Source of the DNA: Crossaster papposus
Taxonomy: Eukaryota; Echinodermata; Asteroidea; Velatida; Solasteridae
Assembly (NCBI GenBank): GCA_037893245.1
Contig: JBAIAA010000673.1
Coordinates: 496,001 to 560,000 of the forward strand
DNA length: 64,000 nucleotides
Direction: 5' to 3'
The position numbers and the translations under genes are program-made. The notes under the pieces were generated by a model, which searched no databases, had not been told where the DNA came from, and was given only the letters and a program-made list of their open reading frames with translations. Positions 1-64,000 of this stretch are shown in pieces (position 1 is the first letter of the stretch; every line of letters starts with the position of its first letter).

Positions 1-151
1 CATTAAAGTAGACAACAGTCAATATTGAAAACTTTATTGTGATAATATCATTAACATTGGCTGATGAGCTGCTTTGGAGTACGAAGTTACGTTATACGTT
101 GTGCCTTAGTACAGTGGCTCCGTAGCGAAATTCCTGAACTTATGCAGCAGC

Positions 152-361
152 GCGATCGTGTACACAAAATTGCAAAGCGCACAGGCTCACAAATCCATCG
201 GGATTCATACAAAGACCTGCGGCATATCCGCCATAGAAGAAAACTCTGCAGGAGGTGCGATCGTGTACACAAAATTGCAAAGCGCACAGGCTCACAAATC
301 CATCGGGATTCATACAAAGACCTGCGGCATATCCGCCATAGAAGAAAACTCTGCAGGAGGT
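152..361. repeat. Two-copy tandem duplication, 105-bp unit
   Basis: The block starting GCGATCGTGTACAC at 152 is repeated essentially without change at 257, ending near 361. The identity of the two copies points to a recent duplication. All three forward frames stay partly open through it, but I see no domain and no coding signal. Confidence 0.9.
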
Positions 362-364
362 ACT

Positions 365-865
365 CTCTGAAGCCCTGTCCGCACTGGACTTAATTTGGGC
401 AAACTAACCGAGCCAATGGGTAACTTGCCCATTTCAAGTCCAGTGCGGACAGCCTGGGTAACTTTCCTCACAGGTAACTTACCCACGCCGCGTGGGTAGT
501 TTAACCGAGCCAAAGGTGCCCAGGAAGATTGACCAGGAAGATTTAACCGAGCCAGAAAATCCAGTGCGGACGCGACGTCTCGGTTAAATCTTCCATCACC
601 CATTATGTAAGAAAATAATGTTGAGAGCTAGCGCCGGGAACAGACGATCCGGTCGTCAAGCCGCGGTCATAGGTCACGCAGGGCACCCTCTTTATTGTTT
701 TGGAGCCAGCTCGGCTAGTTTACCCATCGTCTCGGCAATTCTACCCGCGTCAATTAAATCCAAGTGCGGACGGTGGGAAGATCAACCCATCGGAATGTTA
801 CCCAGCGTCATGGTCAAATTACCCAAAATGTTTATCCAGTGCGAACACGGCTTAAGTCGGTTGGG
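365..865. mobile_element. Nonautonomous elements with GTCCGCACTGGAC-type inverted ends
   Basis: The motif CCTGTCCGCACTGGACTT near 373 is followed by its inverse AAGTCCAGTGCGGACAG near 435. More inverted or direct copies lie near 560, 760 and 830. A related pair lies at about 27090 and 27160. This looks like a small cluster of MITE copies or a compound element. Exact ends and target duplications could not be fixed. Confidence 0.55.
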
Positions 866-1440
866 AAAGCAACAGGTCTGGATGAAATTAGTGTTAAAAT
901 GATCAAAATTGCTTCACCTTATATCATTAAATATTTAACTTTTATTTTTAACATGTCTATAAGATGTGAGCGATACCCTAAAAATTGGAAACATGCTTTA
1001 GTAACACCAATTAACAAGGGAGGATATAAATGTAGTACAGGTAACTATCGGCATATTTCTATACTGCCAATTATCTCTAAGATTTTTGAAAGATAGGTGC
1101 ACAGTTACATCGGTATATAGATACCTTGATGAAAACAATCTGATTCCTAGTTGCCAGTCAGGATTTAGACCCCTGCACTCAGCTGAAAGCACCCTACACG
1201 ACTTAACAAACAAGTGTTTTACGGCCATGGAGAATGGACAAGTTACAGGCAGTGTGTTTATAGATCTCAGTAAAGCATTTGATTGTGTTAATCATGGCAT
1301 AGAGAAACTAGAAAAGATGAACATGTCATCTTCTGTAATCAATTGGTTTATTAAAGTCATACCTAAGTGATCGTAGTCAGTCTGTGAATACTGGCGGCAC
1401 CATATCAAATTTCCTGTCCGTAAACACTGGTTTTCCGCAG
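840..1440 (+). pseudogene. Decayed LINE reverse transcriptase fragment
   Basis: Three frames must be combined to read a non-LTR retrotransposon reverse transcriptase. The first segment (to about 1095) carries the fingers region with GKATGLDEIS and a NWKHALVTPI-like stretch, then NYRHISILPIISKIFER. A frameshift leads to a segment with SGFRPLHSAEST and the catalytic motif A, FIDLSKAFDCVNH. Another shift leads to a region ending GFPQGS (motif B). The YADD motif is missing because the sequence diverges after about 1450. Frameshifts and stops make it a dead relic. Confidence 0.85.
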
Positions 1441-1661
1441 GGGTCGATTTAATACCTAATGTACCTTCTAGCTTCTTCAGATGATATGTTTGCTCGTCTT
1501 AATTGGGCTCCTTTTTCTAAAAGAGTTAAGCCCAAACAGGCTATTCTAAATGACTCCTTCGTACATGACAAATAGTTTCACACCTCTTACAGTTATTCGC
1601 GAAACAAGGCAATCAACCCAAACGGCACTAGTTCCTTTCGCCAAAAAAGAATGCTACGCCA

Positions 1662-1855
1662 CAAGTTTCGTAGTCTTTGGGCAAGACGTTGCTTAATTCG
1701 CAGCCACGAGAGGGCGCTATCGCGACAAACCATCATCACTAGCACTCACCATCCTGTCCGTAACGACAGGATGGTGAGTGATGATGGTTTGTCGCGATAG
1801 CGCCCTCTCGTGGCTGCGAATTAAGCAACGTCTTGCCCAAAGACTACAAGTTTCG
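1662..1855. mobile_element. 176-bp foldback (hairpin) element with 9-bp target duplication
   Basis: Positions 1671-1846 form a near-perfect inverted repeat. The left arm starts TAGTCTTTGGGCAAGACG and the right arm ends with its complement. The only obvious difference is a 6-bp insertion in the left arm near the centre. Identical 9-mers CAAGTTTCG flank it at 1662-1670 and 1847-1855, as expected for a target-site duplication. A 9-bp duplication suits Mutator-like or Merlin-like transposases; the family is not identified. Confidence 0.85.
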
Positions 1856-3103
1856 CTGCGAGTGGTGCAAATTTTTGGAATAATCCGCCCGAACAATTGC
1901 GAACATTGGACTCCTTTAGCACATTTAAATCGGAGCTCCGTCGACGGTGAAATCCGTTACATACGGGTAATTATCAGCACCCAGACTCCAAGCGGTATTA
2001 AACAGAGTGATTAAAACCCCTGGAACACACATTTATTCCCTTATTTAACTACCTTTTCGCACAATTTATGGGCACACCATTTCCCCCAGTTTTTGTTTGC
2101 TGGGCTAAATATCACAGTGTTACCATTGTTCAAATGATTTTCAATAAGGTTTTAATAGGATAATTGTGCCAAAATAATTTTAAATTTATTATGTTCTGTT
2201 GATGAGATATGGCTTAAAGGTCCAAAAATGAAACAACTTGATCATAACAAATCACACGATGACGTCATCATGATATCACTTCAATGTATACCTATAACAC
2301 ATCCCGCCATACCTGCATACCAAGTTTTAACCCAATCGGACTTATACTTCCAGAGATATAGGGCATTGGAGAAAAAAAATGGATCTTTAATGTGACACTC
2401 AATTACTTTGCATGTGTCATTAAAATGCCATTTAACAAATCCAAGATGGCCGCCATAAAGAACCTAAAAAACAAATGTAAACATTGGTTTTCATGTTGAG
2501 TATATCCTAACGTTTCAAAAAATGTATAGTTTAGCAAATCTACCAAAAAGGTGAACGAAACTTTAAGTATGTACATGAACCTAACTAATAGGCCTAGTAA
2601 CCAGCAGACCGACAAACTATCACCGACGTCACGGCGGCCCAAATTTTTCTTTTAGTTCTTTATATTTGCAGTTCCTCGTATCAAACTAAAGTACATTGCA
2701 CTGTAAAATAGTATTGCTATGAAACAGTTATGAAAGGCAATTATCCCTATCCCATTCAATTGTTTCTTTGATCTATTTGTATTTGTCACTAATATCAATT
2801 TAAATTAAATATTTAAATCTATTTTACTGACGATATTAAACTAAATATGGTCGAAGTTAATCTGCGTAGACTGAAGTCACCCCAAAATGCGTATAATGAA
2901 ATAATGTCGAATTACAGACTTTGCAGTTTGCATCAACTCCTTATACAACTTCATATCCTTGAAGCCGGTTATCCAAAATGTCGCAACTGAATGTTACGCT
3001 GTCGTGGCGATGGAATGTGCGTGTCCACTGTATGTGGTCAGATTAACATCAGCCGCATGCACATTGTTTGTGTTGAATATTCGGCCTAATTAATTGTACT
3101 CAC
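1856..3103. other. Intergenic stretch without a recognised gene
   Basis: AT-rich sequence with no coding or RNA gene I can support. About 90 bp at 1965-2055 (GCGGTATTAAACAGAGTGAT) recurs at 23440-23525, so it is part of an interspersed repeat. Confidence 0.6.
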
Positions 3104-3206
3104 CAATTGTGTGTTTACTTATGTAAGGACTGTAGCCAGCGAGCGAGTACAACGCCAGGATAATTAAAAGGAGGGGCGGGGTGAGCAGCCAGCGAAGCCG
3201 TATCAT
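3104..3206 (-). CDS. Candidate first coding exon of a signal-anchor (type II membrane) protein
   Basis: On the minus strand an ATG at 3206 opens 34 codons. They start MIRLRWLL and then give a strongly hydrophobic run (LLTPPLLLIILALYSLAG) preceded by two arginines. The exon ends at a near-consensus splice donor, ATTG|GTGAGT (phase 1). This arrangement of basic residues, about 17 apolar residues and an early donor is typical of Golgi type II enzymes such as glycosyl- or sulfotransferases. That family call is only inference, because no other exon is in the window. The sequence just upstream (3210-3350) is CpG-rich, which suits a promoter. The gene would run leftwards off the window. Confidence 0.45.
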
Positions 3207-4888
3207 CTTGAAACGCGAGGCACTCGCACGGAGAGTTGTCACGGTCGCGATATGGGCTGAACGCAAAGTCGTGTGCGTGCGCCCTGCCGTCCGATCCGGC
3301 CGTGGTGGTGTCAATCGCGATGGTCGCGTCACTTGTATCTGTGTATCTGATAGGCGTTTATGACTGTATTCACCGAGCGTGAACAATTGGCCGTTTACGA
3401 AACTTCCGTTTCGTTCTACCTCGGCTTCAACACCAGCTCAGCAACCAATAAACATTACAAACAAAAACTTCCAACTTTGGCTCCAATTACAAAACATCAA
3501 CAAACAAAACTTTCAAATTATTATGAAATTGCTGTCGGTAAATGACAGTCTAAAGCCCACTGTAAAATTTGAGTCTTTGCGTTTTAGACCGTCAATTACT
3601 AGCCAATCAGCACTTGCGAGTGTTCATGAGGTCAGCGGTGCTTGCGTCCCATCCAATGAGCTATCGGGACTGTACCTTAGCTTGTTGTTATTCATAATAA
3701 GGTCTGACATCTGCATGTTACATTAGTATACACGCCCTCCTCCCGCTGGTGACTGACATACCAGATGTGTACAATGGCGCTTACAATGACGCCCGGCCCG
3801 CTTATTAGTTAAAAGGTACAATGGGATACGTACATGTACAGTACATGGCGGGAATTTCAATGGGGTATTTTCAACATGCGGGTTGTAATTGTGAGGATCA
3901 AACCACTTTAAATGCAGGGAACACATATAGACCTGGTAATTACTTACACCAAGTATAGAGTATATAAACCAAGCTTTCATAGAGGTGTTGGTCCTAGATG
4001 ATTATTCGTGCCGTCCACGCAAAAACCCTGTTTTGTATTACCGTCAGACGTACCAAAACGCGGATGCCTTAACTGGTGTATTATAATCTTCACCCAGGGA
4101 GAGAAAAGGGGTATAATTAACTCTCACATCAGAAACCCATAAACGTGCACCCCACACCCAAACATACCTTAAAATGGGGGCAACTTTGTAATGCTGGTGG
4201 GCAACTTTACCACTACATGCCAATAAATTTGTGTTGATGGTTGCATTTTTATTTTGGGACATTAATAGAAGGGGGGGGGGGTATTTATGGAAATGATTAA
4301 AAAAGAGTTGACAAATATTACATTACACTGGATTTTATGCGATATTTTATAAATGTTTTCCCCCAAATGATCTGACCAAAGTTGCCCCAACCCTGAATTT
4401 CTTTCAATGAGTATAAAACTTACAATACGCTTTTGAAAACTTATTCAACTCATTGTGTTTAGGGTAATCGTCAATTTTAGCAGCTTCCGTGGTGCAAACC
4501 CGCTCAAGTTGAGGCTTCGAAATGCCAGGCCGAGTCTGTGGACAACCGAGACCGAGGCTGTTCCTGCCCAAAGCGAGGCTGCCAGATGACAGGTCAAAGC
4601 TGACAAATATTTTTATGCGTCGGAGATAAAATGTAAATTTGATTTGTAACCTCGCTTGAATAATCTGTACGGCTAAAAACCCTCCTACTGGCTGGTTTGG
4701 TTTAACGAAACACAACTTATTACAAAAACGTCCTCTCTCGTAGCTTAGGAATTACGATAGGTATTGATATAAAGGGTCAGGGTCATGGCTCCTGTTGGGC
4801 ACTCAGAATGGACGGGATAATTGTAATAACTATTAAATATTAAACACATTTTGAAAATATTTTGTCAAGCTGTCTTTAATTTGTCAAG
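3207..4888. other. Intergenic stretch; CpG-rich patch then AT-rich sequence
   Basis: About 3210-3350 is unusually CpG-rich and may be the promoter or 5' UTR of the minus-strand exon ending at 3206. The rest holds a G homopolymer at about 4268-4280 and no gene I can support. Confidence 0.45.
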
Positions 4889-4896
4889 TTAATTTG

Positions 4897-5272
4897 TAAA
4901 GGTAGGATATACCATTGGTAATTTCTCGAATTATGAATAGATGGATTCGAGGGGGGGGGGGGGGGGGGGCTTTTTTTTTTATTGTAAATATCGTTTAACT
5001 GACCTGTTCGAAGAGGAAAACAAGAAAAATGGCGTTCGTTTTCAACCGGCGTCGGGCAGTGATTCTGACGTTGTTTCTTTTTTTTGGCAATTGCGTCCGA
5101 CGATCGTGGATTATTTTAGCATAAATTATAGGAAAATTATTATTAGGAAAAATTATAGGATATCTAGCTATCTATTTACTTTCAAATAAAGTAAGATATT
5201 TCCTAATATTTGAGTAATAATTCAGTAGTAAACATTTTCGATATCTGCAAATGGTGTATCCTACCTTTAAAA
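4897..5272 (+). mobile_element. TTAA-flanked MITE, family A
   Basis: Starts AAAGGTAGGATATACCATTG and ends with the inverse, CAAATGGTGTATCCTACCTTT. The interior landmarks ATCGTTTAACTGACCTG and CAACCGGCGTCGGGCAG are shared by copies at 15139, 19265, 32742 (reverse), 36643, 41700, 49684 and 52033. A poly-G/poly-T run at 4950-4980 is specific to this copy. Confidence 0.85.
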
Positions 5273-5464
5273 CTTCCTTGAGAATTGATTGATCAGATAA
5301 AATCACAAATCGCAACCAATAACCAAACAAAGGAAAACAAGTAATATGTACTCAATGCAAAGAACTTAACAGTACCCGAAAAAGGAAATGATTTAACTAC
5401 ATGTAAAATCCAGGCGTGATGTATTCCTATTGTTCTTGCACGACAATACTAGCCGGTAATGGCT

Positions 5465-5570
5465 TGTTGGACACAAACTCATCATTAACCAGCACAATAA
5501 CTCATCGTTACGAACACAGTAACTCGTCGTTACCAACACAATAACTCGTCGTTACCAATACAATGATATT
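5465..5570. repeat. Short tandem repeat, unit of about 25 bp (AACTCGTCGTTACCAACACA)
   Basis: About four degenerate copies of a unit with core AACTCRTCGTTACSAA. Non-coding. Confidence 0.7.
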
Positions 5571-5988
5571 AAACACAATTGCTGTCCATTATCAAGTAAA
5601 CAAACAGTACTGTATCACTGTGCCAACCAAATGAACATAATGTGTGTTATAGAATGGATACTCTATAGTTCACACTGCGGCATTGTGCGGTGCCGCCAAT
5701 AAGCCACACCGCAGGCCCGTACGCAGGGGGGTGCGACGGGTACGCACCCCCCGAAATTACCAAAAGGTCTACAATTTCCTAGGTAAATAATGGTATTTTG
5801 ATGTAGAAATAACGGTATTGGCCCCCCAAAAATGGACTTGACTTAGGCGATAATGTGAACAACAAAAATCGCACCCCATAAGAAATCCTGCGTACCGGCC
5901 TGTGTGATTGGCAGTGCACTTACATTGTAGCCTCATTGTACTCTGTCTTTGTTGTGGGAGTCTGGATTTCACATAGGCTAATAGCTTC

Positions 5989-6067
5989 GGAACACGCCAA
6001 TACCAGCGATAATCGGTCTCGGCGCTGCGCGCCTCGCCCGATTATCCTGCTGGTATTGACGTGTTCC
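5989..6067. mobile_element. Small foldback element
   Basis: GGAACACGCCAATACCAGC at the left is the inverse of GCTGGTATTGACGTGTTCC at the right, around a short GC-rich loop with a second inner pair (GATAATCGG / CCGATTATC). It is 79 bp in all. No clear target duplication. Confidence 0.7.
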
Positions 6068-6315
6068 TCAGCCATTACCCTTTATGTAGCTCAAAAGCAG
6101 CCAATCCTACACAAATCATAGTACATTCATTATTTACAATCAGCTTTTCCATCCACTTGTATTGTTTTTACATGTACTTGTAGATGATGTTCGTGTTTAT
6201 GTTATTATGTAATGTTTACGTCTCTGAAGAATTTCGAAAAACAAGGCCAGTCATTGTAGCCAGTAAGCAGTTTGCAGCAGTTTTAATCTTATTCATGTTT
6301 ATGTTATTCCACAGG

Positions 6316-6950
6316 TAGTTGGGGAGAACGGTAACGTTCACAAATCCACTGACAACCTCTGCGGGGATGCCGCGCCCATCAAATCAGATGATGATTTTGA
6401 CAGCGGGGATTCAGACCGTGACGACAATGATTCTGATTCTGATTACGATCTAGGTGATTTAAATGGCGAATACAATCGTCCCGAAGCAGATCCTGATGAT
6501 TCCCGAGATTCTGAAAATGATTTGGATGAATCGGATGATTCTGACAGTGATCGATTCAATTGATTCCAGGGATGAATTCGATGATTTTGATGATTCAGAC
6601 AGTGAAGATTCAACTGTTTCTGGGGATTATAATGATTTGAAAAGCACCTACGAATCCGATGACGACACTCCATTTCAGACCAACTTCCAGAATGTTGTTA
6701 CTTCCCAGCAGACAGATTCAACGAAGACAGCACAGATTCGGAAGAGAACGAATCTAGGGTCGAGGAAAAGAAACAGAAGGCCAGGGTCAAAGGTCAGCTG
6801 CCCGACTTGTCTCACCATGGCAACGACTGGCTTGTAAACGACCTCTCTAGCGAGGATGACAGTGATGTCATAGATGATAGTAATGATGATAATGATTGCG
6901 ATAATCTCAACCAGAAGCCACCTTTCCAACCAGTTGGTGTCCAATGGTGA
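6316..6950 (+). pseudogene. Acidic coding-like region split over three frames
   Basis: A splice-acceptor-like TTATGTTATTCCACAG ends at 6315. From 6316 one frame is open for 83 codons and rich in Asp, Ser and Glu (for example DDNDSDSDYDLGDLNGEY). Near 6560 the same composition continues in a second frame (DEFDDFDDSDSEDS), and near 6710 in a third (NEDSTDSEENESRVEEKK, later NDLSSEDDSDVIDDSNDD), to a stop at 6950. Two single-base indels would join them. This is either the last exon of a plus-strand gene carrying sequencing errors, or a pseudogene. I do not recognise the protein. Low-complexity acidic sequence makes chance similarity to known proteins likely. Confidence 0.45.
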
Positions 6951-7439
6951 ACCAGAATTTGAAGAAAGATTTCCTCAATTTTTTTCTTTCAAACAACAAA
7001 TTTAATTCGAGTTCTGTTTCACAATGACAGTACAAAGACACAAGAAAACAAATTACCTCTTCATTATAAAAGGACAATCCTTTTTTTAATTTTGTCCAAA
7101 TGAAATATTCACAAGTTATAAAACTAAAACAAATTAATGTACTTTACATTAGCAAACATGATACCTCAATTATTGTTTCAATGACGAAAACAAAAACATA
7201 AATTGTTACCACTTTGGGGAGCATAATATCAGCAAAGCTCAATGGCAGTTCTCCTAAATTTCCTTTAAGGCACACCATCTTGTGTTCTGTTTTTGAGAGT
7301 GCCAATCTTTGTCGATACAAAATATTTTAAAGAGACAAAATTATGCCATTTGTTGCTTTTGTTCCAGCCGGTTACTTGATGTGCCGGCAAAAGTGTGTAC
7401 ATATCACACCCATTCTTCGTGAGCTCCACTAACTCCCAA
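6951..7439. other. AT-rich stretch, no gene seen
   Basis: Could be 3' UTR of the acidic region if that is a real exon. No RNA gene, repeat family or domain recognised. Confidence 0.5.
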
Positions 7440-7882
7440 TTTCGGAACGCGTCAAGTTTAAGATTTTGCTCATTGTTTTCAAAACTATGAATAATCAAGG
7501 CCCGGCGTATCTGTCTGAGTTGATCTCCTTGTATGTTCCTAGCTCTGCGAGTTCTTCGCTCAGGGCACAAACGCCTGCTGAGAACCGTCAAGAGCAGGAC
7601 AGCCTATTACGGTTCCCGGGCTTTCTCTACTGCAGCTCCATTACTATGGAATCAACTTGCGATTCTTGCGTAATGTGGACGCTTTTAAAACTGGATTGAA
7701 AACTTTCCTTTTTAGCTTGTACTTTGAATAATGATTTAATTTCAATAATTATTTTTAGCTCGTATTGTAATTTAAATGATTTGTTGTAGTTTCTAAAGAA
7801 TTATTGACTTTTTATTATTGTACAGAGTGCTGAGGCGCATGTGTAGTGCTCTTTAAATCAACATATATTATTATTATTATTA
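7440..7882 (+). mobile_element. LINE 3'-end fragment (L2/CR1-like)
   Basis: Broken reading frames match the C-terminal end of the complete LINE at 28.4-32.2 kb: a QGPAYLSELISLYVPS-like stretch corresponds to APSYLSDLLSVYTPARS there. It ends with a GCTCTTTAAAT-type 3' tail and an (ATT)n tract at 7865-7884. It is 5'-truncated. Confidence 0.75.
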
Positions 7883-7888
7883 TTAAAG

Positions 7889-8330
7889 ACTAAAATTGAG
7901 CCGATTGCAGTCCTGGATGCAGCAGATTTTGTTGATCCGCCAGGCAGTCGGATGGTCCTGGGGCGCGGAGCCTTCGGAGAGGTCACCCTGAGATACCAGC
8001 CCTCGACCGGCCGCTCGGTGGCGTACAAGACGCTCCTGGGTGACACTGATCGCGACAATGTCATCTTCGAAGAACAGGCAATGCGGCTGCTTAGCAACCA
8101 CGCATCGTTCCCAACAGTCTACGGCGTGGTGATCCGAGATGGCCAGAGGGCCCCGGTGGCCGAGTTTCTTGGGGATGAGCTCTTGGCACAACCCCTGACT
8201 CTCACCGATGCTCTGCGTGGAGAGCACCCTCTGAAGCTCGCCCGGTACGAGTCGTGCCAAATTGCGCTGGATATTGTCGACGGGTTCGGAACATGCACTG
8301 ATGCAACCTGCTCCACACGGTATAACAACA
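7889..8330 (+). pseudogene. Protein kinase N-lobe fragment
   Basis: One frame encodes a kinase N-lobe. The glycine-rich loop LGRGAFGEVTL is followed about 13 residues later by VAYKTL, which holds the ATP-binding lysine. An alpha-C-like segment (FEEQAMRLLSNHASFPTVYG) and a hinge-like stretch (VAEFLGDE) follow. Reading ends with ALDIVDG, where the HRD catalytic loop should appear. That loop, DFG and the C-lobe are absent, and the frame seems to shift near 8290. Base composition is clearly more GC-rich than its surroundings. A LINE 3' end abuts it directly upstream, and the MED16 stop codon lies 144 bp downstream on the other strand. A real internal exon (GATTGCAG before, CACACG|GTATAA after) is possible, but no partner exons are visible. 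Confidence 0.6.
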
Positions 8331-8473
8331 GATTAAGCCTGGTAAAAAAAAAATATCTAAATATCCGAACTGGCAAAATGCTATTCGATTATTCGAATAT
8401 TGGAATATTCAATATATTCGAAACAGCCCTAAGAAGTAAGCGAAGCACCGGGCTCACCTTAAATTCCAATGTT

Positions 8474-11400
8474 TCACTCCATGACCACCTTCCGCCACAG
8501 ACCCCCGCAGAGGCATGATTTTGCCCAGCGCTGCTCCCACGACTTCATGGCTGCCGAACGACTCGGCGAATTCAACATTGAGATTGAAGAACATCTATAA
8601 GAACAAAAAAAAACAAAACAAAAACAAAATCGTCCAATATAAACACTCATTTCCATAAAAAAGTGTTGTATTTTCCCGCAGTCGATTCCTATATGTTCTT
8701 TAAAAAAGGCAAATTTTGTGCATTTTTAAACGATGACTTCAAATAACCTAAACATTACCTTTGACCTCCTATATCAAATGAGTTGTGGTGAACCCCCAGC
8801 CAAGGATTATTCCATTCAAGTTACATGGAATAGTAGACAAAGAAACAATTGAAGCATATTAAAACAATCACCTTTAATGACCCCTACATGGCCTTTGACC
8901 TCAGTAATCCAATGAAGAATTGTGTCTTTCCACCCAAGGGTCACTCCATGCAAGTTTCATCAAAATCAATAAAAGCATTTAGAAGTTCTAGTTTTTTGTT
9001 TTAACCTTCCTATGGTTTCACCTTTCAAAACCTTTCAAAATCTGCTTACTGGGCAAAATGGATATAAAAAAGTATGAACCTTTCAAAACGCTCCATAATT
9101 TGTTGCTACTGCACTACCACACCTTTCAATACCTTTTGAAAGGAATTGAAAGGTAGAAAAACTGGGCTATGGTATACCCCTATGATAAAGGTATGGGAAG
9201 TCTATCAGAAAACGGCCATACCTTCCAAAACCTTGCGAAAGAAAATGAAAGGTGGAGCTATTGCTCAACCAAATATCAGTACAGTTGCTATGCATACATG
9301 GTTTGACCTTTCAAAACCTTTTGAAATGTTTTGAAAGGTAGAATTACTCCCCAGCACATTATATAGAATATCTCTCACAGAAAACAGCTAAACATTTTAA
9401 AATATTTCAACTTTTATTTGGTATGGTATGCCCCTATGATAAAGGTATGGGAAGTCTATCAGAAAACGGCCAGACTTTCCAAAACCTCACACCAGTTTGT
9501 TTAGAGAGTTGTTTTACCTTTCAAAATCTTTCATAGGTTTCTTTTGTCAGACAGCTTTCTCACCTTTCAAAACCCTTTCGTCCAGGAAACTTGAAAGGTT
9601 TTGAAAGGTCTGACAGCTCTATGGTAACTGCACGGTATATAAGAGGGTTAAAACTGTTAGGGCACGAGCCATTTTTACCCGGGGATGTGCGACTGAAGCT
9701 CAGAGCTGGTTCAATGCCTGTTACGACCGGCAAAACATCAAAGGCGAAGTCAACCGTGAATCAGCGAGAACTAAGTATGGTACCCTGTACTATAATGTAC
9801 GGACGCTATGATAAATATATGCACTGTTCTGAGTCTGGCAGGGTTAGGGTTAAGGTTAAGGTTAAGCCACGAAATATTCAATCCGCTCTCGTAGGCTGGG
9901 GTTCACTCTCAAGTACCTAGTGCAACTCCGGATCTCCTCGGGGGGCGACACCCCGAGGTACAGCCGGCGGACCACGTCCGTCTTCTGGTGGACCCTGTCG
10001 GTCAGCGAGCGGATGTTGACCTCCGACCCCGGAAAGATATTCAGGCCGTGGCCGAAGGCAACGATACTGGCCATGTGGGACGGCGCGGCGTAGAACTGGA
10101 AACTCATGGCCTGACGCAGAATCAGAAGCTTACCAGTGATTCCTAAGTGTTAAAGCAAAGGCAAAAGAAGAGAAGAGTTCAGGGGCGGCTAAGCTAGTCC
10201 CTTTTGTCAATTCCCGATTCAACTTCACGCATGCGTGAACTGTTTTTCACTCGAACGCATCTAGTCGATTGATGACATCGAATCTAGTTTGTGAACAGAC
10301 AAAGTACAATGTTACCACGTAATTTTTATCTTTTTAATGATTTATTTATATTATTCGCTCCACCTAATTTAGTGCAATAAATAATTATCTTATAGACGAT
10401 GTGCCCTCTGACGTCACGTGTTTACATCTGTATTCAAATGTGCCTGGCAGTGATGCGCACACATTGTGTTTTTAATAAAATTTGCTTAAAGAGTGACGTC
10501 GCAGGTCAGATCGCCTTTGAATTATGTGACCTCTGATGTCATCTCTTAACCAAATTTATGTAGAACATGATGCGTGCGCATACTGCCGAGCACATTTGAA
10601 TACAGATGTAAACAGAGATAAATACGGGGCAGATAAATACACACAAGGCTATGGGGCACGTGGTAACCAAATCTAAATTCTGTGCATTTTTTCCTGTGCA
10701 ATCGAGAAGACAATGGAGCTTTTCATTCCAGTAAAACATCAGTTATTGACGTTATTTCCAGCATTTACCATCTGTCACGGCAGTCATGTCCAGGGGTTGC
10801 ATGATGATTTGGTTGGGCAACAAACAGCACTCATCTGAAAAAATGTTTAATGAAAAAGATGTTAATCACGACAAACAAATAAATTTCATGCACTTTAAAA
10901 TAGAAGCCAAAAATGTATTTTGGGACACACAATTTTCATTTTGTTTCATTCTCAGACAAATCTAAAATGACTGTTATTAAGAACTGTTTTAATGAGTGAT
11001 CTAAACAAGTCTGAATAAATCTTCTAAAATCGATCGGACGTGGGTAGGTAAATCGTTGCATCATCGTCACTTTCGTTCCCACGCAAGTACGCGATGTGAA
11101 AACAAACGTGATCAAACAATGAGACCATGGAACAACAATCTGGATGTGAAGGTCGTATTAGTAAAATTCGTTTTTACCCGTTTTCAACTAATTTCTCATC
11201 ATTTTCTTCTTGTGGAATGCTAAGATAAAATACAAAACATGAATGTTCCTTGGTTGCGAGTGCGGTTAGAAATCATTCTATCAACAATTATACAGAGAAA
11301 AAAAGGCAACCCCTTGTAAAATGCCAATAGAAGGCTCACGGAGGGGTCCGGAATCTCAAAGACAAAATGTCCACTTTTAGGCTCCATAATGATGTAGTGA

Positions 11401-14400
11401 ATGGAGCACGGGTGGCTTGTGTGTAGAGCGCTTGCCTCTCACCTATGTGGCCCGGGTTCGATTCCCGGCCCGGACCATATGTGACCTGTCACCACAATAT
11501 GAGAGTAAAGTCGGAAAATTGAAAATTGAGATATTGATATTTTCAATTTCTTGAGAAAGAGAGCTTTCCAATGGTATATAACACTTGGGGGTTTTGCGAT
11601 AAATACATTTTACAGCGCTCCAGAAAGTCACGGGTTTCACAAAACCTGTTTGTGAGAAAACTTACTTATAAACATCCTAAAGAAAACACACAAAAGATTG
11701 CCAAACAGGACAAGTAAGGTTCGGTTGAGCATAGCAACTGCTATGTTCTAATCATTATTTCTTCTTGAAACTTTTCACACATACACACTATTGTATAATC
11801 AACATAATATCAAAATTTCGAAAACGTGGGATAGTTACGAAGACCTAATTTGCATATTTAATTACCGTGTTAATTAGACCACTGATGGACTTTAATCCAA
11901 ACACTAACCATGCAAACACTACTCAAAATCATGTAATTTAAGAGGTTTTCGATCATCTGATTGCACCCCAAAATTAGGAATATGTAGAGGAGGACTTAGG
12001 CTTTCCAAATTACGCAAAATCTCAAAATTGACCACCCCTTCATATTTTGACTTTGGAAGGCCATATCTCCAAATCACATTGTGCGACTTTACTTTCATTT
12101 TGTGGTGACAGGTCACATATGTGAGTACGTTGTGCATTGGTTCTCTCCTGTGCCACGAGGTTTTTCTCCGGGTCCTCCGGTTTTCCTCCCTCTTTCGAAA
12201 AATCAAACACTTTCGATCTCAGGCTGTGCTCCGTAGTCATATACGAGTTTACGTGCCAGCGGCTCGACCACGTTGTAGCCGCGTCCTTCGCAATTCAGCA
12301 CACCAGCTGCGAGTAAGGATGCTTAGCCTCCCCAGTTATTATTATTATTACTATTATAACACCAATGCTGGTGGACTGTGATCCGTGGTAAGTACGATAA
12401 CTTTGCTTAGCTACTTACCAACGGTGTTGTCGTCAATCTCTGCAGGGGGGATTTCCTTGCTAGCCAACCAGACTTGGGTTACGAGCTTGTACAGATGGGA
12501 CACAATATCCAACGATTCTACATCACAAATTAAACAATACCAAACTTGAAAAGTGATCCAGATTCCTAATCCGACCAATAAGCTATCTACCCACCGAGTT
12601 TCGTTAAAATCCCTCTAGTAGGTTATTCGTGATCCTACAAACAACAGACAGACATACAGACAAACAAACAAACTCCTTAGTGGAGGTAATGACCTTGTGT
12701 TGTTGAGAAGACTGGTAAACATGTCTTCTTATGCATTCCCCACACTTTGACGAGTACCAGCATCTCGCGCAGTAAGCACAGCGTGGAAGTGTCCCTCAGT
12801 ATACTGATCTGCAAGGGTCAAAGGTCAAGATGATTGTTATCAACTTTGCATACCGCCATTTTTATGAAACTGCAGAATGGGTATTGCGTTGTTGGAGACG
12901 CGAGCATGGTTGCGATTATTTCTGTTCTGGGTTTTTTCTCCCATCTCTACTCTAGTCTAAAGTAAACTGTACCTTCTTCTCATTGTCTTTTTACTGCAGG
13001 TTTCTTCAGGCTTGCGAGCTAGAGTGCCTAGGGCGCTTTTGAGGGATCCTTATTTTCATTACCATTACCATTACCATTACTTCTCTGTGGTCTAACACTG
13101 ACTTGTGACCCGACTTGTGACCCGACTCGCGACCCGACTCGCGACCCGACTCGCGACCCGACTCGCGACCCGACTCGCGACCCGACTCGCGACCCGACTC
13201 GCGACCCGACTCGCGACCCGACTCGTGACTCAACTCGCGACTCAACTCGTGGCCTGACGCCCCAACGCCCGACTCGACCCACGACCCGACTCGACTCGCG
13301 ACGCGACTCGACCCGCGACCCGACTCGCAATTTGGCTTGGCTGCGTCTCTGATGTGCAAATCTTACGAACCCCTGGTTTGGTTGGATTTGTAGCTTGTTG
13401 GGGTACGGTGCTCAGCGTGTGGAGACAATAGTCTGCAATCCACTGGATCAACTGCTGTAAGGACTGTAGCGTATCTGCAGAATTAAAGAAAGGAGACCGA
13501 AACTAGACATTGCCACAATTCGTCACCGTAACCAAGAACTAACACTAATGTCACGTGATACTTCTGGCGTTTTCACAAAGTAACGCACACGGATAGCGTC
13601 ACTTCATGAAAACTCACAAATCAGATACGCCGTGTTTGAGTTTTCACGAAGTGACGCTGTCCGTGTGTATTAGCTAAGGGCTTTGTGTTACTTCGTGAAA
13701 ACGCCAGAAATTGGCCCCGCGTATCTAGTTTTTACGAAGCGACGCAATCCGTGTGTATTAGCTATGGGCTTTGCGTTACTTTGTGAGATCGGCAGAACTG
13801 GGTCGCGATACAGCTATGACGTTAGTGTTACTTCGTGGTAACGGCGACGATTTGAAGAAAAAAGAAAACGTAAAAGTAAAATGTTGTCACATATGGTTTG
13901 AAATAAATAATAAACAACGAAACAACAACAAATATATCGTCGCAGGTTTCACGAACTGACGCGACCGACCGCACAGAGGTAAAACGTGATTTAGAAATAA
14001 TCGCATTTGAAGTTGGTGATCTTTTAATATCCTTTTCTGACGGATTTGTGTCATGGGGAATTTCCCCCAAAATGAGTGTATGAAAGTTGATACCTTAAAT
14101 AATCTAGCCAAATACTTACTTCATAAAAATAATTTCACAGTTAATGAGAAGACGTTCATAAAGCACAAAGACACTTCGTGAAAACTTACAAACACACAAC
14201 GCGCATTGTGCAAGTTGCCCGTATCCAAACAGTCACTTCGTGAAAACGTTACACACACACCGCGTTGCCCGTATTCAAAGTGAAAACCCCAACACACACA
14301 CACACCGCGTTGCCCATATGCAAAGTGTCACTTCGTGAAAACGTTTACACACACACACCGCGTTGCCCGTATTCAAAGTGTCACTTCGTGAAAACTAAAT

Positions 14401-17400
14401 GTCAGTGGGTCGACTTGTCTTGTACGCATACAACAGATGCCGGCTTGTCGCGTAAACAGAACAACATCGTACTCATTGTTGAAAGCGAAGCATGGTATAC
14501 CACACAAGCGCTCCTGAGATCGAGCTTGTCATGTCACTTCGTGAAAACCTTTACGCGAGAGGTCGCTGTCACATTAGTTTTCACGAAGTGACATCTTTTG
14601 AACCGCCACTTCGTAAAAACGAAAAAACTCAGTTTACTTAGATTATATACAAACTTGTTTACTTTATTTGCAAAACTAAACAGATTTAAGGATTGAGACT
14701 TGGTAGAAAGAGAGATAAATGTATTTCCAGTCCAAATAGTGACTGAACCCATTTTCATAAAAAGTCAGACTTTTGAGTAAAACGTCACTTCGTGAAACCT
14801 GCGACGATATGTTGCCAGTTTATTTCAATTGCAAAGTTTGAAGAAATATTTCTCACGGCTTTTTGTTATTTAAGTATTTAAGAACTGCATAACGATTATT
14901 TGGTTTAATGCCAATTACATGTAGTTAATAATTACATTCTTTCGTGTGAATAATAGTTACATTGTTCAAATAACAGCTTTATAACTTGTGGGAGTAATAT
15001 GTATTTTTGTGTAACTTACATGGGTCCAACGCAAATTCCTTGGCGTCTAAGTTGAGGAGAACTTTGTTGAGATCCGACTCACAGCTGTGGGCACAGATAG
15101 CTGCAAATGAGAAGAGGAGAATTACAAGAGTAACCCTTAAAGGTAGTATACACCATTGGTAATTGCTTGAATTATCATGAATGGGTAGATTTGGGGGTTG
15201 TATTTTACAGTAAATATCGTTTAACTGACCTGCCTGAAGTTTTACAATCATAGATGCCGAGAAAAGCATGAAAGACAGCGTTTGTTTTCAACCGGCGTCG
15301 AGCAGTTATTATTATGTTATCTTTGTCTTTTTCGCGATCGCAAATTTTACCTCATAAAATTCAATTTTCAGAATAATTACAGGATATCTAGCGCAATCAT
15401 TTTGCTGAGAATCATTATTTCCCTTCAAATGAGTAAGATGTTTCTCAATTATATGGTAGTCAATATTTTCGATATCTGCAAATGGTGTATCCTACCTTTA
15501 AGTGTTGACATGTGCTCACATGTACTCACTTGTGGCTGACATGTGGCTGACATTTGGCTGACGTGCTCATATGTGCTGACATGTGCTGACATATGACTGA
15601 CAACTTTAAACAACTGACAGCTTTAAATAACTTTCAAATCGCTGCTTAACAGTCAAATTTATGCCAAACACAGCCCTCGGTCATTTAATTGAGCCTGTAA
15701 GCAGTAAGCACAGCAAAAGCACGCTTAACCACAGACAAACAAAAAATGCTTAAATCGGTGATATAACAATAGATATCTCCATTGGCGTACTTGTGGCGTA
15801 CTTGTGGCGTACTTGTGGCGTACTTGTGGCGTACTTGTGGCGTACTTGTGGCGTACTTGTGGCGTACTTGTGATTGACTTGTGATTGGCTTGTGATTGGC
15901 TTGTGACTGGCTTGTGACTGGCTTGTGACTGGCTTGTGACTGGCTTGTGACTGGCTTGTGACTGGCTTGTGACTGGCTTGTGACTGGCTTGTGACTGGCT
16001 TGTGACTGGCTTGTGACTGGCTTGTGTCTGGCCGGTGACTGGCCGGTGACTGGCCGGTGACTGGCCGGTGACTGGCCGGTGACTGGCCGGTGACTGGCCG
16101 GTGACTGGCCGGTGACTGGCCGGTGACTGGCCGGTGACTGGCCGGTGACTGGCCGGTGACTGGCCGGTGACTGGCCGGTGACTGGCCGGTGACTGGCCGG
16201 TGACTGGCCGGTGACTGGCCGGTGACTGGCCGGTGACTGGCCGGTGACTGGCCTGTGACTGGCCTGTGACTGGCCTGTGACTAATTGAGTTCTAATACCT
16301 GAGAGTTTCTCTGCGGGTGACTTGTCCTGAGTTGAGACACTGGATGGTCTTAGGAGCGATTTAAACTCTGATGAGATGGCATTGAGAAGCAGCTTGGAGT
16401 AGCAGTCAACAGACTTGCCTGCTCCGCTAGACGTCATTCTGAATTTTGCAAAAAGTGACAAAAGTAAATTAGGCCTTGGCTAAGTTTCATAGACCTTTTA
16501 TTTCGGAACCAACATCTTGGGAGATATTTTGATGGACTTTTAATGGACTTTTGATGGACTTTTGATGGACTTTGGACGGACTCTGGGCAGACGCAGGACG
16601 GACTTTGGGCAGACGTGGGGCGGACTCTGGACGGACTCCGGGCGGACTCTGGAAAGGCTCCGGGCGGACTCCAGGCGGGGGGACTCTGGGCGGACTCTAG
16701 GCGGACTCAGGACGAAATTGGGGCGGACTCTGGCAAACTTGGGGCGAACTCGAGGCGGACTTGGGATGGACTTGGGGTAGACTTGGGGTGGACTCGGAAC
16801 ATAATTGGGGCAGACTCGAGACGGACTCGGGACAGACTTGGGGTGGCGTTCAAAAAGTTTAGACCTGTGCAGAGAGCCCTTGACAGCCACCAGACGGGAG
16901 AACAGCAATTCCTGGGTGGACTTTGCCTGTCTGTTGAATGCCTCCGTCAGCCGGTCAATCACTGTGTCGACCATTCCTGATAAAAAAATATAAAACAAAG
17001 AACTATCTAAGACGCATCTTTGGACAGCATGCCAGATGGAACAATTTCCCAGAGAGTAGTGTCATTGATATCTTTACAACAGGTATTTTTTACAATATCT
17101 TGGTCGGTTAATTTTTGAATAGCTACAAAAGGTATGTTTCAGCTTTAAACAACTGGATCCTAATATCAAATTGCTGCTTAACAGCCAAATTTGTGCGTAA
17201 CCAGCCTTCACCTATTTCATTGAGCCTGTAAGCAGTAAGACAGCAAGAGCACGCTTACTTTAAAAACTACAAAAAAAGCCGTGACGTAACGACGTAAATC
17301 TTTATGCACGCACAACTATTAGTACATCCACGCCATGAAATAGTGCTTAACCAGTTTGCGCCGGAGGACGTATATACACGCATTATTTTCCCCAGATTCA

Positions 17401-20400
17401 AAACGGATGACGCATTACGTCACGAGCAAGGCCGAAAATGTCTGTCAGAAGCGAGCAAGGCCGAAAATGCGTGGCGTGCTTCCCGGTACCATCGGCCTGA
17501 ACCCGCCTCGGATCGTGTTTTGTTAAAAACAATCCCACACCTCGGCTCGGAACTGGTTTAGCAGCAAAACGATTTTCGCTACAGTAAGCACAACTTTTCT
17601 GCTAACTGTTAAGCAGCGTTATTAAAATTTGCTCTCTGGATTTTCAAAAGTGTTGAAGCAAATCTCACTAACCTGGTGTAACAGTGTGGAGCAGATCCCA
17701 CCACTCGTAGCCAGTCACCAGACTATACTCCAACAGGTTCACTACCTGGGCAATGGTATGGGCCCTAGCGGCACCTGCGAACAAGAAGTTTCAAAATGCA
17801 CTCCAAAATCAACATTCAAGGAAAGTGCAACTACGAAAACGTGTGCACACCATTCACGGATTATAAACCAAGGGCCAATTTCATAGAGCTGCTTAAGCAC
17901 AAATAGTTGCTTAAGCACAAAAACCCTTGCTTGGTAAATCCAGTTAGGAGCCACAATTTCACGGGATCGTTATGCTAAGCTAACAACAGCTAAATACCAA
18001 TCACAAATAATATACATCACATGGAGTTGTGGCTCGTAAGCTGGTTCTACTAAGCAAGATCGTTTTGTGCTTAAGCAATTTTTATGCTGAAGCAGCTCTA
18101 TGAAATTGGCCCAAACCCCTAACGGGAATTTCCCAAAAATGCGTCTCTGAGACACATCTTTGGAAAAGAATCTGTTATTGATTTCGTTAATATAAAAACC
18201 ATGCCTGAGGGAATAATTTCACAGAGTGTTATAGTGTCATGACTATCTTTGCAACAAGCTAGCTTTTCAACAATAATTTGGTCGGTTACTTTTTGGGACA
18301 GCTGCAAATTGTGTACTCTAGCTTAAAACTTGCCGATAGTGCAAGAGAATCACAATTACTTGGGTTCGGCTTAAAATTACGCATGACTCTATGGTAGCGG
18401 CTTCCCATAGACTTGTGTGTAATTTCAAGCCGTAGCCATGTTATTTGGACAAGACCCAAGGTGCAATGGAGGAACAGCGGCTTCCCATAGACTTGTGTGT
18501 AATTTCAAGCCGTAGCCATGTTATTCGAACAAGATCCAAGGTGCAATGGAGGAACAGCGGCTTCCCATAGACTTGTGTGTAAATTAAGCTGTAGCCATGT
18601 TATTCGAACAAGACCCAAGGTGCAATGGAGGAACAGCGGCTTCCCATAGACTTGTGTGTAAATTAAGCCGTAGCCATGTTATTTGAACAAGACCCAAGGT
18701 GCAATGGAGGAACAGCGGCTTCCCATAGACTTGTGTGTAAATTAAGCTGTAGCCATGTTATTCGAACAAGACCCAAGGTGCAATGGAGGAACAGCGGCTT
18801 CCCATAGACTTGTGTGTAAATTAAGCCGTAGCCATGTTATTCGAACAAGACCCAAGGTGCAATGGAGGAACAGCGGCTTCCCATAGACTTGTGTGTAAAT
18901 TAAGCCGTAGCCATGTTATTTGAACAAGACCCAAGGTGCAATGGAGGAACAGCGGCTTCCCATAGACTTGTGTGTAAATTAAGCCGTAGCCATGTTATTC
19001 GGACAAGACCCAAGGTGCAATGGAGGAACACAATCCAAATTTGGTCTTGGACCAAGAATCCTACGGGGGCTATAACCATGCTACCCTCCCCGACTCTTCT
19101 GCATACCTTGGTCGAGAGCCTGACCCAGCGTCGGTGCGATCTTGATCAGGCACAGCGCACCCATGCGGTCAATAGCCATGATGCTGCAGCACGTACTGGA
19201 CATTTCCATGCACACTAGATGCTTGCTGTTGTAGATCTTTTGTCTCTTGGCTGGAGTCGTTAAAAGGTTGGATACACCATTGGTAATAAGCCATTTGCGC
19301 GTGACCCCGAGTTAAATTTAAATAATATCTGGTACACTGACTTGTTCACACAGCTTGGCACAGTTTAACTTTAAATTCTCCAGACCAAAGACACTGTTGC
19401 TATATCACGTGATTCGGGGCAAGCTCAGAGAGACGCTCAGCACCAATACATTGTTTACAATGGGTGAGAATGGCAAAAAGACACCAGACCATTCCAGAGC
19501 TGGGGGTTGCTAGCGTATGACGCGTTAGGCTTGCCCCGAATCACGTGATATAGCAACAGCGTCTTTGGTCTGGAGAATTTAAAGTTAAACTGTGCCAAGC
19601 TGTGTGAGCAAGTCAGTGTAACAGATGTTATTCAAATTTAACTCGGGGTCACGCGCAAATGGCTTATTGCTTGAATTATCATGAATGGGTGGATTTAGAG
19701 GCATTGTAATTGATAGTAAATATCGTTTAACTGACCCGTTCAAAGTTTTACAATCATGGATGACGAGGAAAGCGCATTGGCCAATGGTTCTTCTGTTGGT
19801 CTTGTTTTTTTCGAGATCGCCAAACAGCGATCGCGATTTTTGAAATAAAATTTAATTTTTCGGAACAATTATAAGACATCTTGTGCAATCATTTTGCTGG
19901 ATGCCTACAATCATTATTTACTTTTAAATAAGTAAGATATTTCTTAATAATTTGATAGTAAAAATTGTTCGATATCTGCAAATGGTTTATCCTACCTTTA
20001 AATTACAAAATCAATACAAATCATTCGTGTCCTCTTTATTAAATCGGAACAAAAATGTAGGTGCGCAGTTTCACAAAGTGTCGGACATACATTTTGAATA
20101 TTTTTTTTGCTCTGGATTATGAAAATTTGAATTTTTAACCAGTTCGCGCCAGGGGATGTGTATCAAAACGGATGATGCATAAACACGTTACGAGCAAGGC
20201 CGGAAATGTCCGCCAGCAGCGAGCAATGCCGGAAATGCGTGGGTGTGCTTTCCGATACCATCGGCTTTAAACCCGCGCCTCGGCTCGGGAATGTTAAAAT
20301 AATCACGGCGCGAACTGGTTAAGGACAGCATTTCTAAATTTACAAGTTTACCCTGTGATCCTGTGTCCACTTTGGCCCCTTCGTACTTGAAGGGCGCACA

Positions 20401-23400
20401 TGGCTTCAACGAAACTCTGAAATTCAGTTTTTAAAAATCCAATTAAAAATCAACCAAAATTGTTACGACTTTATCCAGGATGTGAATTTGGAAGATGATG
20501 TGAATTTGGGAGAGGATGCGAATTTGGAAGAGGATGCGAATTTGGTAGAGGATGCGAATTTGGAAGAGGATGCGAATTTGGTACAGGATGCGAATTTGGA
20601 AGAGGATGTGAATTTGGAAGAGGATGTGAATTTGGAAGAGGATGTGAATTTGGAAGAGGATGTGAATTTGGAAGAGGATGTGAATATGGAAGAGGATGTG
20701 AATTTGGTAGAGGATGTGAATTTGGTAGAGGATGTGAATTTGGAAGAGGATGTGAATTTGGAAGAGGATGTGAATTTGGTAGAGGATGTGAATTTGGAAG
20801 AGGATGTGAATTTGGAAGAGGATGTGAATTTGGAAGAGGATGAAGAGGATGTGAATTTGGAAGAGGGTGTGAATTTGGAAGAGGATGTGAATTTGGAACA
20901 GGATGTGAATTTGGTAGAGGATGTGAATTTGGAAGAGGATGTGAATTTGGAAGAGGACGTGAATTTGCAAGAGGACGTGAATTTGGAAGAGGACGTGAAT
21001 TTGGTAGAGGACGTGAATTTGGTAGAGGACGTGAATTTGGTAGAGGACGTGAATTTGGTAGAGGACGTGAATTTGGTAGAGGACGTGAATTTGGAAGAGG
21101 ACGTGAATTTGGTAGAGGACGTGAATTTGGTAGAGGATGTGAATTTGGAAGAGGATGTGAATTTGGAAGAGGATGTGAATTTGGAAGAGGATGTGAATTT
21201 GGTAGAGGATGTGAATTTGGTAGAGGATGTGAATTTGGTAGAGGATGTGAATTTGGTAGAGTATGTGAATTTGGTAGAGGATGTGAATTTGGTAGAGGAT
21301 GTGAATTTGGTAGAGGATGTGAATTTGGAAGAGGATGTGAATTTGGTAGAGGATGTGAATTTGGAAGAAGATGTGAATTTGGAAGAGGATGTGAATTTGG
21401 AAGAGGATGTGAATTTGGAAGAGGATGTGAATTTGGAAGAGGATGTGAATATGGAAGAGGATGTGAATTTGGAAGAGGATGTGAATTTGGAAGAGGATGT
21501 GAATTTGGTAGAGGATGTGAATTTGGAAGAGGATGTGAATTTGGAAGAGAATGTGAATTTGGAAGAGGATGTGAATTTGGAAGAGGATGAAGAGGATGTG
21601 AATTTGGAAGAGGATGTGAATTTGGAAGAGGATGTGAATTTGGAAGAGGATGTGAATTTGGTAGAGGATGTGAATATGGAAGAGGATGTGAATTTGGAAG
21701 AGGATGCGAATTTGGAAGAGGATGCGAATTTGGAAGAGGATGTGAATTTGGTAGAGGATGTGAATTTGGTACAGGATGTGAATTTGGAAGAGGATGTGAA
21801 TTTGGAAGAGGATGTGAATTTGGAAGAGGATGTGAATATGGAAGAGGATGTGAATTTGGAAGAGGATGTGAATTTGGAAGAGGATGTGAATTTGGTAGAG
21901 GATGTGAATTTGGAAGAGGATGTGAATTTGGAAGAGAATGTGAATTTGGAAGAGGATGTGAATTTGGAAGAGGATGAAGAGGATGTGAATTTGGAAGAGG
22001 ATGTGAATTTGGAAGAGGATGTGAATTTGGAAGAGGATGTGAATTTGGTAGAGGATGTGAATATGGAAGAGGATGTGAATTTGGAAGAGGATGCGAATTT
22101 GGAAGAGGATGCGAATTTGGAAGAGGATGTGAATTTGGTAGAGGATGTGAATTTGGTACAGGATGTGAATTTGGAAGAGGATGTGAATTTGGAAGAGGAT
22201 GTGAATTTGGAAGAGGATGTGAATTTGGAAGAGGACGTGAATTTGAAAGAGGACGTGAATTTGAAAGAGGACGTGAATTTGGAAGAGGACGTGAATTTGG
22301 TAGAGGATGTGAATATGGAAGAGGATGCGAATATGGAAGAGGATGCGAATTTGGTAGAGAATGTGAATTTGGAAGAGAATGTGAATTTGGAAGAGGATGT
22401 GAATTTGGAAGAGGATGTGAATTTGGTAGAGGATGTGAATTTGGAAGAGGATGTGAATTTGGTAGAGAATGCAAATTTGGAAGAGGATGCGAATTTGGAA
22501 GAGGATGTGAATTTGGTAGAGGATGTGAATTTAGAAGAGGATGTGAATTTGGTAGAGGATGTGAATTTGGTAGAGAATGCGAATTTGGAAGAGGATGTGA
22601 ATTTGGTAGAGGATGTGAATTTGGAAGAGGATGTAAATTTGGAAGAGTATGTGAATTTGGAAGAGGATGTGAATTTCCAACTCGCTAATAGCATAGTTGG
22701 TATAGAGAGGCGAGCTATGGATCGAAAGGTCTGTGGTTCGAATCCGACTATCGGTAACGTTTGTATTTTTCTTCGACAAATTTTCTTATGGGTTATTTTA
22801 ACCCTAGAACAAAGTTGAAGGGAAAACCAGTTTAGGATACATAAGTGCAGGGTTGTAGCTACACATTTTTGAGGGCTGGCTGTTTTCGGGCTGGAGGGTT
22901 GAGCCATTGTAGTATCGGCCTAGTTTCTTTGTCAAAACTTTGCAATCGCCATGTAATGCAGCACAATTTGTGCCGGCTGGCAAGCTTCATTTTGATCCCA
23001 AGTGCCGGCCGGTGATTAGGAATGCCAGCTAGAACCGGCCGGCAATGGCCAGCGTAGCTACAACCCTGCATAAAATACAACAAGAACAAATACGCTGGTT
23101 AATTCTTATTCATAAATAACTTTGACAGTTTAGGCATTTCTATTGGTCGAGAGCCCGTCACGTGGCTGGTATTAAACGGATGATAAAGACATGGCTGGAA
23201 GTGTTTAAAACCAGCTAGCAACAAAGGTGCAATGACGTTGATGCCGTATTTGCTAACTGCTCATTCAATGGCAACGTCGTCGTGAATATGGCCCCACGAG
23301 CATCGCTATCGTCAGCTTAAAACACTGACACATGACACTTGGCAATAGTTTGCCAATATTTATCGATGATTTGGTCCAAAAAATGAGTGTAATTTGCCAA

Positions 23401-26400
23401 TCAGCTTAGAGTCTGGGTGCTGATAATTACCCTCGCCTTCAGCTTGGGTAATAATCAGCACCCAGACACCAAGCGGTATTAAACAGAGTGATTAAAACCG
23501 ACCGAACACACATTTATTTCCTTATTGGCTTCCAGTTTTTACCTGTGGAGCAGCTTCACAGTGCCATCTTGGAATGCGACAGCCATGACCATCCCAGGAC
23601 CATTGTAGATAGACTTACTGGACAGCTTGACTGGTAGCTTGGGCAGACACAGCCCTGTCACTGCTGAGGTGTTCGTGTAACAGGAACCAAACACCCATTT
23701 CTATACAAACACACCCCCCAAAACACCAACCAAAAACAAATTGTGATGCGATCAAGCAAAATCAGTCTAAAGTAGGCCCATGTCATTTTGGGGATTTTTA
23801 CATAGTCTTTTGTAGCGTACTTCAGGCTCCATTTTAGTGAAAACCCCATGTGAATACGACCCTTGGTTAAACAATTACAACCATTTGAACACCAGCATGT
23901 TAAAAATAAAGAAACTGAGAAAATAAAGTTTTTGTATTACTTCCCTTCTGAATTTGGTTAAAAGAGTATTTTCATGTAAAAGAAAAATATTTTCCCCATC
24001 TTTTTTTGTAAAAAAGTCAATTTGGATTTGTCCACCCCTACGAAAATATTTTGGCCCTATCTCAAAACAAGAATTGCCGAGTTCCGACTGATATTGCTTG
24101 ATCGCATCACAATTGTGACAAATACTACAACAAAAGCTTTTGATAAAGAACCTTTAAACCAACCAGTTCGCGCATAGATTATTGTAACATTCGCCGAGCT
24201 CGATCCGACGCGGGTTCACGCCGATTGTATCAGGAAGCACACATCCATGACATTCATGGCCTTGCTCGCTGCTGACAGACATTTCCGGCCTTGCTCGTTG
24301 CATGTTTATGCGTCATCCGTTTTGAATCTCGGGAAAATACTTTGCGTGTATATGTATATACATGGTTAAAAAGCCCACAATGTAAGCTTTCATTTAGTAT
24401 ATAATAGAGCTCCATAGCCCCTTTCATTTTGGAGATATGACGTGTTTACATATTGATTACTTCCTTGGAGTTCAAATTACACAACTGAGAAAACAGGCTT
24501 TGAAATAGCTGGCTCTGATGTACTACAACAGAACGATGCACACAATTTTTAATTTTTTTTAAAACTTTATTCATCAAAATCAACATTTCTTTAAATGAAA
24601 CCTGAAACCTGTGGGGATTAAATATGTCATTCTTGACAAAATGTGACCTGTTCCAACGAAACCCGGACAAAGTCGCACAATGTGTTTTGTCACAATGTAC
24701 TCCTGAAGTCATTTCGGGATGGATTTTACCATTTTGAGGTTTTAGGTTTTCCTAAGTCACTCACTATTAATCTACAATCTCCTCAAATTTGAACAAAATC
24801 CGTCTACCAGAAGTGTGTTTTTTTGTCAATTTTGTGAAACATTTGTGTATAGAAATAATACGCTTTTCTGAACTTCAAAGCTGTTTATCTCATAATTAGG
24901 TTGTCAGGGTTTTATCACTAAATCCAGACCCCCAGGAAGATAGGGTGGGGGTTCATATGTAAATGATACATCATTTTAAAGCGGAGAACCTAGAGAATTT
25001 GAAAAAAGCAAAATCTGAAAAACAAAAAAGTAGACTTTGTCCGGGTTTCGTTGGAACAGGTCACAAATTTAAATCACATTTTGATGAAATGTTCACCCTC
25101 TCAACGTTGAACAGGCCATTACAGGATAATGCACAGCGCGACTTAATACAATTTTGTGTAGAGCCGGTCACATATACGCCCTCCGGTGTAAACTGGTTTA
25201 ATGAGAACAGGGGCGTGTTCCACTTGCGCGAACAACACAAACATTGGCTAAATGTTGGTGATCTTTTTGTGCACAACTAAGGCATAACAACAAAAAATGT
25301 TATGTTGGCGTAACCCGACCGACCCTAAAAATACGGCCGACCCTGGAAATTCCTTTTTTCAAGGGACGAAATTTAATGATTAAAATCTATATAAATCTAG
25401 TTATAAATACGTTTGAAACCATTTCTGACCGTTTCTCATTGTTGTGTGTGTGGATTGTGTATATATTGAACCTGGACACGCTATCGTGTATCACTACCGG
25501 CTTAAACAATTAGAAAACATATCATTTTCATTGCTGGGAGGGAAACAAAACAAAAAAAATTAAAAACAAAATCCCTACCTACCTACCCTATTTTTTTGGG
25601 CCCGTTACGCCAACATAACATTTTTTGTTTACGCCTAATTAAACATTATTGGCAAATGTTGACAATGTTTGCTTCTCTTCTAGACCGACTCCATTTATTG
25701 GGCATAGGTAGTTTGGACCTTAGGGTAGTGTATGTATGCTTGTCCATATTATGGTTTTGGGGGGAGGGGGGAGATGCTACCTGGTACGATACTGCAATAA
25801 AACAGACAGTGAGTGAACATACGCACCTGGGTAGTGGGCTGTGACTCCCTTGAGGGTGGGGGGCTTGTCTGGAAGATCTTGTTCAATGGGATGAACTCCT
25901 TGCTGAGACTCCAGAACTCAACACAAGAACCGGAAGAACCTTCGTTTGGATCCAGAAAATGTGACAAATGGGCAACAAGCGACAAGTCAATTTGGAAGAA
26001 CTTTAACCCCAGCAAGTCCTGCAGGATTCATGTAGGATTTAGGCAGTGGTCACCAGTAATAAACATTGGAGAATTTTGCAGGATTCAGGTTACATGGAGT
26101 TTTTAACACTTTGGAAATGCAGGATTTTGCAGGATTCTGGTTATGTGTAAGATTAAATATCAGGGTTAAATATCATAACATTTTGCAGTTTTAGAGTCCA
26201 GCAAATCTACACCCTTCAAACTTATCTTCTATTTGAACCAATTCATGTGGTGCATTAGTTGGGATCACGGAATTCAGGAAAAAGGAACATTTGTAGCGAT
26301 AATCCAATGGTCTAATAAGCCATTTGCGCATGAGTGGCGTGACCCCGAGTTAAATTTGAATAACATCTGGTACACTGACTTGCTCACACAGCTTGGCACA

Positions 26401-29400
26401 GTTTAACTTTGAATTCTCCAGACCAAAGACACTGTTGCTATATCACGTGATTCGGGGCAAGCCCTACGCTAGCAACACCCGGCTCTGGAATGGTGTCTTT
26501 TTGCCATTCTCACCCATTGTGAACGATGTACTGGTGCTGAATGTCTGTTATGTAACTATGCAAGAGCTTGCCCCCGAATCATGTGATATAGCAACAGTGT
26601 CTTTGGTCTGGATAGTTCAAAGGTAAAATGTGCCAAGCTGTGTGCTCTTGTATCGTTTTACGATCGAGGATCGAAACACAAATAAGAACAAAGGGATTAG
26701 AGAATCCTCGAAGGACGGTTTCCTTGTCCGAATTCGGTCCTCGATCGTTGGGGCAAGCGCTAAGTAATGGGGTTAGGGTATAGTAAAGAAACAAAGGAAA
26801 ACACAATATCGATCCTCGGTCGTTATGTGGTTCACGACTGTGTGAGCAAGTCAGTGTACCAGATGTTATTCAAATTTAACCCGGGGTCACGTGCACATGG
26901 CTTAGTGCATGAGTCCTCTATGATTACCGATGGCGGATATGATTAGTTGCTCTGCCGGCAGAGATGTACTCTCCTCTTCATAACACTCCTTGTTGATGAA
27001 TCTTAGATGTGTGATCGTTACATCTACAAATAATAATAAATAAAAATACAAAAACAGAATGAAAAATCACTTGCACTCCATCTGCAACTAAAGCCCTGTT
27101 CGCACTGGACTTTTTTTGATAAAACTTACCGAGACGATGGGTACTTTTCCCATTTTAAGTCCAGTGCGGACAGCCTAGGACGTTTTCCTCTCAATTACTT
27201 TTTCAGAGTCCAGTGGTTACTTTTACCGGCCAACTGCTGCCCGGGAAAAGTACAGTGGACATACTCAAACACCCAAAGCCCTTTTAGTTTTACATGTGAC
27301 CTGCTCCCACAAAATCAGAGTAAAGTTGACATTTTTATATTTTGAGATATTGGTATTTCCAGATTCCTTGAATTCTTAGCTTTAAAATGATATATAAATT
27401 ATTGGGTAGGGTATTAATGCCGCGTTTTTTTATGGGAGAATACGATCATTTTATCATGATATTTTCATAATTTTGATACATTTTACTTCTTGGGTACGTT
27501 CAGTAAAATCAAATTTAGATTTTTTGGGCTAATCTTTTGCAAAAAATACTTGGTAGTTCGAAAGAAAACATATGTGGGAATTGAATCATGCCATAACCCA
27601 AAAAAAAATTCCCCACTGTCAAATCTGCTATTTTCAATCATAACTCAATATAGCATAGCGCGACTTTACGCCGTTTTTGTGGGAGCAGGTCACATATGAC
27701 AGTGTGTAACACTGTTATACAAAAATATTCAATGAGATTTCCTTCTCAGAGTTGTGAAACAAACAAGTAGGAAAAAGTAGGAATTTTAACAACAAAAAAT
27801 AGAAAAAGTTGGAGCAAGGTGAAGAACAAAAATTGAAGTTTAAGATAACTTAAAAGTAAGGGTTGGAACTTGCATTTGTCCTTGTTGCCGAGGTCCACGC
27901 AGCACTGAACGTGGAGGGACGGCAGGTAGTCTGTGTCAATGCACACTTTGTCTGTCGAGGGGTGAACCGGTCAAGAAAAATTTGGTTTCATTCCGAGAAA
28001 CGAGACACAATTTTATCAATGAATATTATAAAGGCAAAGTCTAGGATTGATTAGGGCTGTCCCGAATGTATCGAATATTGGATCATCAACCGAATATTCG
28101 ATCATCAACCGAATATTCGATCATCAACCGAATATTGGATCATCAACCGAATATTGGATCATCAACCGAATATTGGATCATCAACCGAATATTGGATCAT
28201 CAACCGAATATTCGATCAACCGAATATTCGATCATCAACCGAATATTCGATCATCAACCGAATATTGGATCATCAACCGAATATTGGATCATCAACCAAA
28301 TATTGGATCATCAACCAAATATTGGATCATCAACCAAATATTGGATCATCAACCAAATATTGGATCATCAGTGATGTGGCGCCTTAGGTTGCACTCAATA
28401 ATAATTGCTCTGTATTTTTACATACATTTAGCCTGCTATTTCTTTGAAAGTTGTGAAAAGTTTGTGACCAGTAGTTTTGTGAATGTATCAGGATGCTACT
28501 AGACAATTTTAGGAACATTTGATCACTTAGTTCATTGGATATTAGCCAGTTAAAATCTACATGCTGAGTATATGTACTGAGTATATGTACAGAGCTATGA
28601 TCCTCCATGTTTATACTACATGTACATATGTGTATGGTTGACTGACTTCCCATTGTGGAGTGAACTGAACTATTGTGTGCAGCTAGTGCCCTATTCACCA
28701 CGACATGCACTGTGAGCAAGCTGAATGGCTCTGACTGAATGCAGATAATTGCCATGGGGAACCCCAACTTAACTTCCCCTTTTATGTTGCTACTAGCAAT
28801 GGCAATCTTATGTGATGTACTGTCACTGCAGCAATATAGCAATGAGGACCTTCTGAGAAGTATTGCACCGGCCGGTGGCTACCGGCTTCCTCCAGACTTA
28901 TATCAGAGGGTGAGGAACCTGGGAATTTGCTCCACAAGACCGACCCGGAGAGGCCGAAGATCTTGGGAAAAGCAGCAGAGGCCCATCCCAGTCATCACAC
29001 ATGTGAGGAAAGAGATCCCGACAGAGATGAGAAAGAGGCGCATTACTCATCCCTCTATCCTGAAACTCATACGGCTTGTTCCTGCAGCCAGTGGTCCCAA
29101 TGTCAATCCCACACGCGTTGGTCTTTGGAATGCGCAGTCAATGATGAATAAGCCCACTGAAATCTGTGACTTTATCTTGACTGAGAACCTTGATATTCTG
29201 GTGATCACAGAAGCGTGGCTCAGAGGAGATTGTCGCGACGGTCCCGTCTTAGCTGATATTCAAAACACTCTACAAGACTACCGTCTGTTGAAACTTCCTC
29301 GCAAAGGAAAGAAAGGAGGCGGAATTTGCATTATTCTACGCAGCGGTTTCACCACCAAGAAAAGAACTCGTACACACGAAACTTTTGAATGCCTCGAGGT

Positions 29401-32400
29401 AACAGCTGGTACTCCCAATCAAGACACGTTATCCTTGATTGGCATCTACAGACCACCTGCCAGAGGCCAGGGTATGACACACTTCTTTGCTGAATTCTCC
29501 ACCCTCCTCGAATCTGTTAGCTTACTGCAAAGCAAGCTGCTCATTTGTGGCGACTTCAACATCCATGTAGACAATCCATCAGACACTGATGCAAGAACAA
29601 TCTCGGACCTCCTTGACTCTGGAGGTCTGAAGCAGCTGATCTCCGAGCAAACGCACTCACGTGGACACATCCTTGACCTGCTGATTGTACGCGATGGTAC
29701 GGACTTCGTCGATAATGTGAGTGTCCATCATGCAATGCCATCAGACCATGCCGCTATTACGTTTACGGCAGCATTGGCACGTCCGTCTACGACCAGAAAG
29801 CAAGTCACCTTCCGCAAGCTCCAGAACATCGACTATGGGGAATTCAATGCTGACATTGAAAGCTCTTTTGCTGAATACGACAACCTCCCAGATATGGATG
29901 TCTCGCAGAAAGTTGATACGTACAACAATACTCTTGCTGCCACACTAGATAAACATGCACCAGTGATGCAAAAAGATGTCCAGTTGCGTCCACATGCACC
30001 ATGGTATGACGATGCCATAAGAAACCAAAAATAGAATATGCGTTCAAAAGAGCGAAAGTGGAGAAAGACAAAGACAACAATAGATGAGGAAATCATGAAA
30101 GAATCTCTCTCTGAATACCGATCTAAGCTGAAACAAGCTAAAGGAGCACATCACAGAGAAAAGATTTCCAATTGCAACACCAAGGAACTATTCTAGATTG
30201 TCGAAAGGATGACGGTTGAACGAAGTGACCAACGCCTTCCCTCTTATGACTCTGAGAAAGAGCTTGCAGAACGATTCTCAAACTTTTTTCACGACAAGGT
30301 CTTCCGACTACGAGAAATTAACGCCAACACTGACTACGAATCACCAAGTGACACAACAGACGGAAGTACGACGTGCAGTCTGCAGAAGTTTCGGCCCATT
30401 CCCAATGGTGAGGTGCGCTCCATCATTAGGTCAAAGACAATCAAATCCTGTTTGTCAGACCCCATTCCTGCTCATGTCTTCAGTAAATGCATTGACACCC
30501 TTCTTCCTGCCATCACCGACATAGCGAATCAGTCTCTTGAGCTGGGCATTTGTCCTGCTTCATTGAAGTCGGCATTGGTAACACCTACGCTAAAAAAGCC
30601 TAGTCTTGACCCAGATAACCTGAAGAACTTCCGTCCAATTTCCAATCTACCATTTCTCGCAAAAGTAATCGAGCGTATAGTTTGTCAGCAGTTGATGGCA
30701 TACTTCTCCGAAAACCAACTCTTGCCATCCAGACAGTCAGCCTACAGGCAGCACTATGGTGTCGAGACTGCTCTTGTGAGGGTTTACAACGACCTCCTCG
30801 TAACACTTGATAGCGGGAATGAAGCTGTGCTAATCTTATTAGACCTGACGGCTGCATTCGACACCATAGAACACCATTTGCTACTCTCACGATTAAAGGA
30901 ACGGTTTGGAGTAACAGGGGTAGCACTACGGTGGATTGCATCATACCTGTCAGAGAGAGAGCAAGTGGTCATCGTCGCAGGAGCTTCATCAGAGCCTTCG
31001 TTACTACAATGGGGTGTCCCTCAAGGCTCAGTTATAGGGCCGGTTCTCTTCATAGCTTACACTTCTCCAATCCAAGACATAATCAGCGCACATGGTTTCT
31101 CAACCATGCTGTATGCTGATGACACACAATTGTACGTCTCTATAAACTCAAACAGGAAATTTGTGATCGAGCGGCTAAAATGCTGTCTCCGAGAAGTTCG
31201 AGACTGGATGGCGAGCAACTATCTGGTTCTCAACGACAACAAGATGGAAGTTCTTCACCTATCTTCAAGATTCAGACAATGTCAGGAATTCCCCCCAATT
31301 ACATCAGGAAATAATCAGGTCCCCCCTTCTAAGTCGGTGCGAGATCTTGGTGTTGTTCTAGACAAACATTTGAATATGCAACCTCACGTAATAATAAGGT
31401 CTGCCGGAATGCCTCCCTAGCACTAAGGAAAATTGGCAGTATTCGTCCATACCTTAATAAGTCCAGCACTGAAGTTCTTGTACATGCTTTTGTCTCGTCT
31501 CTACTCGATAATTGTAATAGCCTTTTGGTAGGCCTTCCGGAAAAACAAGTACCAAAACTGCAAAGAATACAAAATTCAGCAGCGAGACTTGTTTCTAAAT
31601 CCCCCCGAAAAGAACACACCACACCAATTCTAAAAGAACTTCACTGGCTTCCAATTAAATTTCGTATCCGTTTCAAAATTATCCTACTTGTCTTCAATGC
31701 TATCCATGGTCTCGCACCGAGCTATCTCTCTGATCTTTTGTCTGTCTACACCCCAGCAAGATCCCTCCGATCATCAAACCAGCAGTTCCTTCGTGTACCC
31801 CCACAAAAAAAAAAAAATTACGGTGAACGCTCATTTTCTTTTATCGGCCCAACTTTCTGGAACTTGCTACCGTACGAAATTCGCTCCCAATCCAACCCCA
31901 ATAGCTTTAAAAAACAGCTTAAAACCTACCTATTCAAAGAGGCATATTTGTAAGTATGAATGGTACATGTATAACGTGCCATTGTTATACTTATACTTTA
32001 GTTGGTTGTTGAGATTGCAGCTACATTTTTGTTATGTTAACTATTGACCTATTTTGTAATTTAAGATGCACTTTGATTTGTACTCAGCAAAATTATGTTA
32101 TTTGTAGTATGTAGATATATAAGTTTAAATGTAAAATGTAAATTATAAGCCTTTGTCATGTAAAGCGCATTGAGAATTCCTCCGGTTTTGAAATGCGCTA
32201 TATAAGAAACATTTATTATTATTATTATTATCATCAACCGAATATTCGATCATCAACCGAATATTCGATCATCAACCGAATATTCGATCATCAACCGAAT
32301 ATTCGATCATCAACCGAATATTCGATCATCAACCGAATATTCGATCATCAACCGAATATTGGATCATCAACCGAATATTGGATCATCAACCGAATACTGG

Positions 32401-35400
32401 ATCATCAACCGAATATTGGATCATCAACCGAATATTGGATCATCAACCGAATATTCGATCATCAACCGAATATTCGATCATCAACCGAATATTCGATCAT
32501 CAACCGAATATTCGATCATCAACCGAATATTCGATCATCAACCGAATATTCGATCATCAACAAAAAAGGATACCCTCTTTCCAGCTGAGAATGACTTTGT
32601 AGACTTGGACGGGGCTCCGACAACTCCCGTCTGATGTAGCAATCAGGATGTCGCCAGCTAAACAAGAAAAACACAGACAGCTTGGATAGATGCAGGCATT
32701 GCAGGGAGTAATAGGCCGGGCGTTACAATAACAACAAGAACAACTGCTCGACGCCGGTTGAAATCGAATGCTGTTTTTCTTGCTTTTTGTAAAACTTCGG
32801 ACAGGTCAGTTAAACGATATTTACTATAAAATACAACCACCCCAAATTCACCCATTCATGATAATTCAAGCGATTCCCAATGGTGTATCCTACCTTTAAA
32901 GGTAGTATACACCATTCGCTTTTGCTGTAATTTTCAACAAGTTGATCGCTTAGCGGATTCATATTTTACAGTAAATATTATGACACTGACGTGTTTAAAG
33001 TTTTGTGAAAAAACAACTAGGGAAAAAATGCTATATTATTTGTGACTGGCTCTACAAAAAGGTGTATTATGTCGCAAAAAAAGAAATTGAGTTATATACA
33101 TGGTTGGAATGCCCAAAGCGTAAGCTTTCATTTAGTATATAATAGAGCCCCATAGCCCATCTCATTTTTGAGATATGACGTGTTTACATATTGATTACTT
33201 CCTTAAAGTTCAAATTACACAACTGAGAAAACAGGCTTTGAAATAGCCGGCTCTGTTGTACTACAACAGAACGATGTACACAAAATGGTATTTTTTCCCA
33301 CTTTATTCATCAAAATCAACATTGCTTTAAATGAAACCTTAAACTGTAGGTATTGAAGATGTCATTCATGACAAAAAATAAAAAACAAATTTTGATGAAC
33401 AGTTTACCCTCTCAACGTTGAGCGGGCTATTACATGATAGTGCATAACGCGACTTAATACACCTTTTTGTAGAGCCGGTCACATTTGTGAGGGGTTCTTG
33501 CAAAATGAGACGGAACTGGGCAGAAGTTGAAATGAGGGTTCTCAGGTAATAGAAAAGAAAATGAAATTCTCCTTACAATGCCATTTCTTTCACTTCCATC
33601 GGACATTCCGTTAACAAGTTTTGGCTGTCTAAAGTTTGCATTTATCAACATGTTGCAAAAGTAAATTGTTAAGAAAAAGGCCTTTGAAGTTTCAAGTTTT
33701 GTACATGTGATTATGAAAAATGGCAATCATTTTCTCTTAAAAACACCTTTTTACACTATTTTCATACTATTTCTTAACAAAATATAGTTAGTAGGCGTAC
33801 CAAAGATTACAAAAATCAATAAATCTGAAGAAAAAAAAAAATCACTAAATTTTCATTTATTTTGCGTTTTTCTCCACTATGCCCTGTGCCCAGTTCCGTC
33901 TCATTTTGCCGGAACGCTCACATTTTTCAGCCATAACTTACAGCTCGAGTATGCAATGTCGGCCAGCTCGGCGTGACACCGTGTGTTTCCTAGACACTCG
34001 GTCACTGTAGTGGTTTCTCCACCTCTCTTCAGAATCGTCACAGATACCTGCAACGATTCGCAACCATTATTATGCGATTCAAAATTGTAATCACTCGGTT
34101 TTACTCAAATAACCCTAACTCCCCACCCTTTTTTCTTCTTTATACACATAACTTGAATCCTGCAAAATCGTGCAATTCCAAAGTGTTAAAACTTCATTTA
34201 ACTTGAATCCTGCATATAACCCAATATTTATTACTGGTGACCACTGCCTGAATCCTGCAAAATCCTGCAGTGGGTTCGTCTTTGAGCTATAAAGCAGCCA
34301 AACATGGAACAAACAGCTGCTAAGTACCCTATTACAAGAAGGCAGATTTGTATTCGAGTCCCTGCGAGTCCCTGCAAGTCCATCACAAGTCCTTCAGTCT
34401 CAAGTCAAGTCACTAGCTATTCAGATGAACTGGTAACAAAAGCATTCCTTTGTCAATGTTCAACCAGTTACTTGCGACTGGCTTTATGAAAGGACTTGTG
34501 ACTGGACTTGTGACTGGACTTGTGACTGGACTTGTGACTGGACTTGTGACTGGACTTGTGACTGGACTTGTGACTGGACTTGTTACTGGACTTGTGACTG
34601 GACTTGTGACTGGACTTGTGACTGGACTTGTGACTGGACTTGTGACTGGACTTGTGACTGGACTTGTGACTGGACTTGTGAGTGGACTTGTGAGTGGACT
34701 TGTGAGTGGACTTGTGAGTGGACTTGTGAGTGGACTTGTGAGTGGACTTGTGACTAGACTTGTGACTGGACTTGTGAAAGGACTTGTGAAAGGACTTGTG
34801 AAAGGACTTGTGAAAGGACTTGCAGGGAATCGAATACAACACTGCAAAAAGGGTCTGCACACATGACCCTTTGAATGCAAACGTTTCCTATCCTTTTTTC
34901 AAATCAGTACTCCTCACCAGGCCTGTGGAGGTGACTGTGATCCACCCATTGGCAGGCTTAGTCCCCACCTGGGGCAAGGAAGGGGTGAAGCGAGACCGCG
35001 TGAATTTGTCCAACATGCTGGGAGAGTCAATGTTGTCAACGTTGTAGGAGATCTAAGGAAAAGACGAGAAAAACTGTTTAAGCCACACCTACTGACAGTG
35101 ACTCCACTGTACAAGCCACACCTACTGACAGTGACTCCACTGTACAAGCCACACCTACTGACAGTGACTCCACTGTACAAGCCACACCCACCGACTCCAC
35201 TGTATAAGCCACACCTACTGACAGTGACCCAACTGTTTAGGCCACACCTACTGACAGTGACCCAACCGTTTAAGCCACACCTACCGACAGTGACTCCACT
35301 GTACAAGCCACACCCACCGACTCCACTGTATAAGCCACACCTACTGACAGTGACCTAACCGTTTAAGCCACACCTACTGACAGTGACCCAACTGTTTAGG

Positions 35401-37185
35401 CCACACCTACTGACAGTGACTCCACTGTACAAGCCACACCCACTGATAGTGACTCCACTGTACAAGCCACACCCACTGACAGTGACTCCACCGTACAAGC
35501 CACACCCACCGACTCTACTGTTTAAGCCACGCCCACTAACCTTGACACCATTGTGCAGCCATCCCAGAGCCACGATTGGCTCCCCAGCCACGTGGCTCTC
35601 GGCGACACTCCCCCAGTCGTTCAGGAGGTGGTGCTTCATCTGCCAGAGCGCAGAGGTCCCCGAGCTGTCACCGGATAAGAGCTGGGTGCCGCTGGCGTTC
35701 CACTGCAGTACCTGGATCAAGTCCTTGTGGACACCAGTTATGCTGCAAGGAAATTGGTACAACTATAGAATGCAAGGCCACGTACTCAACTACTCTCGGC
35801 TTTATCCTGCAAAATCCTGCAATTTGCAAAGAGGATTTGGCAGGATTTGGGCTAAAGTTACCTGTGCAGTTCCCATGGTCTGTCGGGATCCACAATGTGT
35901 ATCTTGGGCCGGTAGATCTCTTTCTCCAAGGCCTTTGTGTTGCTGACTGTACTGAATGCCAGAATATTCCGGCAGGACCAGCTACAGGCCGTGTCACCGA
36001 TCAGCTTCTTGGAGCTTTAAGAAAAAAAAATAAAAATTATGTTTTGGGGCAGGTGCATTGGATGACCAGGTGCAAAAGAATGTAATTGTTAAAATTGTTT
36101 CAACAATCCATGAATAAGGTGTTTCACGGTAATACGTGCCATCTTGTTCACGGGGCAAAAAGAACATGCGTTGCTAAACGCACGCACATTTTAGAATGAA
36201 CGCATGATGACTTGGAAGCACTGAAGTTTTCGATCGACGATGCGTACACAGCAACGCGTGTAAATTTGCCCCGTGAATAAGATGGCGCAGATTACCGTGA
36301 AACACCTTATTGAAGCTACTAACTAGAAGGTTAATTATTTTTAAACAATCTTAGTATTTCAAATATTTCACACAAAAATTACCTTATCACGCAAAAGCAA
36401 TATTAAAGGTCACAGTTCCTTACTCTAATATCACAAAAAAATGGGCCAAAATGAGAATGGCCTGGTGTTGGCCTGGAAGGATATTATTAAGAATGTATTA
36501 GAAGTCAACCATTTGACCTTTGAATGAATGAAATACTTCTGGAAGTACGAATGGCTTATGCAGTGATTGACAATAAAATGGACTCAGCAACTAAATGTTA
36601 GATAGTCACAAATATTAATATTATTGTTAAACAACAAATCCAAAGGTAGAATATAACATTGGTAATTGGCGGGGTTATAGTAAATATTGTATAACAGACC
36701 TGTCCAAAGTTTTACAATCATGGATGCCGAAGTCTCGAAGAAAAAAAGCAAGAAAAACAGCATTCGTTTTCAAGCGACATCGGGCAGAAGTTCTTCTTGT
36801 TGTTCTTTTCACATTATTTACTTTCAAATAAGAAGATATCTCTTAATAATTCGGTAGTAAAAATGTTTGATATCTGCAAATGGTGTATTCTACCTTTAAG
36901 ATTTAAAGCAAGTCAGGCATTAAAATTAATTTAAATACAAAATTGTAAATTCCCATCCAATCCACTACATAGTGGGTTTTTTTCTAAATAGAGGTTTAAG
37001 TGTACTGTGTGAGTCAGTTACCACACTTTTGCAGACTAAAAACTCAAATTGGACTGTCCGGAAACTGGGCCAACTACATGCCTTGAAATACGTACACGTG
37101 TTCGCGGGGCGGCGGCGTTAGACAAAGAAACTTACCACAAATTTACTTCAGTTTTTGGCCATTCTGTTACGTAAACTAGTTCCAT
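8474..37185 (-). CDS. MED16: Mediator complex subunit 16, complete 22-exon gene
   Basis: MED16 is a tail-module subunit of Mediator, linking activators to RNA polymerase II in the nucleus. Exons from start to stop: 37185-37136, 36014-35862, 35742-35541, 35052-34918, 34047-33942, 32657-32574, 27951-27874, 27023-26928, 25939-25827, 23700-23543, 20416-20352, 19214-19107, 17774-17673, 16976-16865, 16438-16299, 15100-15020, 13474-13371, 12808-12694, 12517-12419, 10834-10769, 10142-9917, 8594-8474. All phases match, giving about 837 residues (human about 877). The N-terminal half is WD40-like: TACSWSCRNILAF and PIVALGWLHNGVK match the vertebrate pattern. The C-terminal half keeps LLEYSLVTGYEWWDLLH, LLREMLVLVKVWG, DECCLLPNQ, the Cys-pair region RSCTRC and KSWEQRWAKSCL. 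Start: ATG at 37185 (MELVYVTEWPK, like human MDLAYVCEWEK). Intron 7 appears to use a GC donor; donors of introns 14 and 17 (GTCTAA, GTTCGT) are weak but required by homology and phase. It is divergent from XRCC2. Confidence 0.96.
9010..9615. repeat. Dispersed CCTTTCAAAACC direct/inverted repeat cluster
   Basis: ACCTTTCAAAACC and its inverse GGTTTTGAAAGGT occur more than ten times. A 50-bp block with GCCCCTATGATAAAGGTATG is present twice, near 9175 and 9428. MED16 intron 21. Confidence 0.75.
10390..10622. mobile_element. MITE with ACGATGTGCCCTCTGACGTC ends
   Basis: Inverted arms carry TTTACATCTGTATTCAAATG on the left and CATTTGAATACAGATGTAAA on the right. A near-full second copy lies at about 51675-51915 in GTF3C4 intron 8. 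It lies in MED16 intron 20. Confidence 0.8.
11400..12335 (+). mobile_element. tRNA-derived SINE, split by a nested MITE
   Basis: The left part (11400-11479) has a tRNA-like head with a box-A-like GTGTAGAGCGCTTGCC and a box B, GGGTTCGATTCCCGG. The body resumes at 12118 with GTGAGTACGTTGTGCATTGG and continues to about 12335 (TCCTCCGGTTTTCCTCCC), with a microsatellite just after. Removing 11480-12117 and one TA rejoins the SINE cleanly. The related family is at 12890, 55255 and 55540. Confidence 0.8.
11480..12117. mobile_element. TA-flanked TIR element (TGTGACCTG family) inside a SINE
   Basis: The ends are TGTGACCTGTCACCACAA and its inverse TTGTGGTGACAGGTCACA, followed inward by an inverted GAGTAAAGTCG / CGACTTTACT-type motif. 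TA dinucleotides at 11478-11479 and 12118-12119 look like the target duplication, as for Tc1/mariner-type transposition. It is 638 bp with no transposase. Relatives: 24642-25065, 27295-27694, 56102-56545 and a half copy near 59260. Confidence 0.85.
12890..13085 (+). mobile_element. SINE 3' fragment with (CATTAC)n tail
   Basis: TTTTTTCTCCCATCTCTAC, GGTTTCTTCAGGCTTGCGAG and GGGCGCTTTTGAGGGATCCT match the SINE copies at 55255-55480 (reverse) and 55540-55740. It ends with several CATTAC hexamers. Confidence 0.7.
13090..13330. repeat. 12-bp minisatellite (CGACCCGACTCG) downstream of MED16 exon 17 donor
   Basis: About 18 units of a CG-rich 12-mer, irregular at both ends. In the transcribed (minus) strand the array starts roughly 40 nt after the exon 17 donor. 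The exon frame stays open into the array (SRVESRV / SGRESGR-type repeats). Confidence 0.9.
13519..13851. mobile_element. TIR element containing CACGAAGTGAC repeats
   Basis: The left end TCACCGTAACCAAGAACTAA is the inverse of the right-end region TTACTTCGTGGTAACGGCGA (with mismatches). The inside holds direct repeats with TTTTCACGAAGTGACGC and CGTGTGTATTAGCTATGGGC. Related by motif to the larger element just downstream. MED16 intron 16. Confidence 0.65.
13934..14810. mobile_element. Foldback element with an array of TCACTTCGTGAAAAC motifs
   Basis: The left end ATATCGTCGCAGGTTTCACG and the right end CGTGAAACCTGCGACGATAT are inverted copies. About ten TCACTTCGTGAAAAC motifs lie inside in both orientations, spaced by CACACACACCGCGTTGCCC tracts. 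No transposase. MED16 intron 16. Confidence 0.7.
15139..15502 (+). mobile_element. TTAA-flanked MITE, family A
   Basis: A complete copy with ends TTAAAGGTAGTATACACCAT and AAATGGTGTATCCTACCTTT, flanked by TTAA. It lies immediately upstream of the MED16 exon 16 acceptor (15100). Confidence 0.88.
15780..16275. repeat. 11-bp minisatellite with three variant blocks
   Basis: All blocks have an 11-bp period: GTGGCGTACTT (15785-15870), GACTGGCTTGT (15900-16025) and GACTGGCCGGT (16028-16250). The array starts about 23 nt after the MED16 exon 15 donor in the transcribed strand. The exon frame is open through the whole array, reading an 11-residue repeat (GQSPASHRPVT). Confidence 0.95.
16530..16850. 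repeat. Degenerate GGACTCTGGGCGGACT minisatellite
   Basis: Units of roughly 12-15 bp built on GGACTY. It adjoins the MED16 exon 14 donor (16864), and the exon frame is open into it for about 110 codons. Confidence 0.88.
17347..17562 (+). mobile_element. TTAA-flanked MITE, family B
   Basis: Ends CCAGTTTGCGCCGGAGGACG and CTCGGAACTGG. The interior GCAAGGCCGAAAATG and CCATCGGCCTGAACCCGCC is shared with copies at 20138, 24160, 43077, 47114, 54273 and 63451. MED16 intron 13. Confidence 0.85.
17872..18115. mobile_element. Palindromic MITE, family D
   Basis: GGGCCAATTTCATAGAGCTG at the left is inverse to CAGCTCTATGAAATTGGCCC at the right. Inside are repeated TGCTTAAGCACAAA motifs. Related copies lie at 44062-44290 and 62155-62350. 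Confidence 0.85.
18399..19035. repeat. Tandem repeat of about 80 bp, roughly eight copies
   Basis: CGGCTTCCCATAGACTTGTG recurs about every 79-80 bp. Copies differ by a few bases (ATTTCAAGCC versus AAATTAAGCC). It starts about 70 nt after the MED16 exon 12 donor in the transcribed strand. Confidence 0.95.
19265..20003 (+). mobile_element. Family A MITE interrupted by a palindromic element
   Basis: The left end (AAGGTTGGATACACCATTGG) and right end (CAAATGGTTTATCCTACCTT) match family A. The copy is split at 19289-19665 by another element, and GGTAATTGCTTGAATTATC is restored when the insert and one AT are removed. Confidence 0.85.
19289..19665. mobile_element. 377-bp palindromic element, AT target duplication
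   Basis: Long near-perfect inverted arms run from AAGCCATTTGCGCGTGACCC to its complement, with ATATCACGTGATTCGGGGC in both arms. AT flanks at 19287-19288 and 19666-19667 match a 2-bp target duplication. A second copy, with an extra insertion, is at 26315-26905. Confidence 0.85.
20138..20321 (+). mobile_element. TTAA-flanked MITE, family B
   Basis: TTAACCAGTTCGCGCCAGGG at the left and GGCGCGAACTGGTTAA at the right. It is just downstream of the MED16 exon 11 donor (20351). Confidence 0.88.
20482..22675. repeat. Giant 18-bp minisatellite (GAAGAGGATGTGAATTTG)
   Basis: About 120 units over 2.2 kb. Variation is mainly GAA/GTA and GTG/GCG/GAC. A few 9-bp extra insertions (GATGAAGAG) define a higher-order duplication: the block starting at 21447 recurs at 21834, offset 387 bp (21 units plus 9 bp). 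Because 18 is a multiple of three, several frames on both strands are open for hundreds of codons (NLEEDV on plus; SSSKFT, PLPNSH and LFQIHI on minus). These are not genes. It lies in MED16 intron 10, ending 66 nt before the exon 11 acceptor. Confidence 0.97.
22676..22852 (+). mobile_element. tRNA-derived SINE
   Basis: The tRNA-like head has a box-A region (TAGCATAGTTGGTATAGAG) and a box B, GTGGTTCGAATCC. The body TTCTTATGGGTTATTTTAAC continues to AAGGGAAAACCAGTTTAGGA. An inverted relative is at 48955-49120. It abuts the 18-bp array, whose last unit runs straight into it. Confidence 0.8.
24160..24366 (-). mobile_element. TTAA-flanked MITE, family B (partial)
   Basis: AACCAGTTCGCGC at the left end, with TTTCCGGCCTTGCTCG and CGTCATCCGTTTTGAATC in reverse orientation to the 17347 copy. 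Confidence 0.75.
24370..25200. mobile_element. Interspersed repeat with nested TGTGACCTG element
   Basis: Shares GTAAGCTTTCATTTAGTATA, GATATGACGTGTTTACATAT and ACAGAACGATG with 33110-33480. The nested segment 24642-25065 has ends TGTGACCTGTTCCAACGAA and its inverse, is absent from the 33-kb copy, and so is a later insertion. Confidence 0.75.
25281..25635. mobile_element. TAA-flanked TIR element (PIF/Harbinger-like MITE)
   Basis: The left end GGCATAACAACAAAAAATGT and right end ACATTTTTTGTTTACGCC (distal base-pairing imperfect) are followed inward by TTATGTTGGCGTAAC and its inverse. TAA occurs at 25278-25280 and 25636-25638. A TWA target is typical of PIF/Harbinger; no transposase is present. 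Confidence 0.7.
26315..26905. mobile_element. Second copy of the AAGCCATTTGCGC palindromic element, interrupted
   Basis: Both arms match the 19289-19665 element (ATATCACGTGATTCGGGGC in the left arm). An extra block at about 26645-26840 containing CGATCGAGGATCGAAACACA is inserted in the right arm. That block is related to 51450-51590. Confidence 0.75.
27295..27694. mobile_element. TGTGACCTG-family TIR element
   Basis: Ends TGTGACCTGCTCCCACAAAA and TTTTTGTGGGAGCAGGTCACA, with inverted AGTAAAGT / CGACTTTAC-type inner motifs. Only a right-hand TA flank is clear. MED16 intron 7. Confidence 0.8.
28066..28374. repeat. 19-bp minisatellite ATCATCAACCGAATATTGG, left block
   Basis: About 16 units with TTCG/TTGG and CCGAAT/CCAAAT variants. 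The same satellite resumes at 32231, after the LINE, in MED16 intron 6. Confidence 0.95.
28371..32230 (+). mobile_element. Nearly intact L2/CR1-like LINE inserted in a minisatellite
   Basis: One long frame from 28739 encodes an APE-type endonuclease: LWNAQSMMNK, VITEAWL, GGGICIILRSGF, LICGDFNIH and SDHAAITF. It is followed in the same frame by a reverse transcriptase with FRPISNLPFLAKVIERI, LLDLTAAFDTIEHH, PQGSVIGP and the catalytic YADDTQLY. Two in-frame TAG codons (30032-30034 and near 30196) and one frameshift near 31390 interrupt it. The C-terminal part (LQRIQNSAARLVS, LKELHWLPIKFRIRFK) follows in another frame to 31953. The 3' end has AAAGCGCATTGAG, GCGCTATATAAG and (ATT)n. A CR1/L2/Crack-type element is my call from these motifs; the exact clade is not proven. 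The few disabling changes indicate a young insertion. Confidence 0.93.
32231..32561. repeat. 19-bp minisatellite ATCATCAACCGAATATTCG, right block
   Basis: About 17 units. Ends about 12 nt from the MED16 exon 6 donor (32573). Confidence 0.95.
32742..32897 (-). mobile_element. Family A MITE, reverse-oriented partial copy
   Basis: CGACGCCGGTTGAAATCGAA and CAGGTCAGTTAAACGATATT lead to AATGGTGTATCCTACCTTTA. A second A-type end (AAAGGTAGTATACACCATTC) starts immediately at 32898. Confidence 0.8.
33090..33935. mobile_element. Interspersed repeat (copy of 24.4-25.2 kb) with another TIR element at its end
   Basis: 33110-33480 matches the 24370-25200 repeat. At 33487-33929 a second element has GTGAGGGGTTCTTGCAAAAT at the left and ATTTTGCCGGAACGCTCAC at the right, with GAGACGGAACTGGGC inverted inside. 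Confidence 0.65.
34355..34830. repeat. 12-bp minisatellite GACTTGTGACTG within a TIR-ended repeat
   Basis: About 28 units between flanks TCGAGTCCCTGCGAGTCC and GGACTTGCAGGGAATCGA, which are inverted copies. A short version without the expansion is at 47937-48125. MED16 intron 4. Confidence 0.9.
35053..35540. repeat. Minisatellite of about 33 bp filling MED16 intron 3
   Basis: Units in the transcribed strand read GTCAGTGGGTGTGGCTTGTA plus CAGTGGAGTCACT-like sequence. The donor of exon 3 (AAG|GTTAGTGGGCGTGGCTTAAA) is itself a copy of the unit start. The array reaches to about 28 nt before the exon 4 acceptor, so nearly the whole intron is repeat. Confidence 0.93.
36112..36312. mobile_element. 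MITE with AATAAGGTGTTTCACGG ends
   Basis: AATAAGGTGTTTCACGGTAA at the left and TTACCGTGAAACACCTTATT at the right, with inner TTCACGGGGCAAA / TTTGCCCCGTGAA. MED16 intron 1. Related in its ends to 38884-39057. Confidence 0.88.
36643..36900 (+). mobile_element. Family A MITE, internally deleted
   Basis: AAAGGTAGAATATAACATTG to AAATGGTGTATTCTACCTTT. Shorter than the 15139 copy. MED16 intron 1. Confidence 0.8.
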
Positions 37186-37598
37186 TTTATGAAACTAGTT
37201 TCCATATATTTTTAATGTAATATGAAACCTTCCAGTGCAATGAATTGACAAACGAACTCCGAATCGAAGTCGAAGTAAATAAAAGAAGTTACAAACTGAT
37301 GGGCGCCGCCATTTTTATTAATAACCATATTTTTAAATCAATGTATAATGCCAGTTTATGACACAATTTCAATAATATTTAAGCCAATATAATTTTCATT
37401 TGTACAACAAAATATTAAATTGAAATTGTATATTACAAAATGCTTGGAAAGAATTTTTTAAATCATGTAAAAAATTGAAAAATATATTCATATTGTACAA
37501 GACTCATTCCACTTTCGACATTACTGTCTTGTACCCTGTCTTCACGTTAATGACTTTATATCAAAGCATGAAATCCCGAAGGGTAGCAATCTAGCAGG
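37186..37598. promoter_or_regulatory. Bidirectional promoter region of MED16 and XRCC2
   Basis: The two start codons are 413 bp apart and point away from each other. A YY1-type site, AAAAATGGCGGCGCCC, reads on the minus strand at 37316-37301. That ATG also opens an 8-codon upstream ORF including its stop (37312-37289) on the MED16 side. No TATA box is evident near either start. Confidence 0.6.
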
Positions 37599-40500
37599 AT
37601 GGCCGCGGTTTTTTCAGAAACTGGTGCTCAGGTATGCCGAAAATTATTTAGTTTATACTACTAGACAACAATTACTATTTACCTAGTCCGAGTTACTCGA
37701 CTCTAGTCTAGTTATCGCTTTTTTTAACATTTTAGACATCATCTGGCGTAGCGCCAGATGATGTCCAAATGTTAAAAAAGCGATAAACTAGAGTCCAGTA
37801 ACTCGGACTACTTTATTATACCAAAGTTATACGAATTGCATCTGAGTGGAATTTAATGTTAAAGGAAATAAAAAAGAATGTACAAATCCCGATGCCACTT
37901 CAGCGGTTGTGTACAAAATTATGGAGAGTCGACTAAGTATTTTCTAACAAAATGTATGTCTTTTCAACATTTTTGCACTGACTGAGTGATGATGGATTTT
38001 CAACCGGTAGTGCAAAGAAATGTGCATCGAAACCCCCAAGGCCCTTTTTGCTAGAAACCATCCCCATTCCCCCAATTCTGCAAAATCCTCCAATTACCAC
38101 TCCGTAAATATTTGGTTAATCTTTAACACATCAAAATCATCCATTAATTTCAGAATTCTGGCATTTGTTCAGTGGATTTGCTGGGTAAGACGTGAGCTTG
38201 ACCCATCGCATCCTCCAAAATCGACCAGCACTTTTTGCCAATCATCTGAAATCCTCCAAAATCCTCCAAATTCCTCCAAATTCCTCCAAAACTAACAAGT
38301 GGATATTTGGATGATTGAGCTGAGGAGGGTTAGGTTTATAATCTAAACAGACTGGGAAAAAAAATATTTCTCATCATTTTTTATTTTAGCTTTTTGCTCG
38401 TCTGGGGGCCAAACCCTCTTTAGAGGCACTCGACCACCGACTGTTCCCACCACCTCAACACGTTCTCAACCCTGGTAATGCGGTCGAGCTCTACGGCCCC
38501 AGCGGTTGCGGGAAAACCGAGATGCTTCTCCACCTTATCAGCAACTGCATCCTCCCCAAGGCGTGGAGAGGGGCGGAGCTTGGCGGGCTCGGGGTGGGCG
38601 TGATCCTGGTGGACGCGGACTTTCAGTTATCCATGCTGAGGCTGTTTCAGGTTCTTGAAACGAGGTTAGCGGATGCGGTTCACAGGAGAAAGGAAGAGAG
38701 CGAACGTTTGAAAGAACAGCTGCCTAAATGCAGTAAGTCAGAGAGGTTAGCCTTAAATCCAGCGTGGACTCTAGGATAACAACATGGACAAAAATGTCGC
38801 CACCGGATGCTGTTTTTTTTCTTTAAACATCATTTCAATGAAGGCCAATCAGTGCAAAAAATGATGAAAAGACGTGAATCTGTGAATAAGGTTGTTTCAC
38901 GTTCCACGGCCATCTTGGATTCAGCGCAAAAAGAGGTACCCAACTTACCCGGATGATAGCGTGTTTATATGGGTGTTCCCCTCTTCCTACATGTAGTAGG
39001 CCTACAGAGGGTGCTCTACTGAGCATGCGAAACTGGAACGTGAAACAACCTTATACACTGATGAGCAAAGCCACATGCCCATTTATTAACCAGTTTATTA
39101 AGTGCATTCCACTGCGCATGCAAAGAATCCTCCAAATGCACTGCAGCTGGAGTACATTGGCATGTGCAACTGTCTTGCAGTAAACAGCTCTCATAGAGGA
39201 AGGGTTCAAAGAGACTTTATTCAATAACTTGCACTGGAGGAGAGTGATGTAAAGATATTTAAATTTAAACTTGAACCCTGAGACATGTTCAAATTTTTGA
39301 AAAAAAATTACCATTCAGTAGTCAGTGAGTTTTGATTACCAACTTATTTTAAGCATCAATACAAAATTTATTGACGCTTTTGAAAGGGTTTAAATTTATC
39401 ATCGTTTGTTTAGGGGAACTTGGGTACTTTTAAATTTTTAAATAAAAAGTCGTATCCTTATTGAGTGATTCCCACAATGTTGCTTCCCAGGTTGTATCGT
39501 AAAATTTGGCGTGATCCCTGGCCACACGGAATTCTGGTGTTTATGACTTCTGACTAGCGTCTCGAACAAAGATACTGACAATTTTTGAAACCGCCAACAT
39601 AGCTCAGTTGGTAGAGCGCCGGTCTGGTATTCCGGAGGTCACAGGGTCGAGTCCCGGTTTGCCACTTTCTTTGTTCACTTTGCAACCTTTTTAATTGAAA
39701 CAAACAAGTAAAAACTATTAAAGTCTAAATGTATGGCTTTTTTTTCTCTTATTTAACAGAGGATGCCTCAAATCCCAGCCTGAATACCAACTCGACAACT
39801 GAAAACATCCAGGCTAGATCGGATACTTGTGAAATGTGCAAGAAGTTCAAGGTCAGGATCAACGTGAATGACGGAAAAAGCCACCCACAACCTGGCAAAA
39901 CTATCTGTATCTGTGATGATCATCAAACGAGTAAACAAACGGGCAAGAAAAGGACAAGAACCGGCGAAATCATTTTGTGCAATGGTGACGAGTGTAATAA
40001 ATCTAGGACTAAGGAGCAGACCGATGGTAGTAACGTAGGAGAAGATGAGACCCTTTTTGCGGAGCCCACGCCGGACCAGATTGAGGCGTTCATCAAAACC
40101 TGCCTGAACCGGTTCTATCTGGTTAGAGCCAGTGCGAGCAGCGACCAACTCGTCATCACTTTGCATTCTCTGGAATCTCTGATCGCCAACCGGCCAGACG
40201 TGAGCGTCCTGATGTTGGAGAACATCGCCGCTTTCTATTGGACAGATAGGTTGAATGGGGGCGTGGCTTCAGCCCAGGAGGTAAATCAGAGGAGAGCGGT
40301 GGGCGTCATCAAGCGTCTGATTGGTGAATACCAGCTGGTGCTGGTGGCGACCAAACCGGCGCTCATCCAGCGCAACAGACGGAGCAACTTTTGGAATGAA
40401 GACTCGACCACGCCAACTACGCGTTCAAATATGTCTCACTCGGATTATGAGCATCACGAGTTCATGTGCAGCGCCTGGAACAAGTTGATCACCCAAAGGT

Positions 40501-40643
40501 TTGTCATGAGACGACACGAACACGTAGTTCATGGACAGAATCATGTATCAACTCAGTCGTATTACACGGCGCTTCGAACTCTCCCAAATCCAGATCATCT
40601 CTGCAGATTTACCATCAGAAATAAGGGTGTTGTTTACCAGTGA
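37599..40643 (+). CDS. XRCC2: XRCC2 (RAD51 paralogue) with a cysteine-rich insert
   Basis: XRCC2 acts in homologous recombination repair as part of the RAD51B-RAD51C-RAD51D-XRCC2 complex. Exons 37599-37631, 38390-38732 and 39760-40643 (phases 0, 1) give 419 residues; human has 280. Visible features: FARLGAKPSLEALDHRLF near the N-terminus, Walker A GPSGCGKT at about 47-54, then ILPKAWRGAELGG and VDADFQLSMLRLFQVLE. After these comes an insert of roughly 110-125 residues (about 105-230) with CEMC (149-152), CIC-DDH (175-180) and CNGDEC (199-204). The family pattern then resumes with FYLVRASASSDQLVITLHSL, and VLMLENIAAFYWTDRLNGG around the Walker B position (Glu where human has Asp), SAWNKLITQRF and FTIRNKGVVYQ at the end. 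It is head-to-head with MED16. The insert is in-frame coding sequence spanning the exon 2/3 junction. Confidence 0.96.
37684..37810. mobile_element. Foldback element in XRCC2 intron 1
   Basis: TAGTCCGAGTTACTCGACTC is inverse to GAGTCCAGTAACTCGGACTA with small differences, and the arms meet at GGCGTAGCGCC. TA may be the target site. Confidence 0.8.
38884..39057. mobile_element. MITE with ATAAGGTTGTTTCACGTTCC ends
   Basis: Left ATAAGGTTGTTTCACGTTCC and right GGAACGTGAAACAACCTTAT are inverted copies. XRCC2 intron 2. Confidence 0.85.
39060..39230. repeat. Interspersed repeat shared with 45970-46150 and 53235-53325
   Basis: AGCAAAGCCACATGCCCATT and CAGCTCTCATAGAGGAAGGG are found in reverse orientation at about 45980-46130, and a diverged part is at 53240-53320. 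Confidence 0.7.
39593..39664 (+). pseudogene. tRNA-like sequence
   Basis: A-box-like TAGCTCAGTTGGTAGAGCG and B-box-like GGGTCGAGTCCCG are correctly spaced. A possible anticodon stem CCGGT / TCCGG encloses loop CTGGTAT (anticodon GGT, Thr). The acceptor arms (GCCAACA versus TTTGCCA) and T stem do not pair properly, so it is probably a tRNA pseudogene or SINE head. XRCC2 intron 2. Confidence 0.55.
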
Positions 40644-40680
40644 AAATGTGGTACCAGCTAGTTTTTCAACTTAGACCTCA

Positions 40681-40686
40681 AATAAA
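40681..40686 (+). terminator. XRCC2 polyadenylation signal AATAAA
   Basis: A canonical hexamer 38 nt after the stop codon. Cleavage about 15-30 nt downstream would give a very short 3' UTR. Confidence 0.55.
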
Positions 40687-42212
40687 TTGCGAACAATTCA
40701 ATAATTGTATGTAAGGTATTTGTTTTCACATAATATGTAACATTGGTTAGCATTTCAAAATATATTTCGTCATCAGACATATTTTGCTTGTAAAATGCCT
40801 CAAACCAAATCCCTATATTCTTGAAGTGGAATCTTTTGTCTATATACCACACCTTCATTATTCCGTTTTTAATTCGATGGACAGTAGTTTTTACACGCGT
40901 CAAAGCTTTCTCAAAGAATTTGGATTTAGTGGTTCCATACAAATATATTTTACATTTATTTACATACAATTTGTACATAATGCGTAACACAACTATTGAA
41001 AAATACATCGCAAGTCCATTGTAATACGACACGCCTTTGGGTCGTCAACAAATATGTGTCTTTTTAGCCGGTTTTATGCCATAATTAAATAAACAAGATG
41101 TATCAAGACAATGCATGTAGGAAGTTTTAAATAGAACATTCATTGTGGTCGAGACAAAAAACCTTGAATATTGCAGTTGAAAAGTCAAATAAAATTACAG
41201 TATACCATTTGTCAGTTGTGCATTGTTATCGTTTAACCCTAACTCCCTCTTACTAGAAAGTATCCTGAATCTGCCACAGTCCACCAATTTTGGTTTGCAA
41301 AAACTGCTGGTGTCCTGAGTCCATCAGACTCCACCAGTATACATTCTGGAGAGATCCAGAGTCCATCATTCTCCACCAGAAGTTTGATGGACTGTGACGG
41401 ATTCAGGATACCTAGGTGGCATACAAAAAAATTGCAGTGCGTTTCTCCATAGAGTCCATCACAGTCCATCACACTCCTGCAGTAACACTAGGCTTAAAAT
41501 CCTCAATCCATCACACTCCTCCAGTTGGTTCAATATGGAGGTATCCTGAATCCGCTAAAATCCTCCAAAACAGGAAATGGATTTTGATGGACTCAGGGTG
41601 GTTAGGGTTAAAATGGCACAAGTTCTAAAAATCGAAAGAATGGTGCTTGACAACTAAACCTGAAAAAGGTTTAGTTCTGTGAAGGCTGTAAATTAAGGGC
41701 AGTGGTTTTTGACGTGAAAGCCAATTTTTTTTGTTATAAAATTTAAAATTTCTGAACAATTGCAGGATATCTGGCGCAATCCTTTTGCTGGATGCCTACA
41801 ATCATTATTTACTTTTAAATAAATTCGGTAGTAAATTTGTTCGATATCTGCAAATGATGTATCCTACGTTTCAGACTCAATAAAGTGACCATCAACGACA
41901 AAAGGGCTGTAAAGTCGCCAGAGCTTATTTTGAGAAAAGGACCATTAAAATACATGTATGTAAAAAACAATGAAAAAAAATTAGAATTTTCATATTCAGT
42001 GTTACTTGTTGTAGCTAACCATAAATACCAACTATGTCTTGTAATACATCATTTTAAAGCTTATTTCTCTAAATATCTCTAAATAACGTCAAGATGCCTA
42101 CTTAACAGCCCTTTTCGTCGTGGACGGTCATATAATACCCAATGCAAATTATTAAAAGCATTTGGTGTATTTGTTCATGATCAAATAGGAGTATTAAACA
42201 TGTAGTTCCTTG
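40687..42212. other. Convergent intergenic region between XRCC2 and GTF3C4
   Basis: Holds no gene I can support. 41237-41607 is a TTAA-flanked element, and 41700-41872 is the right half of a family A MITE (GGATATCTGGCGCAATCC to TATCTGCAAATGATGTATCC). Confidence 0.7.
41237..41607. mobile_element. TTAA-flanked CCCTAAC...GTTAGGG element (piggyBac-like MITE)
   Basis: TTAA at 41233-41236 and 41608-41611 bracket CCCTAAC and its inverse GTTAGGG. The interior is a quasi-repeat of CAGTCCATCA and TCCTGAATC words. Similar ends occur at 47797, 53354 and 56843. Confidence 0.65.
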
Positions 42213-45200
42213 CTATACAAACATTGACGAGCATAAGGGACAGCACTGCCGCAGAACTCTCCTCAACCAAGCAGAACCTAGAAGACAACCACACAAAATG
42301 TTTTACCTTGGTACTAAAACAAAATTCACGGCAAGTTAGTGTGTTAAAATGAAAAACAGTCCAATTCAAGGCTCATAACTTTGCTTAGGGCAATCCCAGC
42401 ATTACGAACAAAAGTGTAATGTCTGGAAGGAAGGGGTCAGCCTGGTGATTCCTGTGTTCCTCGATCTCTCCTTTAGACTGAGCTTGGGTTAGATTTTTGG
42501 GCCAGGGAACATATAGGTACACACCAGAACCTATGTTCCCCTGATCCCTATGTTCCCCCGTCCCTATGTTCCCCTCTCCCAGTCCCAAACCCAAAGCCAA
42601 ACCACAACGATTGGGGAACACAGGGATTAGGCAATTACTGGTAGAGGATCGAAGAACACAGGGATTGGGGAAGGCAGGGAACGCAGGGATCGGGGAACGC
42701 AGGGATCGGGGAACACAGGGATCGGGCAACACAGGGATCGGGGAACACAGGTATGCACCCATGAAGGATTACTTAAAATCCTGCAGACAATTTTTTTGCG
42801 CTTAACACAATTGTGCACTAGAAGTTTTCTGCTCTTATCTTACCCGATCGATCTTGCGCCGGCAAGGCAATGGTGCTGCATTGCACACACTCTCGCGTCT
42901 TGGCGGTCGTCTGGCAAAGCTGCAAGCTTAACTGACATCGAGCTGTAGGATTAACAGATAAAAGTCTTCATCAATGGAGTGCTTAAGTACCTCAATGTAA
43001 CAAGGGATACATAACGCCTTGAGGGGATTATCTCACACCAATATATTTTGTTGAACTATGCGAAAAAGTTCTTTAATCAGTTCGTGCTGGAGGACGTATA
43101 TACATGCAAATTTTTTCCAAGATTCAAAACGGATGACGCATAAACATGCCACGAGCAAGGCCGGAAATGTGCTTCCCGGTACCATCGGCCTGAACCCGTC
43201 TCGGCTCGGTGATGTTAAAATAATCCCGGCTCGAACAGGTTAAGGAGTAGTTTTTCGGCGATACACAAACGTGTTTACATAATCATAATCCTCATTTGGC
43301 ATGTTTAGTACTCACAGCACTTCAGCGAAATATGTCAACATGGAAAACTTATAGAAAAGAAAACTCACTCCATCTATGTCCGTTAGGGCAGGCATCAGAA
43401 ACAATACTGCTAAAAGGAATAAGTACGGGGGGAAATAACAGTTAAGGAAACACAATTTTCTTTATTTCTAAAAGTAATAGATTACTGCAATTTTTTTTTT
43501 GAAAACAGCAAAGTTTACTAACGGTGAATTAAATATTAAAGTAACTGGGTGGTTCAACTAGACAAATAATGAATAATGAAGACATTTTCTAAATTCAGTG
43601 GGAAATTGAAGGTGCGAGAATGTTGGCTATTACTTGACTTTGATAAACTTAAAGGGATCGTATACATTTGGTAATTGGAAACAGTTGTTTGTTTCAATCC
43701 TATATAGTTATAGATATATACTATAAAACTAACCTGTACAAATTTCATTTCAAAATATGGTAGAGATTTTGAGATATTGCCGAAATCCTGGAGCGGTTTT
43801 GTCCACGCAGGAAGCATAATCTGCATTGGAATACACACTCGTCACTGCAGTAACGCTTCTCAAATTCAAATTTTTGAGGATAAAAAGTGATATCATTTGC
43901 CATAACCGCAGTACTTCGAAGTGAAAAGTTTCTAAAAATGCATTATACTATCCAAAGCTGCTGTACTTCTCACCAAGTAAGTTTTTATTGCCATAAATGT
44001 TTGGAGTAATTACCAAACGTATACGATCCCTTTAATAATGAAAATTTTCCAAGACTGAGGCCAATTTTATAAAGCGTGTTAAGCACAAACATGTGCTTAG
44101 CATGAAAATTCTTCCTTGGCAAAAACAGGGGAACAAACACAATTTGTAGTTGGTGTTTATTGTTTGTGCTTAGTATTGAAGCTGGTTTTTGCTTAGCAAT
44201 TAAAATCACATGGTGTTTTGGCTGATAACCTATTTTTACTGAGCAAGAGGTTGCTTTTGTGCTTACATGTTTTATGAAATTGTAGTCCATTTTTGGCAGT
44301 TTCTTTATAAAAATATATAATTAGGATTACATTGACATATTTAGTTCTAACACTTTTTAAAAAAAAAAAAAAATTGTGTAAAGGACAAATTTGCCTACGA
44401 AGAAAATATCAACGTAGAACAATTTTGTTTCCAAAAGGATATTTTCGTCGCACAGGTCACATGTCTCTCTCCTCCCCACTTCTGTCTCATGAGGATTGGA
44501 TTTATAAACCCCTGTAACAAGAGTTTTGATTGGCTCATCGCTGCTTTCAATTGAGGTAGACAGCCAATCAGCCATCAGCAACAATGCGGTGGTGTGGGAG
44601 ATTGCTATGCAAAATAAAAAACAACAAAAAAAGGATAGCAATATATTTGTAACATAACAGCACAAAATGCGCGTACAGTCGCGATATGGATTACCTAGTT
44701 TATACCAGTATAAACGACATTTTTCAATGAAAATTCAATTTTGAGATTTTAACATCTTTCTATTTGAAAAAAAAACACTATTCTGTCACATCCCAAAGTG
44801 TTGAAACTGGACCCGGTAAATGTCAAAAATAATCCCTGCATGAACTGGTTAAATAAATTTAAATAATGACAGAAAAATATTGACAGAAAAATTGTGAACC
44901 TACCGTTGTCGCCAACACTTTTGGCGGGCATATGTTGCCAAGACTGAAGGGAAGCTAAAAAGTGTGATTCTCTTAACTCTCTTTCAATCTTTTGTATGTC
45001 GGACTCCTTTCAAATAAATAAAAAAGGAAGTAGGATCAAAATAATTTTTTTTTAAAGGGATCGTATACATTTGGTAATTACTCCAAAAATTAATGGCAAT
45101 AAAAACTCACTTGGTAAGTACAGCAGCTTTGGATAGTATAATACATTTTTAGAAACTGTTCATGTCGAAGTACTGCGTTTATGGAAAAAGATATCACTTT

Positions 45201-48200
45201 TTATCCCCCAAAATTTGAATCTGAGAAGCGTTACTGCAGTGACGTTTCTCAGATAGTGTATTTGATCCAATGCAGATTATTCTTCCTGCGTGGACATAAC
45301 CGCTCCAGAATTTCGGCAAAATCGCTACCACCTTTTGAAATGAAATTTGTACAGGTTAGTTTTATGGTATATATCTATAACTATATAGGATTGAAACAAA
45401 CAGTGGGTTCAAATTACCAAAGGTATACGATCCCTTTAAAAAGGACAATAGGACTTGGGAGGACAAAATTAGGATAAAAGTTGGGCTTTTGCGGGCGTTC
45501 AGGAGTAGTTTTCGTAGACACTCACCCATATCTCCATCATGAATCCTCATTTGACATGTTCTGTACTCACAACACTTGTGCTCCATCCTGAACTAAGCTC
45601 ACCTAAGCCCTTCAGTGACAGTGTGTAACACTGCCATGTGTAAATCTATTCAATGAGATTTCATTTTTCGGAGTTGTGAGACAAAAAATAGAAAAAATTG
45701 AAATTTTGAAAAGAAAGCAGGAAACGTAGGAGTATAATGTGAGAAAACTAACGCTCGATTCAGACAGGTGTTCCACAGTCACGCCGAACCAAATAAGTAA
45801 ATTGAGTCCGACCTCTGAAACGAATAAGGGCGACAAGGCGCGCTAGGCGGCGAACGATCGACTGCTGGAGTTGTTAGAGCGACTCAGGAGCGACTTGATT
45901 TCAATTTGGTTCGGCGCGACTGTGGAACGCATGTCTGAACCGAGCGTAAACAAAAGTAGAAGTACTCGACAGCCTGGTGAACCCTTCCTCTATGAGAGCT
46001 GCTCACTGGAAGGCAGTGGCACATGCCAATGCACTCCAGCTGCAGTGCATTGTAGGATTCTTTGCATGTGCAGTGAGGGGCACTTCTGTAGTTAATAAAT
46101 GGGCATATGGCTTTGCTTATCAGTGTAATATGCACTATGGACATAGCATGGTTCAGTTGACCTGCAGATTCATATGGCATTCTTTGGAGTGCTTTTGGAG
46201 AGACATGTAAAAACGTAGTTTTTTGTTTGTTTGTTTGTTTGTTTGTTTGGTTTTTTGTGTGTTTTTTTTGGGGGGGGACTATTGAAGAGTGTTGGAATGT
46301 AAACAAGAGCAAGAGTTAACATGTTGACTGCCGGGCATAATTTCACAGGGCACCCCCATTTGCCAAACATTGTACGCATGCGCATACTTAAAAGGTACAT
46401 TAAAAAACACCACAAAACAAAAAATGAACATAAACATGTATGTCCTCACCACTGCCAGCAGCGTATTTGTTCCGTTTTTGGTGATGCCAGTGTATTCAAT
46501 TTACAATACAAACACCTTTCATTTTCTACGAGTATACTCGTAGTGGCAGAATCCGGTACACCTGTTTAATACTACGACTATACTCGTAGTCGGCAGTCAA
46601 CATGTTAAGCTCATTTTGTGGTAACAGGTCATGTATAACTAAGTCCCTGCCCGTCATCGTACCATTTGCACTATCTGTTCCTTTGTCCCATTCTCCCCGT
46701 CTGTGTCCTTGCCGGCCCCTCCCCCAGCAGCCTTGCTCGTCTTCATTAACAACAGGAACCTTCTTAGCCTCAGGGTGTGGGTGTGGGCCCCACCCTGGCT
46801 CCGCCCGGCCTCCACGGCCAACTCCCCTTCCGCGACGGACTCTAACTCGCGCGGGAGACGATCGCCGGTGTTTAGGAAGTTCTGGCGGAGGAATTCGAGC
46901 ATGTCGGTCTTTTTGCTCAGGTCTTCTGGAAAGAGCAAATATTTCGAAAGAATACACTAATACTGAGCTCATTCAAATCGGAAGTATACTAAATCCATGC
47001 AAATTAAAAACATTAAAAGTTCACAAACTAGTATAGAATGTTTCATCTGTCCCTCTTAAATTTTTTTTTTGGGTTTCACTTTATTTATCGAAATGAACCT
47101 TATCGTTTAATTAACCAGTCTGCGCCAGGATTATTTTAACATCACCGAGCCGACGCGCGGGATTATTTTTAACAAAACTCAATCCGAAGCGGGTTCAGGC
47201 AGGTCATAGTACCGGGAAGCACACCCACGCATTTCCGGCCTTGCTCGCTGCTGACAGACATTTACGGCCTTGCTCGTGGCATGTTTATACGTCATCCGTT
47301 TTGAATCTGGGGAAAACTTTGCGTTTAAATACGTCATCCGGCGCGAACTGATGGTTAAACCTAAAACTTTAGAAATTAAAAGACAAAAATTAACATTTTG
47401 ACAAAAAATGTTGAGCAAGCTATTACACGTAAATACATAGACTTATATCAACTTTTCCTCGAGCGCGTCACCTCAAACCTATTTAACTGTGGAATTTATT
47501 GCAGTTCGCTTACTGTGGTAGTCCATTAACTCGGCCGCAACAGTTTCCATTTTGCCCAGCGTGCAGAAATTGAGTAACCGTGGGGGAACCTTCTTCGAAA
47601 CTCGATGCCTAAAAATTGGAAAGATAAAACAATTATGGACCAGTTCATTGCAAATCACTTGTATTATTTATTATTATTTTTTGTTATGAAGCGTACTATA
47701 TGCACCAGAATTATTCATATCTTTACAAAAAGTAAACTTGTCAACAGAATTTTGTTTGATTACTTTTTGGATGGCTGCAGATGTTATATTGCACCTTTAA
47801 CCCCAAACTACCCCAAGCCTATCAAACTCCAACTGCAGGTTTTGCTAGGTTTTGGCAGGTTTGGTACCAAACATTAGCAACTTGTAGTTGGACTTTGTTT
47901 GACTCGGTGCCAAAGGCCCAGGGAGACCCTGTTAACAGGGTTGTAGTCGAGTCCCTGCAAGTCCGTTCACAAGTCCTTTTGTGAAGCCAGTCACAAGTCC
48001 TTTCATAAAGGCAGTCACAAGTAACTGGATGAACAATGACAAAGGAATGCCTTTGTCAAAGCTGATTTGAATAGCTTGTGATTTAAATTGGAACTGGAGG
48101 ACTTGTGATGGACTTGCAGGGACTTGCACAAATGTTGGAGTTTGGGGGAATGCACAGGCATTTATTCGTGGGTGAGCTCACTGCTGGACACAGCACAATT

Positions 48201-51200
48201 CCTAGTTAACTGTAAGTGTGATATGTACACCCTGTGTGTCCCCACTCAAACAGTCCAACACACCCAACCAATGGCCAGACATCATGATCACAGCCCTGAT
48301 CCTGAACACAGAACAATGCATAGACCCATCTGTACCAAGTCAATCAAAACTTCAACAAGTTGGAGTTTGGCAGGTTTAGTACTGCTAGGTCCAGTACCAA
48401 TAATTACTGAACCTGTGTGCAGTTGTTGAAGATTGTTAGGTTTGGTTTGCTTTCTAGTGCGAGAGCCTAGGGGGTTAGGGTTAACTACTGAACCTGTGTG
48501 CAGTTGTTGAAGTTTGTTAGGTTTGGTATGATTTCTAGTGCGAGAGCCTATAGGTTAGGGTTAAGGGTTTAACTTACGTGATTGGTTTAGCCACGAAGAC
48601 ACCGTGTGGGGATATAGCAAGTCCAAAATTCTTGCAATTTGCATTGAAGGGCTCCACGACATCCATCTTCATAACTCCATCTATACATTAAATTAAAAAA
48701 AAAAATTATGAGTATTTACATGTTTAAGCCAAAGAGTGTGCACTGTGTTGGGAGAACTTTTTAGGCCAGTTAATTTTTAGGTTTTCATCATATTGAAAAA
48801 AATAATAGTCTTTCAGGAGAATTTATATATTTTTTTTCAATTTAAGTCCTTTACATCATTGGAGAGAAAATTGGTTGTTCTCACAGACTAGAGGTCAATA
48901 TGGGAAGTCACTATAAACTAACCAGTGTAGCGGTTCTTGTTGTATTTTTCAAGAAACTTATGTAGCCTAACCCGGTTTTCCCTTCAGCCTTGTTCAATGA
49001 TTAAAATAATCCATAAGAACATTGTTGAAGAAAAAACAAACGTTAATAAGTCGGATTCGAACCGCAGACCTTTCGATCTATAGCTCTTCTCTTTACCAAC
49101 TATGCTATTGGCGAGTTGGTTGAGGAAGCCGTTCTTTATAATTCTTTATAGTTCTTTAACGTATATGAGTTGTCATTGCTCTTTCTCATGAATATACATT
49201 CACGCACCACCTAGCTCCTGAAAAAAAATAACGCGAACCGCTACACCGGTTAGTATTAAGTGTCTTCCGTCAATATGACCTTATGTGAGCTATGACCTTA
49301 TGTGAGCTATTACCTTAATATGAGCTATGACCTTAATATGAGCTATGACCTTAATATGAGCTATGACCTTAATATGAGCTATGACCTTAATATGAGCTAT
49401 GACCTTAATATGAGCTATGACCTTAATATGAGCTATGACCTTAATATGAGCTATGACCTTAATATGAGCTATGACCTTAATATGAGCTATGACCTTAATA
49501 TGAGCTATGACCTCACCTGACTTTGTCCAATCAACGATGGTCCGATGAGTTTCGCCGAATGAACTGGTCGTCAGAACCATGCACCCAGAAACACACGAAC
49601 CTGCAATGAAATATGGCAAACAACTAAACATGAATGCAGCAATATTAGGCTTAAACTCCAAACTAAATCACTGGAGCTGCTTAAAGGTAGTATACACCAT
49701 TGGTAATTGCTTTAATTAGCATGAATGGGTGGATTTTGGGGGTTGTATTTTATAGTAAATATCGTTTACCTGACCTGTTCAAAGTTTTACAATCATGGAT
49801 GCCGAGGAAAGCAAGAAAAACGGCATTCATTTTACCCAGGGTTAGGCAGTGACTCTTATGGTTTTTTTGGGTTTTTTTCGCAATCGCCGTCCGGCAGTCG
49901 TGAATTTTTTTAAGCTGAGAACCTAAAGAATTTTTAAAAAGCTAAATCGGTAGTGCTGGTGAGTGCCGGTCCCAACGTTCCATGCCAGTACCTCATCGTG
50001 AACATAACGTTCCTTGTAGAATCTCCAAGACTTTCTGGAACTGTCCTTACTGGCTTTATTCAGCCATTCCGGTAAGGTCTCGGGTACAAACTCCGGAATA
50101 TTCTTTAGAGATTTCGAGAAAGAAAAGCCTCGATCGAAGAAACAAATGCAACAATCATCATGTAAGGCCATGTCCGAAACGAGTGTCTAGAGCTACGGTC
50201 TACATCTACGTCTACGTAGGCGCTAAGGCAAATGGAATTCGGACAGGGCTACGGTAGAGCCTACGGCTAGTTATTGCGCTCCCAAGCGATGCTTGAATTA
50301 GTGTTTGCAAAATTACGATGTAAGAATTTACAACAATTATCGTCTGCTAGATGTTACGCAATGTTTGTTTACAGCCAGTCGGAATACCTGATGATATTGA
50401 CGTATTTGTCGATCTGTTAGTTTCAACTCAATGCACTATCATTGAAAAATAAACGAAATTTTGCTCCAAAATTAACGTTAGTGCTACCGCCATTTTGTTT
50501 TGCCTGAGCTAGACAACTTCTTTTATGGCTAGATTGTTGTGATGTTGTAGCCGTAGCTGTAGCTCTAGACAGCATTTCGGACAGCGCTACAAAATGGCCG
50601 CCGTAGACAATAGACCTAGCCGTAGCTCTAGACACCCGTTTCGGACACAGCCTTAGAGGGTGCAATCGGTCTATTGATCGCTTACTTGGCGGCCGCCACT
50701 TAACTTGTCCCAACGGCCACTTACCATCTGGTGGTACGGGATTCTTGCCAGAGTTGTGGGCTGAACGGACCACCGTCATGCTGCAAAGGTCCACAAGGAA
50801 CACCATGAGAAACAGACCTTTAGTCACGACAAGCGTGGCAACGCTCGACAATTCCTGAACGGGAAAACAAATATTTGTTCTGAAAAAACTCATAACACGC
50901 GAAATGCTCATGCTCTTACATGAAACAATCGGATATCTGTCGCTTACAAAAGCTTCAAAACAATGCTGCACGCATCACACTCACACAACCTAAACATTGT
51001 TATGCATCACCACTTCTTTGACAATTACACTAGCTACCTGTTCGAAAACGCATCATCTTCAAAACGGCTGTGAATATGTACAAGGCACCATCAGGCACGC
51101 ATCCACAATACATAATATATTCACTTGACCTCAGTATGCCCAACCGACGTGGTCTCCGCTCGGAGCATAACTTAAACGCACATTCAAACATGCAGGTGAT

Positions 51201-54200
51201 AAGGCTTTCTCTGTGGCTGGACCCAGATGCTGGAACTCAATACCTCTCAACATTCGTCATTGTAACTCTGTTCACCAGTTTAAACGTAAACTCAAATCAT
51301 ATCTGTTTTCATCCTAGGTTTGCTCTCATCCTTCATTTTGCAATTTCATCATTTTTTGTTTACGTGGAGTTGTTCTCAAACGCATTGAAACCTTTGGAAA
51401 AATGCGCTTTATAAATGCCATTATTATTATTATTATTATTATTATTACGACAGAGGATCGAAACACAACAGAAAACAAAGGTCTCCTTAGAATCCTCGAA
51501 AGGCATATTTTTTTTCTTCAAATTTGTCCTTGATCGTTCGGGTAAGCATTAGATTATTAGGGTTAGGTTACAGTACAAAAACATTACCATGCTTCATTAG
51601 CATTCATGCATGGACAGTCCAAGTGAAAATGAGACAATACATAAAATTCGTTGCCATCATGTAATAATTGTTGGTGTATAGATGATGTGCCTCTGTTTAC
51701 ATCTGTATTCAAATGTGCCCGTCAATATGCGCACGAATCATGTTTTACATAAATTTGGTTAAGAGATGACATCAGAGGTCACATAATTCAAAGGCGATCT
51801 GACCTGCGACGTCAGTCTTTAAGCAAATTTTATGTAAAACATGATGGGTGCGCATCACTGCCGGGCACATTTGAATACAGATGTAAACACGTGACGTCAG
51901 AGGGCACATCGTCTATATTGTTGTATTTTTGTCACCTTTTTAATTTAATTCTGTAGTTTGTATTCAATTTAAATGTTTTAGGGCTTATGTTTTATTGACA
52001 GGAAATTTAACCAAATCTTGTTTTACTGTTTTAAAGGTAAGAAACACCATTGGTAATTGCTTGAATTATCATGAATGGGTGGATTTGAGAGGTTGTATTT
52101 TATAGTAAATATCGTTTAACTGACCTGTCCGAAGTTTGACAATCATGGATGCCAAGAAAATCACAAAAAACAGCGTTTGTTTTCAACTGGCGTCGGGCAG
52201 TTATTCTTAGGTTATTATTGGGGTTTTTTTCGCGATCGTCGTCCGGTTTTATAAAATTATATTTTCTTGAATAATTACAGGATATCTAGCGCAATCATTT
52301 TGCTGGATGCCTACAATCATTATTTACTTTCAAATAAGTAAGATATTTCTTAATTATTCGGTAGGAAATATTTTCGATATCTGCAAATGGTGTATCTAAA
52401 TATAAATTCTTATAGCTTTTATGGATACATGTACTATGTAATTTTGACTGATTATACATAGGAGATCATATCTACTCGTGTAATTTCTTCTTTACATGAC
52501 GAATAAAATGGATCTTGAATCTTGGAGACGATAGTTACCTCTTTGTGGGCGGCCTGGGTCCACGCCAACTGACAAACTGAAATCAGGTCCCTTTCAGCCC
52601 AGACGTCCAGACGTTTGGCAAACGTCGGTAACGTTGTTTGATCGTCGTCCCGAATGCTCCATATTGATACACGGCCCTGCGTATCACCAACTGCGAGCCA
52701 CGCTGCGACCAGATATAACGACAATTAGAAATGTAGATTGGACAATGCAACTGGCTTTTCCACAAAGTTGTTTGATAGTTGTGACCCGCTCTGCAAAAAT
52801 GAGTCTGATGTCGCATAATACATTTTCACGTAAAGGGCTGTTTATTGTCTAAGAATTTTCTTTCAACAAATCATTGTTTAGTTTTAAGGAATTTTGAATT
52901 CTACAACACCTATTGTTGGAAAAGGTTGTTTTGATCCCTAAAGTAGATTTAATCAAGGTTTTTGTCATCCTCTAACCATAGCATCTAATGAAGCACTAAA
53001 AATATAAATTTTCATTTCTGTTCAAAGACATTTTTTTAATAACTGAGAAAAAAAGCAAATTTTAAACAATCTTAAAAGACCAATGCATACACTACAGAGT
53101 CGTGCCATATATCAAATGAAAGCTTATTTCCTGCTCTTTCTGACCAACTGTAAAATTGAAAAACAAAATTGGGGTCACAATTTTTAAAGATAGACCAAAC
53201 AAGGTATTTCACACCAAAATACTCAAAAACACTTTAACCCTTCCTCTAGGAGAGCTGTTTACTGCATGTTAGTGGTACATGCCAATGCACTTCAGATTTA
53301 CTGCAATAGAGGATTGAACACAGACATTGTTTTTGGATGAATATTGAAGTGTGTTAACCCTAACCCTCCAGGGTATTTTGGCTAGAAACCTTGCCAGACG
53401 CATCAGATTGCATACTTTGTCACATTGACTTGTGTGCAGAGTGCAGCAAGGTCAAGCAGTCACCACAGATGCACTGTCCTGGGTCTGGCAGGGTTAGGGT
53501 TAATTAAGGAAACAATAATTAACCCATGGAACACTACTTTTCAAGAGGAAGTAACTTGTGATAATGTGCCTTGCCCAAGGACACAAGCACTACAACCCCA
53601 CTGGCCGGAACTTCTCTTGATTACTATGGGTGCATTCGAGTAGCTCAGATCACCTTGACTCAACTCAGTTAAAGACGGTCGGTTTATTAGCCACGAGAGT
53701 TATGCCAAACGAACGCTCAAACGCATGCCATTACAATCTTCACGGGATGTTCGTAGCCGCGGCCGTAGCCATTGACAAAACGCCCTTTTCGGTCTGAGGC
53801 TTACCATCAAATTTACTGTATTTCCATTAAACACAAACAAGTAATAAACAACTTCAGACTAGAATAACAGTTAAATAAAGTCGCAAAAGACTGTAGCCTC
53901 CAAATACCATTTTGGATCGAATTTGAATGCCAAACTGGATTTTCCTTTAATGATTAAACCTTTACCTTTTGTGGATTGGCCGGTAGTCTGCAGAGGTGGT
54001 TCCCTGTACCATGCAAGAGACACTGGCCACTGGTACCCACTATCAAATACACTGTAGATACTGAGGTCATCCCTGAACCCAAGCCAAAAATACAGCATTA
54101 AATTACACATTTAACTTATGTTGCTCAACCATTTTCTAGCCTTACAAATGGTTCCTGTTAATATTATATCGATAAATCGGTGAAAAACAAATTGAAATAA

Positions 54201-57200
54201 AGAAAAAAATAGTATTTTTTTTGGTCAGTAGAAAGACTTGTCTATCTCAAAATTTAAGAATGTGTTCCCCTTAAACAGTTCGCGCCAGAATTATTTCAAT
54301 ATCAGCCGAGGCGCGGGATTATTTTTAACGAAACTCGATCCGAGGCGGGTTCAGGCCGATGGTACCGGGATGCACACCGCCACATTTCCGGCCTTGCTTG
54401 CGCTGCTGACAGACATTTCCGTCTTTGCTCGTGACGTGTTTATGCGTCATCCGTTTCGAATCTAGGGAAACCTTTATATACGTCCTCCGGCGCGATCTGG
54501 TTAAACAAATATAATAGCTTATAGTCAGGCATATTGGTGGCACAATATGATAGAACTGTTCACTTTATGATAAAGGCATGACATTTGGAACACAGTCAGA
54601 GTATGTCATGAGAAAGATATTTGGCTGTAGGGCGATTGCAAATTTGTCATTTGAACAAATCTAGATTTAGAATAACATCCAACTGCTTCAGAGTCTGTGG
54701 TCACCCAACGCAGCAGAATCCATCTCTGGCATTGTTCAATGAGGAACTAGCTCTCAATAGTCTTAGACTGTGGTGTTAACAGCTGAATGCATCAAAGTGC
54801 ACCAGACGTTTTTTGTTCCTGATGTGCTGTGCTACATCTGGCAGAATTATAGGTTAAAATTCCATGCTTTTATCATTTATTTGAACAATTTTTCACCAAT
54901 CTGCTTGACTATAACAGCGAAGACATTGTAAAAAAAAGGCTTGCCCTCAAATCAACCGTCTTAAAATATTCAGGTACTCACTCACTCTCCAGGTGTAATG
55001 GCAGCTTCCATATCACAACGTGTCCGCTTTTCATCGCGACAGCCAACAATCTGTACGATTCCTTGTCAAGTTCCCAAGCTTCATCGTGTGAAACACCATC
55101 CGCCTGGTTTAATAAGGCTGGTGCAGGTCTGAAAGTACCTGACCAATCCAGAGCTATTAAAAGAGAAACAAAATTGAAAGTTAAAAAGTAAAGTAGACTA
55201 TTTGTCGTTCATTATTATTATTATTAATTTTTATTTCTGCTAATGAAACCAAGGATCCCTCAAAAGCGCTCTAGGCACTGTAGCTCGTAAGCCTGAAAAA
55301 ACCTGTAGAGAGAAGACAATGAGAAGAAGGTACAGTTTTAGAGGTGGGCGGAAAACCCCAGAAGAATTTCCTGGAGAAAACCCATCGAGTCAAGCAGGGA
55401 CTGAAAACCCAATTCACATATTGGCCCAGGCCAGATTCAAACCCGGGTCACAGCAGTGGAAGGCGAGGAAAGAACCACTTCGCCAACCTGACTCCCGACC
55501 TGACTCAACCTGACTCATCCTGACTTAACTAAAGTTAGCACAGCTCTTACTTTCCTCACCTTCCACCGCTGTGGCCCGGGTTCGATTCCCGGCCTGGTCC
55601 ACATGTAGATTGGATTTTCAGTCCCTGCCTGATTACGTGGGTTTTTCCCTGGAAAATCCCTCAGGGGTTTTTCTCCCACCTCTAAGACTGTAATTTCTTC
55701 TCTCTACAGGTTTCCTCAGGCTTGCGGGCTTGCCAATGAAGAATTTTAAATTGCGAGCGCTGTCACACCCTAAATCGACGCACGGATGTGCTTCGCGTCA
55801 AGGCTTCCACATAACCACTTTCCGTTACCGTGCGTCTATGCAAATTGACACTTGGGGGAAAACTCCTGCACGGACTTTACACTCACTGACGGCAGCTAGC
55901 ATGTAGACACGATGCTTGAATTCCACACACCGAGCCTCCAGCGAGGGTTCGGCCGGAAGATCTGGGCGTGGCTCCTCATTGACGTGAGCATATCTTCTTT
56001 GGGAGAGGAGCTTACTGAGGAGGAGGGAGAGGTCTACAATCTGTAACAAAATCATGTGATGAGTATTTATAATTATAAGATGAGTATTTATAAAGTGCAT
56101 ATGTGACCCGCTCCATCGAAATCAGGATTAAGTCGCAAAAAGACATTTGGAGATATGCACATGGTGAGAAAGGGAATTTCATAAGCTTTCTAATGATACC
56201 CATCACAAGTGTGTAACTGTTTAGGTTAACAAGTTATGGTCTGATGAAGATGACAGGTGTATATTTAGTTGCCGAATCCACATTCCGAGAAAAACAGCTT
56301 TGAAATAAACAAAATTTACCAAAATCATACGGACAGCGCACACAAATCCTCTTTATTTTTATCTTTATTGATCGTTTTTACATACAATACATTAATGACA
56401 ATAATCAGTGATAACTATACTTCATAAAAATACAATGTTCCGAAAATCGACTTGGTCACGATTTTCACCCATGCGTTCACTTCAAGGGCCAATTGCGTAA
56501 AACGGCCTCAGCGACTTATTCCTGATTACGATGGAGCGGGTCACATATGTCCACGGATATCGATGCTCAAGGCACGACACAATTATTACCCTGTTCATCA
56601 GGCCCTTGGCCATGCGGCCATGCTTGACCTCGACACTCACAAAGACCCTGGGTAGAGAGAGGCAATTGTAGTTAAGTGTCTTGCCCAAGGGCACAAACCA
56701 CCCTGTTTCTGGCAGGGTTCATATGAGTTGAACACCGTAACCACTGGGCCATGGCATTCTACTGGGTAAACCATAAAGTCAACAAAAAATATTTAGGTTC
56801 GATAAAAGCCCCGTCTTAATTTGCTGCAATTCCATCCACGATTAACCCTAACTACCCCAAACCCATCAAACTCCAACTGCAGCTTTTGCTAGGTTTTGGC
56901 AGGTTTGGTACCAAACCGTAACAACTTGTTGTTAGACTTTGTTTGACTCAGTACCAAAGGCCCAGGGAGACCCTGTTGAATTATGTGAGGTTCAGGACAG
57001 AAAGGCATGAGACTTGTCAAAATGTTAGAAATTTTGAGAATGCACAGGCATTTATACGTGAGTGACCCACATTGTCATGGCACAGTTCCTGGTCAACTTT
57101 AAGTGTATGTACACTTACACCTTGTATGTGTGTCCCCACTAAAACACATAATACCACTGGCCAGTTATCACTGTTCCAAGTCAATAAAACTTCAACTGTT

Positions 57201-59633
57201 GGAGTTTGGCAGGTTTAGTACTGTTAGGTTCAGTACAGTGTACCAAAAATTACTGAACATGTGTGAGCTGTTGAAGTTTGTTAGGTTTGGTATGCTTCCT
57301 AGTGCGAGAGCCTAGGGGGTTAGTATAACAGGTTCCTCTTGGGGTAAACTGTCTTGCCTAGGAACACATTTTAGTTAGTCTGGAACAGCGACCCACTGAA
57401 CAGGGCCAGGCAATGTCAAACCGTATTCTAAGAGCTTATACAGGATGCCACAGTACACACCATTCAATTGACGTACTGGTCGGTTTCACAAGTGTGTCCT
57501 CGAGCAAGACGTATTACCGTAATCATTTTTTCGCCCCTATAGTATACTTGCCATGGTCATGTTGCCTTTCTTCGACGTCCTTTTGTAAACGTTGAGTCGG
57601 TGGTCCAATGCGAGACATGCTAAAATCACACTAATTGAAGAGAAGAAAAAAAATCAAAAATCAAAAATGTTAAGAGCCCCTATTACATAATTTTCAAAGT
57701 GTTTCCCAGCACCCAGTATATGGGTGGTAATCTGAGTATTGTGCAGATTTATGCGACCCTGGGCCCCAGCCAATCAGAGTCCACCGTGATGTCATTTGGT
57801 GCAGAAATCTGGACAAAGCTGCCGATTGGCCAATTTGGCTGCCGTGTTTTTGTAACATAGCAATGGGTAACGGAAGACGCAATATTACGCTGAAAATTGC
57901 CTGCTGAATGGACATAATCTTGATGCCAAGATGTGGTCTTGGGAGCAATTATAGAATGCAGCTCCCACTCACAACTCTCAACTTTATTTACCCTAGGACA
58001 TTGAATGGACTGACCCTAACCCTAACCCTAACCCTGTATACCCCAATACCCATAGAATACAGGGCCACTCCATTCTATGTCATAGGGTAAATAAAGTCGA
58101 GAGTTGTGAGTGGGCCCTGCTGGGCCCTGCATTCTATAGTTAAGCCGTGGTCTTGTTTGCACAATTAATCACCTAATCTGCTCGCACATCATAGACGCTC
58201 GTCCTAGTGTGTAATCATAAGAGGTACCTGTCAAACTGCCGGGTACCAGCCAGCGACCATCGGACCAGCTTGAGACCATTCCTGCTACTGATAGCTCGGG
58301 CAAAATTAATGTCTTCACAACTGTCGCTGGTTGGCGGGGAGAGGGTCTGGTCTGTCAAAATGGATCTCATCAGACCTGTGCCAGAAGGTGATTCAAAGCT
58401 GTCACAGATTGGTGACTTCACGTACACAATTTAATGACAATAATGTGACAATTTAATGTGACAATAATACATGTTTATGTGACAATGAAATGTGACAATA
58501 AAATGTGACAATGACATATAATATATTATGTGACATACAACTATGGCACATGACTATGACAATGAATGTATGACTATAGCAATGGTATATTACTACGACA
58601 TATGACTATGACAATGTTATGTGACATATGACTGTTGCACGATTATGACAAGGACGTATGACAATATCACAATAATGTGACATGTGACAATTGTGACAAA
58701 TGGGACATATGACAATTACGACATTATGTGACATATGACAATTGTGACAAATGTGACAAATGTGACACGTCACAAATGTGACAATTTTGACATGTGACAA
58801 TTGTGACATGACAGTTATGATGTGACATGTGACAACTGTGAAATTCGACAATTGTGACAAATGTAACATGTATACGAGTCTCAACAGACTTACGGTTTTG
58901 TTGCTCTTCATCGTCCAATGTCTCAAAATCAATGCCGACATCAAACTCTAATATTTCAGCATGTGATTTGATGATGGACTTGTTGAAGACAAAGTTGCCG
59001 TTCTGTTTAGATGGATCACACTGCAGAGACTATTACCCCAAAACAATAAAAAACAATTTGTCAATGTTATGATAATGAATATTAATTGGTCACGTTAATT
59101 CACTGCCACTGTGTAGTTGTGTGGTTTGTGGCTCAGTGTGCACAACTGAACTGAACCTAGTCCTAGAGTAGAGCGCGCAAATAGCGCAATAAAAAAACAA
59201 CTTTTAGTTTTAACAATGTTTAAAGACCTGCCAATGCAAAAAATCTAATATAATTATGTGACCCATCACATCAAAATCAGCAGCAAGTCGGAAATTGACT
59301 TTTTGAGATATTTACATGGTAATATTGACATTTTATAAGATTTGTAATGATACCCTGCCACTGCACTGGTGACCCAGCAATGCCCAGTTGCAGTGGCAGT
59401 GGCAGTGCATTGTGCCCACGCGCCAATTCAAATCGCGGTAAACTCTCATCACCGACCCCAAAACAAAGAATTTTCCTAAACTAACTGAATCCACACAAAC
59501 TCACGAAAATCGTGACACATTTTGGAGTAGCAATGGCAATTCTGTTGTCCTCCGACCACGAAATCGCATCACAACTAACCGGCAGGTTCACGAGATTAAT
59601 GGGCGCAGCCATCTTTGTTTTAGACCGATCCAT
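42213..59633 (-). CDS. GTF3C4: General transcription factor 3C subunit 4 (TFIIIC90), complete 18-exon gene
   Basis: TFIIIC90 is a subunit of the RNA polymerase III factor TFIIIC, and the human protein is reported to have histone acetyltransferase activity. Exons from start to stop: 59633-59505, 59020-58894, 58375-58228, 57630-57552, 56040-55887, 55153-54982, 54072-53966, 52702-52539, 50854-50725, 49600-49517, 48680-48578, 47608-47514, 46925-46663, 45006-44904, 44604-44421, 43409-43369, 42942-42844, 42277-42213. All phases agree, giving about 748 residues (human 822). The N-terminal beta-propeller has DAISWSEDNRIAIATP, LACLALDHRLNVY, LLAVAMKSGHVVIWKLPL, AWLAVGDTQGRVSIWSI and GLAISPHGVF. The C-terminus is a double zinc-ribbon-like region: CDLC, ACPNGHRW, RCQLSLQLCQ, ECVQC, then WLRRVLRQCCPLC before the stop. 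The start could also be the in-frame ATG at 59612 (MAAPINLV). The exon 15 donor (GTTCTA) is weak but fixed by phase and homology. Intron 4 appears to be GC-AG. Confidence 0.95.
42585..42760. repeat. Minisatellite GGGGAACACAGGGATC
   Basis: Irregular units of 15-18 bp, preceded by an inverted relative (CCCTATGTTCCCC) at 42530-42580. About 80 nt downstream of the GTF3C4 exon 17 donor. Confidence 0.85.
43077..43243 (+). mobile_element. Family B MITE, shortened
   Basis: TCAGTTCGTGCTGGAGGACG to GCTCGAACAGGTTAA. One of the two GGCCGGAAATG repeats is missing compared with 63451. Confidence 0.8.
43648..44035. mobile_element. TTAA-flanked MITE, family C
   Basis: TTAAAGGGATCGTATACATT at the left and GTATACGATCCCTTTAA at the right. 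A second copy at 45052-45442 is in the opposite internal orientation. Confidence 0.88.
44062..44290. mobile_element. Palindromic MITE, family D
   Basis: GCCAATTTTATAAAGCGTG, GTGCTTAGCATGAAAATTCT and TTTATGAAATTG relate it to 17872-18115 and 62155-62350. Confidence 0.75.
45052..45442. mobile_element. TTAA-flanked MITE, family C
   Basis: AAAGGGATCGTATACATTTG to AAGGTATACGATCCCTTTAA, with CTATATAGGATTGAAACAAA inside. GTF3C4 intron 13. Confidence 0.88.
46318..46605. mobile_element. TIR element with AACATGTTGACTGCC ends
   Basis: AACATGTTGACTGCC near 46319 and GGCAGTCAACATGTT ending near 46605 are perfect inverted copies. Inside, a CTACGAGTATACTCGTAG palindrome repeats. GTF3C4 intron 12 side of exon 13. 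Confidence 0.75.
47114..47356 (-). mobile_element. TTAA-flanked MITE, family B
   Basis: TTAACCAGTCTGCGCCAGGA to CCGGCGCGAACTGATGGTTAA, with the full family interior in reverse. Confidence 0.85.
47797..48484. mobile_element. TTAA-flanked piggyBac-like element with nested insertion
   Basis: TTAACCCCAAACTACCCC at the left and GGGGGTTAGGGTTAA at the right. CTCCAACTGCAGGTTTTGCT and GGGAGACCCTGTT are shared with 56843-57322. The block 47937-48125 (TCGAGTCCCTGCAAGTCC to GGACTTGCAGGGACTT) interrupts it. A tail duplication to 48560 repeats the last 80 bp. Confidence 0.7.
48955..49120 (-). mobile_element. tRNA-derived SINE
   Basis: Reverse copy of the 22676 SINE: AACCCGGTTTTCCCTTCAGC, then GGATTCGAACCGCAGACC (B box) and TTACCAACTATGCTATTGGC (A box). 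GTF3C4 intron 10. Confidence 0.8.
49268..49516. repeat. 18-bp minisatellite starting at the GTF3C4 exon 10 splice donor
   Basis: In the transcribed strand the intron opens GTGAGGTCATAGCTCAT and continues as about 13 copies of ATTAAGGTCATAGCTCAT. The donor hexamer aligns with TTAAGG of the unit. The exon 10 frame is open through the array (repeat KVIAHI). Confidence 0.96.
49684..49930 (+). mobile_element. Family A MITE, 3'-truncated
   Basis: TTAAAGGTAGTATACACCATT start. Family landmarks continue to the CGCAATCGCCGTCCGGCAGT region. The right end is missing. Confidence 0.8.
50164..50657. mobile_element. TIR element with AAGGCCATGTCCGAAACG ends
   Basis: AAGGCCATGTCCGAAACGAG and CGTTTCGGACACAGCCTT are inverted ends. 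Inside are repeated CCGTAGCTCTAGAC and GTCTACG words in both orientations. GTF3C4 intron 9. Confidence 0.8.
50930..51448 (+). mobile_element. LINE 3'-end fragment (L2/CR1-like)
   Basis: AAGCTTCAAAACAATGCTGC (KLQNNAARI) and a frameshifted stretch correspond to the LQRIQNSAARL region of the complete LINE. It ends AAATGCGCTTTATAAATGCC and (ATT)n. GTF3C4 intron 8. Confidence 0.8.
51675..51915. mobile_element. MITE, copy of 10390-10622
   Basis: TAGATGATGTGCC to GGGCACATCGTCTA, with ACATCTGTATTCAAATGTGC and its inverse inside. Confidence 0.8.
52033..52397 (+). mobile_element. TTAA-flanked MITE, family A
   Basis: TTAAAGGTAAGAAACACCATT to GATATCTGCAAATGGTGTAT; the last terminal bases have decayed. 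GTF3C4 intron 8. Confidence 0.85.
53354..53505. mobile_element. Short TTAA-flanked CCCTAAC...GTTAGGG element
   Basis: TTAACCCTAACCCTCCAGGG to GGCAGGGTTAGGGTTAA. 53235-53325 upstream belongs to a different repeat. Confidence 0.6.
54273..54506 (-). mobile_element. TTAA-flanked MITE, family B
   Basis: TTAAACAGTTCGCGCCAG to CGGCGCGATCTGGTTAAA. GTF3C4 intron 6. Confidence 0.85.
55255..55480 (-). mobile_element. tRNA-derived SINE, reverse copy
   Basis: GGATCCCTCAAAAGCGCTCT, AAGCCTGAAAAAACCTGTAG and box B inverse TTCAAACCCGGGTCACAG. Pairs with the plus copy at 55540-55740. Confidence 0.8.
55540..55740 (+). mobile_element. tRNA-derived SINE
   Basis: CCGGGTTCGATTCCCGGCC (box B), GGGTTTTTCTCCCACCTC and CAGGTTTCCTCAGGCTTGCG. 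Inverted to the neighbouring copy, so the pair could form a hairpin in GTF3C4 intron 5. Confidence 0.8.
56102..56545. mobile_element. TGTGACCTG-family TIR element, TA target duplication
   Basis: TGTGACCCGCTCCATCGAAA to ATGGAGCGGGTCACA. TA at 56100-56101 and 56546-56547. GTF3C4 intron 4. Confidence 0.88.
56548..56762 (-). mobile_element. SINE with GTGTCTTGCCCAAGGGC motif, reverse copy
   Basis: CAATTATTACCCTGTTCATC, GTTAAGTGTCTTGCCCAAGG and CACTGGGCCATGGCATTCT match, in reverse, the SINE at 61885-62150. Confidence 0.75.
56843..57322. mobile_element. piggyBac-like TTAA element, intact relative of 47797
   Basis: TTAACCCTAACTACCCC start; CAGTACCAAAGGCCCAGGG and GTGCGAGAGCCTAGGGGGTT at the end. 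Lacks the 47937-48125 insert. Confidence 0.65.
57949..58140. mobile_element. TIR element with (CCCTAA)4 near its centre
   Basis: TATAGAATGCAG and CTCACAACTCTC at the left have inverses at the right. Four telomere-like CCCTAA hexamers lie at about 58013-58036. GTF3C4 intron 3. Confidence 0.75.
58440..58870. repeat. Degenerate GTGACAAT / GTGACAAATGTGACA minisatellite filling GTF3C4 intron 2
   Basis: GTGACA words recur at 8-15 bp spacing over most of the 518-bp intron. The array starts about 25-35 nt after the exon 2 donor, and the exon frame is open into it for about 50 codons. Confidence 0.85.
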
Positions 59634-59987
59634 TATTAAGAAAAGGGACACATAAGTAAAATTAAGGCAACTTTTAAATATCAACTTAGTAAAACGTACC
59701 CAGTAAATTAAAATAGGTCCCCATTTAACACAAGTTTTTATAAATATACAACAAATAGGTAAATATTTGGTTAAATATTCTGCTGTATGAACGTTGATCT
59801 GACGTTAGCAAAAAAATACCCAAAACAATCTCCCCTTTCATATAATGAGTACGTGTGGAATTTACAAACATAAACACGTACGTACAAACACGTGCGACTA
59901 TCGCGAGAAGCTAGTGCATGCAGCAAAGCAGACGAATCAGGCCCATGCGGCCGGGATCAATCATCACTTGATGAGTTCATGACAAAA
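59634..59987. promoter_or_regulatory. Bidirectional promoter region of GTF3C4 and METTL18
   Basis: The divergent start codons are about 354 bp apart. TCGCGAGA at 59901-59908 is the core of the TCTCGCGAGA element known from TATA-less bidirectional promoters. An AAGATGGCTGC YY1-like site covers the alternative GTF3C4 ATG at 59612. Confidence 0.6.
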
Positions 59988-62397
59988 ATGTCCTTTCAAT
60001 TCAACTTCGATGTTGGACAAGATCAAGATGATGATTCAACTTCAAGTTCAAATTCAGGTCATTTTCATTATTTTAAGACCTAATTCTCATTGGCTGAATG
60101 CTGATCAATCATCATGCAAGCTGTCTGGGATGAATGGTTACCATGGTTACTACATGTACTAAGAACTGATTGTGGGCAGGTCTTGAAAGAGGGAGTACAA
60201 GTGGGGGGGGGGGGGGATTAATGAATTTTTGCGATTTATGATTATCGTGATACATACATCACATGGCCTACGTGTAGTATCACATTTTTAATAAATGTTT
60301 AGGCAATTATAATTATGGGTCTAATTACTTCCCTATACTTTTTACCTCTTTAATTTGTTCAATTTCATATAAATATGATGTCATACTTTCTGTGATTTAT
60401 TTACCCTTAATTTGATGAAGAAAATGCACCCCCCCCCCCCCTAAAAAAACTAAAAAAACAGGGTCAAATATTTAAGAAACTTTATCTACGTCACATATTT
60501 GTACAAATAATATTTCCATATTTCCTTTTTTAAGGTGCCGCCAAGTCTGACGAACCTACCAGCGATTCCAGAAAGCCCTGCGACATTTTAAGACCCGCCC
60601 AGGAAATATACCGTCCTGAATCACGGAGAGAAAATCCGGTAATCTTTGGTGATATCATTCTGTAAGACACACCCATATTTTGGTCACGCCTTAACGAAGT
60701 TCAGAGACTATGCAATTACTATTTCTGTACGTATTCCGTCCGTCCGTCGGGCCGTCCGTCGGTCCGTCGATCCGACCGTCTGTGCGTACGTAGTCCGTAT
60801 ACTATATGTGTCATTTTGGTTAACGTTTTGAAAAATTGGCATTACACGCAAAGTTCAATTGCAATCAAACTTGGGTCAAGCATGTAATATTGTAACCTTT
60901 ATATGATGGTCATCTCAAAGGTCAAGTACTGAGGTCAAAGGTCATTTGAGGTCACCTTGTAAAAGAGGCTGGAATTGTAAAAGTAAAAAACTTGAAGTTT
61001 AATGCCAAGCAAAATTGGGCCATAGATGCAATGTAGAAACTTTCATGTGATGGTGATATTAAATGTCACATATGGGGTCAAAGGTCATTTGAGGTCAAGT
61101 TGTAAAATACGTAATCGCAAAAGTAGCTGAAACTCTTTTTTATTTATATGTTCAAAGTTGATCCGTACAGCTCATCTCTAAATAATTGGTCACATTCTAG
61201 CCCAGGGCAGTGGAGACATTGAGCGTCGGTGATCTTGAGTTGCTTTTCCTGAATCCGGAGGATGCAGAATTTGACAGACTCCTGGAAAGCTTAATAGAAG
61301 AGGACAGCGACGTTTCCAAGGCAACGGAAAGTCACTCCGACCTCATACCAAATGTCTATGAAGGTAGGGCAGTGTCCAACCCTCCCTTGGGCAAGTTTCC
61401 CCACTTCATCTACAACCTTCTCCCCCACCTACAATCGCCTCCAACCCTCCATCCTAAACTCTCCTCCCCCCCTGCTTACACCCCCTACTTCCACCCCCCC
61501 CCTGCTTACACCCCCTACTTCCACCCCCCCCTTACTTTCACCAAAGTCTGATGATTTTTCATAAAACTTTTCATACTTTTTCTTAGTTTTTGCCATTCAC
61601 TAACATATTTTCATAATTTGCAATTTCTGTAGTTTTTCTAGTTTTTACTTTTTCTTGAGGTGGCATGAAAGTGTGGGAGTGTTCTACCGATCTTGTTCAC
61701 TACCTCCACGAAGCAGAGGTATCGTTGGAGAACAAGCAGGTCTTAGAGCTTGGCTGTGGGGCGGGCTTGCCGGGTATCTATGCCGTTAAAAGAGGGGCCA
61801 CTGCGGTACATTTCCAAGATTATGTAAGTCCGTAGCTTTTTTGTTGTACTTTTGCTCTGGGGCAGTTTTGTGGAGCTGCTAAGAATGCCATGGCCTAGTG
61901 GTTACGGTGTCGACTCGAACCCGTGTCCGATAGGACATGGATTCAAACCTGCCAGAAACATAGTATTTGTGCCCTTAGGCAAGACACTTAACTACAATTG
62001 CCTCTCTCCACGCAGAAGTATAAACGGGTACCTGTCAGGGTCAAGGCCGATTGAGCGCCTATAAACGGCTGCCGCGTGGTCCAGGGCCTGACGAACGGGG
62101 TAATAATTGTAAAGCGCTTTGAGGTAGTTGGTACGGTGAAAAGCGCTAGAAAACGTTAGAAAGCACAACAATTTGCTTAGCATGAAAATTCTTCCTTGGC
62201 AAAAACAGGGTTACAGACCAAATTTTCAGGTAAATATATTGTTTGCGATTGATATTCAGCTGGTTTTACGTAACCTGTTTTTACTGAGCAAGACTTGTTT
62301 TGTGCTAAGCAAATTATTCTGTGCTTAGCAGCTTCAGGAAATTGGCCCAGGCCATTCACTAGCATTATTTAGGTTATGGTGCAAAATGCGGTGTTAT

Positions 62398-62449
<52 letters not shown>

Positions 62450-63402
62450 ATTTGTAAAGCGCACATATCCACCCTGCAGGGTGCTCAAGGCGCTGTAGAC
62501 AACAACAAGTAATTAATCCTTAAAAATTTGCGACATCAAGTAAGTTTTAAGAAGCGATTTGAACCTAGTTGTACAATGGCATGATCTGAGTTCAAGTGGC
62601 AATGAATTCCAAAGTCGAGGAGCTGCAACAGAAAAAGATATGGCGCCCCATGTTCGTTTAGCAATTGGTTCCTTGAGAAGTTGCTGGTTACTTGATCTAA
62701 GAGTTCTTGCTGGAGAATATTCATGTAGTAGTTCCTTAATGTAGTAGGGAGCCTTGTTGTTGAGAGCTTTGTGGACCAGAAGCATGAGTTTGAAAACAAT
62801 CCTTTGGGAGACAGGAAGCCAGTGTAGTTCCTTCAAAATGGGGGTTATGTGACAGTTCCTCCTAGATAAGGTGATGATGCGGGCAGCAGTATTTTGAAGA
62901 CGTTGAAGACGGTGTATTTGATTCTGAGGGAGTCCGTAGAGTAGTACTACATACACCAGAACCATTTTTTGAGCCACCTTAACAAACCTTTAGCGGACCC
63001 TTACAAGTCCTAAATTCTGTATTCAGTTGGTCTTAAATTTAGGTAAATATTTTGGGGAAAATGTACAACTTCTACATGCTTTTATGGATTTTAATGAAAC
63101 TTTGATGCAGTGACCTTTGGTGGGAAGACGCATATCTTCATTGGTTACTGACTTACTGAGGTCAAAAGTCATGTAAAGGTCATCAGAGGTCATTATTCAA
63201 AATTGCGTTTTAGATACAGTTGCAATAGGTATACTGTCCCTTTAATTCCTTCCTAGAACAAGGAAGTGATTATGCACATGACAATCCCCTGCGTCGTGTT
63301 GAACCAATCTCAGGACGGACCGACCAATCACGACCTTCGATTCTTTGCTGGGGACTGGAGCTCAGTGCAACAAATGTTAATCTCTTCTAATCCAGACATA
63401 AA
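59988..63402 (+). CDS. METTL18: METTL18 histidine methyltransferase, 5' part (five exons)
   Basis: METTL18 methylates a histidine in ribosomal protein uL3 (RPL3) using S-adenosylmethionine. Exons 59988-60057, 60535-60638, 61201-61363, 61660-61823 and 63257-63402 join in phase (1, 0, 1, 0, 2). The last ends at AA|GTGAGA, so the gene continues beyond the window. The N-terminus MSFQFNFDV matches human MTFQFNF, and SHSDLIPNVYEGGMKVWECS matches the conserved family core. LELGCGAGLPG is the SAM-binding motif I of a seven-beta-strand methyltransferase, followed by HFQDYN and DLRFFAGDWSS. An in-frame ATG at 59979 (MTKMSFQF) and one at 59892 are alternative starts. The substrate-binding C-terminal third is outside the window. 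It is divergent from GTF3C4. Confidence 0.96.
61885..62150 (+). mobile_element. SINE with GTGCCCTTAGGCAAGACACT motif
   Basis: ATGCCATGGCCTAGTGGTTA (tRNA-like A box), GGATTCAAACCTGCC (B-box-like), a conserved central GGCAAGACACTTAACTAC and a tail with GTAAAGCGCTTTGAGG. METTL18 intron 4. Confidence 0.8.
62155..62350. mobile_element. Palindromic MITE, family D
   Basis: AGCATGAAAATTCTTCCTTG and TTCAGGAAATTGGCCC match the 44062 and 17872 copies. Confidence 0.75.
62400..62985 (-). mobile_element. LINE 3'-end fragment (L2/CR1-like), frame intact
   Basis: The minus strand reads 154 codons with LQRLQNTAARIITLSRRNC, ILKELHWLPVSQRIVFKLM, PARTLRSSNQQ and RLWNSLPLELR, the C-terminal region of a LINE ORF. 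The 3' tail is (ATT)n at 62402-62446. METTL18 intron 4. 5'-truncated and without internal stops, hence recent. Confidence 0.88.
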
Positions 63403-63450
63403 GTGAGAATGTTAATCTTTTCTAATCGGCATAATTTATCAGAATAAGCT

Positions 63451-63691
63451 TTAACCAGTTCACGCTGGATGACGTATATAAACGCAAAGTTTTCCCCAGA
63501 TTCAAAACGGATGAGGCATAAACACGCCACGGGCAAGGCCGGAAATGTCTGTCAGCAGCTAGCAAGGCCGGAAATGCGTGGGTGTGCTTCCCGGTACCAT
63601 CGGCCTGAACCCGCCTCGGATCGAGTTTCGTTAAAAATAATCCCGCCCGTCGGCTCGGTGATGTTAAAATAATCGCGGCGCAAACTGGTTA
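63451..63691 (+). mobile_element. TTAA-flanked MITE, family B (most complete copy)
   Basis: TTAACCAGTTCACGCTGGAT to CGGCGCAAACTGGTTAA, with both GCAAGGCCGGAAATG repeats. METTL18 intron 5. Confidence 0.9.
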
Positions 63692-64000
63692 AACGTTTGT
63701 TGTAGAGTGAGTCGCAAGTCTTCTGCAATGCAATTAAAGCATATCTGTATTAATAATTCATTTAAATAGTTTTTCTAGTCAAAGGCTTTTCTGGGTTTTT
63801 TGGACCTCCCTATATTATCTCAAAGAAGGGTAGTAATATTTTTAAAAAGTGGAAAATAAGTGATTCTGGGACCGAGAAACATTAGCAATTTTGTTTAAAA
63901 AAATATTTTGAAAATATTGACTTTGTACACAACCAAAGAAGTGGCTATACAAGATGCTATACACTCTGACCATAATAAATTTCACAAACCATCAAAATTT

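Follow-up and report, generated by a model that had tools for sequence, protein, structure and literature searches.

Among the closest described systems are the mirages of amphioxus, which are described as tandem repeats lying across the exon–intron boundary with unit lengths of 10-72 and 150-160 bp. As regards a cephalochordate host, a GFP family search of the genome gave no match, nor did it respond in any of the controls, and a Med16_N search overlooked a gene that is in fact there. Tetris of Drosophila virilis is outlined in its abstract as a foldback/TIR element that carries internal tandem repeats of about 220 bp inside its inverted repeats (PMC4079207), tandem genomic duplication is introduced in another abstract as a route of intron gain (PMC4974935), and human minisatellite VNTRs are, by title, the subject of a further study (PMC8096271). 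The titles and abstract openings of this literature report no excess of minisatellites on the donor side of introns, and such a report may exist. As far as these outlines allow comparison, the arrays described below resemble the amphioxus mirages in three respects: introns 3 and 7 of CCT3 repeat an exon tail together with its 5' splice site, the two haplotype copies of some other arrays (MED16 introns 3 and 4 and an array at a dynein locus) have different numbers of units, and the unit lengths overlap. However, most arrays of the window do not take in the splice junction; nine of the 11 donor-proximal ones there show no copy of it, the other two (MED16 intron 3 and GTF3C4 intron 10) being weak cases. 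Similarly, an element in MED16 intron 4 is like the outlined Tetris in having inverted ends and tandem repeats variable in number, but differs in carrying a 12-bp minisatellite between these ends and in having no recognised duplication of the target site (PMC4079207). The likeness to intron gain by tandem genomic duplication, as summarized in its abstract, is that the duplication carries splice signals; the difference is that no new intron is shown here (PMC4974935).

The window is the whole stretch of 64,000 nucleotides that was analysed (G000:C673:496001-560000), taken from a genome of 1.02 Gb in 1841 contigs whose genes mark it as eukaryotic. Two genes in it, both on the minus strand, were identified as MED16 (PDB 7emf_P, E 7e-49; Pfam Med16_N, E 1e-13) and GTF3C4 (PDB 8cli_B, E 8e-24; Pfam TFIIIC_delta, E 1e-22). 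Exon models were built with a purpose-written protein-to-genome spliced aligner that used human proteins as probes, and comprise 23 predicted exons for MED16 and 21 for GTF3C4; the predicted MED16 intron 21, of only 36 nt, was regarded as spurious and excluded from all counts. The intron numbering of GTF3C4 is uncertain because its exons 14-17 are weak. Donors in all of our gene models are predictions, and those of MED16 introns 6, 14 and 17 have low scores. No better-scoring donor lies near those of introns 6 and 17, and one is found 26 nt upstream of that of intron 14, which would make the array gap there 47 nt. In addition, de novo exon finding in five stretches flanking the window on contig C673 gave no exon above the cut-off; the method also missed GTF3C4 within the window and was dropped.

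Arrays were defined by Tandem Repeats Finder with a score of at least 50, a period of at least 7 and a span of at least 50, hits being merged within 30 nt, and this yielded 17 arrays in 13 of the 41 introns of MED16 and GTF3C4. The arrays and related features concerned are as follows (window coordinates).

35053..35540, minus strand: array of MED16 intron 3; 33-bp unit, 13.7 copies, 3 nt after the donor and 19 nt before the acceptor, so that the intron is essentially array
34342..34845, minus strand: element of MED16 intron 4; 504 nt, starting 72 nt after the donor, with a core array at 34470-34822 (12-bp unit x29, more precisely 29.4 copies) 95 nt after the donor
32230..32561, minus strand: donor-side array of MED16 intron 6; 19-bp unit, 12 nt after a weak predicted donor
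28072..28370, minus strand: acceptor-side array of MED16 intron 6; near-identical 19-bp unit, 120 nt before the acceptor
20477..22676, minus strand: array of MED16 intron 10; 18-bp unit, 124 copies, 60 nt before the acceptor
18396..19030, minus strand: array of MED16 intron 12; 79-bp unit, 8 copies, 76 nt after the donor
16527..16843, minus strand: array of MED16 intron 14; degenerate, filling the intron, with gaps of 21 nt to a weak predicted donor and 88 nt to the acceptor
15783..16282, minus strand: array of MED16 intron 15; 11-bp unit, 16 nt after the donor
13107..13328, minus strand: array of MED16 intron 17; 12-bp unit, 42 nt after the predicted donor
58426..58868, minus strand: array of GTF3C4 intron 2; degenerate, filling the intron, with gaps of 25 nt to the donor and 50 nt to the acceptor
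49274..49513, minus strand: array of GTF3C4 intron 10; 18-bp unit, 3 nt after the donor
48401..48564, minus strand: array of GTF3C4 intron 11; 81-bp unit x2, 13 nt after the donor
47936..48128, minus strand: short match, in GTF3C4 intron 11, to the element of MED16 intron 4; 449 nt from the donor and 327 nt from the acceptor
42530..42751, minus strand: 16-bp repeats, partly inverted, of GTF3C4 intron 20 (possibly the intron 17 of the initial annotation); 92 nt after the donor

The initial annotation had placed arrays directly after the donors of MED16 introns 3, 4, 6, 12, 14, 15 and 17, and this list is exact, the arrays starting 3, 95, 12, 76, 21, 16 and 42 nt after the predicted donors. Its entries for GTF3C4 introns 2 and 10 also hold (25 and 3 nt), its 'intron 17' is probably our intron 20 (92 nt), and the array of intron 11, 13 nt from the predicted donor, is donor-proximal as well. 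Its further statement that only the array of MED16 intron 10 sits near an acceptor was incorrect, as those of MED16 introns 3 and 14 and GTF3C4 intron 2 end 19, 88 and 50 nt from theirs and the second array of MED16 intron 6 ends at 120 nt. Because the arrays of MED16 introns 3 and 14 and GTF3C4 intron 2 fill their introns (donor/acceptor gaps of 3/19, 21/88 and 25/50 nt), they are uninformative on the choice between donor and acceptor. In MED16 intron 6, a single 19-bp unit forms two arrays at opposite ends of the intron, with the endonuclease and reverse-transcriptase frames of a LINE (Exo_endo_phos and RVT_1, plus strand, window 28739-31420) between them, and these may formerly have been one array that was split by insertions. 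Separately, several frames on both strands stay open for hundreds of codons within the 18-bp array (window 20359-22815), probably because its period is divisible by three.

The position of the arrays was assessed against random placement of each array within the intron that holds it, leaving 6 nt free next to the donor and 50 nt next to the acceptor. Of the 17 arrays, 11 lie within 100 nt of a donor, as compared with 5.0 expected from this null (p 1.5e-4, a value which is optimistic, like all of the p values for the window, because the pattern was picked from this same window), and the number ending equally close to an acceptor is four, with 4.0 expected. So many donor-proximal arrays had been called surprising under random placement, and in the 100-nt zone they do exceed the expectation, but arrays nearer to the donor than to the acceptor number only 12 of 17, with 10.4 expected in the donor-side half (p 0.29), and the mean relative position is 0.398 (p 0.07). 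When one array was counted per intron, 12 of 13 were in the first half (p 0.018) at a mean position of 0.301 (p 0.007). When the intron 4 array of MED16 and those of introns 11 and 20 of GTF3C4 are left out, eight of 12 still lie within 100 nt of the donor (4.1 expected, p 0.001), and mixed origins therefore do not explain away the local excess.

The same measurements were made on 94 introns of other genes holding 24 arrays. Eight CCT genes contribute 81 of these introns and 23 of the arrays, and the remaining 13 introns, with one array, come from three dynein loci. Locus C356, with a poor CCT model (score 182), and locus L052, an allele of L051, were left out, as were anchor pairs lacking a splice solution in L052 and L053. 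For L051, the last two introns and the array gaps were read manually, so that the figure of 13 dynein introns depends on this reading, and a placement of the L051 array abutting its acceptor was rejected, the acceptor read by eye lying 47 nt after the array. In this small sample, which is not genome-wide, the 100-nt zone at the donor takes in six of the 24 arrays, where 5.0 are expected (p 0.36), a lower rate than the 11 of 17 in the window, and the zone of the same size at the acceptor takes in two, where 2.9 are expected. The first half of the intron holds 18 of the 24, as compared with an expectation of 13.3 (p 0.035); over all 24, the relative position averages 0.354 (p 0.006). When each intron contributed a single array, the near-donor count was five of 21 (4.7 expected), the first-half count 15 of 21 (p 0.10) and the mean 0.38 (p 0.028); at a score of at least 100, the corresponding values were four of 16 (4.0 expected), 11 of 16 (p 0.23) and 0.362 (p 0.026). 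These data show that the tight donor clustering is not repeated in the 94 other introns, a small sample, and that a weak 5' shift remains. The claim of donor-proximal arrays is thus borne out within the window but not in these other introns, and a lack of donor excess elsewhere, which the initial annotation had named as the outcome that would refute its idea, is what this limited set gave for the 100-nt zone.

A DNA search of the whole genome with window 33900-37200 as the query, in which 40 of 11734 candidates were scored, showed that the array of MED16 intron 4 forms the central part of a dispersed element, whose inverted ends measure 35 nt and are 83% complementary (34342-34376 and 34811-34845). 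In addition to a copy on contig C177, this element occurs in at least 37 other places outside the window, over approx. 440-530 nt at 89-94% identity and with ends near the same positions, a number that is a lower bound because only 40 of the 11734 candidates were scored. Five shorter matches of 129-193 nt were found in the fetched loci or in the window, and the 24-bp array of GTF3C4 intron 11 (47967-48022), which is not donor-proximal, belongs to the same element. Tandem copy number within elements of this type ranges from 2.3 copies of 24 bp in GTF3C4 intron 11 and 5.8 copies of 12 bp in CCT1 intron 8 to 29.4 and 39.7 in the two copies of MED16 intron 4. No obvious direct repeat of the kind left by target-site duplication was seen in the flanks of the MED16 intron 4 element.

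Units of the other arrays were searched for in 195,105 bases of loci L031-L055 and in the window, with matches below 40 nt omitted, a search that would miss rare families. Among the matches listed, the 81-bp unit of GTF3C4 intron 11 recurs elsewhere at 82-93% identity, including copies in other introns (window 57240-57323, L039 5430-5519 and L032 4543-4629), and this unit is a short dispersed repeat. The 79-bp unit of MED16 intron 12 recurs in part, again among the matches listed, at 73-83% identity over 46-113 nt. Those listed for the array of MED16 intron 3 were in its own C177 copy and those for the intron 6 arrays were in each other; part of the intron 15 array matches window 17140-17257. 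For the arrays of MED16 introns 10, 14, 16 and 17 and GTF3C4 introns 2, 10 and 20, no match of at least 40 nt beyond themselves was found in these bases and the window. The description of the arrays as unrelated in sequence was therefore wrong, given that units of MED16 introns 4 and 12 and GTF3C4 intron 11 occur elsewhere and that the 24-bp array of GTF3C4 intron 11 shares the intron 4 element. Among places of dispersed repeats in modelled introns, MED16 intron 12 included, nine of 11 are nearer to the donor, and the mild 5' shift may therefore concern inserted DNA in general rather than tandem repeats as such, these numbers being small and the places overlapping arrays that were already counted.

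A different origin is apparent in CCT3. In intron 7 of this gene (L041/L042, G000:C420), a 123-bp unit repeated 38 times contains 67 nt of the exon tail together with a strong donor, which gives 37 surplus copies of the donor core (with two mismatches or fewer), and in intron 3 a 94-bp unit, present in 6.9 copies, contains 63 nt of the exon tail. Reading the exon frame onward into intron 7 leads to a stop after 55 residues, and the repeat is therefore not simply coding; with its 37 surplus donors, this intron offers a natural setting in which to ask how the spliceosome chooses one among many near-identical donors. Clear copies of the junction were found in only these two of 133 introns, a count that took in 11 dynein introns, with a third case at the edge (20 of 30 positions matching). 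No clear copy of an acceptor junction was seen among the 133, and the start of the exon after CCT3 intron 8 has a near copy in the upstream intron. Similarity to the exon tail and to the donor region was assessed for 20 arrays, with p values left uncorrected. On this uncorrected basis, the array of MED16 intron 3 gave p 0.013 and 0.023 respectively, that of GTF3C4 intron 10 gave p 0.05 with the donor region and p 0.80 with the exon tail, and that of CCT8 intron 3 gave p 0.017 with the donor region, whereas nine of the 11 donor-proximal arrays of the window showed no similarity to their own exon tail and donor (smallest p 0.29). The array of MED16 intron 3 perhaps copies its exon–donor junction, as these values weakly suggest.

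Contig C177 holds a second copy of the stretch from intron 1 to intron 5 of MED16, at 93-96% identity in the main matches, which is most likely the other haplotype. Both arrays that could be compared there differ in size, with 13.7 copies in the window and 19.7 in C177 for intron 3 and 29.4 and 39.7 for intron 4, and the donors of both introns are kept. The dynein-locus array has 10.9 and 11.9 copies in its paired loci. The C177 copy of MED16 also has an insertion of approx. 620 nt inside exon 4 (L055 about 2089-2714), with inverted ends and a short repeated flank. Several dynein loci occur as near-identical pairs (for example C209/C566, C866/C984, C414/C279, C417/C211 and C589/C953, one pair being 97.9% identical), and the assembly therefore probably holds both haplotypes for part of the genome.

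Taken together, these data show that the donor-proximal arrays are not one phenomenon, as one lies in a dispersed element, two have units that occur elsewhere and three fill short introns. On balance, they probably reflect mixed ordinary origins, combined with unequal tolerance along the intron and a weak general shift towards its 5' end. Arrays would grow by ordinary unequal exchange or slippage, and would be kept wherever the donor and the last 50-100 nt of the intron, with the branch point and pyrimidine tract, are spared. New DNA could then sit closer to the donor than to the acceptor, because the donor needs few bases and the first donor transcribed is recognisable first, and the outcome would be a weak 5' shift generally and a run of tight cases in MED16 and GTF3C4. 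Tolerance that spares the branch point and acceptor, one of the causes put forward initially, would fit the weak 5' shift that the other genes show, but is not proven by it, and such a mixture does not fully account for the excess seen in the window. This excess might be no more than a chance cluster noticed afterwards, with near-random placement genome-wide outside the acceptor zone, and the 94 other introns agree with such a reading in their near-donor counts, whether all arrays (six against 5.0 expected, p 0.36), one per intron (five against 4.7) or only those scoring at least 100 (four against 4.0) are considered; however, their mean position is still displaced to the 5' side (0.354 with p 0.006 for all arrays, and 0.38 with p 0.028 when each intron contributes one), and we regard pure chance as rather doubtful. 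At the other extreme, it is decidedly unlikely that arrays are born at donors through a transcription- or splicing-linked process (R-loop, stalled polymerase or slippage) that makes tandem duplications. The 11 of 17 window arrays within 100 nt, where 5.0 are expected, and the short distances (3 to 25 nt) that separate several arrays from their donors are what such a process could leave, but the pattern is not repeated across the 94 other introns and the MED16 intron 4 array is element-borne. R-loops predict a G-rich sense strand, and among the 18 arrays lying no more than 110 nt from a donor the sense GC skew was mixed (seven positive, ten negative and one zero), on which ground an R-loop cause was rejected. 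If arrays grew from the donor, unit identity should change progressively along them; among 13 donor-proximal arrays, six were more uniform on the donor side and seven less, which amounts to no common gradient of homogeneity, and outward growth was likewise rejected. The proposal of R-loops or transcription-coupled slippage is thus not supported, given the mixed skew and the location of the intron 4 array inside a dispersed element.

Duplication of the intron start is plain in CCT3 introns 3 and 7 and perhaps present in MED16 intron 3. In its general form, this explanation holds that the arrays arose by tandem duplication across the exon–donor junction, as in the amphioxus mirages, with the exon part lost later. 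The CCT3 units, with their 67 and 63 nt of exon tail, and the uncorrected p values for MED16 intron 3, GTF3C4 intron 10 and CCT8 intron 3 are in its favour, but clear copies in two of 133 introns and the nine of 11 donor-proximal window arrays without junction similarity make it unlikely for the arrays at large, and boundary duplication as a general cause was rejected. Beyond the preferred mixture of ordinary origins, a bolder proposition, which we advance only tentatively and hold to be doubtful, is that inserted and repeated DNA in the introns of this genome is polar: minisatellites and dispersed elements alike would gather towards the 5' splice site and be kept from the 3' half of the intron over far more than the branch-point zone. 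The start of the intron would be the safest place because donors are recognised co-transcriptionally, on a first-come basis, and CCT3 would be the extreme case. The local pattern becomes a measurable question as to where introns tolerate new DNA, for which the in-intron null and the two haplotype copies provide the comparison.

Several other features of the window were noted in passing. A tRNA-Glu (ctc) gene was predicted by ARAGORN at 11406-11476, inside MED16 intron 19 on the opposite strand, and a kinase-like frame with a weak Pfam match lies on the plus strand beside the end of MED16 (7952-8515). Between MED16 and GTF3C4, a plus-strand frame at 38390-40640, which we take to be XRCC2-like, has a weak AAA_25 match to its first part and none to its second. 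Finally, a 105-bp unit is present twice, at 100% identity, at window 152-361.
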